This document shows positions 1-64,000 of a stretch of DNA of 64,000 nucleotides, piece by piece (the first letter of the stretch is position 1; each line of letters begins with the position of its first letter). Below the pieces are notes generated by a model. That model was given only the letters and a program-made list of their open reading frames with translations. It had not been told where the DNA came from and searched no databases. The translations under genes and the position numbers were made by a program. Source of the DNA: Tetradesmus obliquus (Eukaryota; Chlorophyta; Chlorophyceae; Sphaeropleales; Scenedesmaceae); contig CP126192.1 of the NCBI GenBank assembly GCA_030272155.1, positions 2,576,501-2,640,500 on the forward strand, written 5' to 3'.

Positions 1-1570
1 CCATGGCGATGCTGACCAGCTGCACAATGGCCCTGTCTGCTGCTGACAGGTCAGCCTTGTGCTCCTTTGCATCCAGGTAGTTCTCAAAGCCCAGCGCCTG
101 CAGGTCGCTGAGCATGTTCAAGCTCAGCGACTGCCTGTAGGTTATGATCAGCACCCGCTTCGCCCGGTGCACCTCCTCCAGCTCCTGCACCAGGTTCGAC
201 AGCAGGCATGTCTTGCCAGTGCCCATGCTGCTCTGTATGCCCAACACATGCGTGTGCATGCCCATGAGCTTGTCCAGCTCTGTGTTGAGCTATGTGGTGT
301 CGGCGTCTGTACATGTGGTGCTCATGTACCTGTGCAGCGTCTGCTGGCCTCCTACCAATGTTGTTAGATTATCTTGCCGCCTCCTTGCCAGGTACCTGCA
401 GTGCACCTCGACGTCTCCTGCTGCGCTGAAGTCGTCTGTGAGGCTGCCGATCCTGAAGGTGCGCCAGCATCCAAAAGCGTGCACGAAGGCCTGGCTGCCG
501 GCAAACCAGGCCGCGTAGTTGTTGCTCTTGTGCGCCTTGCCGCACCAGCACTCCTCTGTTCTGTCTGTGTGGTTGAACCTCGGTGCGTTGTCCCTGTTCC
601 AGACGTTTTTGCCGCTGAGCCTCTGCATGTAGGCTGTAGGGTGCTGCTGCAGGATGAGCTCCAGCATGCGCTCCTCGCCCTCAGAGTAGCTCACACCTGA
701 CGGCGGTGCCGCGCTGCCCTTCCTCGCTGCTGTTGTTCGTATGCTGGCCTGCTGGCGCTCCACCGTGGGCAGCTGCAGCACGTGCGGCGTGCGGCCGCCA
801 AAGTAGCTGACCATGGCATCTGCCAGGCTGTGGTTGGTTGCAATGCAGGCGGTGTTGGGGGTCCATGTGTCCATGCGCACTCCAGGCTTGGCCGGCTTGG
901 TGGCACCTGGCAGGCGCATCTCCCTGTCCCGTGTGTAGATTGAGCCGTCTATCAGAGCGTGCTGCTCCACCTCAGGCATGACCTGCACCAGCCTGTTGTA
1001 AAAGTGCCTGGCGCCGTCGTGTGTTGCATGTGTTGGGTTATGCTGCGGCAAGCACAGTATCCTGCCGTCTGGCATGATGTGGTGCACGACCAGGTGTGCG
1101 CTGAACTTGACTGGGTAGTCTGTGAAGACCCACACAAATGACTCGGCTGGCAGCTGGACGCCAAACTCGGTGAGAAAGATGTCTGTGAGGGCATCCTGCA
1201 CCCTGCTGGTGAAGTCCTGCTTGCTGGCAAAGCATGCCGGCAGTCCGTCCGTGCCATCAAAGTCCATGCAAAGCTTGCACGGCTTGTCTTTGAGGATGAT
1301 CTCATAGGTGTGGTTCTTGTCAGCTGGCAGCCCAGGAAGAATCTCTAACAGGCGGACGGGGTCGTCAATCGCCACAAAGTGCCGCGTGTACGTGTACTCA
1401 ACAATGTCTGCTGGTGCCGGCTGGCGGCGCGGCATTTGCACCTGCAGCTGCATGGTTGCTCCAACCTCTGCGGCGTAGGCCTGCATGGGTGCTTTGGAGG
1501 CCCTGAAGCCAGCAAAGCCACACCAGTCCATCCCACGGTGCTGGCCAGGTGTATTCTGTGCTGCTGCCAT
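1..1570 (-). pseudogene. Primase / origin-binding helicase fusion, split by in-frame TAG, runs off left edge
   Basis: Probable DNA-replication protein of a large DNA virus or virus-like mobile element. The ORF from ATG 1570 (426 codons to the TAG at 292-290) has archaeo-eukaryotic primase signatures: CMDFDG (metal-binding D103, D105), FSAHLVVHH (S157, H159), IDGSIYTRDREMRLPG (D208, R214) and a Cys/His cluster near 341-368 (CWCGKAH ... HAFGCW) like the zinc motif of UL52-type primases. After the TAG the same frame stays open to base 1 and encodes a Walker A loop, SSMGTGKT (about 209-232), then LIITYRQSLSLNML, typical of origin-binding-protein SF2 helicases. A primase followed by this helicase type is known from large eukaryotic DNA viruses. 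The single TAG inside otherwise open sequence suggests an old insertion inactivated by a nonsense change; two separate proteins or read-through are less likely. The rest of the helicase lies outside the window. Confidence 0.72.
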
Positions 1571-1626
1571 CGTGTCTTCCTATCCTAGCACACCAGCAAT
1601 TCTGTGGCCTTAAGCCGCACACGTGT

Positions 1627-1872
1627 TCAGCAGCTGGCAGCAGCGGACATGCTGTCAGGCGCAACAGCCGCTGCCGCTGCTGTTGCTGCCTTTCTGGCGG
1701 CATACCTTGCCTGCCAGAGCCTCTTGTAATGGTCACGCCTGCTGTCAATGTAAGCAGCTGCCCTCTGGCGTTCTTTTTCACGGAATTCAGGGTCAGTGTT
1801 GCACCTGTTTCTGTAGTAACGGCTGCCTGCCTCCTTGCGGCTTGGTGTTGATGCAGCGGTTTGTTGTTCCAT
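1627..1872 (-). CDS. Small basic protein upstream of the primase ORF
   Basis: An 81-residue ORF on the same strand, 57 bp upstream of the primase start. The middle is strongly basic and helical, with alternating Arg/Tyr/Glu (RYYRNRC, DPEFREKERQRAAAY, YKRLWQARYAARK), followed by an Ala-rich end. I know similar short repeats of the type DPEYREKERERxRxYY from proteins of large DNA viruses and mobile elements, but I cannot name a family or function. Position and strand suggest it belongs to the same insertion as the primase-helicase. A DNA-binding role would fit the charge but is only a guess. Confidence 0.4.
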   Translation of the reverse strand: MEQQTAASTPSRKEAGSRYYRNRCNTDPEFREKERQRAAAYIDSRRDHYKRLWQARYAARKAATAAAAAVAPDSMSAAASC

Positions 1873-1976
1873 GTTTGATGTATCACACCAGTGAGCTATG
1901 GTTTTTAGTGTGGCAAGCTAACACGCAATGCCGTCAGACATGACTTGTCTAAATCCAAGAGCAATGAGAAAGGTAT

Positions 1977-2027
1977 GACTCCGGCGGGAATTGAACCCAC
2001 ACAAGGCTCAGACCACTGAGCGGAGCC
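1977..2027 (-). other. tRNA-like fragment without anticodon arm
   Basis: Read on the minus strand, this starts with GGCTCCG and ends with CGGAGTC, which pair as a 7-bp acceptor stem with one G-U. Inside are a perfect D-arm-like hairpin (GCTCAG, loop TGGT, CTGAGC) and a T arm (GTGGG, loop TTCAATT, CCCGC). The pol III A-box and B-box regions are recognisable, but at 51 nt there is no room for an anticodon arm, so it cannot be a normal tRNA. It could be a deleted tRNA pseudogene or the head of a tRNA-derived SINE. Confidence 0.4.
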
Positions 2028-2467
2028 GGGGGGACCCCTGAGACCCTTCTGTGCTGCCGTGGCCAGGCCCCCATAAAGGGTTTCTAGACACCACGTCGCC
2101 CAGAAAAAGGCAAGGGGCTTGCTATCAAACCATAGCATGGTTGGGCACCTCCGTTGCACCTTTGGCAACCAGGCTTGCACACCACACAGATAACGGCGCC
2201 GAAGGCACTACCGTGTGTTGTGCAAGCCCAGCAGTTACTCAGCACAGGGCCTAAGCCCACACGTGTGCACAGCTTCACATGACCTGTCTTGGCCATCCAA
2301 GGCATGTGTCGGGCCGAAGCCACAGAAGGCACCGTGCGCCCTTGAAGTCGCAGTTCGATGGGGCCTGGGGAGTGCACCACTCTCCCCCTTGTGTGTGTTC
2401 TCCTGGGACCTGCCAGGGGGTTCACCACCACCACCCCAGCCTGTGTGGAGTCCGGACTCCCTCATGC

Positions 2468-2496
2468 CCACCAAGAGTTAATCAAGCTCTTGGTGG
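2468..2496. repeat. Perfect 10-bp hairpin
   Basis: CCACCAAGAG (2468-2477) is the exact reverse complement of CTCTTGGTGG (2487-2496), with a 9-nt AT-rich loop. It lies in the non-coding spacer between the primase patch and the ORF at 2850. It may be part of a transposon end; nothing else identifies it. Confidence 0.6.
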
Positions 2497-2566
2497 ACAT
2501 GTGTTTTCCCGTGGGCTCTGGGGGCCAGGCGTCCCTGACCCCAGTCCAACTGGTGATCTGCCTGCC

Positions 2567-2636
2567 CTCAAGTGGCATGCGGCAGGGCTGCTGGCAATGT
2601 GCCTGGCCGCCCCCCAACCCCCGCATGCCACTTGAG
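2567..2636. repeat. 16-bp inverted repeat with a third partial copy
   Basis: CTCAAGTGGCATGCGG (2567-2582) and its exact reverse complement (2621-2636) flank 38 bp. A third, imperfect copy of the right arm (GCATGCTACTTGAG) follows at about 2653-2666. Sixteen perfect pairs are unlikely by chance in spacer this short, so this may be the end of a small inverted-repeat element. Confidence 0.6.
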
Positions 2637-2849
2637 CGGTCACGCAACACCCAGCATGCTACTTGAGGGCCGCTCATCTGGCCATGTATATTTTGTGGTT
2701 GCATTGCATGAGATTCCACAGCACGCGTGATGCTGCTTTCTGGAAGTTGGTGCGCCATATCACAGCACAAATGTCTCAGTTTGCCGCCGTAGCGCTGCAG
2801 CAGTCACCCGGGCCCGCTTGAACCTGACCGGCCGATTGTTTTTTTTCCC

Positions 2850-3446
2850 AGTGAGCTCTGCCACCCTGAAGAGTGCTACGGGCTCATGTGGAGGTCCCAC
2901 CTGTGGACCAATCCTGACAGCAGGGTGAACAGGGGGGCAGAGCGCGTCATAGAGTTTGGTTCTACAGGGTTGAGCAATTTAGAATTAGATTGGAAGGATT
3001 GGCTGGCATCGGTATCCGTGGCTGGCCTGAGCCTCGAGGGGTCAGACGAGGGCCAGTTGCAGCAGTTTCGGGCGCGTGTGAGTGAGGACTGTCTGCTGTA
3101 CGGAGCGAATAACCTGCAGTACCAGCTGGAGGAGCTGTGGGATGGCCTGCAGCCCTGGCATGACGTCATATTGGGCTGGCTGAGGGGGCACAGGCCGCTC
3201 GATCCATGTGATGTTGTGCTGCACATAGAAAATCTCACCCCCCGTGTTTCAGCCGCACCGTCCCACCTGCACCATGCATTCAGAGCCCTGCTGTTGATGT
3301 GCAGAAGGCTGTGTGAGTGGTACGGGGTGCGTTTTGAGGTCACACATGCAGACGAGGCTGGCTGGGTCCTGCGTGAGACCAGGCGGGACCGTTGGAGTCC
3401 CGCCATGACTCCGGAGACGCTCACACGCCGCCCCGCTGTGTTCTGA
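2850..3446 (+). CDS. Orphan ORF preceded by a strong splice acceptor
   Basis: Open from 2850 to the TGA after PAVF at 3444-3446. The first ATG is at 2886 (186 residues), but the frame continues upstream through ELCHPEECYGL to a T8-CCCAG acceptor at about 2851, so this is more likely a last exon than a single-exon gene. The product is not low-complexity, unlike most shadow ORFs here: it is rich in Trp, Leu and acidic residues (LDWKDWLASVSVAGL, LEELWDGLQPW, CRRLCEWYGVRFEV). I do not recognise a family. It lies next to the primase patch on the other strand and may belong to that insertion. No upstream exon could be placed. Confidence 0.4.
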   Translation, partial: SELCHPEECYGLMWRSHLWTNPDSRVNRGAERVIEFGSTGLSNLELDWKDWLASVSVAGLSLEGSDEGQLQQFRARVSEDCLLYGANNLQYQLEELWDGLQPWHDVILGWLRGHRPLDPCDVVLHIENLTPRVSAAPSHLHHAFRALLLMCRRLCEWYGVRFEVTHADEAGWVLRETRRDRWSPAMTPETLTRRPAVF

Positions 3447-3943
3447 GAGCATGCTGCTGCCTCTGCTGCTGCTGCTGTGTTTGTGCAGGTGAGCTCCGCT
3501 GCCTGTTCATCTGGACTCTGAGGCTCAGGCAGCATTGCGCTGCTTGCATGAAAGGGCAAGGTGCACTGGAACGGACCTGTTTACACTGCTGATGGCAGGG
3601 TGAGTTGCTGAGTGGGAGGCAATGGTCATCGAGCACGAGCATGTTTCTTCAGCCTCTGACGGTGTGTTGTGAGGCTGCGAGGCTGGGAACAAAGCTCGGA
3701 CCATTATAGGCGGACAAGTGCTGGTGGGGATGTGGGACAGGAGATCTCCAACCCCCATTCCCACCCAACTAACATTGCAGTGAACCCATAGCGAGGCCTT
3801 GCGGTGTCGAGTATCGTCTTGATCGGTTACATAGGGATCAGTGTGCCACCTGTCTTTCATAGCACGCCGCACCAATGCCTTGCAATATCCTAGGTAACCC
3901 AGTGCAACACTCAGAGCCCCCACTTTATGCTCCATTGCGCACG
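3447..3943. other. Spacer, nothing recognised
   Basis: About 500 bp with no convincing ORF. The stretch 3690-3910 is less CTG-rich and better balanced in composition than its surroundings and could hide an RNA gene, but I could not match it to 5S, U1-U6, SRP or RNase P RNA. Confidence 0.4.
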
Positions 3944-4558
3944 TCATTCCCTCGCTGCTGCTGCACTGTCATATGCCAAGTCCAGCCTGCCAAACGTGAC
4001 CTGAGAAAAGTGATGCAGCCTCAGCTGTGGACCTGACTGCTGCTGCTGCCTTCGCAGGCCCCTGAAACCAGCTGACAACTGCTCTGCCCGTGCTGCCATG
4101 TGCTTATAAGCAGCAGCCAGCCCAGCATGCACCAGCCTGCTGCTGTCTGGAGCCCCTATGCCCTGCAGCGACACACTTGGCAGCCTGCTGAGGAACCCTG
4201 TTATGCTGCTGCTGCTGCCGCTTCGCAGGTGAATGCTACCCAAGCCTGCAAAATCCCTCAGCAGCAGCACAGGCAGCTGCTCGTCCGTGGTGCTCGCTGC
4301 CCCCAAGCTTGGCCCATACAGCTGTTCATTCAGGGCAGCTGTATCAGCAGTGAAGCTGCCTGTGAAGGTGTCCATGGCTGCAGTGCACTTGCGCATGCTG
4401 CGTGTGCTCATCACCGCTGCGAGCTTGGGATCTGTGGCCGCTGCAACTGCACTCGGGCCGTAGCTCAGCAGCTCCAGGTCCAGGGGCACGCCAGCAATGC
4501 TGGAGCCTGCTGGAAGTTCAACGGGCACCGGCCTGCCCTCCCTCCACTCTGGGCTGGC
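3944..4558 (-). CDS. Terminal exon of an unrecognised minus-strand gene
   Basis: A 205-codon block begins after a good acceptor (CTCACCTGCAG at about 4569-4559) and ends at TGA 3946-3944. It starts ASPEWREGRPVPVEL and contains ordinary mixed-composition protein (LLSYGPSAVAAATDPKLAAV, LPVLLLRDFAGLGSIHL, RLHHFSQVTFGRLDLAYD), so it is probably coding. I recognise no family, motif, signal peptide or membrane segment. The intron upstream would contain the whole 151-bp tandem array at 4599-5567. A possible earlier exon is the open stretch 5980-5600 (start MMTTCITASS), but no convincing donor was found, so the 5' end is unresolved. Confidence 0.4.
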   Translation of the reverse strand, partial: ASPEWREGRPVPVELPAGSSIAGVPLDLELLSYGPSAVAAATDPKLAAVMSTRSMRKCTAAMDTFTGSFTADTAALNEQLYGPSLGAASTTDEQLPVLLLRDFAGLGSIHLRSGSSSSITGFLSRLPSVSLQGIGAPDSSRLVHAGLAAAYKHMAARAEQLSAGFRGLRRQQQQSGPQLRLHHFSQVTFGRLDLAYDSAAAARE

Positions 4559-4598
4559 CTGCAGGTGAGCAGCAGCGGGTGTATGTGTGTGTGTGTGT

Positions 4599-5567
4599 GT
4601 CACAGTTGCCCCTTTTTGCACATGCTGTTCTATATTTAGGGGGTAACTGTGACAACCCCAAGCTGCACTGAAACCAGCTGACATTGCTGGGGATACCAAG
4701 GTGTGCTTTGGTCATGTACAGCTCCCAGCAACTGCAGCAGCTGCTACTGTCACAGTTGCTCATTTTTTACACATGCTGTTCTATATAGAGCGGGTAACTG
4801 TGACAACCACCAGCTGCACTGCAACCACTAGGCAACGCTGGGGTTGCCAAATTGTGTTTTGCCCTGCACAGCCCCCCAGCAACTGCAACAGCTGCTAGTG
4901 TCACAGTTGCCCCCTTTTTACACATGCTGTTCTATATATAGGGGGGTAACTGTGACAACCACTAGCTGCACTGCAACCACTAGGCAACGCTGGGGATACC
5001 AAATTGTGTTTTGCTCTGCACAGCCCCCAGCAACTGCAGCAGCTGCTAGTGTCACAGTTGCCCCTTTTTTACACATGCTGTTCTATATGTAGTGGGTAAC
5101 TGTGACAAGCATCAGCAGCACTATGACCAGATGACATTGCTGAGATGCCCAAGTGCATGTGCTTTGGCCCTGCACAGCCCCCCAGCAACTGCAGCAGCTG
5201 CTAGTGTCACAGTTGCCCCCTTTTTACACATGCTGTTCTATATATAGTGGGTAACTGTGACAACCCCAAGCTGCACTGAAACCACTAGGCAACGCTGGGG
5301 ATACCAAATTGTGTTTTGCCCTGCACAGCTCCCAGCAACTGCAGCAGCTGCTAGTGCCACAGTTGTCCCCTTTTTACACATGCTGTTCTATATATAGGGG
5401 GTAACTGTGACAACCACCAGCTGCACTGCAACCACTAGGCAACGCTGGGGATACCAAATTGTGTTTTGCCCTGCACAGCCCCCCAACAACTGCAGCAGCT
5501 GTTAGTGTCACAGTTGCCCCTTTTTTGCACATGCTGTTCTATATATAGGGGGTAACTGTGACAAGCA
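4599..5567. repeat. Seven-copy tandem array, ~151-bp unit with internal palindrome
   Basis: The block starting CACAGTTGC begins at 4601, 4751, 4902, 5053, 5208, 5358 and 5509: spacings 150, 151, 151, 155, 150, 151. Each unit carries a ~56-bp core whose ends are inverted (GTCACAGTTGCCCC at the left, GGGGTAACTGTGAC at the right) around TTTTTACACATGCTGTTCTATATATAG. The other ~95 bp (CTGCACTGCAACCACTAGGC ... CAGCAACTGCAGCAGCTGCT) are also conserved. The first copy is the most diverged and sits beside a TG microsatellite (4583-4600). The array probably lies in an intron of the minus-strand gene at 3944-4558. Confidence 0.9.
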
Positions 5568-5580
5568 TCAGCAGCAGTTC

Positions 5581-5616
5581 GCGTAGCAATCAGCGTAGCA
5601 ATCAGCGTAGCAATCA
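5581..5616. repeat. 12-bp tandem repeat, three copies
   Basis: GCGTAGCAATCA occurs three times in a row directly after the 151-bp array. On the minus strand it reads as a repeated Leu-Ile-Ala-Thr if that frame is coding. Confidence 0.8.
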
Positions 5617-8332
5617 GCGCTGTTGATGCAGTTGAGGAGCCGACACAAATGTAGTTTTCTGCGTATTCCGCGCTGATGGCAACAGTAGCAGCGTTGGTGT
5701 CATGGTCTAGCTTTGGGCGAGCAACAACGCTGGAAGCAGCGATAGTCATGTCAGCAGAGAGACAGTGCAACAACAGCGCACACAGGTGCACTGGCACTCG
5801 GCGGCAATTGTGTTGGACTGTAGCTGTTTCATTGGTGACATTGTTGAGTTGGCTGCATGTGGTGTTGAAGTGCTGTGCACAGATAACATTCAGGCTTTTA
5901 TGTGCATGCTTGCGAGCATGGCTCATTAAACCCTTGCTGTGGGCCCTTTTACTTGATGCCGTGATGCAAGTTGTCATCACATATAATGCTCATAGCATGC
6001 TGCATTGGCGCAGCGCGCATGCTGGTGCATAAGCACGGTTGTTCAAAAATGGGTGGTTGCAAAGTATGGTGGTGGTTGAAGCCATGGCACAGTCAGTGGC
6101 GCTCATGCCAGCCGCAGTCCTGATGCAGCACCCAGCTGTATCTGGATGGTACTGCACCAGCAGCAATGCCACCTGCAGTGCCATTGGCGCCGGCTGCACT
6201 CAGGCTCATATAATCAGCCTGTCGTGGTTTCGCAATGCCACCGTTAGTATTATTGTGCATACTGTACATTGTCCTGCCGTTCCTGGGTGCGGCATCCAAT
6301 GCATGTTGCTTATGCAGCTGGCTCTGTGGTGGTCCCAGCTCTGGGAGGGGGGGGGGGGGAGAGCATCCTGCCGCCAGCAATTAGCTAGTTGGAGGCTACT
6401 CCAGTGCTGGGTATCATTGTGCATTCACGTGTGTTGTCTGTTTCGTTGCCTCGTCTGTTTTGTCTGCCCAGTCTGTTCAATCCAGTTCACTCCCAGTCCC
6501 ATACTCAGTTCAGTCTCCAGTCCATTGTTGATGGCCTGAGCTGGACACAGCTTGGCCATCGACAGGTTCGGGTTGCTGACAGAGAGATTGCATGTGGATG
6601 CATGCAAGCAGCCCGTTGTGTGCCGCAGAGCCACACAAGTGGAGAGCTCTCTTCCCAGAGAGCTGGGCTGGCTGTGCCTTGTTGCACTTTTGCTGTGCTG
6701 CTGCTGGCCCAGCACATGCATGGCATGGTGTCAATAGCTGCAGCTGGTGGCGCATGTGTGGTGGCTGGGGCACCCTGATGCTTGATGGTTTTGTGCTTGA
6801 GATGGGCACATAGGGTGTGGATGGCGCTGGCTTGTCAGCATGCGCCTACCTGTGCGCCCATCATGGCATGAGCCGCACTATGTTACATAATGATAATTAA
6901 GTTGCGTAAGTATGCATTTACTGTGTTGATACGTCATTTTACATACAGTCCACGGCCGGCCGCATTCTGCACATCAGTTGATGTGCAGTAGCTGGGCAGA
7001 GGAGGGCTGCTGCACAGGCAGCCAGGTCAAGAGGTGGTTGGCTGTGTGGCACAGCACATTGGCCGACTGCACTTTTACAGTGCGCTGCAGTCATCAGCCA
7101 GATCCTATTGGTGCATTGTTTGGTCGAAGGATGCAATGAGAAAAGAGAGGATGCTAGTTATACTGTTCACAGAGAGTCTTATATTCAAGCTGTGTTGGGT
7201 GGTTGCACGGCGTGGTGGTGGTTGGGGCCGGGGTTGTGCTCAGCAGCTGCTACCGCATCAGGCAGCTCTGCGACGCCAGGGCCTGGCACAGCCAGCCGCA
7301 GTTATGATGCAGCAACCAGCTGTACCTGCAAGCTACTGGTGCAGTACTGGTGTCGTACCAGGCAACCAGCTGTACTGTCTGCAGACAGCTGTACTGCAAG
7401 CAGCGGTACCTGCAGCCTCTTGCACCAGCAGCACGGCCGCCTGCAGTACATTGCGCTGATGCCGGCTGTGCACAGCTAGACTCTCAGTATCAACGTGGCG
7501 TGGTTGGAAACCATACGATTGTAATGAGTTCAGTAACTGTTACAAGTCAAGCAAAAGCTTGCAGGCCGTTGTATCGGCTCTGAACGCAAGCTTGCTGTGC
7601 TCCAGGTGGCTTCACAATAGAACATCCTCTACATTGCACTCAACCACCTCGCAACCAACTGCTCAACGGGGCAGCAACACCTAATCAATGAGTACTCTGC
7701 AATACTGTGGGCACTTGGTGCATCTATGAGCCAGACCTATCAAGCAGCCAGTTGAATCCCAAACATTGCGACGCAAACAAGGATTGCAAGGTTATTGCTC
7801 AACTAATTAAGTAAACATTGCCCAAGGGTATGCCCGCCACCACCATAGATCTTGACAAGAAATCAGAGCAGCGACCTTTCAGCTAAGCCATACGTACGCG
7901 GGTATGGTATACCATACACAACGTATGCACTAACCAGGTGCACCGCTTGCTGATGCAACACAAGAGATCATGCCCTGGCTTCTCCTGTATTGCCACTGGG
8001 CACATAAACTGCTGACAAAATCAACCCATCTTCAACAAGTAAACCAGATGTAGGCAACGCATCCAGCTGCGCAGTCTCAGGCTGATAACGAGACATCCAT
8101 GGAAGCTGATACCCAACGGCCCAAACAACACAGACAAACTCTGTCAGGCTGACCCAGCACAGCACAAGACATGACTCACGCCCAACACCACACAGGGTCT
8201 ATCCTGCAAGCTTGAACAACCACCAACGACTCAAGCCACTACCAAACACAGCATACCTGCCTGCTGGCTCCCAAACCCCAACCAACCCCAACCAACCACG
8301 ACAGCACTCGAAGCGTCCTGCTCACATCCAAT
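5617..8332. other. Spacer with two diverged related blocks
   Basis: No gene is supported. Blocks at about 6040-6320 and 7190-7530 share phrases such as GTGGTGGTTG, AGCCGCAG followed by TGATGCAGCA and CCAGCTGTA, and CACCAGCAGCA, in the same order, so they look like two old copies of one element. The second follows an ORF starting MVHCLVEGCNEKRE (7108), vaguely zinc-finger-like but too short to name. A G12 run lies at about 6348-6359. From 7600 to 8332 I see nothing except the likely 3' flank of the kinase gene. Confidence 0.35.
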
Positions 8333-10883
8333 CTACCGGTGCTGCTGCTGCTGCTGCTGTGAATAGTATGGTGCGCCCCGCAGCTGCTGGTGCTGCGCGA
8401 GCCCAGGGCTGGGCCCAAACACTTGCTGGCGCTGCTGCTGCTGCTGCTGCTGCTGTGCCTGCTGCTGCTGCTGCATCATCATGGCCAGCCGCATGCCTTC
8501 TGCTGCATCCTGCGGCAGGGCAGGTGCCTCTCCGCTGCCTAAGCAAGCCTGGCTCCAGTTGGGCGCATAGCTGCTGCTGCTGCTGCTGTATGCATCGCCA
8601 GACATCTGCCGGCCCTGCTGCAGCATACCCTGCTGCTGCACGCCTGGCTGCATGTGCATCGCCATGCCCTGCTGCTGCATGCCCTGCATCGCCATCTGGT
8701 GCTGATGCATCATCGCTGCGCCGCTTGCAGGAATGCTGCCAGGCGACGCTGCATACAGCATGTTAGGTGGCCCAGACACTTGCCTACCAGACAGCCCTGC
8801 ACCCACCCAGCCGTTATGCATCTGCATGCAGGGCATACTGCTGCCAGGTGCAGAGCCGGGCACCACCCCAGCATCCATGCTTGCTGCTGCAGCGTTGAAC
8901 GGGCGGTTGACCACAGTCACGCGCTCCCCTGGCGCTGCCTGGTCAAAGCTGCTGGGGCTACGGCCGATGCTGTATGGAATGGCCATGGGGCCAGCCATCG
9001 GGTAGCCACCTGGCCCCGCAGGCGCTGCTGAAACTGCTGCTGCTGCTGCGATGCCCCCGCGAGGCAGCATGCCTGCAGGGGGCCAGCCGGCCGGCGCAGC
9101 GCCAGCAGCAGCGCCAGGCGGGTACATCTGTCCGCCGCCGCCTGCTGCCGCAAACGGCGACGGCAGCGAGCCATCTGGCTGCATCATCATCATCTGCTGC
9201 TGCTGTTGTACGCCGTAGCCTGCTGCAAGGCCTGTGCCGCTCGGGTCGCTGCTGTTAGTCGAGCCTGGCTGCGAGTTGGTCGTGCCGGAGGTGCGGCGCT
9301 GCTTGCTGCCCTTATCGCTGGTGCGGCTTTCCCATGCCTTCAAGTCGCGCTGCGCCTTTGTGACTAGGTCCTCCTCATCTCTTGCCGTCCCTAGCGGCTT
9401 ATTCAGAATGGCCTCATCCAGAGGCTTCGAGTAGTGAGGCCCGCTGGCCATCGAGTCAGGAACATGACCCTCCGCCTCACCCGCTGCTGCTGCTGCGGCG
9501 GTTAGTGTGGCTGCTGGAGCGCTGACGCCCCTAGCAGGGCCCGCTGCTGCCGCAGCACCTCCAGGCATGCACGCATTGCCCTGCATGCTTGCAGGCGCGC
9601 GCGGCGTGACTGGATACGAGGACGTCCTGCTGCTGCTGCTCATCCTCCGGCCATCCACCACATCAGGTACGGCGGGCGCCTGGCCCCCTGTCATGTAGTC
9701 TGGGCGCACCTGCCCCGCCGCTGCATGCTGCGGCCGGCCTGCTGCAGCCAGCCCAATCGTCTGCAGCCATCCTGCAGTCATGTCGCCGCCGCCGGCACCT
9801 GCAGGCAGCTGCTGCTGCATCTGTCCTGCAAGCGCGGTTGGGCTGCGCTGCTGCGGACTGCCTGCAGGAAGGCCAGGTGATGGCTGCCTGGCCCCTGCTG
9901 CTGCTGTGGCAACGGGGCCTGGCACCGCATACCCTCCAGCTGCAACAGCGGCAGCCCCGGCAGCAGCTGCTGCTGTGGCAAAGGGGCTGTCTCCAAAGCT
10001 ACCATCTCCTCCCAGCTGCCCCTGCAGGCCGGCACCTGCTGCTGCTGCTGGCGCAGCGACGCTGGAGCCGCTAGAAACACCCATGCCGCCTGCTGCAAAG
10101 AAGGGACTGTCTCCCATGCTGACTGGCACAGCGCCGCCAGCAGCACTCGCAACAGCGCGTGACTCGCACAGGTCAGCTGTCATGTTCATCGCCGCAAACG
10201 GCCCCGCGTCGACAACAAATGAATCTGGCCGGCTTCCTTTGCCGCCGCTGGCAACGCCCCCATCCAGGGACGGCAGCGTGCAGCCGCTGAAGCTGCCAGA
10301 CTTGATGGTGCAGCTGAACTGGTTAGCTGCCTCTGCAGGTGTGAGGCCTTCTTGATAAACTAGTGTGACAGCAGCACCCAGCCCTGGCCCATCCAGCCCA
10401 TCCAATGGCTGCAGGCAGGAATCATCCAGATAGTCGGCATCCAAAAAGGCAGGCAGAGCAGATGACCTGGCACCAGCAGCTGCAGCAGCGCTGCTGCCGG
10501 CGGCGCTTGCAGGTGCGGCAGAAGCAGCGCCTTGCGGCGCCTGCGCTGCTGCGAAGAGGTTGCCCATGTCTATGGAGCTGCTGTCTGGCACGTTGCCGGG
10601 GGAGATGAAGAAGGGCGAGTCCTCTGCTGTGAAGAAGTCCAAATCGGGCTGCTGCTGCTCCTGCTGCTCTTGCTGCTGCTGTACAGCAAACGCTCCGTAG
10701 TTATCTTCCAGGTCGTCTGCAACTGCTGCGGCTGCCTCCTGATCCTGCTGCTGCTGTTGTTGCTGCTCCTGGACTTGCAGTGTGGCAAAGGCCCCATACA
10801 TGTCACTGAACTCCTGCGACAGCTGCTGCTGCTGCTGCGCCACCGCAAATGCCCCGTACGTGTCACCTAGATCTGGCTGCGAC

Positions 10884-10937
<54 letters not shown>

Positions 10938-13900
10938 CTGACGCCGACAGCTGCGGCGGCGGAAGATGCAGTTGCACTGCTGGGCGCATCTGCGCCGTCT
11001 GGCTGACTCACCAACCAGTCAGCCACCCTGCTGCTGCTGTCGCCAGTGCTCACTGCCTGCAAGTCCTGCTGCGCAAGCTCAAGTGGGCCCACACTCGCCA
11101 GCGCCATTGCCGCAGTGTCCCTGCCGCTGCTGCTGCTGCTGCCAACGCCCAGCGCTGTCCCAGCTGCGCTGCCGCCTGCATGCTGCAGCAGCAGCTGCTG
11201 CTGCTGGTGCTGCAGCTGCTGCGCCTTGCTGTTGCTGCTTGACAGTGTGGCGCTTGTCGCCTCTGACGACTCTTGGATTGGATCCAACCTGGTAGATCTA
11301 GATGCAGCAGCCAGCAGCACAGAACCAGAGCTGGCAGCTGCTGCTGGCCCTGCAGCCGCCACCCCGCCGGCCTCAGCAAGCGCTGCCGCTGCAGCAGCTG
11401 CACCCGCAGCTGCGCCAAACCCTCCGATGTCTGCGCTGCTGTCAACCCCTGCTGCTGCTGCTGCTGCTGCTGGCACGCTGCGCGCCATGATCTGCGGAAG
11501 TGCTGGGCTACGCCCTGAGCCCTGCTGGGCAAAGGGGCTGGGGTAGCCGGGGGGTGGCGGGGAGTCTGGCGGCTGCGGCTCTGCTGCCGCATCCATGCTG
11601 CATGCCTGGCTGCCCTGGGCGGACAGCGAGGGCAGCTGCTGCTGCTGCTGCTGCTGCTGCTGTGGCTTGGCCACCTGCACGCAGGTACGGTAGGATAGCA
11701 AGGCAGTAAACCGTAGAAGGGCCAAGTCGGCAACTCTGCAGCATTCATGTTACTTGCAGTGCAGAGCTGCAAAGAAGCTGAAGTCGCGCGGACCAAGCAC
11801 ACCCGCGCTGGCTGGCAACAGACAGCTGCAGCCAATGTGGCATGCAGCAGCATACACGGACAGCACCCCCGGGCACCTGCTGTAGCAGTGCGTCAGCACT
11901 GCTGCAGCAACACCCACTGACTTTGCCCCAAGCCTGCACACTCGGGTAACAACCCACGCACCCCAGAGACACTGTTCATGGCTGCAAGCACCATTAGTGC
12001 AGCACCACCAAACGCACCTGGCTTTCCCACGTAGTGCCACTTGCAGGCGGCGTCGACAGCCCCAGTGTGGTCATCGACATGCCTGCCTCCGTGCTGTTGC
12101 GCGTGCTGAGTGTGAAGGAGCTTGGTGGGCTGCCAGCAGCCAGGTCAGAGCCCACCACAATGCAGCCGCCGCCAGGCACTTGCACAACAGACGCACCAGG
12201 TTGGCTCGCCGCTGCTGCTGCTGCCACTGCTGCCGGCGCCGGCAGCCCTGCCACTGACTGCGGAATCCCAAAGGGACCTGCATCCAGTGCATTGGTGTCA
12301 TCTGCTGCTGCTCCTTCGGGCAGTGGTAGCGGCAGGTCGCTGTCTGCAGTGGCAGCAGTGGTGATGGGGTGTGCTGGCCGCGGCAGCTCGTCCTGATCAT
12401 GCTCATGGTCCAGCTCCCCTGCTGCTGCTGCTGCAAAGGGAGCAGCAACATCAGCAGATGGGCCAGCAGCAGCTGCAGCAGGCTGCGCTGCTGCCTTTGC
12501 CAGGGCAGCAGCCGCACCAACCCCTGCCCCTGCTGCTGCTGCTGCCAGCGCCGCCCCTGGCAGCACGCCGTTCGCCCTGCGCGGTGCTGCTGCTGCTGCT
12601 GCTGCCGCTGCTGCTGCTGCTGCTGCTTTGGCCTTGACTGAGCCCTTGGTGCCTGCTGCAAAGGCCAGCATAGTGCTGCTCTGCAGGCGGCACTTGTTGA
12701 TGACCATGCGCCAGCGGATCATGGCTTTGAGGCGTGCAGCGATCTTGTCAAAGCCGGGGCGCTTGTCAGGGTCCTGGGCCCAGCAGTCCTCCATGAGCTT
12801 CATGTAGTTGCCCAGGCCTGCGGTGTTATTAAAAAGGGCGTTACTTGTTACTTTCGATGTTACTTGTGTTGATTGGATGCATATGGGCGCGGATGTTTGT
12901 GCCGAGTGCGTGCAGTGCGACGGCACAAGCTGCGCAGCAGAACATACAATCGTCAGCCAGCCACTGTACATCATCAGCAGCAACCAGTGTTTCTGCACAC
13001 ACTGCAATGCATCACCCACTGCTGCACAAGTTGGCTACAAGTGTGCGCACTCACAGGTGCTGCTGCTGGTGCCTGGTGGCAGCTCCTCCTCGTTGATCAG
13101 CTCAGGCCGCCCACCACTCATCACACGCAGCACAACCTGAACGGACACAGCAGCAGCAGCATTGCGGGGTTCATGCATGGCGTGGGTTCATGCATAACAC
13201 ATATTAGCGCTGGCAGTCCCGCACGTCTGACTGCACCACAGCTGCACCTGCCACTGCTGCGGCCGCAGCTGCCGCCGCCCCTTGCCTGCACCTGCTCCTT
13301 GGAAAATTGTAAAAAACGCACAAACATGCAGCCAATACCAGGCGTGATGCAAGCAAAGCCCTGCTGCCTGCACCCGGCCTCACCTGCTCCTTGGACAGGT
13401 CGTGGAAGGGCATCTGCCACGTCAGCATCTCGTACATGATGATGGCGTAGCTGTACACGTCACTCGCGGTGCTCAGCCGGTTCTGCGTCATCAGCTGCAG
13501 GCGGGCACATCGCAGTCGCAGCAGACAGCAGCAGTCGCAGGCAAAGTGTTGTGTTCAGCAGCAGCATGGGTGCGACATGTGAGTAGCTACGGCAGGAGGT
13601 GCGTGTCTGCAGCAGCATATCAGCTGATAATTCAACTGTGAACTGCAACAAATCTGCATGCCGCATGAAACTTTTGAATCCTCGTACATAGGCGGTGCAT
13701 GCACACTTGCTGCACCAAAAATCAATACAGCTGCTTCTTCTAAGCAGGGTTTGCTGCAGTTGATCACTGTTCAGCACGCACCTCCGGTGCCACCCAGCGC
13801 GGGTGCGTGATGCACTTGACCTGCATGCTGGCTTGCTGCTGCTGCTGCTGCTGCTACCATTGCCACAACAAATCTGAGTAAGTGCCATAAACATTGATGG

Positions 13901-14398
13901 AACTGCTGTGTCTCACCTCCGGCGCCACCCAGCGCGGGTGCGTGATGCGCTTGACCTGCATGCTGGCCTTGTTGCCGCTGAGCCGCTTGGTGAAGCCAAA
14001 GTCGCCAATCTTGACCTGCGCGGCAGCAGCAGCAGCAGAGAAGGCGCGTGGATGTTGGTCAGACTAGTGAGCGAGCAGCAACTGGCGTTCACCACACACA
14101 ACATCCTGCAGTCCTGGGCAGAGTCATGCGCATGCTGATCCCTAGGCATTTCCCGCCCATGCAGGCGCACAAACGGCCCGGCTGCCTACACTGCAGTTGC
14201 TGTTGCATAATCGAGTCGATGTATTGGTATATACTAAGTCGTTTTGCGCCTCACCCGCCCGTCCAGGCCCACAAACAGATTGGGGCTGCGCAGGTCGCCG
14301 TGCACGTAGTGGCGCTTGTGCAGGTACATCATGCCGGCTGCCACGTCGTGCAGCATCTCCAGCCGCCTGTCCCAATTGAAGTAGTTCATGTACTGCAC

Positions 14399-14430
<32 letters not shown>

Positions 14431-17400
14431 GAGGAGGGTCAGAAGCAGTGCAGTGGTCAGTCATGTCAACTGCCTGGCGGTGCCTTACGTGCCAGCAGGT
14501 GCCATCTAGGTGACTGGGAGCTTTGCAAAGCATCATCATTATCAAGCTGCAAAGGACGAGATCACCAAATGGATTGCAAGCGAATGCTTTGCAGTTGCTG
14601 ATGCACTGCCTTCACATCTCCAGAAACAGCATGCGCCACACTTCCACACACATGCCACACTTCCGCACCCACCTTGGTGGCCTGCCTGCTGTGCTGCGTC
14701 TTGGCGCTCAGGTTGCTCCACTGCCGCCGCGCCTTCTCCAGCATGCTGTACACGTTGCCGTGCCGGTAGTACTCCATCACCACCAGGGGCGGGTCCAGGC
14801 ACACCCCGCAGAAGCGCACCAGATTGGGGTGGTTCAGGCTGGTCAACAGCGCCACCTCCTTGCGCAACGCGTCCTGCACCCAAAGCATGGTATTGGAGAC
14901 GGGGACGGTGCAAACACTTAGCGTGGTTCAAAGTGTGCAGCAAATCGTGACAGGTTGGGGTGGTTGAGGCTGGTGAGCAGCGCCACCTCCTTGCGCAGCG
15001 CGTCCTGCAAGGGGATGCAGCAGTGGATAACGCAGAAAGTTTGCATGGTGCGAGTGTTGAAAGTTTAGGAGCCAGGTTGCGGCGGTTTATGCTGGTCAGC
15101 ACCTCCTTGCCCAGTGTGCTCTGTGGCAGCTTGCAATTGCAGCGGCAGCAGCGCTACATGTCAAAGGCGAGCAGAAACTACAGTTGCCGGCCACAACAGC
15201 CGCAGCGCAATCACTGCGCGACGTGTGCGACTGTACCTCCTTCCACCGACACCTCTAGGCACACCTGCGTGGCGATGTCTTAGTGAAAAAACCCACATTC
15301 CCACTGCGCAGCCGCCCCACTCACCCGTGCGCGCTGCATGGCCAGCTCGCTGGGGTTGTTGCCTGGCGCCACCTCACAATCATCAACAGCCAGGTACTCC
15401 TTGGCTGCAATGTCGATGTTGGTCCACGTGCCGCGGTACACCTGCGCCACACAGCAGATTGAAAACACAGCGACCATAAAACTCTGATGCCGTAGTGAGA
15501 AGCTCTGATACCCTAGTGAAAATCACTGATGCCCTGGTGAGTGCCACAGGCATTAGCAGATGCTGTATATGCGTCAAAACAACCAGCTTGTTGCATGTCA
15601 CATGCCAACAGCTGCTAGCTGCCATAATCCCGCCTATCCAACGCCTTTGCAGTGCGGCCGCCCGCCTCCCTGCCAGCGCTTCCTGCAAGCGTCTCCTGCA
15701 AGCACCTCCTGCAAGCGTTTCCTGCAAAGCTGGCCCGCACCTTGCCCTCTGCGCCGCTGCCGATGACCTCCTTGAGCACCAGCTCGCTGTTGCAGATCAC
15801 GTGGTACAGCTTGATGCCCTCGCCCGGCTGCACACTGTTGGTGGCCTCCAGGCTGCCGCTGCCACAGTTGTTGTTTAGGGAGTTGTTATTCTGGCCGCTG
15901 TTTAGTGAGCCCTGTCCAGTGCCCATGGAGTTTGGTGCGGCGCCAGGCGGCAGCAGCGGCGGGTACTGCTGCCGAGGCGGCAGCAGCAGCACGGCAGCAG
16001 AGAGCACAGCACAGCAGCTATGAAGAGGGATGTGAGAGACATGTGCCACTTTTGAAAGCTTGGGATAATGCGGCAGCTCACCGGCAGGCGCCCTGCGCAT
16101 CAAGCCAGGTACGTGCCGCACAGCAGTGCAGTGCCGCATGACATTATTGAATAATAATCATGTATGCCCACAGTGGTGCCTACAGGGGTGCCACCAGCGG
16201 TGACGCATGACACAACCATGTGTGCCCAGCCATCCATAAATAGCCGCACATGCAGCAACACCGTAGCCGCGCAGCAGCAGGTAACAAATACGCAGCAGCA
16301 GGTAACAGCAGTGCAGCGGCTCACCTGCATTGAAGATGGCGGCGGCCCTGTTCCTGCACCCATTGCCGGGATGAGCGGCAGGTGCCCTGTGTTGAGGTGC
16401 ATCGGCACACCCAGCCCAGGTGCATTGCTGTACATTTGCATGGGGTCGCTCTTAGGCTGCACCACCACTGTACCTTTTGCATCCACCTGCAAGCCTCGCT
16501 GCACTGCGCTTGCACGCGACATGGGGTTGGCTGAGGTTACAGATGGGACGGGAGGCCTGCTGCTGCCGCTGCTGATTGTGCTGCTCGCTGGCTGGGCAAT
16601 GATCCCGTTGTAGCTACTCATGCTGCTGCCATCAGGCGCAAAGGCACCTGCTGCAGCTGCAGCTGCTGCAGGCGTCATAGGTGAGCTGGGCGGTGGCTGC
16701 TGCTGCTGCGTGCTGTCCTGCAAGGACTGTGCATAAGTGCCGGACCTGCTAGCCGACTGACTGGTGCTAGTACCTCCAGAAGATGCGTCATCGCTGCCTG
16801 CCGCTGCGGCTGCATTTGCAGCTGCAAGCGCCGCTGCAGCTGCTGCTGCGATGTGAGCTGGCTCGCGGCCCCGCGCAGCTGCGGCAGCAGATGCAGCCGC
16901 ATCTGTTGCGATAGCCTGCTGCAGTGCTGCTGATGTGGACTGTGCGCTTCTGCGCACGCTGCTCTGCCTGCTGAACATGAGGCCATCGCCCTGTGCCTCC
17001 AGCTTGAGTCGCTCCGCTGTCCAGGACTTGACAGTAGCTGTGCTGGCAGTGACAAGCAGCTCCCCCTGCAGTTGGTTTGACAGGCAGGCAGCCGCAGCAC
17101 GGATTCATTGACTTGCTTGTGCACGTCAGGGGGGCCTGATACGTGGCATGCAGTCAGGTGTGCTAGCGCCAGCAGCGCTGTCGGGACGCTGTGCACTGCG
17201 CAAGCAGCCGGGCCACAAGGCACAAGCCCATGCCAACAGTCACTGGCTTCCTCTTTGCGCTGCGAGTTGCGCGCTAACAATGCGCTCGTGCAGCAACCCC
17301 ATCACACTACAGGCGGGTGCTCCTGCAGCATGTGCAGATGCCACGCAGCTCAGCTCAAAAACAGCATCTAACTACTGCTACTCACCAAGCTGCTGGCTGC

Positions 17401-20400
17401 CTCGATGCCGTTCTTGTGTGCCTTGATCTGTGCGGCGCGCGGCAGCCACGTGTGCAGCGCAGGCATGCCAGGCCCGCTGGGCAGCGCCCCGCCCCCCAGC
17501 GGCAATGAACTTGAAGCAGGCACGCCAACTGCCGCAAAGGATGGTGCCCGCCCTGCTGCTGCCACTGCTCCGTTGTGTGGTGCCGGCATGGGCAGGGCTG
17601 TGAGGCCGCCCGAGGAGTGAGCCAGCACTAGCATCTGCAGGTCTGGGAAAACGGCCATGCCGCGCACGGCGCTGCTTGCAGGACAGGCAGTTGCAGGACA
17701 CAGCAGGGCACACAATGGAAACACATCAGCCGGGCTATGTATGGCGCAAGGAGGGTGCACCGCAGGAAGCAGAACAGGACGTTTGAGACTGCAGAACAAA
17801 CATGCCAGACAACAGAGCAACAATAGCCATTGCTATGGCGGTGCCTGCTGTTGGAGTGCCGCTCACCTCTGCGGCTTGGCTTCCCCAATCACACACAGCA
17901 GGTGCAGCACGCGTGGCGACACAGCCGAGCGCTGCACACCCTTCAGCTGCCACAGCAGCACCTGGCCCCGCTCATGGCCAGTCAACAGCCTCCAGCTGCT
18001 GTCTGCTGCACTTCTTCCTGCAAGCTGCTGCCCTGCTGGCAGCTGCCCCACCATGCCTCCTGCCTTTGCTGCTGCGTGTGCCATGACGCTTGCAGGGACA
18101 GTGGCGCGCGCGATGGGCGCAGCAGCATAGCCCACTGCTATGCCTGTGGCCGGGATGCCTGGCACTGCACCTGCTGCAGGCCCGCCCTGTGCAAAGCTCG
18201 CGCCTCCTGCAAGTAGACAATGACAAAAACAATACAGCCTCATCAAAGCAGCACCCAAAGTTGCCCTACGCGACCACGCACCACCTGTGCCAATGCAACA
18301 CACACTTGACATGAGCAGGTAGCAGCTGAAAGCTGCTACCCACGTGCACAAGTCTGCACCGACCAGCCAGGCATGCCGCAGGATGAGCACGCAAGCAAGC
18401 ACACAAGCTGGCAAGCAAACACATGCACACCCTGCCCCAGGCCTCACCTGCAAACGCTGCTGCTGCCTGCTGCTCCGCCTCATCTCCCTCCCAAGGCAGC
18501 ACTGCGAAGCAGCGCGTGGCGCCAAAGCTCTCGCAGTTTGCCACCTCCAGCTCCTGGTAGTTCTGGCTGTTGAAGACTGTGATGCTGTCCCATGCCTTGC
18601 TGCCACTTGCAAACACAGCAGGGCCCTTTCCAAGCATAGCATGGACGGGCACACACTTCCCTGCAGCGCCTGGCGGGCCGCTTGCAGGAGCAGCAGCAGC
18701 TGCTGCTGCAGCTGCAGCGGGCCCCTGTGCTGTGGCCAGCCGCACGAGTGCATGCGCCTGCGGAGGAATGACTCTGAATTTCACGCCCACGCGCTCTGTG
18801 ATGATATCTAGGGTGAGCACGCGGATGATGCCTGCCTCATCACCCACCCAGCAGCAGTGCGCTGCATCAACTGCCATGGCACGCACGGGCAGGCCTACTT
18901 CTGTGGCCAGCGAGGCAAAGCCCCAGCGGCCACGCGCATGCAGCAGCACGCTGCCATCTGCACAGCCGGTCCATACGTTGAGGGTGGTGGGGTCAAATGC
19001 GACACACGTCACCACCTGCGCCTGGGGTCAGGCAGGCAGCGGCGGGAAAAACAATCAGCATGTGAATCAGAAGTCGGCAGCGCATGAAGCTGTGGCTGGA
19101 GAGTCAAGGTAAGTATCCAACAAAGCAACCAGCAGTAAGCTCCTGACATACCAGCTGCCAGCCCACAGGCCTAACCCAGCAGTGGCCCTGTGTAGTGCTG
19201 CGCAATCTGCATGCACACACCCGACCATGCACCCTTGCACAACGCCGAGGCGCCCCCTGACACCAGCACACACTGCAACACGCGCATGCAGCTACTGATT
19301 AGCTGCTACAGCTTGGCTTGAGAATCAACCGCACCTTCTCAGTCAGCTGCACCTCCGTCTTTGCTGCTGCGCTGCAGCCAGGGTACAGCTCCACCTTGCG
19401 GTTCAGCCCCACAAGCAGCGTAGGGCTCGCAGCATAACCACTTTGTCCCGGCGTCAGCGCAACCGTAGACACGCGCACGCCCCTATCCCAGCTGAGGTGC
19501 AGCTCTGAGGGGCCCTGCTGACTGGCCTGCTGCTGCTGCTGTGGCTGCTGGTAGGGGTCTTCTTCGTCGCTGCTGGTGAGGGCATCCACATCTTCCTTGG
19601 CCATGGCTGTGCGTGCAGCAGCCAAGCCATCGCGCGCTTCCTGCAAGCATATCACAGTATTGCATAACAACGCACAATGTATCATACTTCAGCGCATGCT
19701 GTTGCAGACCAAGCTTACAGACTCCCTTGACTCTGTGCATGCAGCTGTAGTACAGTGTGCATAGTGTTTTGAGAAGTACTGCTGCTGGCATCACCTTGAA
19801 GATCTTCTTGTGTGGGTTGACCAGCATGCGGAAGAAGTTGCCCTTGGACTCGCGCGCAGCAGTAGCCACCTTGCCCTGCACGCCCGCCCACCAACAGTTG
19901 AATGTGTTTGGTAAGCGGAATAGGCAGGGCCATACAAATGTGCATGTGACCAGCACAGCTGCCATGCTGCTCACGAATGGCTAAGGATCTGCTGCATGAA
20001 CAGCTGCCAAGCTACACCGCTGTAGGGACTGGCATTGCAGCCGCAGCCCCTGCTACAGCCACTGCAGGCGGAGCTGCTGCTGCCCCTCCCGTTGCTGCCA
20101 CCCATTGTGCTGCTTCGGCTGTGGCTGCCCCTCAACATGCAGCAGACAGCTGCTTACAGTGCCGCTGTGGTGCCTTATTCTTGCATGCTGCTTTCATGTC
20201 CTTGCCCTGCCGCACCTGCAGCACCTTGAGCGAGTCCTCAGCTTTGAGTGCTGCCCTGCCGATGGTCTCTGGCAGCAGGTTGCACTCGGGGTGCAGCGCC
20301 TGCGCAGTTTGTCATTGCATACGACGCACAGGCGGCAGCAGCAGGCCACAAGCTTTGTGGTGGTGTTGCGCATGCAAACAGGCAGCTTTGCAGGAGACAC

Positions 20401-20722
20401 TCATAGACATGGTATCCATGAAGCTGTGGGGTGCGCACTTTGCAGTGCAGCTGCATGTCTGTATGCGCGATGCATGCAGAGCACCTGCTGCACAGCAACA
20501 AGCAGCAAGCTTGGCCGAACCGCCAGCAGCAGCAGCAGCAGCAGCAGCACTTGCCTTGTCCTCAAACTCCCGCAGCAGCTGCAGCGCTTCATCTACGACT
20601 GCGTTGCTGTCATCCCGCAAACTGGCCGACTTGCAGGAGCCCGCAAACACACGCAGCTCCTCGGCAGCCCGCTTTGCTGCGCTGATGCGCTTCAAGTGCT
20701 CATGCACGTCCACAGTAGCCAT
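8333..20722 (-). CDS. WD40-repeat / TKL protein kinase fusion, 17 exons, ~2563 aa
   Basis: Probable signalling kinase with a built-in beta-propeller. Exons (minus): 20722-20555, 20299-20216, 19875-19795, 19640-19335, 19015-18448, 18206-17867, 17671-17386, 17065-16325, 15968-15741, 15441-15325, 14873-14673, 14392-14255, 14015-13917, 13494-13384, 13136-13055, 12817-12018, 11674-8333; together exactly 2564 codons ending in TAG. Residues 1-140 are helical (HEHLKRISAAKRAAEELR). About 180-650 hold WD40 blades (CVAFDPTTLNVWTGCADGS, GHERGQVLLWQ, LLVTASTATVKSWT). The kinase domain spans about 922-1225: IGSGAEGKV loop, IAAKEY (K948), YVHGDLRSPN (catalytic D1073), DFGFTK (D1091), WVAPE, DVYSYAIIMYEML, R1203. 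HGD replaces HRD. The tail (1240-2563) is Ala/Gln/Ser-rich with three YGAFA repeats and DSPF motifs. Exon 1 uses a GC donor. TKL membership is inferred from the loop and DLRSPN motif. Confidence 0.85.
13289..13303 (-). repeat. Short shadow of kinase exon 14 end and donor
   Basis: Fifteen bases identical to 13381-13395, which is the last twelve bases of exon 14 (CCAAGGAGCAG preceded by T) plus the start of its GT donor, lie 92 bp downstream in the intron. It is short, but matches the pattern of the longer copies in this gene. Confidence 0.4.
13779..13834 (-). repeat. Exon shadow: end of kinase exon 13 with donor
   Basis: Near-identical copy (three differences by eye over 56 bp) of 13914-13970, which is the last ~54 bp of exon 13 (residues ASMQVKRITHPRWVAPE) plus its GT donor. 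It lies 135 bp downstream in the intron. The copy reads ASMQVKCITHPRWVAPE and keeps GTGCGT after the APE codons, so it could in principle be spliced. The first half of the exon, with the DFG motif, is missing, so it cannot replace the true exon. Confidence 0.8.
14951..15008 (-). repeat. Exon shadow 1: start of kinase exon 11 with acceptor
   Basis: Copy of 14821-14878, the acceptor and first ~53 bp of exon 11 (DALRKEVALLTSLNHPNL), about 52 of 57 positions identical by eye. It lies ~130 bp upstream in the intron. The acceptor TTGCAG and reading frame are intact, but no good donor follows, so it is probably not an exon. Confidence 0.8.
15073..15115 (-). repeat. Exon shadow 2: degenerate start of kinase exon 11
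   Basis: A third, more diverged copy of the same exon start, ~122 bp further upstream. In the exon frame it reads roughly LGKEVLTSINRRNLAP against LRKEVALLTSLNHPNLVR. A codon is missing and the acceptor is gone. Confidence 0.55.
15481..15543. repeat. ~21-bp tandem repeat in kinase intron 9
   Basis: Three copies of a CTCTGATGCCCTAGTGA-like unit in a row in the intron between exons 9 and 10. A second simple repeat (TCCTGCAAGCG units, about 15674-15728) lies in the same intron close to the exon 9 donor. Confidence 0.6.
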
Positions 20723-21793
20723 CCCTAGCCCTGCTGCTGCTCACTGCACATGCAGCAGCAGTGGGACCAGTAGCAGCAGCACAAGCAGCAGCGCTTCAGG
20801 GAAGGTGCCAACGTGCAGGTTTGAGTTTATATTGTTGCTGGGGAGCTGAGAAGGGTTGAGAGCACGCACTGGGCGAAGCAGATGCACGGAAATGTTCGAG
20901 CACGGTGGAGCGACCAACAGCTAAGCCCACATGCACGTGCTTCTGCTGCCCACAGCTCATGTGCTCTCCACCAGGGCACCCCATCAGTTGAATGCAGCAT
21001 GGGACGGCATCTTTGGGTGAACAATCCGTCAGGCACGCACCTTGGAAGGAGGCCCCAATAGTTCCCCCAGGATACAGCACTGCTACGGAGGCCCCATTTA
21101 CAACAGCGCGATCGCGATCAAAGCATATTGGGAGTTTTGACAAACGATGGTAGCCTCATGCACACGGTTGCACAGCAATAGGTGCACTGCTCGTTTGGTG
21201 TCGTGGCTTTGCGCGTCGTGTAAGCTTGCGAAAACACCTTGGCTGCCCACTCAACAATGCGTCGCTGATATGCTTGCTGCGCAGGGCACGTGCAGTGGTA
21301 GCAAGGTATCACATGGAGTGATAGAAGTGTTTTGCGGTGCCGTCAAATTTAACGGTACTTGGCACCATACTTACATCACATTTACCAACTGGTACATCTC
21401 AGTGTGTCTTGAATGCTGCTACCGCCCCACACCAGGCATAGTCGTACGAGAATAAGCCTGGCCAACCTGCTCATGTTGGGCTGGCGTTGAACGCAGACGG
21501 GTTGGAGTTCCGGCGATGTAACAGCAGCAACATACCAAGAGTTTACTGGCTACTTTATTACGAGCGACCGTTGTTGCTGTCATCATGCAACCGAAACCTT
21601 GGATGTGTCATTGGCGTGAGCGTTCCCTGTATATATGCAAGCTAGCTGCGTACTCGGCCCGAAATGAAACCTTTGCTGCCTGAAATACCGGATATTGCAT
21701 CTCATACGCTGCATGTACCACAGAGTGCCACAGTAAGCTTGCATCACCCTTCTGCATCCCTGGCTCAAAAGGCCGTCTGCCTTGGGAGGCAGC
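20723..21793. promoter_or_regulatory. Shared upstream region of two divergent genes
   Basis: The kinase gene (minus) and the acyltransferase gene (plus) start at the two ends of this 1.07-kb interval, so it should hold both promoters. No TATA box, repeat or convincing ORF stands out, and the CTG-run density is lower than in the genes. The regulatory role is inferred from gene orientation only. Confidence 0.45.
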
Positions 21794-22674
21794 ATGAACA
21801 GAAGCAGCAGCTGCTACACGCCTATTAGTTACAGCACGATGCCCACTGATGGCCTTGCCAGTGCTGTGCTGCCAGCACTGGCAGCCATTAGCTCATTTGA
21901 CTCGTGGCTCTCCAGCTCAAGCACAGGGTACTACATACGCCTGTATGGCTACTTCTATGCCATATGCATTGTCGCCTCGTTGTGGACCTTCCATGTAGCA
22001 AGGAAGCTGCAGCCAGGGCTGCAGCGCGCACTGGTCTGCCTGCCTATCGTGGTGCTGCAGCTGGCTGCCACACCTGTGCTGGTGGACCGCCATCGCACAG
22101 CAGTGCTGGTCGTGCCTGTGATGGGCATCCTCTCCTTGGCAGCTTTCAAGGTAAACACGCTGCTGCAAAGCACTTCACTGCAAGCATGCACCAAGGTACA
22201 TGTTTGCAGAAGGCAAATGGTTGCGCCAGCCTGATTGCAGCAATGCAGCTAGCTCACATGGCAGCAGTGCAGCTGGCACTGCCCCATGCATAGCATGCTC
22301 ATGACCTGTGATGAAACATGGGACAATGCAGCATGCACATGTGCCCCGTCACACCATACACCCCTGTGCACTCCTGCCTCAGCTGCAAGGTGGCACTAGA
22401 CTGCCAGGGACAGGATGTGGTAGCGCGCATCAAGCCTTCAACAGCCAACACTGCTGCTGCTGCTGCTGCTACTGCTGCTGGTGCTGCTGCTGGTGCTGCT
22501 GCTGCGTGCGACATGCAGGTGGCTGCCTTTGCCATGGGGCGCGGCCCCCTGGCCCTGCCCGACTGCCCCTGGCTGCAGGAGCTGCCAAGGTTTGGCGCCG
22601 TGCTCAGCTTCCCAATCATCCCCAGAGCAGGTGAGGGCTGCTGACAGCAGCAGCCAGCCCATCAACAACCAAAC

Positions 22675-22711
<37 letters not shown>

Positions 22712-23206
22712 CGTTGTGCGCATGCATGACACGTCACATCACAACTTGATTACCAGCCGTTCCTGCTGCCGCTGCCCCCGCCTGCTACCCTGCTGTGCCC
22801 CTGCAGTCTTCAAGGTCAGCAAAGGTGCCACAGCAGACGCACTCTCCTCCTCAGCGCCCACCACTCCCTCCACTTTCCTATACACCTACTGCTGCAAGGC
22901 CGGGGGCGCCACTGTGGCTGCAGCGCTGGCTGTGTGGCCTGTGCTGCCGCAGCTGCTCAACCACTGGTTCTACGCGCTGTGCCTCAGCTTGAGCCTGGGA
23001 GCCATCTGGGACTTCTGGTGCCTGGTGAGCAGTGTGAAAAGGCGGATCTATACAGTAGATGCACATTCAGGCACATCAAGCAGGTTGAAGAGTTGCAGGA
23101 GGCACACGTTGCAGCAGCACAATGCAACATGCTGCTCACTCACATGTCTAGATGGGGCCCCCGCCACCAAGCAGCTAAGTTTGGTGCAAGGAGGGGCAGG
23201 GATGGT

Positions 23207-23270
<64 letters not shown>

Positions 23271-24813
23271 AGGGCAGGCTGTGCTGGTTGTACTGCTGTG
23301 CACTGGGCTGACCTTGTTCACAGCTTATTCGGCAGGCTGCTGCCGCTGCTGATGCTGATGCTCCTGCTGTTCTTTACTCTCTCACGCTTCGTGTGTGCCT
23401 TCACCTGGCTGCCGTGCTGCAGGTGGCGGTGCTGTGGTTTGGTGTGGAGGCAGCGCCCAGCTTTGACAAGCCCTGGCTGTCCACCTCATTCGCAGACTAC
23501 TGGTCGCGCCGCTGGAACCTCACCACAACCTACATGCTCAGGTGACAACACAGCACGCGCCATGCATACAGTTGTGCGGCAGGGCGTGACTGACACACAA
23601 GCTGCCAGGGGCAGGTTGCCAATGGAAACGAGAGTGTAGCAATGCTGCGGTGGTTCCTCTCGTCCTGGTGCCTCCAGATGTGTTGCAGCTGCTGTCTGCA
23701 TTTGTTTCACGCCAATCGTCTCTTTATACGTTTACATTGAAATAGCATTTGTATCTTGCTGCTGCAGGGTGCTGATCTACGAGCCCATCATGGAGGGAAG
23801 GTTCGTACCAGCAGCAGCAGCAGCAGCAGCAACAAGCAACAAGCAGCCTGCAGAGGCAGCTCTAAGCCAGCCTGCCAAAGCACTATCGCCGGCAGCAGCA
23901 GCAGCCGCACCAGCAGGACCCGAGGAAGACGACATGGGCAGCAACAGCAGCAGCAGCAGCAACAACAGCCTGCAGCACAGGAATAAAGCAGGCGCCAACT
24001 TGCCCCCAGCTGTTGCTCTCACTGCGGCATGCGGCAGCGCCACAGCCCCAAACACCCAGCAGCAGGACAGCGGGGTTATCAAGGCCCCCGAGAAGCACAC
24101 AGCTGCAGCACCTGCTGCGGCAAATGGCACAGCCAGCAGCCAGATCTTTAGCAGTGATGCTGCAGCCATCCGCGCAGCCAAGCGCCAGCGCATGCTGCGG
24201 CGCCTTGCTGCGCTGCAGGCCACGTTTGCATTTTCAGGGCTGTGGCACCTGCTGATCTTTTACTACGCCACTGGTCTCGTCACCTACCACTGGTTCCTGT
24301 TCTTCAGCCTGCAGGTGGGCAGGGTGTGGTTGTGGTGCAGCATGATCACTGTTGTGATGTGAAGTGGCAGGGGACTGGCTGCCAGCTGTCCATTCAATGC
24401 AGGGCAGCTGTGTTTCGCCCCTTGACACACAGCAAACGCACAGCAACAGCGGAAGTGCGCTATACATGCCAGTGCCGTGCATTGCTGCACAGCGTCATGC
24501 CATCTGTCCAGTGTCCAAACACTCAACATGGCAGTCGACACCTTGAGCTGCTGCATAGCGCATGTCACATCTGCCACTGCACCCACGCCTGCCATCTGCT
24601 GCCACTGCTGCCCTGCAGGCGCCCATCATGGCTGCTGAGGCCATCCTGGTCAAGTGGGCCAAACAAAGGCAGCTGCTGCTGCGACGCCCAGCTGCCATCT
24701 TCCTCACAAACTTCCTGCTCATTGTGGTGGCGCGGCCGCTGTTCTTCGGGCCCTGCGACTGGTCTGGCATGTGCACGGCCATGTTTGACAACGTGAAGGG
24801 TTATTTTGTGTGA
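21794..24813 (+). CDS. Wax-synthase-like membrane-bound O-acyltransferase (MBOAT_2)
   Basis: Likely transfers a fatty acyl group from acyl-CoA to an alcohol in the endoplasmic reticulum. Six exons: 21794-22150, 22390-22630, 22807-23024, 23423-23541, 23768-24314, 24619-24813; 558 residues, in frame throughout, TGA stop. Hydrophobic segments occur throughout (YGYFYAICIVASLWTF, TVAAALAVWPVLPQLL, AAIFLTNFLLIVVARPLFF). Family marks, in order, are FAMGRGPLALPD (the plant AFGRGPL motif), PSFDKPWLSTSFADYWSRRW (297-304, as in SLQDFWGRRWN) and FSGLWHLLIFYY, whose H472 is the expected catalytic histidine. Unusually, about 130 residues of Ala/Ser/Asn-rich sequence separate the DYWSRRW block from the histidine block. 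The ATG at 21794 was chosen as first in frame. Exact substrates cannot be read from sequence. Confidence 0.85.
23207..23263. repeat. (CAG)19 run in intron 3 of the acyltransferase gene
   Basis: Nineteen uninterrupted CAG triplets between the donor at 23025 and the acceptor before 23423. It is intronic in the model, although the frame is open as poly-Ser or poly-Gln. Long pure triplet runs like this are length-unstable. Confidence 0.9.
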
Positions 24814-26237
24814 ATGGGTCTGCTCAGCAGCAGCTGCATGCCAAGCATGCACGTGCAGCTGCTTGGTGGTGTGTGTGTGTGTGGGGGGGGGGGGGGAGAG
24901 CGAGTTGTAAGAGTTGGATGGTGGTGAAGTTGACATGAGCTGCTGTCAGCATACTGTGCGCAAATGATGATGCATCACAGTGCGCTGAGCACCATGATCT
25001 ACAGCTGGTGGGTGGTGAGCTGTGCGAAATGAGTGTGCACGCAAGCATGCAGTGCATGCGATGTCCTTTCACAGCAAGACGTGACTGAACAATGCCCGCC
25101 GCCATCTTTGATGTGCATGTGAGAGCTGTGTTTGAGCACCAGCTGTAGACAGCTGCTGGGCACAAGGCAACTCTGCAATGACCTGATTGTTGGATCCTGC
25201 CAGGAGTCGGGCACCAACCGGTGATGGGGATATCACTAATATCCGGTCAGTGATGAGCAACTGGATATTTGTCAGTGTTTGCAGCACTGGTGCAGATGCT
25301 GCGTGGCCAGCAGGCGAGGCTTTAATTGGTTTCAACAAGTTGGATGTTAAAGATGCGTCTCACACACTAAACCGTAAACTTGATCCACTCGCTTTGCATG
25401 CTTAAAAAACTCTGCAAACTCCATGTTCAACACACTCCACCCCGACCCTGTCAGCCTGAGGCTGAGGGGAGATGGCTGCTGCTACAGCCAGGTCCAACAT
25501 TGTTTGACCTGACGCCAGGGCAATGCCCAGCTCTACTGCTCACAACTTAGTTGCTTGATATCACCGCCAAGCACCGTGATCAACCTAAAACAGCTGTGCG
25601 TCGCTGTGCTGAAAGTGACATCAGTGGACTTCAGGATGGGACCTCGCCTGAATTCGTGACCGGTGAAAAACGCGCAGCAACTGCTAGGTTTGGCACTATT
25701 TCTTCAAAGATCTGCTGAGTGGCCAACGTTTGCCGTGAATAGTCACATCAATGTCACGTCTGAGAAACTGCTTGACATGGCTGCACTAAAGCGCGTCAGG
25801 CTCCCGCAAAAGCTGAAAACAAACTCCTATACTCGAAATCTGCGTTCTGCAGCGTCTCAATTTCATTAACAAAGCGAGCTGAGTGGAACACAGCTTGGGG
25901 TGACACAACCCAGAAGCGAACGGAGCACCTGGAAGAGTCGCCGGCTCCGAACTGCAAGTGCAAACCAGAATCAACATCACAAAGATTAGTACGCGGCACG
26001 TGTCGGCACCAGCAGTTATCACAGGTTCGTTCCCAACTGGCGCAGCAGCCCTACACCCCTGTTGCACACCACTAGTCCTGAACGCATACGCTGCATCCTA
26101 GGGGCCGCACGCAAGCCAAGCAGCTACATGTTGTGCTCAAGTAACACATTTTCGGCTATTATTTGCAGCAGTGCTATTTAAAGCTCCTATGGCACAGCAG
26201 CAGCAGCTGTTGCTGTCAGGCTCAGGCTAGGCGATAA
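24814..26237. other. Spacer, nothing recognised
   Basis: Tandem-oriented genes flank it. It holds a GT/G-run (about 24870-24896) after the acyltransferase stop and no supported ORF. The right end (26150-26237) should contain the promoter of the SGNH gene. Confidence 0.5.
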
Positions 26238-29016
26238 ATGGGCAGGCTGCTTTGGATGCAAGCTGGCAGTGCATCCATGGGCAGTATGTGCTGCCTGGGT
26301 GGCGGACGTTGCCCGCTGAGCAGCAAGCAGCATCATCGCAGCAGCCTGCAGCAGCTTTGTGTTTTGGTGTTGCTGGCAGCTGCAGCGTGCCTATCAACAG
26401 CTACGCAGCTGCGCAGCACACCGGACCTGTCAGCAGCAAGCTTGCAGCAGCAGGCTCCACAGGGCGTACCAGCAGCTGTTCGTGGCTGGGCACAGTGGCG
26501 GCGGCAAAGGCAGCAGCTGGGCCATACGCCAATCATATTGGAAAGCCAACAGCAGCTGCAGCCACCACCACGGCAGCAACCACAGCAGCAGCAAGCAAGC
26601 TGGCTCAGGCGTCTGCTAGGCACAGTAAAGTTTCCCGGGCCCAATGACCCAACCCTGAAACCCTACTCGGCCCTTCCAAAGCACTTTCAGATGAAGTGGT
26701 TTGAGGTGTTCAAGCAGCAGTGGCAGGACTACCATGCGGGCCTGCAGGCAGTTAAGATTGGTGACAAGTCGTTGCTTGATCTCGCAGCACCACTGTTGTT
26801 ACAGAACACAACCTTAATGAACCCTGCGCAGCTGCGCCGGTCTATTGGGCACATGGGCGGCATGCATAGATTGCGCAGGTGGGGCAGGGAGCAGTTGCAG
26901 CAAAGAATCTGGACTTGCAGACAAAGTATCCATCACTCCTTTTGTGCAGCGGGGCATTGCTCAGGATGCAGGGCTGTCAGTATGTCTGCAGTTGACACTT
27001 TGCAGAGCTGCCAGCATGCCTGCAGTCACCACTCTGCAGAGGGTTTGCAGCTAGTGCGCGTCAGTCAGGCTTAGCAAGTGCATGCAATAGGACTGTGAGT
27101 GACAGCCGTGGCACGCCGCAGCAGCAGCAGCAGCAGCAACAGCAAAACATGGGCACCAGGCCCTCTCCTGCTGCAGACCCCAGCAGCTGCATGTACGGCA
27201 GCCTCACACATACCGCGGCCTGGTCACTTTGGTCATCCAGCTGGCCTAGCCACCCAACACAGCTGGTCTGCTCAACACAAGTAACCCCTGTGTGTTTCAT
27301 GTGCTGCGTGGTTCTGCAGGGTGCTTCGGGACCTGCAGTCAGGCAAGCAAATCAAGCTGGGTGTGCTAGGCGGCTCTATCAGTTGGGGCTCTGCAGTTGA
27401 GCGCGGCACGGACGACTGGTTCGCGCTGCTAACCGCACACCTGGCAGCAGCATTTCCTGCGGCCAATGTGACAGGCAGGAATGGCTGCGTGCCTGCCACG
27501 CCGAGCAGCTTTATGAACATGTGCCTGGAGCAGTACCTTGATGAGGATGTGGACCTGGTGTTCCTGGAGTATGCCGTGAATGATGGATGGGACACGCACA
27601 ACGTGATGAAGCGCAAGATCTACGAACGGCTGCTGCGCAAGGTGGGCGGTTGCACAGCATATCCTGTGGGCATAAGAGTGCATCGTGTTCTATGGTGTTC
27701 ACTCTCCTTTTCTGGTCTCAGACCAAGTGTTCACCCTGTTGTGGCTCATACGGTCTGAATGGTGCCAGGATCCACATGATCCAACTATGCTCTTTCTATC
27801 AGCATCAGGGACCAGCGAGCCGTGAGCACTGCCTGCCAGAACACCGGCAGTTGCAAATCAGGAGATGCAAGTATGTATGTTGCTGGCAATGCAACTCTGC
27901 GCACCAGCTGATCACAGCGTGTGCTGTACTTGCTGCCACCTGCATGCAAGAAGGTGCGTTGCTGTCAATGCAAGTATGCGTACCTGCTGATTATGATGTG
28001 GTTTATTTGCTTGCTGCCTGCAATGCGCCACACAGGTGCTGAGCAAGCCCAAGCACCCCGCAGTCATCCTGGTGCAGCTGCCCACAATAGGCATGGCTTA
28101 CAGCAGCCGCCATAAGGACAAGACCCCCTTCTACAAAACCGTAGAAGACACCTACGGCTCCTTTGCTGCCTACTACGACACCCCATATCTGTCGATGCGC
28201 AATGCGATTTGGCGGCTGGCGGAGCATCACCATTACCAGATGAACTTCACACACTTCTATGGCATGAGCTACGACTTTGTGCATCCGCTGGAGCAGGGGC
28301 ATCGTTTGATTGCCGACATGGTGCTGTTTGCAATGCAGCAGGCGCTGCTGGACCTGCAGCTGCACCCCTGGTCAGTGTGGGATGAGGAGGAGGCAGCAGC
28401 TGCCCTGCCTAAGCCCATGTATTATGGTGAGTCAACTGTCGGTCAACGAGCTGCAGTTGAATTTGAAGCTCTGGCCAGGCACTTGCCGCCAGCCCAGCAC
28501 AAGGTGCACCTGCCCTTCTGCAGGTGCACCACAGAAACATGATTGAGCATCACTCCCAGCTCATCGAGTGATTACTCGTCAAATAGATGCAGCCGGTCGC
28601 CTGTGCTTGCAGTTCTTACACTTGTTCTTGACCACTCACCACCGGTTCAAACTTCTGCTGCAGGCAACTGGGAGGAGGTGAACAGGCTGTGCACACACGG
28701 CAAGGCCTTTGAGGCAGTGGTAACGCAGTCCAAGGGCTGGCAGATGGTCAACGAGGGTGACGAATTCAAACCCAAGTTTGGCTACGTCACGACCCAGGTG
28801 CACAACAGCCACACACCTTCAGGCCTCGATGATGCCGCACAGCAGTGGGCACCTACACATAGTCCTGCCCGTGCTGTGCAGCAGCTGTGTTCTCATTGTT
28901 GAACCTTGCAAACATGCGTCTGCTGTTGGGCGTTTCTGCCATCCAGTCACTGGTATCTTCTTCGCTGCCAGGGCTGCTGATATGTCGCTAGCATCACTGC
29001 TGCCAATTACCGCCTT

Positions 29017-29071
<55 letters not shown>

Positions 29072-30416
29072 AGGTGGGTGCTGAGCTGGTGATTACGCTC
29101 AACACCACGCGCCGCAGTGCGCCTGAGCTGCAGCGCATGAACGTGCAGCTGGCATACCTGCGCAGCTACACAGGCCTGGGCATGGCGCTCGTGAAGTGAG
29201 TGGCACTGGGCTTGGTTGCACGGCTGTTCGTGAGAGCTGCAGGCGCCTTGCCTGCTGTGCTGGTTATTGCCTGAAGCAGCTTTGCAACACTGCGCTCACA
29301 GATATGCAACAGCACGCAGCAGCAGCAGCTCTGCCTCGCCCAGCCAGTTTATAGCCAAGCTCCAATCAATCAATTACACAATCATCTGACAAGGGAACCC
29401 AGAAAAGGGAGCCACTCCCAAATCACCTTAGCCAAGCTCCAACCACCCAAATCTGCCGCTGTCTCTTCTGTGCTTCCTCTGCAGGTGCTCCGGCGGCTGC
29501 GAGTGCCAGGACACGCTGGTAGATGGCCACCACGAGCTGCGCCAGAGCACCATCTTCCTGCTGAGGCTGTACCCCACGCAGGCACCCGCCTGCAGGATCA
29601 GCGTGACCGTGCAGAGCGAGAGCCGCAGCGGCGGCCACAAGTTCAAGGTGACAGGTGTGATGGCCAACGAGTTCAGGAGCAGGGGCGAGCACCAGCACGA
29701 CGAGCATGAGGAGCTGAACAAGTGAGATGCAGCGGATGGGTTCAATGCATTATGAGTGTTCAAGTTGTGTGATCTGCATGTGATCTGCAGAGGTAGGGGA
29801 TAGCCATGTCTGCTAGACACCGGCTGAGGTGAACAAGTGAGCTTGTGCGCCCTTGGCGCTGTTTGAGCATGCTACATGCTGTGTGGTCTTTGCAGTGTTG
29901 TGACGAGCTGTGCTTATGCGTGGAGCTAGCACTACGATGTTGAGGATATGAGTTCATTTGGAAAAGTCCCTTGGCTTGGCTGTGCTGTCGCTCGTTTTTG
30001 GGGTTCCATGTGTCATTGCATTTCTCCGCCATCCAGGACTGTTTACAGTGGCAATGCAGTTTATGAACATGTGCAAGCTCATGGCATGTGTTGCGTACGT
30101 TTCTTCCGTACTGCAGTTTGCGTGTTGTCTGTACATCGACATCTACAGCAAAGGGGTTCTACCGTAGAGATGTGACAATGTGACCTCCTGCAGCAGTAAG
30201 ACGGGTGTCTGATGTCTCGCATATGCTTGTGCACCTGTGCATGTCTGCTGCAGGGAGGAGTGGCTGGGCGGCGTGAACAAGGGCGAAGGGGAGCTCAAGG
30301 AGCGCTGGGGCAAAGCTGCTGCAGGAGCAGCAGCAGGCAGCACCACCACCAGCAGCAGCAGCAGCGGCAGCGGCAGCAGCAAAAGCGGCAGCGGCCCCAA
30401 AGCGTCCACAGACTGA
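26238..30416 (+). CDS. SGNH hydrolase-like protein with signal anchor and C-terminal beta-rich domain
   Basis: Probable secreted or Golgi/plasma-membrane esterase. Seven exons: 26238-26878, 27320-27641, 28036-28426, 28664-28797, 29074-29195, 29485-29721, 30254-30416; 669 residues, all phases consistent. The N terminus has a hydrophobic segment (LCVLVLLAAAACLST) usable as signal peptide or anchor, then a Gln-rich stretch. The SGNH blocks are LGVLGGSISWG (nucleophile S233), FLEYAVND (N301) and DFVHPLEQGH (D401, H404), a complete Ser-Asp-His set. The C-terminal third includes a Cys-rich CSGGCECQDTL and beta-strand-like sequence, then a Ser/Gly/Lys tail. The substrate is unknown; acetylated wall glycans are a reasonable guess. 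An acceptor of pure CTG repeats precedes exon 5. Confidence 0.78.
29020..29070. repeat. (CTG)17 run serving as acceptor tract
   Basis: Seventeen CTG triplets run straight into CAG at 29071-29073, the 3' splice site of exon 5 of the SGNH gene. The repeat occupies the place of the polypyrimidine tract. Confidence 0.85.
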
Positions 30417-30930
30417 CGCATTGCGTGTGTGCTTTGAATGTACATACAGCTTGATCATTCGGCTCCATTGTTGATCGCGCAGCACCAGCTGGTTGAAATG
30501 TGCTCTGGGCTGCTGAGGGTTTAGTGACATTGTGAAACTTGATCATGCGGCCGAGCAGCTTAGCAGCCGCTGCTTGTGAACACAGTTGCAGTTGTTATGA
30601 GTACTGTAGTGTTGCAGCTGACATCATCTGTCAGACGCAAGCACTTCATGGCATGGAGGGCTGCGAGCTTGATGCCAGGTGCACAGTTGGTTGCAGACAT
30701 TTCTTGAGACATTTGTTTCTAGAGTATATTGCTGTTGTCCCAACCTCTGCATTTATTTGGGCTAGTCTACTTGTACAGCTTGTCAAGTGCAGCACTGCTA
30801 TAATCATTTGCCAGGCAGCAGGCAGTACAGTTATTTGCATTCACAGCAGGGCATTGCGAAGAGACCCAGACCTCAGTACGCCTGGTGGCAAGGACTTGCA
30901 CGTCTAGACTATTCAGGGCTAGTAGTCTGC

Positions 30931-30980
30931 AGTTGTTGACATTGTGATTAGTTGTTGACATTGTGATTAGTCGTTGACAT
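30931..30980. repeat. 19-bp tandem repeat
   Basis: AGTTGTTGACATTGTGATT twice in a row, then a partial third copy, downstream of the SGNH gene. Confidence 0.8.
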
Positions 30981-32379
30981 AGACATTGCGTCAATTGCAT
31001 GCAAGCGTCGTGTCAAAGTACCACACCATAGCAACGTTGGCCCTGTGTCACTGTCTACATGTATCTGCAGGGGCTTGCTGCTGCCCACTCTCATGCCAAC
31101 TTCTGTCACAGAAGATTACAGTTTGTGTACCTTGACTACAAGATATTCTTGCTGGGGATGCTGATCAACTGCTGCTGCTTGTTTGTGACGAGCCAAGGAT
31201 GTTTTGGTCTGATGCATGCGGTGACAGGGCAGCAGCTGCAGCTGCTGACTGCTGCCTGTCCATGCATATGCCTGCGGGCAGCCAGGCGCATTCGATGTGG
31301 GGAAGCGCATGCCGTGTAGCACTACGCGGCTTTTTTGAATATAATTATGTGGCTGGTTACAGTCGCCCAATGATGCATCAACTTGATGGTTGAACCTACG
31401 TGAATGCGTACACCGGGTGCAAGCAGGAGCGACTGCAGCACATGCAGCACAGCGCACGCATGCGCACCCCTGCAGCAAACCAATGTCTGTGTGAAAGGAC
31501 ACAGCTAGGTCTGACATTTATGCACAGGAACCGCAGCGGTCTCTGAGACACAGGAGCCACAGCCATGTGTGCAGAAGGCACGCCATGTTGAACAACACTG
31601 GGCAACAAAAGTCTGCCAACCTTAAGCTGAGACTTTCGCAAGAGTTGGACGTCAGCCTGAGCAGGGCTGACGAACATATACACGATCAACGCGATAGTCC
31701 TGCCCCTGATATAATAGCAGAGCCACACCAACAAGAAGCTGCACTGCTGCCATGGTTTGCCTGAATGCTCAACCTGCAACAGAATGTGGTCATGCCCTGC
31801 GTGGTGGATGCTGACAGTGCACGCTGGTCACCCTCCCGCACCCAACAGACACGCAGAAAAGCAACGACATAGGAGCACGTGTAACATGCGCATGCACGTG
31901 CGTTCAAGTTCAAGAAGTTTACAAATGCAACATCGGTTAACCATGCCACAAGCTCTGCCAGCACTTATGTGCATTCCGCATGTGCCTGATGCTGACCAAG
32001 TGCTCAAGAAACTTGCTGCCGGTGGCCACAAAACGGGCAACAGCTGCTAGGAAGGGGTGTGGGAAAACAACGCAGCCTGAGTTCTCTTGCAGCAAGCACA
32101 GCAAATGCATAAGCACACGCAATACCCGCACAGGGTATGTGAATCCATTGCATCCTCTGCTGCCATCTGCGACACACATCCATCCTCTTGTACAGCACCG
32201 ATGCAAAGCTGTCAACAACATACACAAAGCTGATGAACAGGCACACCTGGCCCGTTGGAAATCCTGCTTGCAGCCAGTAGCCTTGACTACCAAACCACAC
32301 AGGCACAAACCTGCATGCTCTGCAATGAACATGTGAAGCGGGCAATGCACCCTTGGCATGCAACAGCATGCCACCGAGG

Positions 32380-32760
32380 CCTGCTGTGCTGCTGCAATAA
32401 ATGATGCCCACAAAGGGCCAAAATGCTGAGTGCTGTGCCAACAGCCAGCATCAGGCGACCCAATGCAGGTCCTGTCCGAGCCAGCCAGCCAGTAACCGGC
32501 CCCAAAGGCATTGTTTGTGACAAGCTTTGCAGCAGCACAGCAAGATGTCAGATCCAGAACCAAGTCTGTGCCAAGCCAGAAGCTTGTCTTACCGATGCCA
32601 TCGCTGTATCACTGACAGATGCCAACCCAGAGTGTGGCACACAAGCAAGATCGGTGACAGCAGAATTCCCGCAGAAAGCACGCCCGACATGTGGCGGCGT
32701 ACAAGAGACAGCCGTGGGCAACTAGACGCCGCACAATTCCTGCGGCTGCCACAAGCGCAA
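32380..32760 (-). CDS. Possible exons of a membrane protein, unresolved
   Basis: On the minus strand a segment reading RRHMSGVLSAGILLSPILLV and VCHTLGWHLSVIQRWH ends at an excellent donor (GTAAGA at 32592-32587). It joins in phase to an acceptor at 32525 followed by LSQTMPLGPVTGWLARTG and a hydrophobic LMLAVGTALSILAL. The joined product would have two membrane-like helices. I cannot place other exons, start or stop, and alternative frames are also open, so this may be a decayed gene or chance. Confidence 0.2.
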
Positions 32761-34168
32761 GCTCTGTGCATGCCATGGCTGGAAAGGCACACAGAAGGGA
32801 ATGACACGTGGCGACAGTGCATGCTGCACCACCTGAAGCAGGCCCAGGCTCACTGCGGGCTTGGCAGGACAACGAACAGAGCACAGTGTCATGAAAACAG
32901 ACATACACAAGCTGCTTACACACACTGTAAGAAGGCATAGTCAATGCATGTGGCAAAGCTGAACGAGCCACGCTGTTGCATGACGTGTCCACACTGCGCT
33001 GCGGCTCGCAAGGTAAGATTGACCTATCACAGATACAGTGACCTGCGCTTGCTGCGCTTACACCACAGCTCAGACTCTGCATACGTTGCCGGTACGATAC
33101 CAAATTCCTAAGCACAACACCTGCAGCCTGTACGCATACCAAAATTCCCAAGCACAACACCTGCAGCCGGACTGCTTTGCCTCCCGGCTGCCGCCAGACA
33201 TAGCACATGATTGTCCAGTAATAGTGGACTGAAGGGAAGCTCCAAGCAACCAGGTACCCATCATCATCGAATTGCTGATCACGCCAATGCAACAACGGCC
33301 CCCGGCCCCATTGGAGCTGCTGGCCTCAAGCCAAAACGTATCAAGTGGATATCCCGTGACAGCAGCTGCGGCCAATGCACATCTACATTCCAGATGGCAC
33401 CGGCAACAGGCCTCACATTGTCCCACCCAAGCTGATGAATGGAAACCATAACAGAAGCCAGACCGAAGATGCGAAGGACTTGCAGGATATGTAAGAGAAC
33501 AGCATGGCGCACTAGAGCGAGGACCACAAGCAAGGGAGAATTTCCCCAACAGCAGAAGCATGCAGCAAGCGCAATTTTCCACCAAAGGACACAAGCAACG
33601 CAGCATGCATTTGACACCCGTGCGAAAAGCAAAACCACAGAACATGGTGGGGGCCTCTGGCCTTGCACCCGCAGACATGCATCACGACCAAGCTGTGCAG
33701 GACGCCACACACATCAACCACCCACACTGCAAGCGCAGCGCGCAGCGGCTGCAAAGTGAAATGGTATGGGTTGCTCATCGCTACTCATCACCCCGCAAAG
33801 CAGGTGGCACGCAATGCATGCGCAGTGCAACTGCTGGTACACGTGTGTGCCCTTTGCCTGCCGCTGCGTGCACCCTGTGGACTTGTGTTTCATTTCGCCA
33901 AACTGCTGGTCCTCAGCACCAGCCAACTTCTGGCCACCTGCACCATGCGCCAACAGCACTTGCAGAACACGCTCAGCTGCGCACAGCTCCTGAGCTGCCC
34001 AAGAAACAAGATTAAGCAGGAGCGGCAGCAGCGTGGCCAAGCGCCTGTCAGCTGGCAAGGCAGCTCACAAAGCTTCAACAACCATCCAAATGATCCAAAT
34101 GAGAGAGGCACCCTGCACATTCTCAACATGCCACACAAGCCAGCTAGCGCACGGCAGGGACAGAGCTT

Positions 34169-34353
34169 AGCGAATCAGTAGGCTGCATTCCTCACAGACT
34201 CCCATGCTACCCTAGCCGCTGACAACAATCTCCCAAGTAAAAGCGGCTGAGAACGTGGCTCAGCGAATCAGTAGGCTGCATTCCTCACAGACTCCCATGC
34301 TACCCTAGCCGCTGACAACAATCTCCCAAGTAAAAGCGGCTGAGAACGTGGCT
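34169..34353. repeat. Perfect 93-bp tandem duplication
   Basis: The stretch from AGCGAATCAGTAGG (34169) to CGTGGCT (34260) is repeated without a visible change from 34262, then the copies part. Perfect identity in non-coding DNA implies a recent duplication or an assembly artefact. Confidence 0.9.
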
Positions 34354-34880
34354 GAGAACTCCCAGCCAAACAGATCACAGAGTGCAATGCTGCTACATAC
34401 ATGTGGCATCTGCAAAGCGCGCTTGCAGTGCTGCAACGCATCCAAGTCCAGCCATACCAAGACGACTGCTCCGGCAGCACCACGCAGACGATCCATTTCT
34501 GCAAAGGTGGAAGGCTGCTGCGGCGGGCCAGCTGCTCACGTAAGCAGCACTGTCTTTTCTTTTCTTTTCTGCAAAGTAGAGAAGCACCTTCAGCCTCTTC
34601 AGCATAGTATAAGCTCAGGCATGTGCCTAACAGGATGCCCACAACCCACACTAATATTCCAAGAGTCCAAAACACAGGCGCAGCCCCACAGCGCAAAAGA
34701 CGGGGTGAATCTCAACCCCCTGCCCAAGGCCAGCCTTGCAATCCCCGAGGCTGGCGTGACAACTGGCAATGACAATGATGGTGCGGCGATCAGCGCCATG
34801 GTGTTATCAGCTACACATGTCGTCACAGATGGCCCCGAGCCGAACAGCCCACCACATCTAGCACCCACATCACAGCGCGC

Positions 34881-36799
34881 TCAGGCAGTGTTCTTGCCGC
34901 GCAGGCTGCGCAGCATCCTCTTCGCCCACGCCTTCACTTTTGGCTTCGCGCTGCATGCCTGCTGCTGCTCCTTGTGCTCGTAGTCCGTGCAGATGCTGCT
35001 GCCGCACTGCATGCTGCTGCCGTCCGTATCGACGCTGCCAGCCTGCCCTGGGTGGCCTGCATACAGCGACAGCTGCTGCTGCTGCTGCTGCTGCCCCTGG
35101 TGCATGTGAGGGAAGGGGCACTGCGGGTGGCGCAGCGCGACCGTGCCGTCTGCAGGCGTGTCTGAGATAGCGTTTGGCGGCGGGAACATGTCGCGCAGCG
35201 GCTGCATCTTGGCCTGCACCATGTCCAGGTGGTGCTCCTGCAGCCCACCAGGCAGCAGCAGCAGCAGCAGCAGCAGCACCAGTAAGCAGGCTATGGCGAT
35301 TGAAGAGCAGCATGCAATGAAGCCACTACAAAGCCTGAGGCAATATGACCAGGATGCGGGCCTGAAGCCAAGAGCAGAGCCACCAATCCTCCATCCTCAG
35401 TCACGCCATTTGCACCCTGGCATCGCAGACACCAACAGCCCGCCTCTGCTGATGTTGACAAGTGTCACTGGCCACACCTCTGCTGATGTTGACAAGTGTC
35501 ACTGGCCACACCACACGACACAACTGTTAAAGCCCTGCAGGTGCAGCTGCAGAAACATGATAGATTCACTCCGTGGCTGACCACACAGCCAGGACGTTTG
35601 CGTCATGCCGCGCGGCCTCACCTGTGCCCCATTGGTGCGCATGGCCTCCACCAGGTGCCCCAGCATGAGGTCGTAGTGCGTCTGGCTCACGTTGTGGCGC
35701 GCAATGACCGGCTTGTGCACCTTGCGCAGGTAGTCCAGCTGGCGCTCCGTCATGGGCGCGTCAAACATGGTCACCTGCGGAGAAGATGTGCTGGCGCAGT
35801 TACTCAATATAATCATGAGGACGGGGCAATGGAAAACGGAGCGGGGGAATCGTACAGTTGTCCATTGTAGCGCTGCGCAAAGCTTGTTTGTAAGTTGAAC
35901 GCTGAAGGTGACTGCAGCTGGCGCAGGCGGCTGTAAGGGCTGTCCTGCAAGCCGCTGTAGCTGCAGGAACAGCAGCGCTGACACAGCAAAACAGTGCATG
36001 GCCCTGCAGAACTGCTATGCTATGCCATGCAACTGCCTTGAACTGCACAGTGCAGTAGCCTGCAATTGAAAGCTGCACAGCCTACAGCCTGCACACCTGG
36101 TGGATGAAGTAGCTGACATGCTGCCGCAGCACCACCATGTTCACCCCTGCAGGAGCGGTTGCAGGAGCACGCAGCTTGAGTAATCGCTGACTCGCAGCAT
36201 GTGGACATGAACGCTCATGTGCTTTGCAAAACAACGGCATGACCCTTGCAACACATGTTACGCAGCCACAATAGCAGCTGGCGTGCAGTTTCGCCTGCTA
36301 CCTACTGCTTCTGTGCTGCTGCTGCCCTGTCGTGCACAGCTTCCCAACCACAAGACATGCATCCGTCAATCAGGTAATTCAGCTGCTAAGGCTGCCCCAC
36401 AGCACCATACCTCTGAAGATGGGGCCCAGCAAGGGGTCAGCATAAATGCTGCGGTAGTAGTCGTTCGTAGCCTCTGCAAGCACAGCAGCACAGCACGCCA
36501 CCTGACTGAGCCGATACACATCATGCCTCACATGGGGACCAGCAGCAGGCAACCACCCTATTTGACGTAGCTGCACAGCTGCACAGAAGCATCAGGTTGC
36601 TTGCAACAAATTGACTAGGATGTGCCATGTCTGCACACATCCTTTCCCGCTTGTTAGCGGCGCAGCAGAGCAAGACATTGCACAACGGGCAAGTGCAGCG
36701 CCATGGCTGCATGGCTGCATGCATGCGCAGGCACCTTCCGGTCATTAGCACGCGGTGCATGCGAAGTTGTTGTTTACCTGTGATGAGTGGCAGATCCAT
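34881..36799 (-). CDS. Truncated haemoglobin (2/2 globin, group 1-like) with Gln-rich tail
   Basis: A haem protein binding O2 or NO. Exons (minus): 36799-36778, 36473-36411, 36146-36097, 35774-35622, 35237-34881; 645 nt, in phase, TGA stop, 214 residues if ATG 36799 is the start. The globin core aligns with trHbN: NDYYRSIYADPLLGPIF (helix B, B10 Tyr14), VNMVVLRQHVSYF (helix E, distal side), YLRKVHKPV (F8 proximal H65), HYDLMLGHLVEAMRTNGA (G) and MVQAKMQPLRDMF (H). The usual helix A (LYDxLGG) is missing from this model and RAE precedes the ATG in frame after a possible acceptor, so a further 5' exon is likely. About 85 residues follow helix H, with poly-Gln and a basic KPKVKAWAKRMLRSLRGK end. 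Chlorophycean algae carry several such genes linked to nitrate/NO metabolism; that role is inference. Confidence 0.82.
35443..35510. repeat. Perfect 34-bp tandem duplication in a globin intron
   Basis: The unit CCTCTGCTGATGTTGACAAG... occurs twice back to back with no visible difference, between the last two globin exons. Confidence 0.9.
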
Positions 36800-39529
36800 C
36801 TCAGCTCTAGAGCAGAAGTCCTAATGCACTGCCACTGTTGCTGCCTGCACAGCTCTGCTTCCCTTTGCTGATCTGCGCCGATCGACCTGCAAATCAAGCA
36901 ACCGTACGGTGATGATTTCGCATCACGCCACCATCGTAGCGGACGGGCTCTTCAGGGTGCAGCTTTCTGGCTGCTTTTGCTACGGCTGCAAAGGCTGCGT
37001 GGGCCCTTTGTGCACTAGAGTATGCAGCTTACCATCACAGAAGCTGCTGGCGTGATTTATCGGCTGTGAAAGGGGAAGGCCAAATCCTAATATGCAGACT
37101 CAGCACAACCGCCTGATTCGAAGGCTCACCTGCAGCCGATAAGCTTCAGATGATGGCCATCATTCACAAATTTATTGCATACCACTGATACAAGCGCCGA
37201 CGAGGCCCGCACACCAAGCAGACCCGGGGGACGAGCACGCAAGCCTGTGTGGTGATCAATCGGGGGTTCCGTCCTACCAAAGCGATGTGTTTGACGTCGG
37301 GAATCAGTGCCAGGCACTGGTATATGTAGTGCATGGCCTAGGCACGCTGACCTTCAACCCTGCTCTGCCCACACCCATTTCAAAATGTTTTGTCATCTTC
37401 TCGTCTTCGCCTGAACATGCCATTTGAACGATCTTTGATGTCCTGTGGTAATAATAGAGACTTGCCGCCTGCCATCGTTTGCTGCTTACAGCGGTGGCAG
37501 CATTTAGGATGAGTCATCGGCCCCAATGGGGGCCCCCGGCATGGCTCCTGGCAACAAAGCATACATCAGCCAACACAGCACATTTGGCTTGTAACGAGAT
37601 AATAACTTTGTGGCCGTGGGTTTGGTGCAGACCATGCGGCACTTTGCAAGGCACGGGCACTTCTTCAACACCCCAGGCACTGCCGCAGGCACAGGCACAC
37701 CCCAGGCACGGGCACTTCTTCAACAGCCCAGGCGGCCTGGGTGCTGCAACATGCTTGACGTTGTCACGACTGAGCTGTCCTGACACCTGGATTCCTGATG
37801 GCTGCCTATAACGTCCTCGTGGAAACCCATCACAGGCAAGAGCGATGTTGCCACGCGAAGGTGCCTGCCTGCAGCGACGGACCACTCACTCAGCGGCAAC
37901 GTTTTACCTGTCAAGCGTGTACCTGCCAAGCGTGTAATATTTTCAGCAGTCTTTCACCCGACTTGCAAGTGTCCAGAGCCCTTATGTGAGCTCACGTAAT
38001 GTAAGATGGGACCAATGCTGGGTTCTACAGGGGGTCTGTGGGTGTGCGGGCTCCCCGCACGCGATTCAAAAGATTTTGGTAAGTGTGCGGGAAAGGCTGT
38101 GAGTTGTGCGGGGTCCAGTTTTGCCAGAACCACCAAATTTCTGTGCGGGGACCCCGCACAATCAAATCGGCTCAAAAACCTCAAATTGTGCGGCCCGCAC
38201 GCGGGGGGAAGAACGCTGGACCAATGCTGCCCAGCATGCTGTACAGAACATTGTGTTAACAGACGTTGCTGGACGCACAGCCATTTGCATCTGCATCATC
38301 ACAATGATGGGCTCGTCAGCCTCCATCTCTGCATCGTGCAGGCATGTTGGTGCATGCTTGTGTGTGGTGTCAGGTGTGGGTTTTACAGTGGCCTCTGCAG
38401 CTGTGGCCGCTATCACTGATATGAGTTGAACTGAAAACTTGAAGTGGTGCATGCTGATGGTGTCAAATCACGAATTCTAGACAAATCCAGGATCCGAAAG
38501 GACGCTGGGCATGCACACCTGCACACCTTCAAGCAATGCTGAGCCAGAAGACCCCCGCCAAAGTCTCCCTGGCACTCCGGGTGGGGCTGCTCATGCGAAG
38601 TTCTCACCTGTGTGCATGCTGATGGTGTCTATTCCTCTCGGTCAGCATCTGTGTAAACACACGTGTGCTGAAGTGACCTCCACGAGAAGTGAGGTTTGCT
38701 GAGAAGGTACACATTGGCAGTTTGATGCGTACGGTGCATGTCATCTGCCATAAACGCGGTCAAAGGCAATCCATGCTTGGCAGCATCCTTCTGTGCAACT
38801 TTTTTTTGCAGAGAGCAGTCGCAGAAGGCCCACTGGAGTTCGCAAAACAAGCTATCACTGCACAGTTGATGACTGATGGACTGATGGAAAGCGCATGGCA
38901 CGCTACAAAGCGCATCAATGCATGCTTCGTCGCCACCTTCTGCGCTATGATGCATGTGTGGCGCTGTTGATGCCAGCAGCGCTGCTGGCCTTCGCCTGGC
39001 ACAGATCCACCCTGACCATTCTTAAACAGAGTTTCATCACAATGATTGTTACATCTGCTACGCATCAGGCCTGCGCGCAGTACACTCCTCTGAGAGCCCC
39101 GGCTCTGGAGTGACAGAGTCTGTCACTAGGCCTGGCAGGTGACACGAGACCAACCGCAGACTGGCACGCAGACAGCCACGAACGGCGCATCAACGCCTTA
39201 TTGTACTTGAAAATTGATGGTATGCGAGCCGTTGATCATGCTGCGGAGCTTCAAGCAACTTACGAGCAGAAGTGCGCGCGTTGCAAAGTGCAGGATAGCG
39301 TCAAGTATGAGTGAAAAACGTTTCGCAGGAAAACTTGCTAGTTCTAGTCATGCATCAAATTGAAATTTACTCCCAGGAGACAATCCAAGTTGGTGCCACT
39401 GCTCGTGCCCCGTACGCCGGCTTACATGCAGAAGAGACATCGCAATCGACTACATCGTAGCATTTATCACTTTATTAACATAATCAACGGCTGATCGACA
39501 GGCAAACGCAGCTACAGGCCGGTGTCGGG
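36800..39529. other. Divergent spacer, no gene recognised
   Basis: Lies between the starts of the haemoglobin (minus) and glycosyltransferase (plus) genes, so both promoters should be near its ends; a further 5' globin exon may also be here. A 33-bp phrase (CAGGCACGGGCACTTCTTCA...) is repeated at about 37650 and 37704, and a palindrome cluster sits at 38044-38200. ORFs such as 38689-38970 do not resemble anything I know. Confidence 0.4.
38044..38200. repeat. Cluster of GTGCGGG palindromes
   Basis: Three inverted repeats share one core: GTGCGGG-CTC-CCCGCAC (38044-38060), TGTGCGGGG-A-CCCCGCACA (38142-38160, perfect 9-bp arms) and GTGCGG-C-CCGCAC (38188-38200). Two more single TGTGCGGG motifs (about 38094, 38105) lie between them. 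The spacers are AT-richer. Confidence 0.8.
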
Positions 39530-40126
39530 ATGACACAGACAAGGGTGCTGCACGTAGGCCTGGTGCTAGCTGGCATCCTTGCAGGCATAGCCCTCAGCCC
39601 TTTCATTAACTCACATGGCTGCTGGGGCTTTCTACACTACCCAAGCAGCCCCGTCAGCAGCCATGACCTGCCAACCACTGACTCGCACAGCACCAGCGTC
39701 AAGGTGGAGCTGCTGCAGCAGAGGGCTGGTGAGTTGGTGGCAGCACCAAACCACCATGCATGCACCCGTTCACAACAACATTGCCGAAATTGTGCTTGCG
39801 TGTTATAATGTGCGTTATGCAGCTTGAATGTGCAGGCTGTGGTTGAGACAGGAAAGCACTGCCCTGGCCAAGCTCGCAAGCAGCTCCCACACCAGTATAT
39901 TACCAGGTTCAAGCAGTGACCAGGGGTACCCCGTAAGCACACAATCCTTTCAATTGTCGATGCTGAATGTAACTCAGCAAACAATACGCCTCCTGTGTGC
40001 CATGATGCCAACCTGCTCACCTCCCCTGCTTGCACCGCTTCGCTGTGGGACACAGGCTTCCAACACAGCAGCAGGCGCCACCAAACGCATGACCAGCACC
40101 TGCAGGCACACAGTGCCGGCATGCTT

Positions 40127-40160
<34 letters not shown>

Positions 40161-42357
40161 GCAGCGTTGAGGCGCTGGGCAATGCCTGCCGCCTGCCTCC
40201 GCTGTGGCGCACCAACCACATCTTTGCCAGCAGCGCAACTGACGAGTGCCCTGCAGAGCTGATCCCTGGCGCCTGGGTGCACCCAGGGAAAGTCAACGGC
40301 GTGGGAGGCATGCTGCCATTGACCGCTGAGGTACGACGTCAGCGATCCGCTGTGCAGACAGCGCCTGTTCTCCTGCTCCTGCTGTGCTTCTGAATGCAGC
40401 AAACTTTACATGCCAGCAGCGCCTTATAGAAATGGCCATGTGGCCAGCAGCTGCTTGCTGCATTGCTAAAACCTGCTGCCTTTCCAGGCAGCAACAGCAG
40501 CTGGCAAACTCTGAACCAACCGGCCGAGTTGTAGCTGCCAACACCCGTGCTTGTAGCAGCTCGAGCATGGCCCTGCAAAACCGCTGCCACAACACAGCAT
40601 TCAGTGTGCTGTGTGCTGCATGCTGCAGGTGCAGCGAGCCATCCATGCGCACCAGAACCCAGCCGACTGCAGCAAGGCCAGGTTTCTCATCCACAGCACC
40701 ATACCCAGCGGAGTGGCGTCCATAATGAATGTGGAGACGGTGTCACTGGTGGCTGCGCTTAACAGGTGGGAGCCAGCGCAGCACAACTCTGCTGTGCAGC
40801 AGGGATGCAGCAGCCAATGACTTGCAGCGCGTGGCGTGCATGTGTGGCGACCAGTGACGTGATAAGCACAGTGCAAGCTCGCTCAGCGAGCAGCAGCACT
40901 GCAGGAGGGTTGCTGCATCATAGCGGCCTCTTATGTTACCTATCGCTGTGTTGTGGCGTATGGCAAGCGGTGTTTTCTGCCTGCAGGGCCACACCCGCCT
41001 TGCCCACGTTGAAACATCCCTGCCGCTGCTGCTGCTGCTGATGTCAATCCTGCTGCGACTCTGGCGCGCTGCATCCAACCTTCTGCGCTGCAACAGCGGC
41101 CGCATCATGCATGAGGAGTACGACCACCTCCTCACGCAGAACGGGTACTGCCGGGGCAACGCAACCTTGGACAGCTGCTACTTTGAGCCGCTGACACGCT
41201 GCAGGCTCACCAGGGAAGAGGCAGCAGCAGCACCCACACTCAAAACGGTAGAGCAGCTGATGGACCCTTCAGGGCCCCGGGTGGGCATCCTTGATTACAA
41301 CTTGGTTGCGGAGCTGCGGCTGAGTGTGCCGAAGCAGTTTGAGAAGCAGGTTGAGGAGCGGGGCATCCCCAGCAAGCGCAAGCACTACTGGTGGAGGGCG
41401 CAGGCTATTGCGTACATCATCCGGCCGAATGCACGCACACGCGCTGAGCTGGAGAAGCGCAAGCAGTGAGTGACAGGCACGCCCAGGATGCGCCAGAGCA
41501 GCGCGGCGGTTGCAGCTAGCACTACGGCCAGCTTGAGGACACCAGGCCGCAGCCCATCTCATAGTCTTAGAGCATCCATGCCAATGCAGTCACTCGCTTG
41601 CTGACTCAGATCGCCTCTTTCCCGCATTGCCTCTGCCTCTCTCCCGCATTGCCTCGCATAGGGAGCGGTTCCGTGGCGCGCCGCTGGCCCCCGGCTGCAT
41701 CAGCCTGTTTGTGCGCGGCGGCGACAAGGCGGCTGAGTCGGCGGTCTTCAGCAGCCAGCACTACGAGGGGATCGTGCAGCGGCTGCGGCAGATAGACCCG
41801 GCACTGACCAACCAGGTGCGCTGTTGCGAGAGGGCAGCGATGATCCGGCATGTGAGTGTGCATAGGGGCAGCAGCCGAGTCACTGCTGTGGCAGCGTTGA
41901 CAGTGACCTGTCAGGTGAGCGCCAGTTTGATTTGCCATGCTTCTCTGCAGTTGTGTCTGTATGGCTGCCCCTGCACCTGGAGCTGTGATCACATTCCCCT
42001 GTGCTCCAACATGCTCTCACATGTGTACATGCTTCTGTCCTTGCTTTGCTGTTGCTGCAGCTGTTTATAACAACAGAGGACCCTCGCACGATCGACTACT
42101 TTGCAAACAGCAGCAGCTGGCGCACCTCATACGTGCACATGAAGGAGGAAGAGGGCGGCACTCGAGATGACGCAGAATACCTGCGGTCGCTGCTGAACCT
42201 GGATCTGGCGCTGCAATGTGACGGCTATGTGGGGTCGTTCTTCAGCAACTGGCAGCGGCTGATAGATGAGATGCGGGTGACAGTGAGGTGCAAGGCGAAC
42301 GCGGTGTACGTGGACGCGCATTACAAGACGCCGGCAGAGATGGACTTCAACTGGTGA
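39530..42357 (+). CDS. GT23-type (alpha-1,6-fucosyltransferase-like) glycosyltransferase
   Basis: Probable Golgi glycosyltransferase, type II membrane protein. Seven exons: 39530-39728, 39852-39906, 40069-40330, 40629-40765, 41097-41465, 41662-41815, 42061-42357; 490 residues, all phases fit, TGA stop. The N terminus has a short cytoplasmic part and an anchor helix (VGLVLAGILAGIALSPFI). Exon 3 opens with poly-Gln. The nucleotide-sugar motif CISLFVRGGDKAAES (R359, D362) corresponds to HVRRTDK of alpha-1,6-fucosyltransferases and NodZ; LFITTEDPRTIDYF and DLALQCDGYVGSFFSNWQRL match the following GT23 motifs. The second Arg of HVRR is Gly here, so activity or donor may differ. The exon 2 and 3 acceptors were chosen by phase and are the least certain. 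O-fucosyltransferases share parts of this fold. Confidence 0.75.
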
Positions 42358-44530
42358 CACCTGGTGACGGCTGGCTGGTGGTACCTGCTGACACTTGTCG
42401 ACGGCTGGCTGGTGACACCTGTCGACGGCTGGCTGGTGACACCTGGTAACAAAACCAGCGGCGCAACTTGATGTGCAGGCTGCGCGCTGTCTCCCGGCAA
42501 TGCAGCACTTCACAGCACCTTGGACACGAACGGTGCCCATCTCTATGTCACCCCTTTTCTTACCCCTTTCCGGCTGCTGCCAAGCAATGCAGCCACGCCT
42601 TGCCGGCTGCTGCCAAGCAATGCAGCCAACAGGATGCCAGGTCCTGCAGCTGCCTCTGCAACTAATGCTTGAACGGCTTGGGGCCAGTTTTGTCCACGCA
42701 TCTGCAGTAGATGCACCCTCTGCTGCATTGTCTGGTGGGGTGCGGCACCCAACCAAATGCATATTGCAGGCACGCATGTGTTTGCAGACATGGTGGATGT
42801 TGCATGCACCTGCCGCTGCACTGCCTAGGCCAAGATCCGTTCGCCTTGTGAACAAACAGCACGGTTGTTGTGCATATCCGCTGCTGCCAAGCCGCATCCT
42901 GCACAAATAACAAAAATGCGCCTGCTTGCCTGGCAACCCAATGTACAATGGGCTTTTGACGCCCGTGACAGAGGCATCTGTTTTGCAAAGCTGCAGGGCG
43001 TGCATTTCAGGCTGTGTGGCATACGCGTAATGTGACGTGACACACCTACTGGCATATGGCGCTACCCACCATCATCATGCACACGCACAGATACAAGCGA
43101 TTGAGGGGTCAAGGCGCACCCCACATCGATGTGATGTTGCTGCTGAGCAGGGCTGGCTTGCTGCAGCAAGTGATGTGCAGGCACCACACTGGCGTGCGTT
43201 GCCTGGCGTGTGTGTGGCTGCCGGTGGGATGGAGGGACTAGAGATTGCGAAGAACAGATGTTGTGCGGTTGTGCATGGTTGGTGTGGGTGGGCAGGGGTG
43301 TGACACCTGCTGCTGGCAGCTGGATTGGGCAGTGGATGTGGGCGTGGGGGCTGCGGCACTGCAGCTGCTGGGCTGATGCCACCCTGACATTGGGCAGTGG
43401 GTGTTGAGATGGGGGCTGCGGCACTGAAGCTGTTGGGCAGCTGATGCCATCCTGACGTTGGGCAGTGGGTGTGGGCGTGGGGTCTGTGAGGCCGCAGTGC
43501 TAAGCAGGTGGTAAGTAGTTTGGGTGTGGAAAGGAAAAAGAGGGGACTGTTGGGCTGTGGTTGCTGGCGGCTGATGCCATTCTGCCTATGGCAGTGGGCA
43601 AGGGGGATGGGAGGGGGTGGCTATGAAGCCGCAGCTGAGCAGGCTGCATGTGTGCACAGGGAGAGGCGGCACTTGGGCTGTTTGCTGGCAGCTGCAGCAG
43701 CAGCTGCTGGCAGCGAGCAGTTGATATCTGGGGCTGTTGAGCTGTGATAGGCGGCAGCTTTGAGCAGCTGACAGGCTTTCACTTGCACCCGCAACGTGTG
43801 ATGCATTGTGCATCTGATCGTTAGAAAGCCATGTATTGTGGTCATGAATCACAATTTGCACTAGCATCAAGCACAGCATGATGGCGAGGCTGTCACGATG
43901 CATCCATGCGGTTGTGCCACTTTTGCGCAGCACAGTGTGTCTCACTTTCTGTTGGAGTTGCCGCTGTCACGGTGGCTTACGGTAGCTGGCATGGCAATGA
44001 TGTGCCTCAGGTGCTTGGGGGGCCTGGATGCGGGGGCAGCTGGTACAGTGTGTGGGTGCTGGGACAAAGCCGGGCTTGGTTTAGATGGTAGTGGTGGTAG
44101 TGTAGCTGCGCTTGGTGCTAGCTGGGATTCCCGCCTTGACACTGACCGTGTCGGGCATTATATGGCATAGCATGCCGTTCATTCAGGTGGCTGGTGGTAG
44201 GGTTGCAGGTGATGTGATAAGTGCAGGGACATTGAGGCTGCCGTAAGTTTAGTGGCTGTCGACAGCTCTGGTGTCAGAGGGATGTCCCAAACCCTAATGC
44301 ACCAGTAACACCCTGGCGCCTTGGCCACGCCACTCAGCACTGTTGCCATTTCTACGTGTTTCAGGTCGCTTCACAAACTATGAAAAGCAGTACAGACCTA
44401 TCTGCCAACTCACAGCAGACGTGCAACTGTTGATCAACCAGGATGAGCTGCCTGCTGCAGTGCTGCTGCTGTTGCTGCTGATCCAGTGCTGGGTTGATAG
44501 TTATATCAGCATACTGGCGCTCCGATAAAC
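42358..44530. other. Spacer with several short tandem repeats
   Basis: Directly after the glycosyltransferase stop, GACGGCTGGCTGGTGACACCTG-like units repeat (about 42350-42447); a 33-bp unit (GGCTGCTGCCAAGCAATGCAGCC) is doubled at about 42570-42630. A ~65-bp GT-rich unit (GGCTGCGGCACTG ... TGATGCCA.CCTGAC.TTGGGCAGTGG) occurs about three times at 43325-43480. No gene is supported. The right end should hold the SKI2 promoter. Confidence 0.45.
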
Positions 44531-47500
44531 ATGGTGTTGCACGGAGTTCCGGATTATGGGCTTGCAACTGGCTGGAGCGGAACAGTACATGTCGTGGAGG
44601 GCGAGCTCGACCCTGTGCCACCACTTGTACAGGCAAGGAGACGGCAAACGGACGGGAGCATAAGTGTAGTTCTTCAAGCAGCGTCTAGGCGTGACAAGGC
44701 TGTTGTTCAGCAGCTGATGTACAGCTGCACTGCCTGCCACTGCTGCTGTCCTGCAAGTTAAATGTCAGGGCGTTTAGGCCTGCACTCTTGGGACAATCAC
44801 TCTCACGCCAACGGAGTCATCTGTAAGCCCTCGGTACGTTGCTTTGGGCACGATCGCTGCTGCAGGGCCCACCCTACCCCGCTCAGCAAGGCTCTGCGCT
44901 GCTTGATGACCTGAAGCAGCGCTACTGCAGCTGGAACCTGCCAGACACGCTGGGGTCGGTTGGGGAGAGGGGTGAGCAAAGCAGCGGGGTAGCTGGATGT
45001 ATTCAGATAGTACAAGGGCTAGGAAGCAGCAGCACGCATGGCAGCTGCCAAGCAAATGTAGGCAAGCTTACATTTGTGCATGCCTTCAACAGCAGGTGCT
45101 GTCAAGGCAGCTCTGTGTTGTGTACTGCTCCGGCCAGAAGTCACTGGCAGACTTCACTGTTTGTAAGTCCTGGCAAGTAGCAAGCACCCTTGTTGGTCCA
45201 TACTACATCATGCTGCTGCCGCCGCCATTGCCACCGCTCCCCTGTGCGTGCAGGCCCGGTGCTGTCTGCCGTGTTTGCCGACCCTGCTGCGTCGCGCACC
45301 TGCCCCTCACTGCCACACACCGCTGTCAGCCCAGCATTGCCTGACAGCAAGACTGGACAGGTGCAGTGGTGCATGGCAACGTCTCGCTGCATAGCTGGCA
45401 CTGTTTCGTGGATCTAGGATGTGAATTTCCTTCAGCTTCTGTGGTTTACATACCTAGCAGACATGCCACAGCCTTAACTGCTGCCAGAATAAAAGGCAAT
45501 TGGGACGCCTAGGTTGCTCCACCGCTGATGCTGCTGATTCTTGACGATTTAGGTTAACATGCACAGCCAGCTGTGCCTCTGACATTGCATCAGCGGCTGC
45601 TGCTGCTGCTGCTGCCAGGTGGGCTATGCTGAGGTGGCGTTGTCCAGCCTGGACCCTGCCTCAGCTGATGCGCAGGTGCTGAGTCAGCGCCTGGCAGCAC
45701 GCCAGCCGGGCACCGACACCTGGCGCGGCTTCAGCGTCAGCAGCCCCTTCCTGCCAGGTAATAATGATGATGATGATAATCTAAGATGGTGCCAGGACCC
45801 ACACACACACCCCCCCTCCACCTGTATAGCTCAGAAATGTTAGGGGCGCAGCCTGTGACTGCGCTTTCAACCACTCCGCCCAGCCAACAGTTGCTGTGCT
45901 TGACGGCAGCAAGCGCCTTAGTGGAAATTTCACTTCACAACATCGTGTATTATTTGTGTTACAATCAACATGTGCAGGCGGGGAGTCGCTCATGGCCAGC
46001 CTGTCCAGCAGCTGCATGGCGGCAGCAGCGGCAGCCAGCAGCGGTGGCTGGCTGGCCCTGCTGGAGCAGCACCTGGGGGCGGGCGGCGGCGCAGGTGGGC
46101 CGGCGGGGGCCGATTGCCTTGATTTCTTTTTCTGGGAAGGACGGGGACGGGGGTATAGTTGTGATTGTGCAGGGTGGGCTGGAGTAGTGATGGCTTGTGA
46201 TGGCTGCATCGTAAAGCTGTGCTGCTGGGCCGTGTAAGCAAAGCAATGGTGTGCAAGCAGATGTTTAGTTTAGTCTGCGACTGAATGCAAGCAGTGGCGA
46301 TGAAAAGCGCTTGATGTTGATGGTGCTGTGTAGGAGGTGACCTTGGGATGTTGCAACAGGCAAAGCCGGGCGTCACTGTGCTGTGCGACTGGTGATTGTT
46401 CAAGCAGATACTATTGTGTCACTGGACTATGCCATGTTGGTAGCTCAGTCACGCACGTTATGTACGCAACCCTGCTGCTTCTGCCGCTGCCGCCGCTGCT
46501 GCTGCTCCTGCTGCTACCAACAGACAGCGGCCTGCTGCCTGCTGTTGCGCCGCCTGGCCTGTCCCGAGGCATGTTTGGCGCCTGGAACATGCCTGAGGAC
46601 TTAAGGCCCTCAGGTGGGGGTTGCCCGGGGCAAAACATGCAGTGCCGCGAGTGGTCAACGTTTGAACGCGCAGCCTTGGACACATAACTTCAGGCCGTCT
46701 TGTGCAGTGAGCAGTGCAGATGAGCATCTTGTCAAGACCATTATCTGCCTATGTCAAATACGGTCTCTGCTGGCAGACATATCCAGGAATCAGCTCCCAA
46801 GGGCTTATGTACCGCCAATATTTATTCCACTGCCGGCTGTGTATGCTGCCGCAGAGGAGGAGCTCTTAGCAGCGCTGCCCACAACAGCTGCGGCAGCACC
46901 TCTGCAGCAGCAGCCTGCCAGCTCAGGTGCCAGCACCACAGCAGGGCCCCTGCTGGGCGCTGCTGCCACTGCGCCGCTGCCGCCGGCTGCTGCTGCCGCT
47001 GCCGCCGCCGCTGCTGCTGACGCCAACCCTGGCGGCATCTTTGATGGGCTGTGGAGGTTGCAGCAGGAGGCTGGCCAGGTGGGGCGGAGGTGGCTGCTGT
47101 TGACTGTTTGTCGGCAGTTTGAGGCGTATTGTGTACTGCTTCCTGGCAGTTTGAGGCGATGTATGTACTGTTGTTGGCACTTTGAGGCAATGCGGCAGGT
47201 GGCAGGGCAGGTGTGGTGTGGGAAGTAATCATGTCACTGCTGCTGCGGTGTGTCATGTCGTGCAGATCCGCACGAAATGCACAGCCGACGATGCAAATGC
47301 TGGGTTTGTCATGCTGTGGTGCAGATTGAGTCATCCGAAAGTGAGCAGGAAGAAGATGAAGCAGAGGAGGAGCCAGGAGCAGCAGAGCAGACAGCAGCAG
47401 CAGCAGCAGCAGATGCTTCCTCTGCTCTGGAACAAGCAGCAGAGGCAGCTGCTGCTGTCCCTGAGGGGATGACAGCGGATGGTGCCATTGATGCAGCGCC

Positions 47501-50500
47501 AGCTGCGGACAGTGTGGACAGCCTGCTCGCTGCAGATGGGGTGGTGCAAGCTGCTGGGCGGGCAGCAGCAGCAGCAGCGGCGGCTGCAAATGCCAAGGTA
47601 CGGCTGCTTGTAACGCATCGTGCTGCTGCTGCCTGCTTGCCAGCTAGTGTGTTGTCTGTAGCATGGCCGGCTGTTGCTGTAGATTAGGCATTTGCACATT
47701 GTGCTGCAGCCGCCATTGCTGAGTGTGGGCGCCGCTTGTTCAGCTCTTGTTCAGCTGCAACAATGGCGCTTCAAAGCACCCATACTAGGACTGCCATGGC
47801 ACCTGTCATGCGCCAGACAGTGCATGCAACACAAGCGCCCTCATGTTAATCTATTTAATCTCAGCTGTATTTCTTTACGACTTGCGGCTGTTGCGTCTGC
47901 TGTGCCTCCTGCCGCAGCCGCCTCGGGCGCGTGGCGCAGCAAGCGACACTGACTTTGCGGTGCGGGGTGGCATCAGCGACCTGGCTGGCGCATGGGCCGC
48001 GCTGAAGCCCAGCCTTGCGCTGTCTTTTCCGTTTGAGCTTGACACCTTTCAGAAAGAGGCGGTGCTGCATCTGGAGGCGGGGCGCTCGGTGCGTAGCCTT
48101 GTGATCGTGCTTGCTGCTGTTACTGCGTGCTGTGTACTCAAGTTGTCAACATGCATATCTAACAGGCGACCTTCAGGCCTATTGCTGTGTTGTTGGGCAG
48201 CTGCTCGCGACTGTGCCTTGGCTGTTGCTGCACGCTGCGGGCCTGTGCATGTTATCTGTTTGGGGGTGTTGAGTTGAGTTGGATGTCCGCCTTGTGGTCA
48301 AATGGCTGTGCATGTGCTGCCATTTCCCGCAGGTGTTTGTTGCAGCGCACACCTCTGCCGGCAAGACAGTGGTAGCCGAGTACGCGTTTGCGCTGGCGGG
48401 TGCACACGCCAGCCGCGCGGTTTACACCAGCCCCATCAAGACCATCAGCAACCAGAAGTTCAGGGACTTCAGCGCCAAGTTCGAGGTGGGAGCATAAGCG
48501 GGAACTTGCATAGGATGTAACAGCTGCCGTGCGTGGGATGTTGTTGGGGGCTCCGTCCTGTGCGTGGTTAACCATCCTGTGCACACCTGGTGCCACACAG
48601 TGATGCCTGTTGAACGCCGACTCAAACCTGCCTGCTGAAAGCTGACCCTGATACGCCCCCCCGCCCCCCCCCCCCCCCGCGCGCTGCTTGCTGTCTTGCT
48701 GTGCTGTGCGTGCCACCGTTGGAACCCATTGCACGATGCTGGCTTTTCTACATGTGTAGTCAGGTCTCAGTTGTCAATGTGTGTGCATTTGTTCGAGCGC
48801 CTGCTGTGTGCTGCTGCTGCTGCTGCTGCCAGGTGGGGCTGCTGACTGGCGACGTGCAGATCAACCCGCAGGCGCCCTGCCTCATCATGACCACAGAGGT
48901 GCTGCGCAGCATGCTGTACAAGGTGCGACACAGCTTTATAGAAGCATCAAACAACAGTAAAAGCCGTTTTGCAGCATGAGCATGCCATGTGCAGGCATTG
49001 GAAATCAGCGCCTGCTGCTTCACGACAGTCGCCCCGCAATAGTGTCCCTCTGCATACACTTTGTACACACACTCTGTCTTCGTGACCCCTTTTGCAGGGC
49101 GCTGATGTCATCCGCGACATCGAGTTTGTCATGTTTAGTAATGTGCACCACGCTTTCCACCGCTCACCCGCTGTTTGCCTGTCCCGCAGGGCGCTGACGT
49201 CATCCGCGACATCGAGTTTGTGGTGTTTGACGAGGTGCACTATGTGAACGACGCGGAGCGCGGCGTGGTGTGGGAGGAGGTGATCATCATGCTGCCGCCC
49301 CACATCACCATCGTGATGCTCAGCGCCACAGTGCCCAACGTGATGGAGTTTGCCAGCTGGGTGGGGCGCACCAAGAACAGGGTCATCTACGTGACAGGTG
49401 CGCGGCATGCATATGTCTTCAGCCTGCAGACGTTTGCAGTACAGATGCAGATGTTGCAGCAGCGGCAGGTTCAACCAGGAGCATCGCACTGGCTGCAGAT
49501 CACAGCGTCAGACTGCCGTATTGACAGTCTAAAAAGCACGCGCATGTTCTGGAAATTGCAGCTGCTTCAGCAACTATTACACAAACCCTCCTCATGGCCA
49601 TGCTGTTGTCACGCACATGTACCGCGCAGGCACCAACAAGCGGCCCGTGCCGCTGGAGCACAACGTGTACTATGCCGGCGAGATCTACCAAGTCATGTCC
49701 GGTGACTCAACCTTCAACGCTGACAGCATCCGCAGAGCAGCAGCAGCACACCGCAAGAAGACCAACCCTGACGCAGCAAAGTCAGCAGGGGCAGCAGGAG
49801 GCGGCGGCAGGGGAGGTGCTGCTGCACGGCCTACTGGCAGGGGTCAGGCGCAGGGCCCTAATAGGGGCGGTGGGGGCGGGGGTGGGGGCGGCAGGGGCTA
49901 TGGCGGCAGGGGCGGCGGCGCTGATGGCTTCAGGAGACAGCTGCAAGGTGGGCTGCTGCTTGCTGCTGCTGCTGCAGTGGTGTCTTGCAATAGAGTTCCT
50001 GCAAGCGGCGCGTAATGCAGCACCAGCGTTGGTGGTGCTGTGCATGCATGCATGCTGGCGCACTGCACGGAGCATCAGCGGCAGCCTCTACTATGTGCAG
50101 CAAACAATGTGCATGCGGCCATGTACTGCAGCGAGGCGCCCTCCGTCAGTGATGCGAGGCCGTACTTTGCTGCACCCCTGCCACAGCTACCACTTGCCGG
50201 CGCAGCACATACATACAACCGCCAAATACACTCGACTCACTCTTCTTGGGCCGTCCTGCAGGTGGCGGCGGCGGTGGCGGCGGCAGCAGCGACCGCGCGC
50301 AGCTGCAGGACCTCATCCAGCTGCTGCGCAAGCGCGACCTGCTGCCAGTGGCCTTCTTCACCTTCAGCAAAAAGCGCTGCGACGCGGCTGCTGACGCGTG
50401 CAGCGCGCTGGACCTGACCACGAGCGCGGAGAAGCACACGGTGCACGTGTTTGTGCAGCAGGTGCTGTCACGGCTGCGGGAGGGCGACAGGGAGCTGCCG

Positions 50501-53500
50501 CAGGTGCGCTGCTGTGGCAGTGGAGCGCAAGCGAGCTTGAATCAGGTTGTTGAAGCAGCGCACGTCATTTGGTTTGTGGTGGTGTGTTTGTTTCACAAAG
50601 CGTGCGAGGATGCACATGCGTGTGGGGGTGCAGCTTGTGCAGCGGGCCGCGCGTTTGCGGTGACGACAGGGGCTGCACAGCTTACCCAACCCACTGCCAC
50701 TGCTGCTGCTGCTGCTACTTCATCTGCAGATCATGCGGCTGCGCGACCTGATGCGACGCGGTGTGGCTGTGCACCACGCGGGGCTGCTGCCTATCATGAA
50801 GGAAACAGTGGAGATGCTCTTCTGCCAGGGCTACATCAAGGTACGGCTGTGGCCGGCTGCTGCTGCTGCTGCACTCAGATAACCACAGTTCAAGCCAAAA
50901 CGTGCGCATGCGACTGCAGCGCAAAAGTGCTGGTTGCAATGTGTGATCGTCATACTTGTCAGCATCAGCTTGACAATGGCGGCTAGTATCTAGTTTTAAA
51001 ATAGTTGTGATCCGCAAACCAAAACTCCATCTCAGCCATGTCGTGCTGCCGCAGGTGCTGTTCTGCACGGAGACGTTTGCCATGGGCGTGAACGCGCCAA
51101 CGCGCACGGTGGTGTTCCACGGCCTGCGCAAGCACGACGGCCGCAGCTTCAGGACGCTGCTGCCGGGCGAATACACACAGGTGGGTTGCACACTGGCTTC
51201 TTACTTCCTGATCTAACCTTGTTCCTGTACATCTATGTGGACTCTTGTGTCATAGCTGCCTCAGCGCTTGCAGGGTAATGCTAATGGTGGCTTGGGCCCT
51301 CACACTGTGCTGTGCTGTGTCGTGCCGTGCTGTGCAGATGGCTGGCCGTGCGGGGCGGCGTGGCCTGGATGCTGTGGGCATGGTAGTCATTGCGGCGTGG
51401 GAGGAGCCGCCAGGTGACTGGTGATGTGGTGCAGTGTGCTGTGCTGTGATGCTGTGATGCTGTGGTGCGGCATAATCAGCCTGGATGCTGTGGGCATGGT
51501 GGTCATCGCGGCCTGGGAGGAGCCGCCAGGTGACTGCTGTGCTGTCGTGCGGTGTGCTGTGCTGTGATGCGGTGTGCTGCGCTGTAAGGCTGTGATGTAG
51601 CATTGTCAGCCTTGATGCTATGTGCATGGTGGTCATCGCAGCGGGAGGAGCCGCCAGGTGCGGCCTGGGTCGTGATGCGCTGCTCACATGCACATTCGTG
51701 AATGTGATGTGCACATGCACACTAGTAATTGATGTTACCTGTGATGGCTGGGGAGGGTGCATTTTGCCATGTTTGTGTCGCAACTGCTAGGCATGGAGCG
51801 CAAGTGATTACTACAGCCACGCCTTGTTACTCGTGCTGATGTGTGTGGTGAACTTCAGCTTTGACGGCACTCGCCATCTGCCTGTTTGCTTTCCATGCCA
51901 CCATCAGCAACCAGACTAACATTACTCCTGCTGCCGCCACCGCCGCCGCTGCTGCTGCTGCTGCTTCCTCCAATTCTGCCAGGCGAGGGCGACCTGAAGC
52001 AGCTGCTGCTGGGCAAGGGTGTGAGCCTGAGCAGCCAGTTCCGGCTGACCTACTCCATGATGCTCAACCTGCTGCGCGTGGAGGACCTCAAGGTGGGCTG
52101 CACACGGCTGCTCTTTTGGTGGCGCCAATTGCCTGTTTTTGAAGTCTGCTCTGGTCTCTTGCTGTCCAGATTGGATACGTGGCTCAGTATGTGTGGTTGT
52201 CGTTGTGTTGAGGCCAGGGGCTTGATCAAGCCATCCACATGTCACTGCAAGTATCACCTGCTGCTCCAGATGAACTGCTTCCACGCCCTCAGCTTGTCCG
52301 TGCGATGCCTTGCGGTCACACACACGCTTGACATGTTTCAAGAGCAGATTGGTTACATGCAATGTCAATCGGTAACCACTCCCAACCGCGCAGGTGGAAG
52401 ACATGCTGCGGCGCTCCTTTGCCGAGTTCCACGCGCAGCGCGCGCAGCCGGGCAAGTCTGCGGCACTGGCGGCAGGCCAGGCGCAGCTGGCAGCCTACCA
52501 GGGCAGCCGCTGGCCGGGCTGCCTGAAGGGCTGCAGCAGGGGCGAGCTGCAGCAGTATGTCGACCTGGGGCAGCGCATCGATGACATCAGCAGCCAGCTG
52601 CAGGTGCGTGGGGTACAGCGTTGTGGGGTGGGATTAGGCGCGAAGGTTGCGACTTTTGCTGATGCAGGCGGGTTTTTGGATGGTAATGGTGTCGCGCTGG
52701 GGTGCTGCTCTACTTGCGGATGCGTTGCTGTGCCATGCAACGTTGCAGGTGCTTTTCTAGTGCCGAGCGCTGCTTTGACACATGATAAGCTGCCTGGATT
52801 TGCAGCCACGGGTATCCAGCATATAAGTACACAGTGCCCAGCATTCAGTTCGGGCCGCCAAGCGCTACAGCATGCTTTTGTTTTGCTGTGCTGGCCGCTG
52901 CTGTGCTTGCAGGAAGCTGTGCTGGGCAGCCGCAGCATCCACAGCCTGCTGCAGCCAGGCCGTGCAGTGCTGCTGCAGCAGCCCGCCAGCGGCCTCACTG
53001 AGCTTGCAGTAGTGGTGGGCTCACCTGACACGCTTGATCAGCTGCTGGCTGCTGCTGACTCAGCACGCGGCGGTTTTGGAGGCCCCAAGAAGGGCGGTTT
53101 TGGGTCTGGGAGCGGTTTAGGGTCTGGGGGAGCTGGCGGTGGCGGTGTGGGGCCTGAGAGGGTGATGTGGTTCTTGGGGCTGCATCAGCCTGGGCCCCTG
53201 GATGAGCCGGCGGCTGATGACTCGGCAGCAAGCGCTGCAGCAGCGGCAGTGATCGGTGAGGAGGGTGGTGGCGACGCAACTGTAGTGTTTGGGATATTTG
53301 CTGGTGGATGGTTGATGCATCTGCTGTGTGCCGCACGCTGCATCGTACCGCGTGCTTTTCAGCTGTTGCCCACAGCAGCACCGCATGCTCTGCGTCTACA
53401 TCACGGATAACATTGCTGCCATGTGCTGATGCGGTTGTCAGGGCAATTGTTTGATTGCCTCTGAATGCTTCATGTTCTGCTGCTGCTGCCTTTTGCTGGC

Positions 53501-56500
53501 TATGCTGCAACACCTGCTGCTGCTGCCCCTTCAGAGGAAGAGTTCCAGGGCTTCAAGCTGAAGGGGGGCAGCAGGGCAGCAGCAAACATACCAGGCCCGC
53601 TGCCGCGCTACGGCAGCAGCGCGGGGCTGCAGTACATGCTGCTGGCAGCGCCAGCCAAGCAGGTGAGCTGGCTGCACGGTTGAGGCTTCCTGCTGCATTC
53701 CTCAGATGCTCCATGCCAGCATGGTGGCTGGGCGTTAAGAGGTGTGCAAGGCTGGAAGCTGATTCCACCCACCCAGAATCCCTGCCTTTGTTGCTGCTAT
53801 TGTCGGCCCAAGCTGCTGGCTCCTGCAGTGACACACTGCCCTGAGGTGCCTGCTTTGCTTTCTGCCCAAAATCCCAACCTTCTGTGCTTTTGCTTGCAAC
53901 TGCTGTTGTCTGCTCTCAATGTGTCAGATTGTGGGCATCTGCCGTGCCAAGCCGCTCAAGGTGGAGCCGCTGGAGGTGCTGGAGGAAGGAGGCAAGGGCA
54001 TAGGGCCGGCGCTGCGGCAGCTGCAGAAGATGCGGGTGCGTGCAGGCTGTCTTGTACATATGCCCTGTGATGAACATATGCAATCCAGTAAACAGAGATT
54101 GTTGTCAGAAACAGTTCTCGACTACAGCTGCAAGCAGGCTACACGCAGGCCAGCAGGCAGCAGCTTTCTGCGGCGCAGCACATGGAACAACGCTAGCGGC
54201 AGGCACTACAGATGACCCTGTTCCTATCCCTGCTGCCGCTTTCAGCATGCATCTTTGTCTGCCTGCGATGTTACTCTGCTTGCGTCGTTATCTGCCTGCG
54301 CTGCTCTGCCGTGCCGCCTTGCAGGAGGAGGCTGCTGCCACAGGCCTGGGTGATCCTGAGCAGCTCGACCTGCGACAAGAAGCTAAGATCAACAGCCTGG
54401 AGCTGGCCGTGCTGTTCAGCGAGCGCACAGCGCTGCTCAGCGCACGAGCAGCGATGCCAGTACACACCTGCCCAGGTGCGTGTGCTGCATCAGCACTTTG
54501 TACCTATGCGCCATGCACTGATGAAGGCCGGTGAATTGTGGCGCTACACCTGCATCTGCTGCATGTTGTGCGGGCTGGTTGATAGGCAGGGCTGGGATGC
54601 TGATAGAGCTGCCTGTGCATGCGTATTAGCTTGCACAGCCACCTCCAAAGCTGAGAGTGTGCCCTGTGAGCTCCTGTCAATGGACCGCCTTGACTATGCT
54701 TTGCTTCTTGCTGCTGCTGCCGCCACTGTGTTTGATGCCTGCCGCAGGCACGCCTGAGCAGGCCGCGCTGGTGCGCAGCGAGCTGCTGCTGACTCGCCGC
54801 CTCAAGGAGCTCAGCCATGAGCTGAGCGATGCCAGCCTGCAGCAGGTGGGACTTGCGGTTGTTTCAAAGGAGCTCCCTGCTGCGGCTTGCTGTTGGCTCT
54901 TATGCTGCCTCGTGTTCACCTGCTCCGCCCGGCACATGACAACAGCAACACCATTGTACTGCCTACGGTGCTATGTTGTTTGATGTGCGTCCACAGCTGG
55001 CCGTGTTTGAATGTTCCAGTTTTGTACATCCGTGCGCCACATGCTGCTATTGCTGCTGTGTGCTGTTGCAGATGCCTGAGTTCCACCAGCGCGTGGGTGT
55101 GCTGCAGCAGCTGGGCTACGTGTCACCAGATGGCACGGTCACGCTGAAGGGCCGCGCAGCATGCGAGATTAACAGCACACAGGTGCGGTGGCATGTGTTC
55201 ACAGCCGCGCAGTAGCTGTTGCTTGCAGGAATGCGGCAGCACATGCAAGAGGCGGTGCAGCTACTTCAACGCCTGCTGCGGTAGCGCTTCCTGCATCTGC
55301 CGTTACTTGCTGCAGCAGCACGTATCTCGGCAGCACCTGGAGTTTGGTGTTTTGTCTGAGGGCATTGTGCGTTGTGGCTAGTGCTCAGCTGCAGTTGAAC
55401 CCTGCAGTGTACATAGCGGAACAGGCAATAATTAGCTGCTGAATGGGAGGCGGGGCTCCTGCTGACAGCCTTGAGTGCCTGCTGCTGATACTGTTTGCGC
55501 TGTGCCTGTTTCCTTCCTCCTTTCAGGACGAGCTGCTGTCCACGGAGCTGCTGTTCCGGGGCCTGCTGTCGGGGCTCAGCCCCGAGGAGGCGGTGGCGCT
55601 CATGAGCGCACTCGTATTCCAGGTGCGAGCCGAGATGAAAAATGACATATATGTCATACAAGCGCAGTGGCAAACACGCAGCTGCGCAGGTGGCAAGCTG
55701 TTGAAGTGAACCACTTCAACTGCGTGGCGCTGGGGCTGCAGATGCTGCAGCGCAGCGCAGCCTCTGCCTGCCTTGCAGAAGCCGTCCTGTACTTTGTTTG
55801 TCCATCCCCTGCAAGATGCATCTGCGCCAGTGCTTGGCATGTGCTATATTAAACTGCACATACTGGGCATTGCCCCTGCAGGAAAAGAGCGACGTGGAGC
55901 CTGAGCTGCCGCCCGCGCTGGCGTCTGCGCGGGGCCAGCTGGTGGGCCTGGCGGGGGAGCTGGCGCGGCTGCAGGCGGCTGCGGGGCTGCCCATCGCGGA
56001 GGAGGAGTACCTGCGGGAGGTGCTGCACCCGGGGCTGATGCAGGTGCGTTAAAATGCAGAATGTAACGTGTTATAACATGGCACGGTGTTTGGATGCTGG
56101 AACGCCATCAGTCGAGGGTGGACAGCGTGAGGAGCGTTGCGCACACAGCTGTTGTGCGAGTGAGACTGAGTGCCCAGATGGGTGAATGAACGATGCGAGG
56201 CTTCTTGTGCATATCAGATCATCACGCCTGCTCCTGCTGCCTGCCGCCTTGCTGCCTCTTTCCATGCTGCAGGTTGTTTACGTGTGGGCGCGCGGAGCTC
56301 CTTCTCAGCCGACACCACCCTCACTGACGTCATGGAGGGCTGCTGTTTCTTACTACTGCCTCGTCACATGCTGCCCCCATGTTATGTTGCTGCAGGTCGT
56401 GTATGAGTGGGCGCGCGGCACTCCCTTCTCAGCCATCACCCCGCTAACAGACGTCATGGAGGGCAGCATCGTGAGGGCAGTGGTGCGGCTGGACCAGTGC

Positions 56501-56623
56501 TGCAGGGAGCTGATGGATGCTGCGCGTGTGATGGGAGACACGGGGCTGTTCAGCTTGATGGAGGCGGCCAGCGGCAAGATTCGGCGGGATATCGTGTTCG
56601 CTGCAAGCCTGTATGTGGCATAG
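44531..56623 (+). CDS. SKI2: SKI2-type RNA helicase (exosome cofactor), ~29 exons
   Basis: ATP-dependent 3'-5' RNA helicase of the cytosolic SKI complex, feeding mRNA to the exosome. Exons end at about: 44531-44632, 44866-44958 (or 44971), 45096-45162, 45254-45360, 45619-45757, 45978-46094, 46524-46613, 46855-47078, 47325-47597, 47918-48088, 48333-48485, 48833-48922, 49190-49397, 49630-49947, 50262-50503, 50730-50840, 51055-51180, 51338-51413, 51983-52092, 52394-52603, 52913-53255, 53535-53662, 53928-54035, 54325-54475, 54748-54845, 55072-55182, 55527-55622, 55882-56043, 56396-56623; ~1488 residues. Motifs: [69 protein letters not shown], then a DSHCT-like end. Tracks plant and animal SKI2 nearly residue by residue. 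A Gly/Arg-rich (RGG-like) stretch ends exon 14. The N terminus ([15 protein letters not shown]) resembles plant SKI2; the exon 2-3 junction is unresolved. Exon 1 uses a GC donor. Confidence 0.92.
48656..48678. repeat. C-run in SKI2 intron 11
   Basis: About 22 C residues broken by a single G. A likely spot for sequencing or assembly error and for G-quadruplex formation on the other strand. Confidence 0.8.
49098..49155 (+). repeat. Exon shadow: start of SKI2 exon 13 with acceptor, DEVH lost
   Basis: Copy of the start of exon 13 (49190 onward), 92 bp upstream, preceded by its own TTTTGCAG acceptor. The first 33 bases differ at one position ([10 protein letters not shown] intact), then the copy decays: DEVHYV of the true exon reads SNVHHA. 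Using this acceptor would delete the Walker B motif. Confidence 0.85.
51479..51535 (+). repeat. Exon shadow 1: end of SKI2 exon 18 with donor
   Basis: Copy of 51363-51419, the end of exon 18 ([17 protein letters not shown]) with donor GTGACTG, ~116 bp downstream. All coded residues are the same. The intron sequence after both donors is also alike, so this is a tandem duplication that straddles the exon border. Confidence 0.88.
51609..51663 (+). repeat. Exon shadow 2: end of SKI2 exon 18 with donor
   Basis: Third tandem copy, ~129 bp after the second: [10 protein letters not shown], then a small deletion, then EEPPG and a donor GTGCGG. More diverged than shadow 1 and out of frame at the deletion. 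Confidence 0.8.
56273..56340 (+). repeat. Exon shadow: start of SKI2 terminal exon with acceptor
   Basis: Copy of 56396-56465, 123 bp upstream, with an intact CTGCAG acceptor. It starts [10 protein letters not shown] against [10 protein letters not shown] in the real exon. A one-base loss then shifts frame, although the DNA still matches through GACGTCATGGAGGGC. Confidence 0.85.
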
Positions 56624-56718
56624 CTCCGCGTGCAGGGGTGTGCAGGCGATGGCAGGGGAGGGATTTGGCGGTACACTGCGCCAACAGGCAGCGCAGCTAG
56701 TACTGTGTGTAGGTGGTA

Positions 56719-56921
56719 CAGTGGTGCAGCTGGACCAGTGCTGCAGGGAGCCAATGGAGGCCGCGCGCGTGATGGGCGACACCGGGCTGTTAATAGCTGA
56801 ACGTTCAGCTTGATGAAGGCCGCCTTCAGCTTGACGAAGGCCGCCTTCAGCTTGATGAAGGCGGCAATTGGCAAGATACAACGGGACATTTGTTTTGCTG
56901 CGAGCCCTGTATGTGGCGTAG
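56719..56921 (+). repeat. Degenerate second copy of the SKI2 terminal exon, with internal 21-bp triplication
   Basis: Downstream of the SKI2 stop, 56719-56921 repeats 56478-56623 ([19 protein letters not shown] ... final TAG). The copy holds a TAATAG and a 21-bp unit (TTCAGCTTGATGAAGGCCGCC) three times at 56804-56866 where the real exon has one. It would lie in the 3' UTR or just beyond. Confidence 0.88.
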
Positions 56922-57537
56922 TCAGGCCCTTGGTGGCTTGCAAGGAACGGGGTTACAAAGGACAGCCTGAGGCTGGCACTGTGAGTCATCCTAGGAGGCC
57001 TGCAGTGCAGCATGCACTGGCACGCCCAGACTAGAAGGCACCGCACCCATCAACAGTGTCGCACCCGGTAGTGGTAGTGATGGTCTCGCACTTGGCCTAA
57101 GTGCCACAGTGGCCAGTTCCTTAGTCTGCTGTCTCAGCAGAACATCTCTGTAAAGAGCGCCATGCTGGCATCATGTGCGTGACTTCGTTGCGTCACTCGA
57201 ACTACTGCTATTGCTACTTCTAGCAGCATTGCTGGAGCTGAGAACTCCCGACGATTACTCACCCAACAGTGAGACAACAAGCAATCTCTAGCACACTAGC
57301 ACACTACTTTGAATAGGTGGGAACTGCTGGCCGTGGTTGACGCCCGACCCACCAACAGCTAAGCCACGCAACTGCTAGCATCAAAGTCATCAGGTGCTGG
57401 TGGGCTCACTGAGCGTACTGTACAGAACAACATCCCAAGGCCCTAGGGCTGCACAGTGCAACACGTCCGCATGTAGTAGCACCGCATCAACACTTTTATA
57501 ACCAACAGATATGCTCGAAGGGCTTTGCCAATGCCTG
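56922..57537. other. Convergent spacer, nothing recognised
   Basis: About 600 bp between the end of the duplicated SKI2 exon and the end of the BTB gene on the other strand. No ORF, repeat or RNA gene is supported. Confidence 0.5.
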
Positions 57538-59712
57538 TCACTCCATACCCATGACCGCAGCATGCAGGTGCAGGCAGCCGTTGCTGTGCACCAGGTCCTG
57601 CGCGCGCAGGTGTGCCTTAGTAGCAGCCCAGCTGGCCTGGTGAAGCTGCAGCATGCTAGCCTCGCCCCAGCTGTCTCCATTGCTAGACGTGGCTGTGAAG
57701 GGTCGCATACATTGTGGTCTGTCACGAGGTTTCCTGAGCTCAAAGGAGCAGGTGACCTGGCACACAGCAGCTGCAGGGGCATAGAGGCTCACAAAGCCCG
57801 CTACCTCCAAGCCTGGCTTATTGTCTGTGCCATCTAGCTGCATCTGCAGCTGAAACCGGGCGCCTTGCCAGATGTGCAACGTGCCATACACAACCCTATA
57901 AGCAGAGGAGTCTTCATGGCTGCACTCAAACACCTCCTTCAGCGTCTGCAGCGGCAGCCGTAGTTGCAGCTGCAGCTGGCGCATGGCTGATGCTGGCCGC
58001 TGCTCAGCACTCCAGGCTGGGTACTTAGCAAGCACCGGGCTCTTGTCAGCTAGTGCCTGCACCAGCTGAGTCTGGTTGCTATGTGCTGCAGTGGCCAGTG
58101 TACAGGCGACCGCCAGCTCCTGGGGAGTGAAGCATTGCTGCGCCAGCTCACTGTCTGCCAATGTTGTCGCCACATACAGCGGCGTGCAGTGCTGCAGGCA
58201 AACATCAACGGCAGTCATGGCGCACGCGTTAGTAGCAGAACCACATCCAGTGAGTCACATTTGTCAGAGACACAACGTTGCGGACACACCATTACCTGCA
58301 TAGCAAGCGTTGTGGTGGAACTCAGAGCAATGCGGCTGACACCACAGGATTCTATGCTGTGCACTCAAGCCAATCACAGATTATAGCGCCTCAATGGAAC
58401 CATGCAGCGCAATGTCGAGACAGCCTGGCAAACTGCTGCCCGCGACTGTTATGACCGCAACTGGCAAGTGCTTGCTCTGGCCATCGGTACCAGCAGCATT
58501 CATCGTACGCACTACGTGTAACACACCGTGCGCATGTGACACAAACCCACGCTAGGATGTGCTAGCATACCTGCATCCTCACAAGCTCAGCCAACGCCTG
58601 TACGGATGGCGATGGCTGCGTGTCTGATGAGTCGACCCTTGACCACCACCAGCGTTCAACGGTGTAGAACACAGTATTCTCGCTTGCAACTCGAGTGCGG
58701 CCATCTTGCAGCAGCTGCAGCAGCGCTGGCTGTGGCAGGTCCAGCAGCAACTGCTGCTTGTCTTCATCTGCCCACACCTGCTCCAGATCACCCAGCTCCT
58801 GTTGCAGCTTCTCCCCTGCTGCTGCAAACAGCGGCTTGCAGGCGTCCAGCTCAGCACAGCCAGGGGGCAGCTCATACAGCGCATTGATAGTTTACCACTG
58901 TATGTCTGCGGGGGCGATGCTGGCGAAGGCTGCTGTTACTGCTGCCAGCACCTTGGGCACGCCATAGCTGTCAGCCAGCAGCAGCAGCTGCAGCAGCTGC
59001 TCCTGGCTGCAGGCACTGACGTCAGGCTGTGCTGCGTACATCCCCCGCACCAGAATCTCCCCTTCTGCCAGCTGGCCTGCAAATTGGTCATGGTGGGCAG
59101 CATACATGTTGCAGCAGCGAGAGTAAGGCAGTCACTCGCAGCACGTGACGTGCTGCCAGCTGCCACCAACAAAGCCGTGCTGTTTTGTGAAATATGAATG
59201 GCAGCCGACGACAGCAAGGCCCAACTGAAGCAGATGCACACACCTTTAAAATGATGTGCGCGCAACCAGCAACAGCGTGTCACATGTATGATGTGCTTGA
59301 GGAGGCCATACTTCAGGCATCTGTCAAATAAGCACTGTACAGAGACCTTACCTAGGCCAGCCAAACCTACCTGCGGGCACTGGGATGCTGATCTTCAGCT
59401 TGCCGTTGCTCCATCCCCCTTCCAGTGCAGCAGCTTAGCCTTACAAAAGGAGCTGCATCCATACAGCACAGCACTGTGGCCTGGCATGATCTTTGTTTCT
59501 GGTGCCACACTGCTGCAGCCGGATCCCTTGCCGTTACGGTGGGAGGTACTCGCTGAGCCACCGCTCAGCTGCCAGCTTTCCCCGGAAGTGCTGTGACCGT
59601 CTGTGTCAACATGCAGATTCAGATGCTCTGCATGTTCTGCAAGCACCATGGAGATGTCTGAGAGCTCTGTGCTGCCATACAGGTCGCTGTAGTCGGGTGC
59701 TGCAGCTGACAT
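57538..59712 (-). pseudogene. BTB-BACK domain protein, frameshifted and with in-frame stop
   Basis: BTB-BACK proteins usually act as substrate adaptors of CUL3 ubiquitin ligases. Exons (minus): 59712-59371, 59076-58571, 58191-57538. The N part has a BTB fold (SDISMVLAEHAEHL, KIMPGHSAVLYGCSSFCKAKLL). Just after LLHWKG, at a G-run near 59418, the frame needs one extra base to continue into KLKISIPVPA. Exon 2 continues the BTB (GEILVRGMYAAQP, LLLLADSYGVPKVLAAV) into BACK, but after ADIQW a TAA (58896-58894) interrupts; the frame goes straight on with TINALYELPPGC without any intron signal. The third exon (HCTPLYVATTLADSELAQQC) carries the rest of BACK and a beta-rich C terminus, open to its TAG-type end. 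Two lesions suggest a recent pseudogene; two assembly errors are the alternative. Confidence 0.7.
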
Positions 59713-60953
59713 GGTGCAGCGCTTACAGCAGGGCTGGCAAAGGGATGGCAGCCTGCAGTAAGGCTACATTCCACATCTAATACATAACCATAGTAATCGC
59801 AACCGCAATGCAATGCCCTGGCGCGCGGGAGCTTGTGGGCTCAGCAAAGGGCCCTTTGGTTCCCCGGTGTTCCGGGGAACCGGGCCTGGCTTGAGATTCC
59901 ACCGAGCAGCAAGATTGTACTGATCTGGCACGTCTGTGACGCTAAAGTGTTGACATAGAAACTAGTTAAAAATTTGGCGAATGTACACAGGGCACAGTAG
60001 CAGAAGAATGAGCTGTCGACACTTTTGCAGCTGCTCACTTCAGTGCTGGCACGGATAACATTCAACATCAAACCCCGCAAGGCCAACGAGTGTGGTTCCC
60101 TGACGCTAGGAAGTCTTTTAGTCGGTCGTGACTGCAAAGAAAGTGGTCTGAATAGCTGCAAGCGCTGCTCCGCTCAGATGTGTCGACGGGCAACTCAGGG
60201 CGGTGCGCGGAAGGTCATTACGTCGCAGGTGCACACCCATACTTGGACCTCGCACGCAGGCCAACACCACCAATGGCAGAATAGAACGTTCAACATTGTT
60301 TGCAACATTTTTTTTGCAGCAGCACATGTTGCGTCACTCTCTAGGCGCCGGCTGTGCGTATTGCATGTGTTTGGATGTATGTAGGTCTAACAGTAGGCCA
60401 GTGCTGGTCACCAGGTACCTGATGGTACCAAAGGATGAACCATAACATGCATGCACACAGTTTCAAAGGCATCAGGACAGAAGTTACAGAAAACGCAGAG
60501 TCACAAAGCTCATAGCACACGAAACCGCAACAGCAATACACCGGCGTCAGCGCCGTCACCTGCCCCAACTTGCAAACCGCCTGGACCTGGCGGTTGGAAC
60601 TGGTGTCAACCTGTTGACACGACTTCATATCGACCCGTTGACACGATCTCATATCAAGGTGATCATCGTCGACCCAAATGCTTGCAGCCTAGGCTGCTAC
60701 CCTGGCGAGCAGGCCATAGCATGTGTATGCTGACAGCAACACCTGGCTGGACTTGGACCACTCGAGCTGCTGCCGCACAAGATGACGTACATGCCTGAAA
60801 GCTGTCCCCTCGCCAATCCTACGCGCCTGATACAACTGCACGACTGCTGTATCTCCAACGCATTTTTGGAAGATGCTGTGGCAAACAAACACTCAATTGC
60901 AATTCTGACGAACACCTTCTATGCCTACAAGCTGCCATACCATCAGCCACACT
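59713..60953. other. Spacer with a strong hairpin and a short tandem repeat
   Basis: Between two minus-strand genes. GGTTCCCCGG (59858-59867), loop TGTT, CCGGGGAACC (59872-59881) form a perfect 10-bp stem. A ~24-bp unit containing CCTGTTGACACGACTTCATAT is doubled at about 60609-60657. ORFs here do not resemble known proteins. Confidence 0.5.
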
Positions 60954-63900
60954 TCACACATCTTCCCAGTCCTCGTCCTCTGCGTCATCACCAGCAGCAT
61001 CGCCGTCACTAGCAGCAGCTGCTGCCGCCGCCCCGTTGCTGCCGCCCCCTCCCAGCGGCACAGCCTCCCAGTCATCCGCCTCGCCAGGCTCAGCCTCCTG
61101 CGCAGCACAGTCGCAGTGGGCAGCAGCAGCAGCAGCAGCAGCAGCAGGTGAACACCGCTGTGCAGGGGTGAACGTGTGCAGGGGTCGGGTGCACTGCATC
61201 GCAGGACACCTGCTGTGTAGCAGCTAGTCGTGCACATGCCACATGCAGGATCACAATTCAACAACACAGTGCATAAACAATTCACCCCTGGTCACCCAAA
61301 GTCACAGTCCATAGCGGCCAGCAAACCTGCAAGCCCTTCACTTTCACGCAAGCAGCAGTAGCACCAGACGGCCCCACCCCTTACACGCACCTGCTTGAAC
61401 TCTGGCTTTACTTCCTCCTTGAATGCCAGGCTGTCAGGCTCAGGCTTGACACCCAGCCCCTGCTCAGCCTTGGCCAGGTCAGCTTTCATGTCAGCTGACA
61501 CATCCTGCTGCTGCTGCTCTGGAGGGTGGCCGTGCTGCTGCTGCTGCTGCTTGTAGGCCGACATGAGCCAGGGAGGCAGTGGCTTGGAGGCAGCCTGCAC
61601 GGGCAGGCAGCGTGAACAGAACTGAGACATGTAACAGCGTTGCTGCAACATGTTGCAGAGGGTGTGCCTGCCATTGAGCATCACACGCATTGCAGGAGCT
61701 TGTGTCACTTTTTGTGGTGGGTTGTCCCCGGGAAATCCACATGCTGCACCATGCACGAGAATGCTGACAGACAAAAACTGATGTGCACAGGCCGCGCTCA
61801 GTGACCGGTCAGCAATGCACATGCATCTGCATACGCATAGATTGCAACAGCAGCCGACTCCACCCTGCCGGTAGCACACACCTGGTTTGCCCGCTGCTGC
61901 TGCTGCTGCGACTGCAGCCAGGGTGGCAGTGCCTTTGGTGCAGAACCACCCCCGCCTCCTCCAGCTGCTGCTGCAGCTGCTGCTCCGCCCAGTGCTGCTG
62001 CCCCGCCTCCTGGGCCTCTGCTGCTGCCTGCTGCTGCTGCTGCTGCACCTGGCAGGCCTGCTGCTACTGCCTCCTGGTGCTCTGCGCTGCTGTCATGCCA
62101 TGTAACTGAGACCTTGGTGCCTGCGTGCACCTCAGGCTTGCTCTGCGCCCTGGCTGCTGCGCCAGTGGCCTCCGTGTCAATGGCTGCAGCAGCGGCACGA
62201 GACAAAGACATACAGACAACAGCATCCATCAGCACAAATGGCTGGCAAGTGGCTTGCCAGTGTAAGCGCGGCACATAGCAGACAAGTGCCAGCTGATGCT
62301 ACGGGTGCAGCGGCAACCCTGTAGTGCAACATGATGTGTGCGCAATGCATAGCGATGGTGTCAGCTCGACGCTATGGGGTTGCACACCACTACAACCACT
62401 CTCAGGCGACACCAGCGCACACTGTACAACTGTGCTCGCATCACTGCCACGTGCAATGCCGCGGCCCTTGCTCACTCTGCACGCGCTGCCGGATGGCGAT
62501 CTCGTTGTGCACCCAGCCGTTGTAGCTCAGGAAGTCGGGCGGGGTCAGGCCCATGCAGGCGGCCAGCTGCGCAGTGAGCGGCGCCATGGCTGCATCAAAC
62601 GCATCATGCATGGCGCGCGCCCTCTGCGGACCAAAAAAGGAAGACAAGCAAAGGAAGGATGATGGCGTAAATGCTGAAAAGGAGCAGTGGTGAGAGGCGC
62701 AACGGCTGCAGGGTCGACTCCAGCATGCGGACCCTCTGTGGACAACAGACCAGAAAGTGGTGCAGCAGACTCGGGAGTAAGTGTGGCAAAAGACGCAGCA
62801 GTGTGACAGCCTGATAGGCAGCAGCGGCTACCCAAGCCTGAGGCATGTTGAATGTGCCAGCCGTAACATCGCAACAAGGGGCGGAGGCCAGAGGGATCCA
62901 GTGAGACATACACTACTGCTGCCAAGATGCATCCGGCATTTCCTGCTGCTATTCAAGCTACCCAGCGCCTGCATGGGGCTATAACTGCCGGGCATGGCAA
63001 GAACAAAACAGTATCCATCACTTATTGATCTGCACAGGTTGCATGCATATGTACATATGCCTGGCCGCGCACCTTCTGGCGCTCTTTCCTGTCCTCCATG
63101 TTGCCAGTGATCGTGCCGTCTTCGTCCAGCACCATATCAATCTCGCTGCCGCAGATGTCGCAGGTCAGCTGCTTGCTGCGGCTGCCGGGCGGCGGCATGA
63201 GCTTGAACACGTCCATGCTGTCGAATGTCCTGCCGCAGTTCACGGTGGGGCATTTGTACTTTTGCACCGCGTTGTTGCCACGCATCTGCTTCTGCAGGAT
63301 GAAAGGGTGAACAAAGAGAGGAGAAAGAGTCAGGGGACAAGCGGTTGCTTGGCAAGCAGCTGATGCACGCACCGCCATGTCCAGCAACGCACTAACTTTT
63401 GAAGGGACCGTCCAGATGCACAGCAGTCAGGGCACTCATGCAGCTGTTACCAGCCAGAGTACAGCCAGACGCTGCATGTGTCCTGCAAGCAGCGCCGCAG
63501 TCTACACACACCATGCAGCACTCGCTGGCAGCAGCAGGGTGCAGCGCACAGTCCAAGCACCAACCAGCAGCTTGATGCTGCATGTGCCCTGCAAGCAGGG
63601 CTGAGGCCTGCACAGCCCACACAGCCCTGTCTGGTGCACCACATGGGTACAAAGAAGTGCAGCGCACAGGCAACTGCGTGCAACTGTCTGTGAGCAGCCC
63701 CACGCGCCTGCCAGTTCTTCTTCATCATGGCCAGCCGCCAGCGCACGCTGTCCAGCATGCGTGGGTAGTCCAGCGCGCAGTAGCTGATGATGCGCCCCGC
63801 CACGATGCCCTCGTCTTCTTCCTCAGCATCTGCAGCCAATTGGAGTTGAACCAGGATTTCGAGCATGTTTTAAATCACCCATGCCTAGAGCATGGTGCAA

Positions 63901-64000
63901 CCAAGACAGACAATAACAGACCCCGCTTTGGGAGGATTCACAGCACTTCATGCCCACCTGCAACGTTTGTGCCTTCCTGCCCCGGCGCCGGCCGCAGCCC
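60954..64000 (-). CDS. TFIIE alpha subunit (general transcription factor), 3' part
   Basis: The large subunit of TFIIE, which recruits and regulates TFIIH at RNA polymerase II promoters. Exons in the window (minus): 64000-63958 (partial), 63829-63708, 63291-63073, 62623-62476, 62183-61882, 61594-61391, 61097-60954, TGA stop. The winged-helix end matches the family (YCALDYPRMLDSVRWRLAMMKK), followed by the zinc ribbon KYKCPTVNCGRTF ... LTCDICGSEID and a helical AMHDAFDAAMAPLTAQL block. The spacing of the first Cys pair (CPTVNC, four residues between) is wider than the usual two. The C-terminal half is Ala/Gln/Gly-rich, with two copies of a PLPPWLMS/ALPPWLQS motif each followed by poly-Gln, and an acidic end (DDAEDEDWEDV). 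One intron (63707) seems to use a GC donor. The N terminus lies beyond the right edge. Confidence 0.82.

Follow-up and report, generated by a model that had tools for sequence, protein, structure and literature searches.

Two genes in the 64,000-nucleotide stretch of Tetradesmus obliquus DNA analysed here (the window) contain exons whose end, together with its splice signal, is repeated as a short direct copy in the adjoining intron. The distance from the exon end to the copy, or shadow, is mostly about 80 to 155 bases. Many of the copies encode an almost unchanged protein sequence, which is unexpected for ordinary decaying duplications.

Shadows in a kinase gene and a SKI2-like gene

The features are listed below with their periods and the identity between copy and exon.

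13289..13306, − strand: downstream shadow of kinase exon 13384-13494, matching at 13381; period 92; 15 identical bases
13779..13832, − strand: downstream shadow copying the end of kinase exon 13917-14015 (APE motif), donor included; period 135; 96% of 54 bases against 13914-13967
14951..15009, − strand: upstream shadow 1, acceptor and start of kinase exon 14673-14873; period 131; 92% of 59 bases against 14820-14878
15073..15106, − strand: second upstream shadow of this exon; period 122; 79% of 34 bases; decayed
47918..56623, + strand: SKI2-like DEVH helicase gene, 20 exons modelled, three of them bearing shadows
49094..49148, + strand: upstream shadow, acceptor and start of SKI2 exon 49190-49397; period 92; 85% of 55 bases (49094 against 49186)
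51479..51539, + strand: downstream shadow 1, end of SKI2 exon 51338-51413 with donor; period 116; 93% of 61 bases (51363 against 51479)
51581..51660, + strand: second downstream shadow of this exon; period 130; 82% of 62 bases, with matches at distance 246 as well; decayed
56265..56343, + strand: upstream shadow of the last SKI2 exon, 56396-56623, acceptor and exon start; period 123/124; 84% against 56388-56467
56719..56921, + strand: downstream shadow of the remainder of the last SKI2 exon, ending at the stop codon (read by eye); 89% of 73 bases at distance 241 and 77% of 61 at distance 297

The 20 model exons of the gene at 47918..56623, which we take to be a SKI2-like DEVH helicase from its motifs, join into one open frame running to the stop codon; two of its short exons, searched singly, gave no Pfam matches. 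In the kinase gene the real copy of exon 14673-14873 matches PF07714 (E 9.4e-10), and that of exon 13917-14015 matches the Pfam kinase at E 0.0014, below the gathering cut-off.

The shadows differ in their state of preservation. That at 14951..15009 has the same amino acids as the real exon across 18 codons, and at 51479..51539 the three of 16 codons that differ are all synonymous. The shadow at 51581..51660 carries a deletion and two amino-acid changes, that at 56265..56343 has a one-base deletion with a frameshift at 56300 (both read by eye), and that at 49094..49148 has lost the DEVH residues at its inner end.

Five of the six exon borders for which the sequence-only reading had named copies are clear. 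At the sixth, kinase exon 13, the match is 15 bases long; a score of this level is reached by 24/400 sampled exon edges when each is set against its own intron and by 2/400 against a foreign intron, which makes the copy probable, not certain. The statement that each copy contains an acceptor or donor needs a correction: the copy 3' of the last SKI2 exon ends at a stop codon and not at a donor. Two further copies of terminal exons, at C1 166221 and C6 20512, end near the stop codon.

Recurrence, exon borders and spacing

The pattern was seen again both in 250 kb from two other contigs (C1 and C6) and in 34 kb of further loci. Over 314 kb, 199 local repeat matches (offset 40-600, score at least 19) were found as against 26 at control offsets, and are thus above chance. 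The event set comprises 135 events, 70 of which are scorable and touch a splice junction; the coding arrays at C1 126-136.5 kb were left out, and exon calls outside SKI2 are predictions of a hidden Markov model made for this analysis. Direct event groups number 144 (99 when those within these coding arrays are set aside) and inverted clusters 11, of which 8 lie inside the arrays. The copies are direct, partial and adjacent, and in orientation and adjacency they are as ordinary small tandem duplications.

With simple repeats removed, 834 exon-edge probes yielded 37 unique events, 35 of them at spacings of 83-155, and the narrow period band proposed earlier is borne out. Exon-interior probes gave 6 matches from 431, and intron probes 13 from 583, of which 6 lie at a spacing of at least 80 and at most 3 are independent. 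At spacings of at least 80 the edges exceed the introns (35/834 against 6/583, p=3e-4), and more so once shadow-shadow pairs are removed (35/834 against 3/583, p=6e-6), but without the filter, for introns of at least 210 bp and scores of at least 20, the two are nearly equal (13/543 and 11/583). A duplication process focused on exon borders, which was to be judged by the frequency of duplications inside exons and introns, is partly supported: the filtered data show an edge excess over both. Spacing separates the classes as well, since intron-only duplications divide 6:7 above and below 80 bases and edge events 35:2 (p=5e-4).

An early count of clusters gave 30 at junctions, 14 in introns or elsewhere, 4 exon-only, 3 intergenic and 1 terminal; the excess in the probe test, on which we rely, is smaller than this and depends on the filter. 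Random units of such size are expected to be exon-only in 17% of cases, and one of the 4 is truly a border case. That the copies always carry a splice site is partly forced, because a duplication wholly within an exon disrupts the protein. In many events the predicted exon is longer than the period, and by eye the periods show no excess of 0 modulo 3.

Similarity across the border and differences by codon position

In 29 curated events the copies span 15-75 exon bases at one border. Identity is about 0.90 through the exon, and beyond a sharp average border it is down to about 0.3 by intron base 10 and further in, in agreement with the earlier observation that the exon part stays alike while the intron part mostly does not. 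GT/AG is retained in 0.93-0.97 of these events and the adjoining intron is not. By eye, the inner end of the copy has no splice site in several of 24 alignments.

Of the 68 scored junction events, 12 have clear intron homology and look like plain tandem duplications, and 56 do not have it. The latter retain a weak residue (mean z 1.01, 42/56 positive; counted from base 20, mean z 0.60, 38/54 positive), so the introns probably lay within the duplicated unit, and for these events too we infer a tandem origin. The youngest splice-border events, with exons 95-100% identical, are mostly without intron homology, which counts against plain tandem duplication, as it does not predict this. At C1 161619 and C6 10781 the exon copies are near-identical and there is little intron homology; an array-type event at C1 2627 is a recent exact copy (distance 137, 100%).

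Differences between shadow and exon fall on the three codon positions as 40/17/73 of about 487 each. This is a sign of constraint at the protein level or of exchange with functional exons, and gives no support to the selection for decoy splice sites that had been suggested. Synonymous and nonsynonymous differences number 72:54, where a fraction of 0.43 is expected for a neutral shadow and a real exon changing only synonymously (p=7e-4; context-adjusted, p=0.002). The bias is present in the 28 events whose shadow is not predicted as exon (50:31 synonymous, p=3e-4; codon positions 24/12/48) and absent where the shadow is so predicted and intron homology is lacking (15 events, 22:23). The unconstrained predictor calls more than half of the shadow exon in 24/54 junction events.

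Two arrays on contig 6 have only synonymous variation, one of them being:

C6 26736-27523: four-copy array, presumably PGM-like from a motif; 14/14 variable codons synonymous

Each of the three possible 2:2 site splits occurs in it, so that no single tree fits without repeated change; a second locus was searched for and none was found. In both synonymous-only contig-6 arrays the copies are predicted to be in-frame exons, partly with weak sites or tiny filler exons, and plain coding constraint could thus explain these two. In two pairs with alignable introns, third positions differ more than introns (10/34 against 12/159 and 11/34 against 14/157, p about 0.001), but not in a third pair (4/34 against 21/155). 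At C1 85911 a 553-base duplication has 4 synonymous and 12 amino-acid changes. Changes polarised by eye in small families seemed synonymous also where specific to the shadow, although C6 23696 disagreed. Decayed shadows contain stop codons at C1 146757 and, by eye, C1 166221.

Origin of the copies and comparison with known systems

The explanation which we tentatively prefer, at rather less than even chances, is tandem duplication across splice borders combined with exchange with functional exons. Small direct tandem duplications with a period of about 80-155 would arise repeatedly across these borders, and the survivors would be those in which one exon and its splice site remain intact. The introns of the pair could then diverge freely, while the exon part would stay protein-like through exchange, by gene conversion or unequal crossing, that is limited to the exon because it is the sole stretch still homologous. 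The partners would be functional copies of the exon, among them diverged ones on other haplotypes, which may be the outside source of the synonymous variants, and shadows escaping exchange would decay. Against exchange, repeats about 100 bases apart should often be deleted, yet these persist, and the period band is unexplained by duplication and exchange. That the shadows are lasting, partial back-ups of exon borders, kept in the adjacent intron and exchanging with the working exon, is a more doubtful proposition.

An assembly that is a mosaic of haplotypes or strains, in which the shadow is the exon edge of a second diverged haplotype left as an unresolved 80-155-base overlap, recognisable only in its exon part since the introns differ, is unlikely, though with real use of the copies it is one of the two main rivals. 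It would account for the synonymous bias, for borders at splice signals and stop codons, for invisible intron-only and few exon-interior cases (6/431), for the absence of a source locus and for a ceiling near 155 on the period. It does not fit the decayed shadows, the three- to four-copy arrays with homologous introns, or the assembly itself, with zero N in 314 kb and 17 long contigs, which speaks against short-overlap joins.

It is rather unlikely that the shadow sites are used or selected, as decoy or alternative splice sites or as alternative or extra exons, which would set the spacing. The retained GT/AG, the border excess with its spacing band, and the prediction of many shadows, including both in-frame arrays, as exon favour such use, but decoys need no codon-phased conservation, shadows not predicted as exon have the stronger synonymous bias, several copies lack a splice site at the inner end, and the periods show no excess of 0 modulo 3.

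Ordinary neutral tandem duplication with survivorship, where exon-only events are purged and exon similarity lasts since only the shadow copy changes, is improbable, and is disfavoured by the present data for most events. It suits the few exon-only events, the 12/68 with intron homology, the near-equality of edges and introns in the unfiltered probes, the exact copy at C1 2627 and the neutral-like changes at C1 85911. By our estimate, however, exon and intron should then differ no more than about two-fold, while 95-100% identical exons adjoin introns without clear homology; the different spacing of intron-only duplications and the synonymous excess also oppose it.

A copying process, such as repair synthesis with CAG-GTG or CTGCAG as primer site, that starts at splice signals and takes in exon sequence alone is very unlikely. 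The sharp average border, the direct orientation and near-identical exons such as C1 161619 and C6 10781 are in line with it, but the weak residual intron homology and the synonymous bias are not; three copies end at or near stop codons, and CAG-GTG/CTGCAG is plentiful in introns. Snap-back repair was rejected since inverted copies are rare, whole-exon duplication with later truncation since the period is shorter than the predicted exon in many cases, and a paralogous gene as template since the paralogs L035 and L037, matching at 84-85%, are separate genes.

A literature search found no report of the pattern, which is not proof of absence. As far as the parts of the cited reports used here go, tandem exon duplication with mutually exclusive exons (PMC9013439) similarly places direct, often unannotated exon copies in the adjoining intron, but here the copies are mostly of partial exons with one splice border and not of complete exons with both. 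Exceptions are array-type events such as C1 2627 and the two contig-6 arrays predicted as exons. In-frame cassette exons were rejected as a general rule since inner splice sites are not general (by eye), yet 24/54 shadows are predicted as mostly exon. AGGT intron gain by tandem genomic duplication (PMC3443670, PMC2891723) shares the short duplication with splice signals and the presence of exonic sequence within an intron. There the intron is the duplicated unit, with a copy of one proto-splice site on either side, whereas the copies here sit inside longer introns (in SKI2, 267, 569 and 352 bases at periods of 92, 116/130 and 123), and by eye AGGT occurs in few exons only. Small duplications from fill-in at double-strand breaks (PMC8355091) are a plausible origin; the link to splice borders and exon-only preservation are not described in the part of that report considered. 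Introners, reported in PMC9860276 to have been found mainly in fast-evolving lineages such as green algae, are likewise short inserted sequences with splice sites, but form multi-copy families, some with 3-9 base target duplications. Their insertion was rejected here, as searches with four shadow-plus-spacer queries, from about 37 events and skipping common words, found no other genomic copy of the spacers.

If the copies are an assembly effect, they have a recognisable signature that would mislead studies of intron evolution. If they are real, about 4% of tested exon edges (37/834) carry one, which by extrapolation only would give some ten thousand genome-wide. Introns would then hold a reserve of exon pieces constrained at the protein level, from which gene conversion, new introns and alternative splice sites could come, as can be tested. 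Should they act as back-up copies, untranslated DNA would be under protein-level selection and would record synonymous variants of exons.

Occurrence of exon-end copies

The genome that holds the window comprises 104.7 Mb in 17 contigs; its introns and at least 52 matches to the chlorophyll a/b-binding family indicate a photosynthetic eukaryote, possibly a green alga of the Scenedesmus type. The window was scanned for local direct repeats, and its sequence was inspected at 13000-24000 and 44000-64000. The SKI2-like gene (47918-56623, + strand) was modelled with 20 exons in a single uninterrupted frame, and because one open frame runs across all 20, its real exons are independent of any predictor. 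These exons served as the seed for a self-trained exon/intron HMM, applied outside this gene, which recovered 17 of the 20 exactly and part of whose additional exons are themselves shadows, that is, partial copies of an exon end with its splice signal in the adjacent intron or flank. In the genome sample, acceptors predicted by the HMM terminate in tracts rich in CTG, with CTGCAG, while the donor sequence is CAG/GTGCG; CAG motifs lie at both splice borders, and the introns are full of the same motifs.

The sequence-only reading had placed copies at six borders, those of kinase exons 11, 13 and 14 (- strand) and of SKI2-like exons 13, 18 and 29 (+ strand). They are clear at five, while at kinase exon 13 the copy amounts to 15 identical bases. 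The sample was extended by 200 kb of contig 1 (C1) and 50 kb of contig 6 (C6), to 314 kb with the window, where local repeats with a score of at least 19 gave 199 matches versus 26 at control offsets. Many of the 199 consist of an exon end plus a few bases of intron, duplicated within the neighbouring intron. Ten additional loci (33.7 kb) gave 47 matches versus none in the control, with repeats present in five. The shadow observation is thereby confirmed and extends beyond the window.

Real and shadow copies were assigned by a forced parse, in which one copy was barred from being exonic. Before events were counted, the arrays of coding repeats in C1 (126-136.5 kb) were set aside. The parse yielded 135 events, 70 of them scorable and touching a splice junction. 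The copies are in direct orientation: direct event groups number 144, of which 99 lie outside the C1 coding arrays, compared with 11 inverted clusters, eight of them inside these arrays. Shadow number varies strongly among genes, and the shadow-rich loci L029-L031 adjoin the nearly shadow-free L032-L033. Locus L017 (C1 85911-87185) carries a 553-base tandem duplication that differs at 16 of 380 exon and 6 of 342 intron positions, mostly with amino-acid changes.

Linkage to exon borders

Probes of 44 bases were compared with their own adjoining intron. Unfiltered, at a score of at least 20, matches were found for 37/834 exon edges, 2/431 exon interiors and 11/583 intron probes; edges with introns of at least 210 bases gave 13/543, near the intron-probe rate. 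With simple repeats removed and overlapping matches merged (score at least 16), the 834 edge probes gave 37 unique events, 35 at a spacing of at least 80, compared to 6/431 for interiors and 13/583 for intron probes, six of the latter at a spacing of at least 80 and at most three independent of shadows. The ratio of this spacing to shorter ones is 35:2 for edge events versus 6:7 for intron-only repeats (p=5e-4), whose spacing is mixed and often shorter. These filtered counts therefore define a distinct class, with a spacing of 83-155, located at exon borders. In a separate test of 400 sampled edges (score 15), 24 matched their own intron and 2 a foreign one. The border excess is real, its magnitude varying with the treatment of simple repeats, and the earlier proposal of border-linked copying is supported by the filtered counts, but in a filter-dependent manner. 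Among the few intron-only pairs with a spacing above 80 is a 93-base duplication with 98% identity in a predicted intron (window 34165-34356).

Anatomy and codon pattern

In 29 curated events, mean identity is ~0.90 across the first 55 exon bases and 0.93-0.97 over the first three intron bases, and falls to background by intron base ~10. In three terminal exons the similarity stops at or near the stop codon. Clear intron homology is present in 12 of 68 scored events, which resemble plain tandem duplications; the remaining 56 retain a weak intron residue at best (mean z 1.01 from the border, 42/56 positive). The same test from base 20, on events without clear intron homology, gave a mean z of 0.60 (38/54 positive).

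Codon differences were counted in 43 events that lack clear intron homology, with each junction represented once. Shadow and exon differ at codon positions 1, 2 and 3 in 40, 17 and 73 cases, of ~487 each, with 72 synonymous and 54 non-synonymous substitutions. The synonymous share of 57% compares with 27% expected for a neutral shadow alone and 43% for a neutral shadow beside a real exon changing only synonymously (p=7e-4; p=0.002 with context-dependent mutability). The 28 events whose shadow is not called an exon by the unconstrained predictor show positions 24/12/48 and a ratio of 50:31 (p=3e-4), while the 15 called exon show no bias (22:23). Against the bias stand the 553-base duplication at L017, with 4 synonymous versus 12 amino-acid changes, and stops or frameshifts inside several shadows. 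The suggested function as decoy splice sites is not supported, as the differences follow the codon.

A PGM-like exon array on contig 6 has four tandem copies with 14 variable codons, 14/14 synonymous, in which all three possible 2:2 copy groupings occur. Its introns differ at 12/159, 14/157 and 21/155 positions and its third positions at 10, 11 and 4 of 34, a higher rate than in the intron for two of the three pairs. At C6 ~23.5 kb, three exon copies differ in 4/28 codons, all synonymously. Since the predictor assigns in-frame exons to the copies in both arrays, partly via weak sites or tiny filler exons, they could be real extra exons.

Origin of the copies

The leading reading, which we regard as possible rather than probable, is a tandem duplication over the splice border that would be followed by exchange, confined to the exon, with functional copies of it, among them copies from diverged haplotypes. 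It would account for most shadow features, its weak points being the persistence of the copies and their spacing, which it leaves unexplained. A haplotype mosaic in the assembly would explain nearly as many features; the main evidence against it comes from decayed shadows, multi-copy arrays and the lack of gaps. If the copies served as splice sites or exons, this would account for the spacing and the splice signals and, in the two contig-6 arrays, for the codon pattern as well. Plain neutral tandem duplication fits the geometry and explains why exon-interior copies are rare, but accounts neither for exon copies of 95-100% identity next to introns without clear homology nor for the synonymous bias.

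A paralog as copying template is unlikely for the pieces searched, because no second locus with copy plus spacer turned up when the whole genome was queried with the PGM-like array, the SKI2-like gene and four pieces comprising shadow and spacer. Apart from paralogous genes (76-85%), these queries matched short stretches resembling simple repeats and one 51-base segment (84%) that lies outside the spacer. For a fifth gene (C1 161.5-166.5 kb) there were 81 additional genome matches, the majority falling on a single short stretch. Locus L025 (C1 ~166075-166176) is a ~100-base stretch with many dispersed matches genome-wide (72-100%), some in local arrays. A paralogous kinase gene, L037 (C5:887234-890312), has partial copies next to a number of its exons. 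Among them are three additional copies of a single exon end, ~158-170 bases apart, parsed by the HMM as in-frame exons (72, 54 and 48 bases). At 4597-5576 the window contains ~6.5 copies of a 151-base unit with ends resembling inverted repeats (GTGTCACAGTTGCCCCC ... GGGGGTAACTGTGACA); the unit may be a small mobile element arranged in tandem.

The nearest known relatives are tandem exon duplication (PMC9013439), intron gain by tandem duplication (PMC3443670, PMC2891723), break-induced small tandem duplications (PMC8355091) and introners (PMC9860276). The shadows match the geometry of small tandem duplication. They lack the defining features tested for exon duplication (in the 29 curated events), AGGT intron gain (in the SKI2-like introns) and introners (in four shadow-plus-spacer queries).
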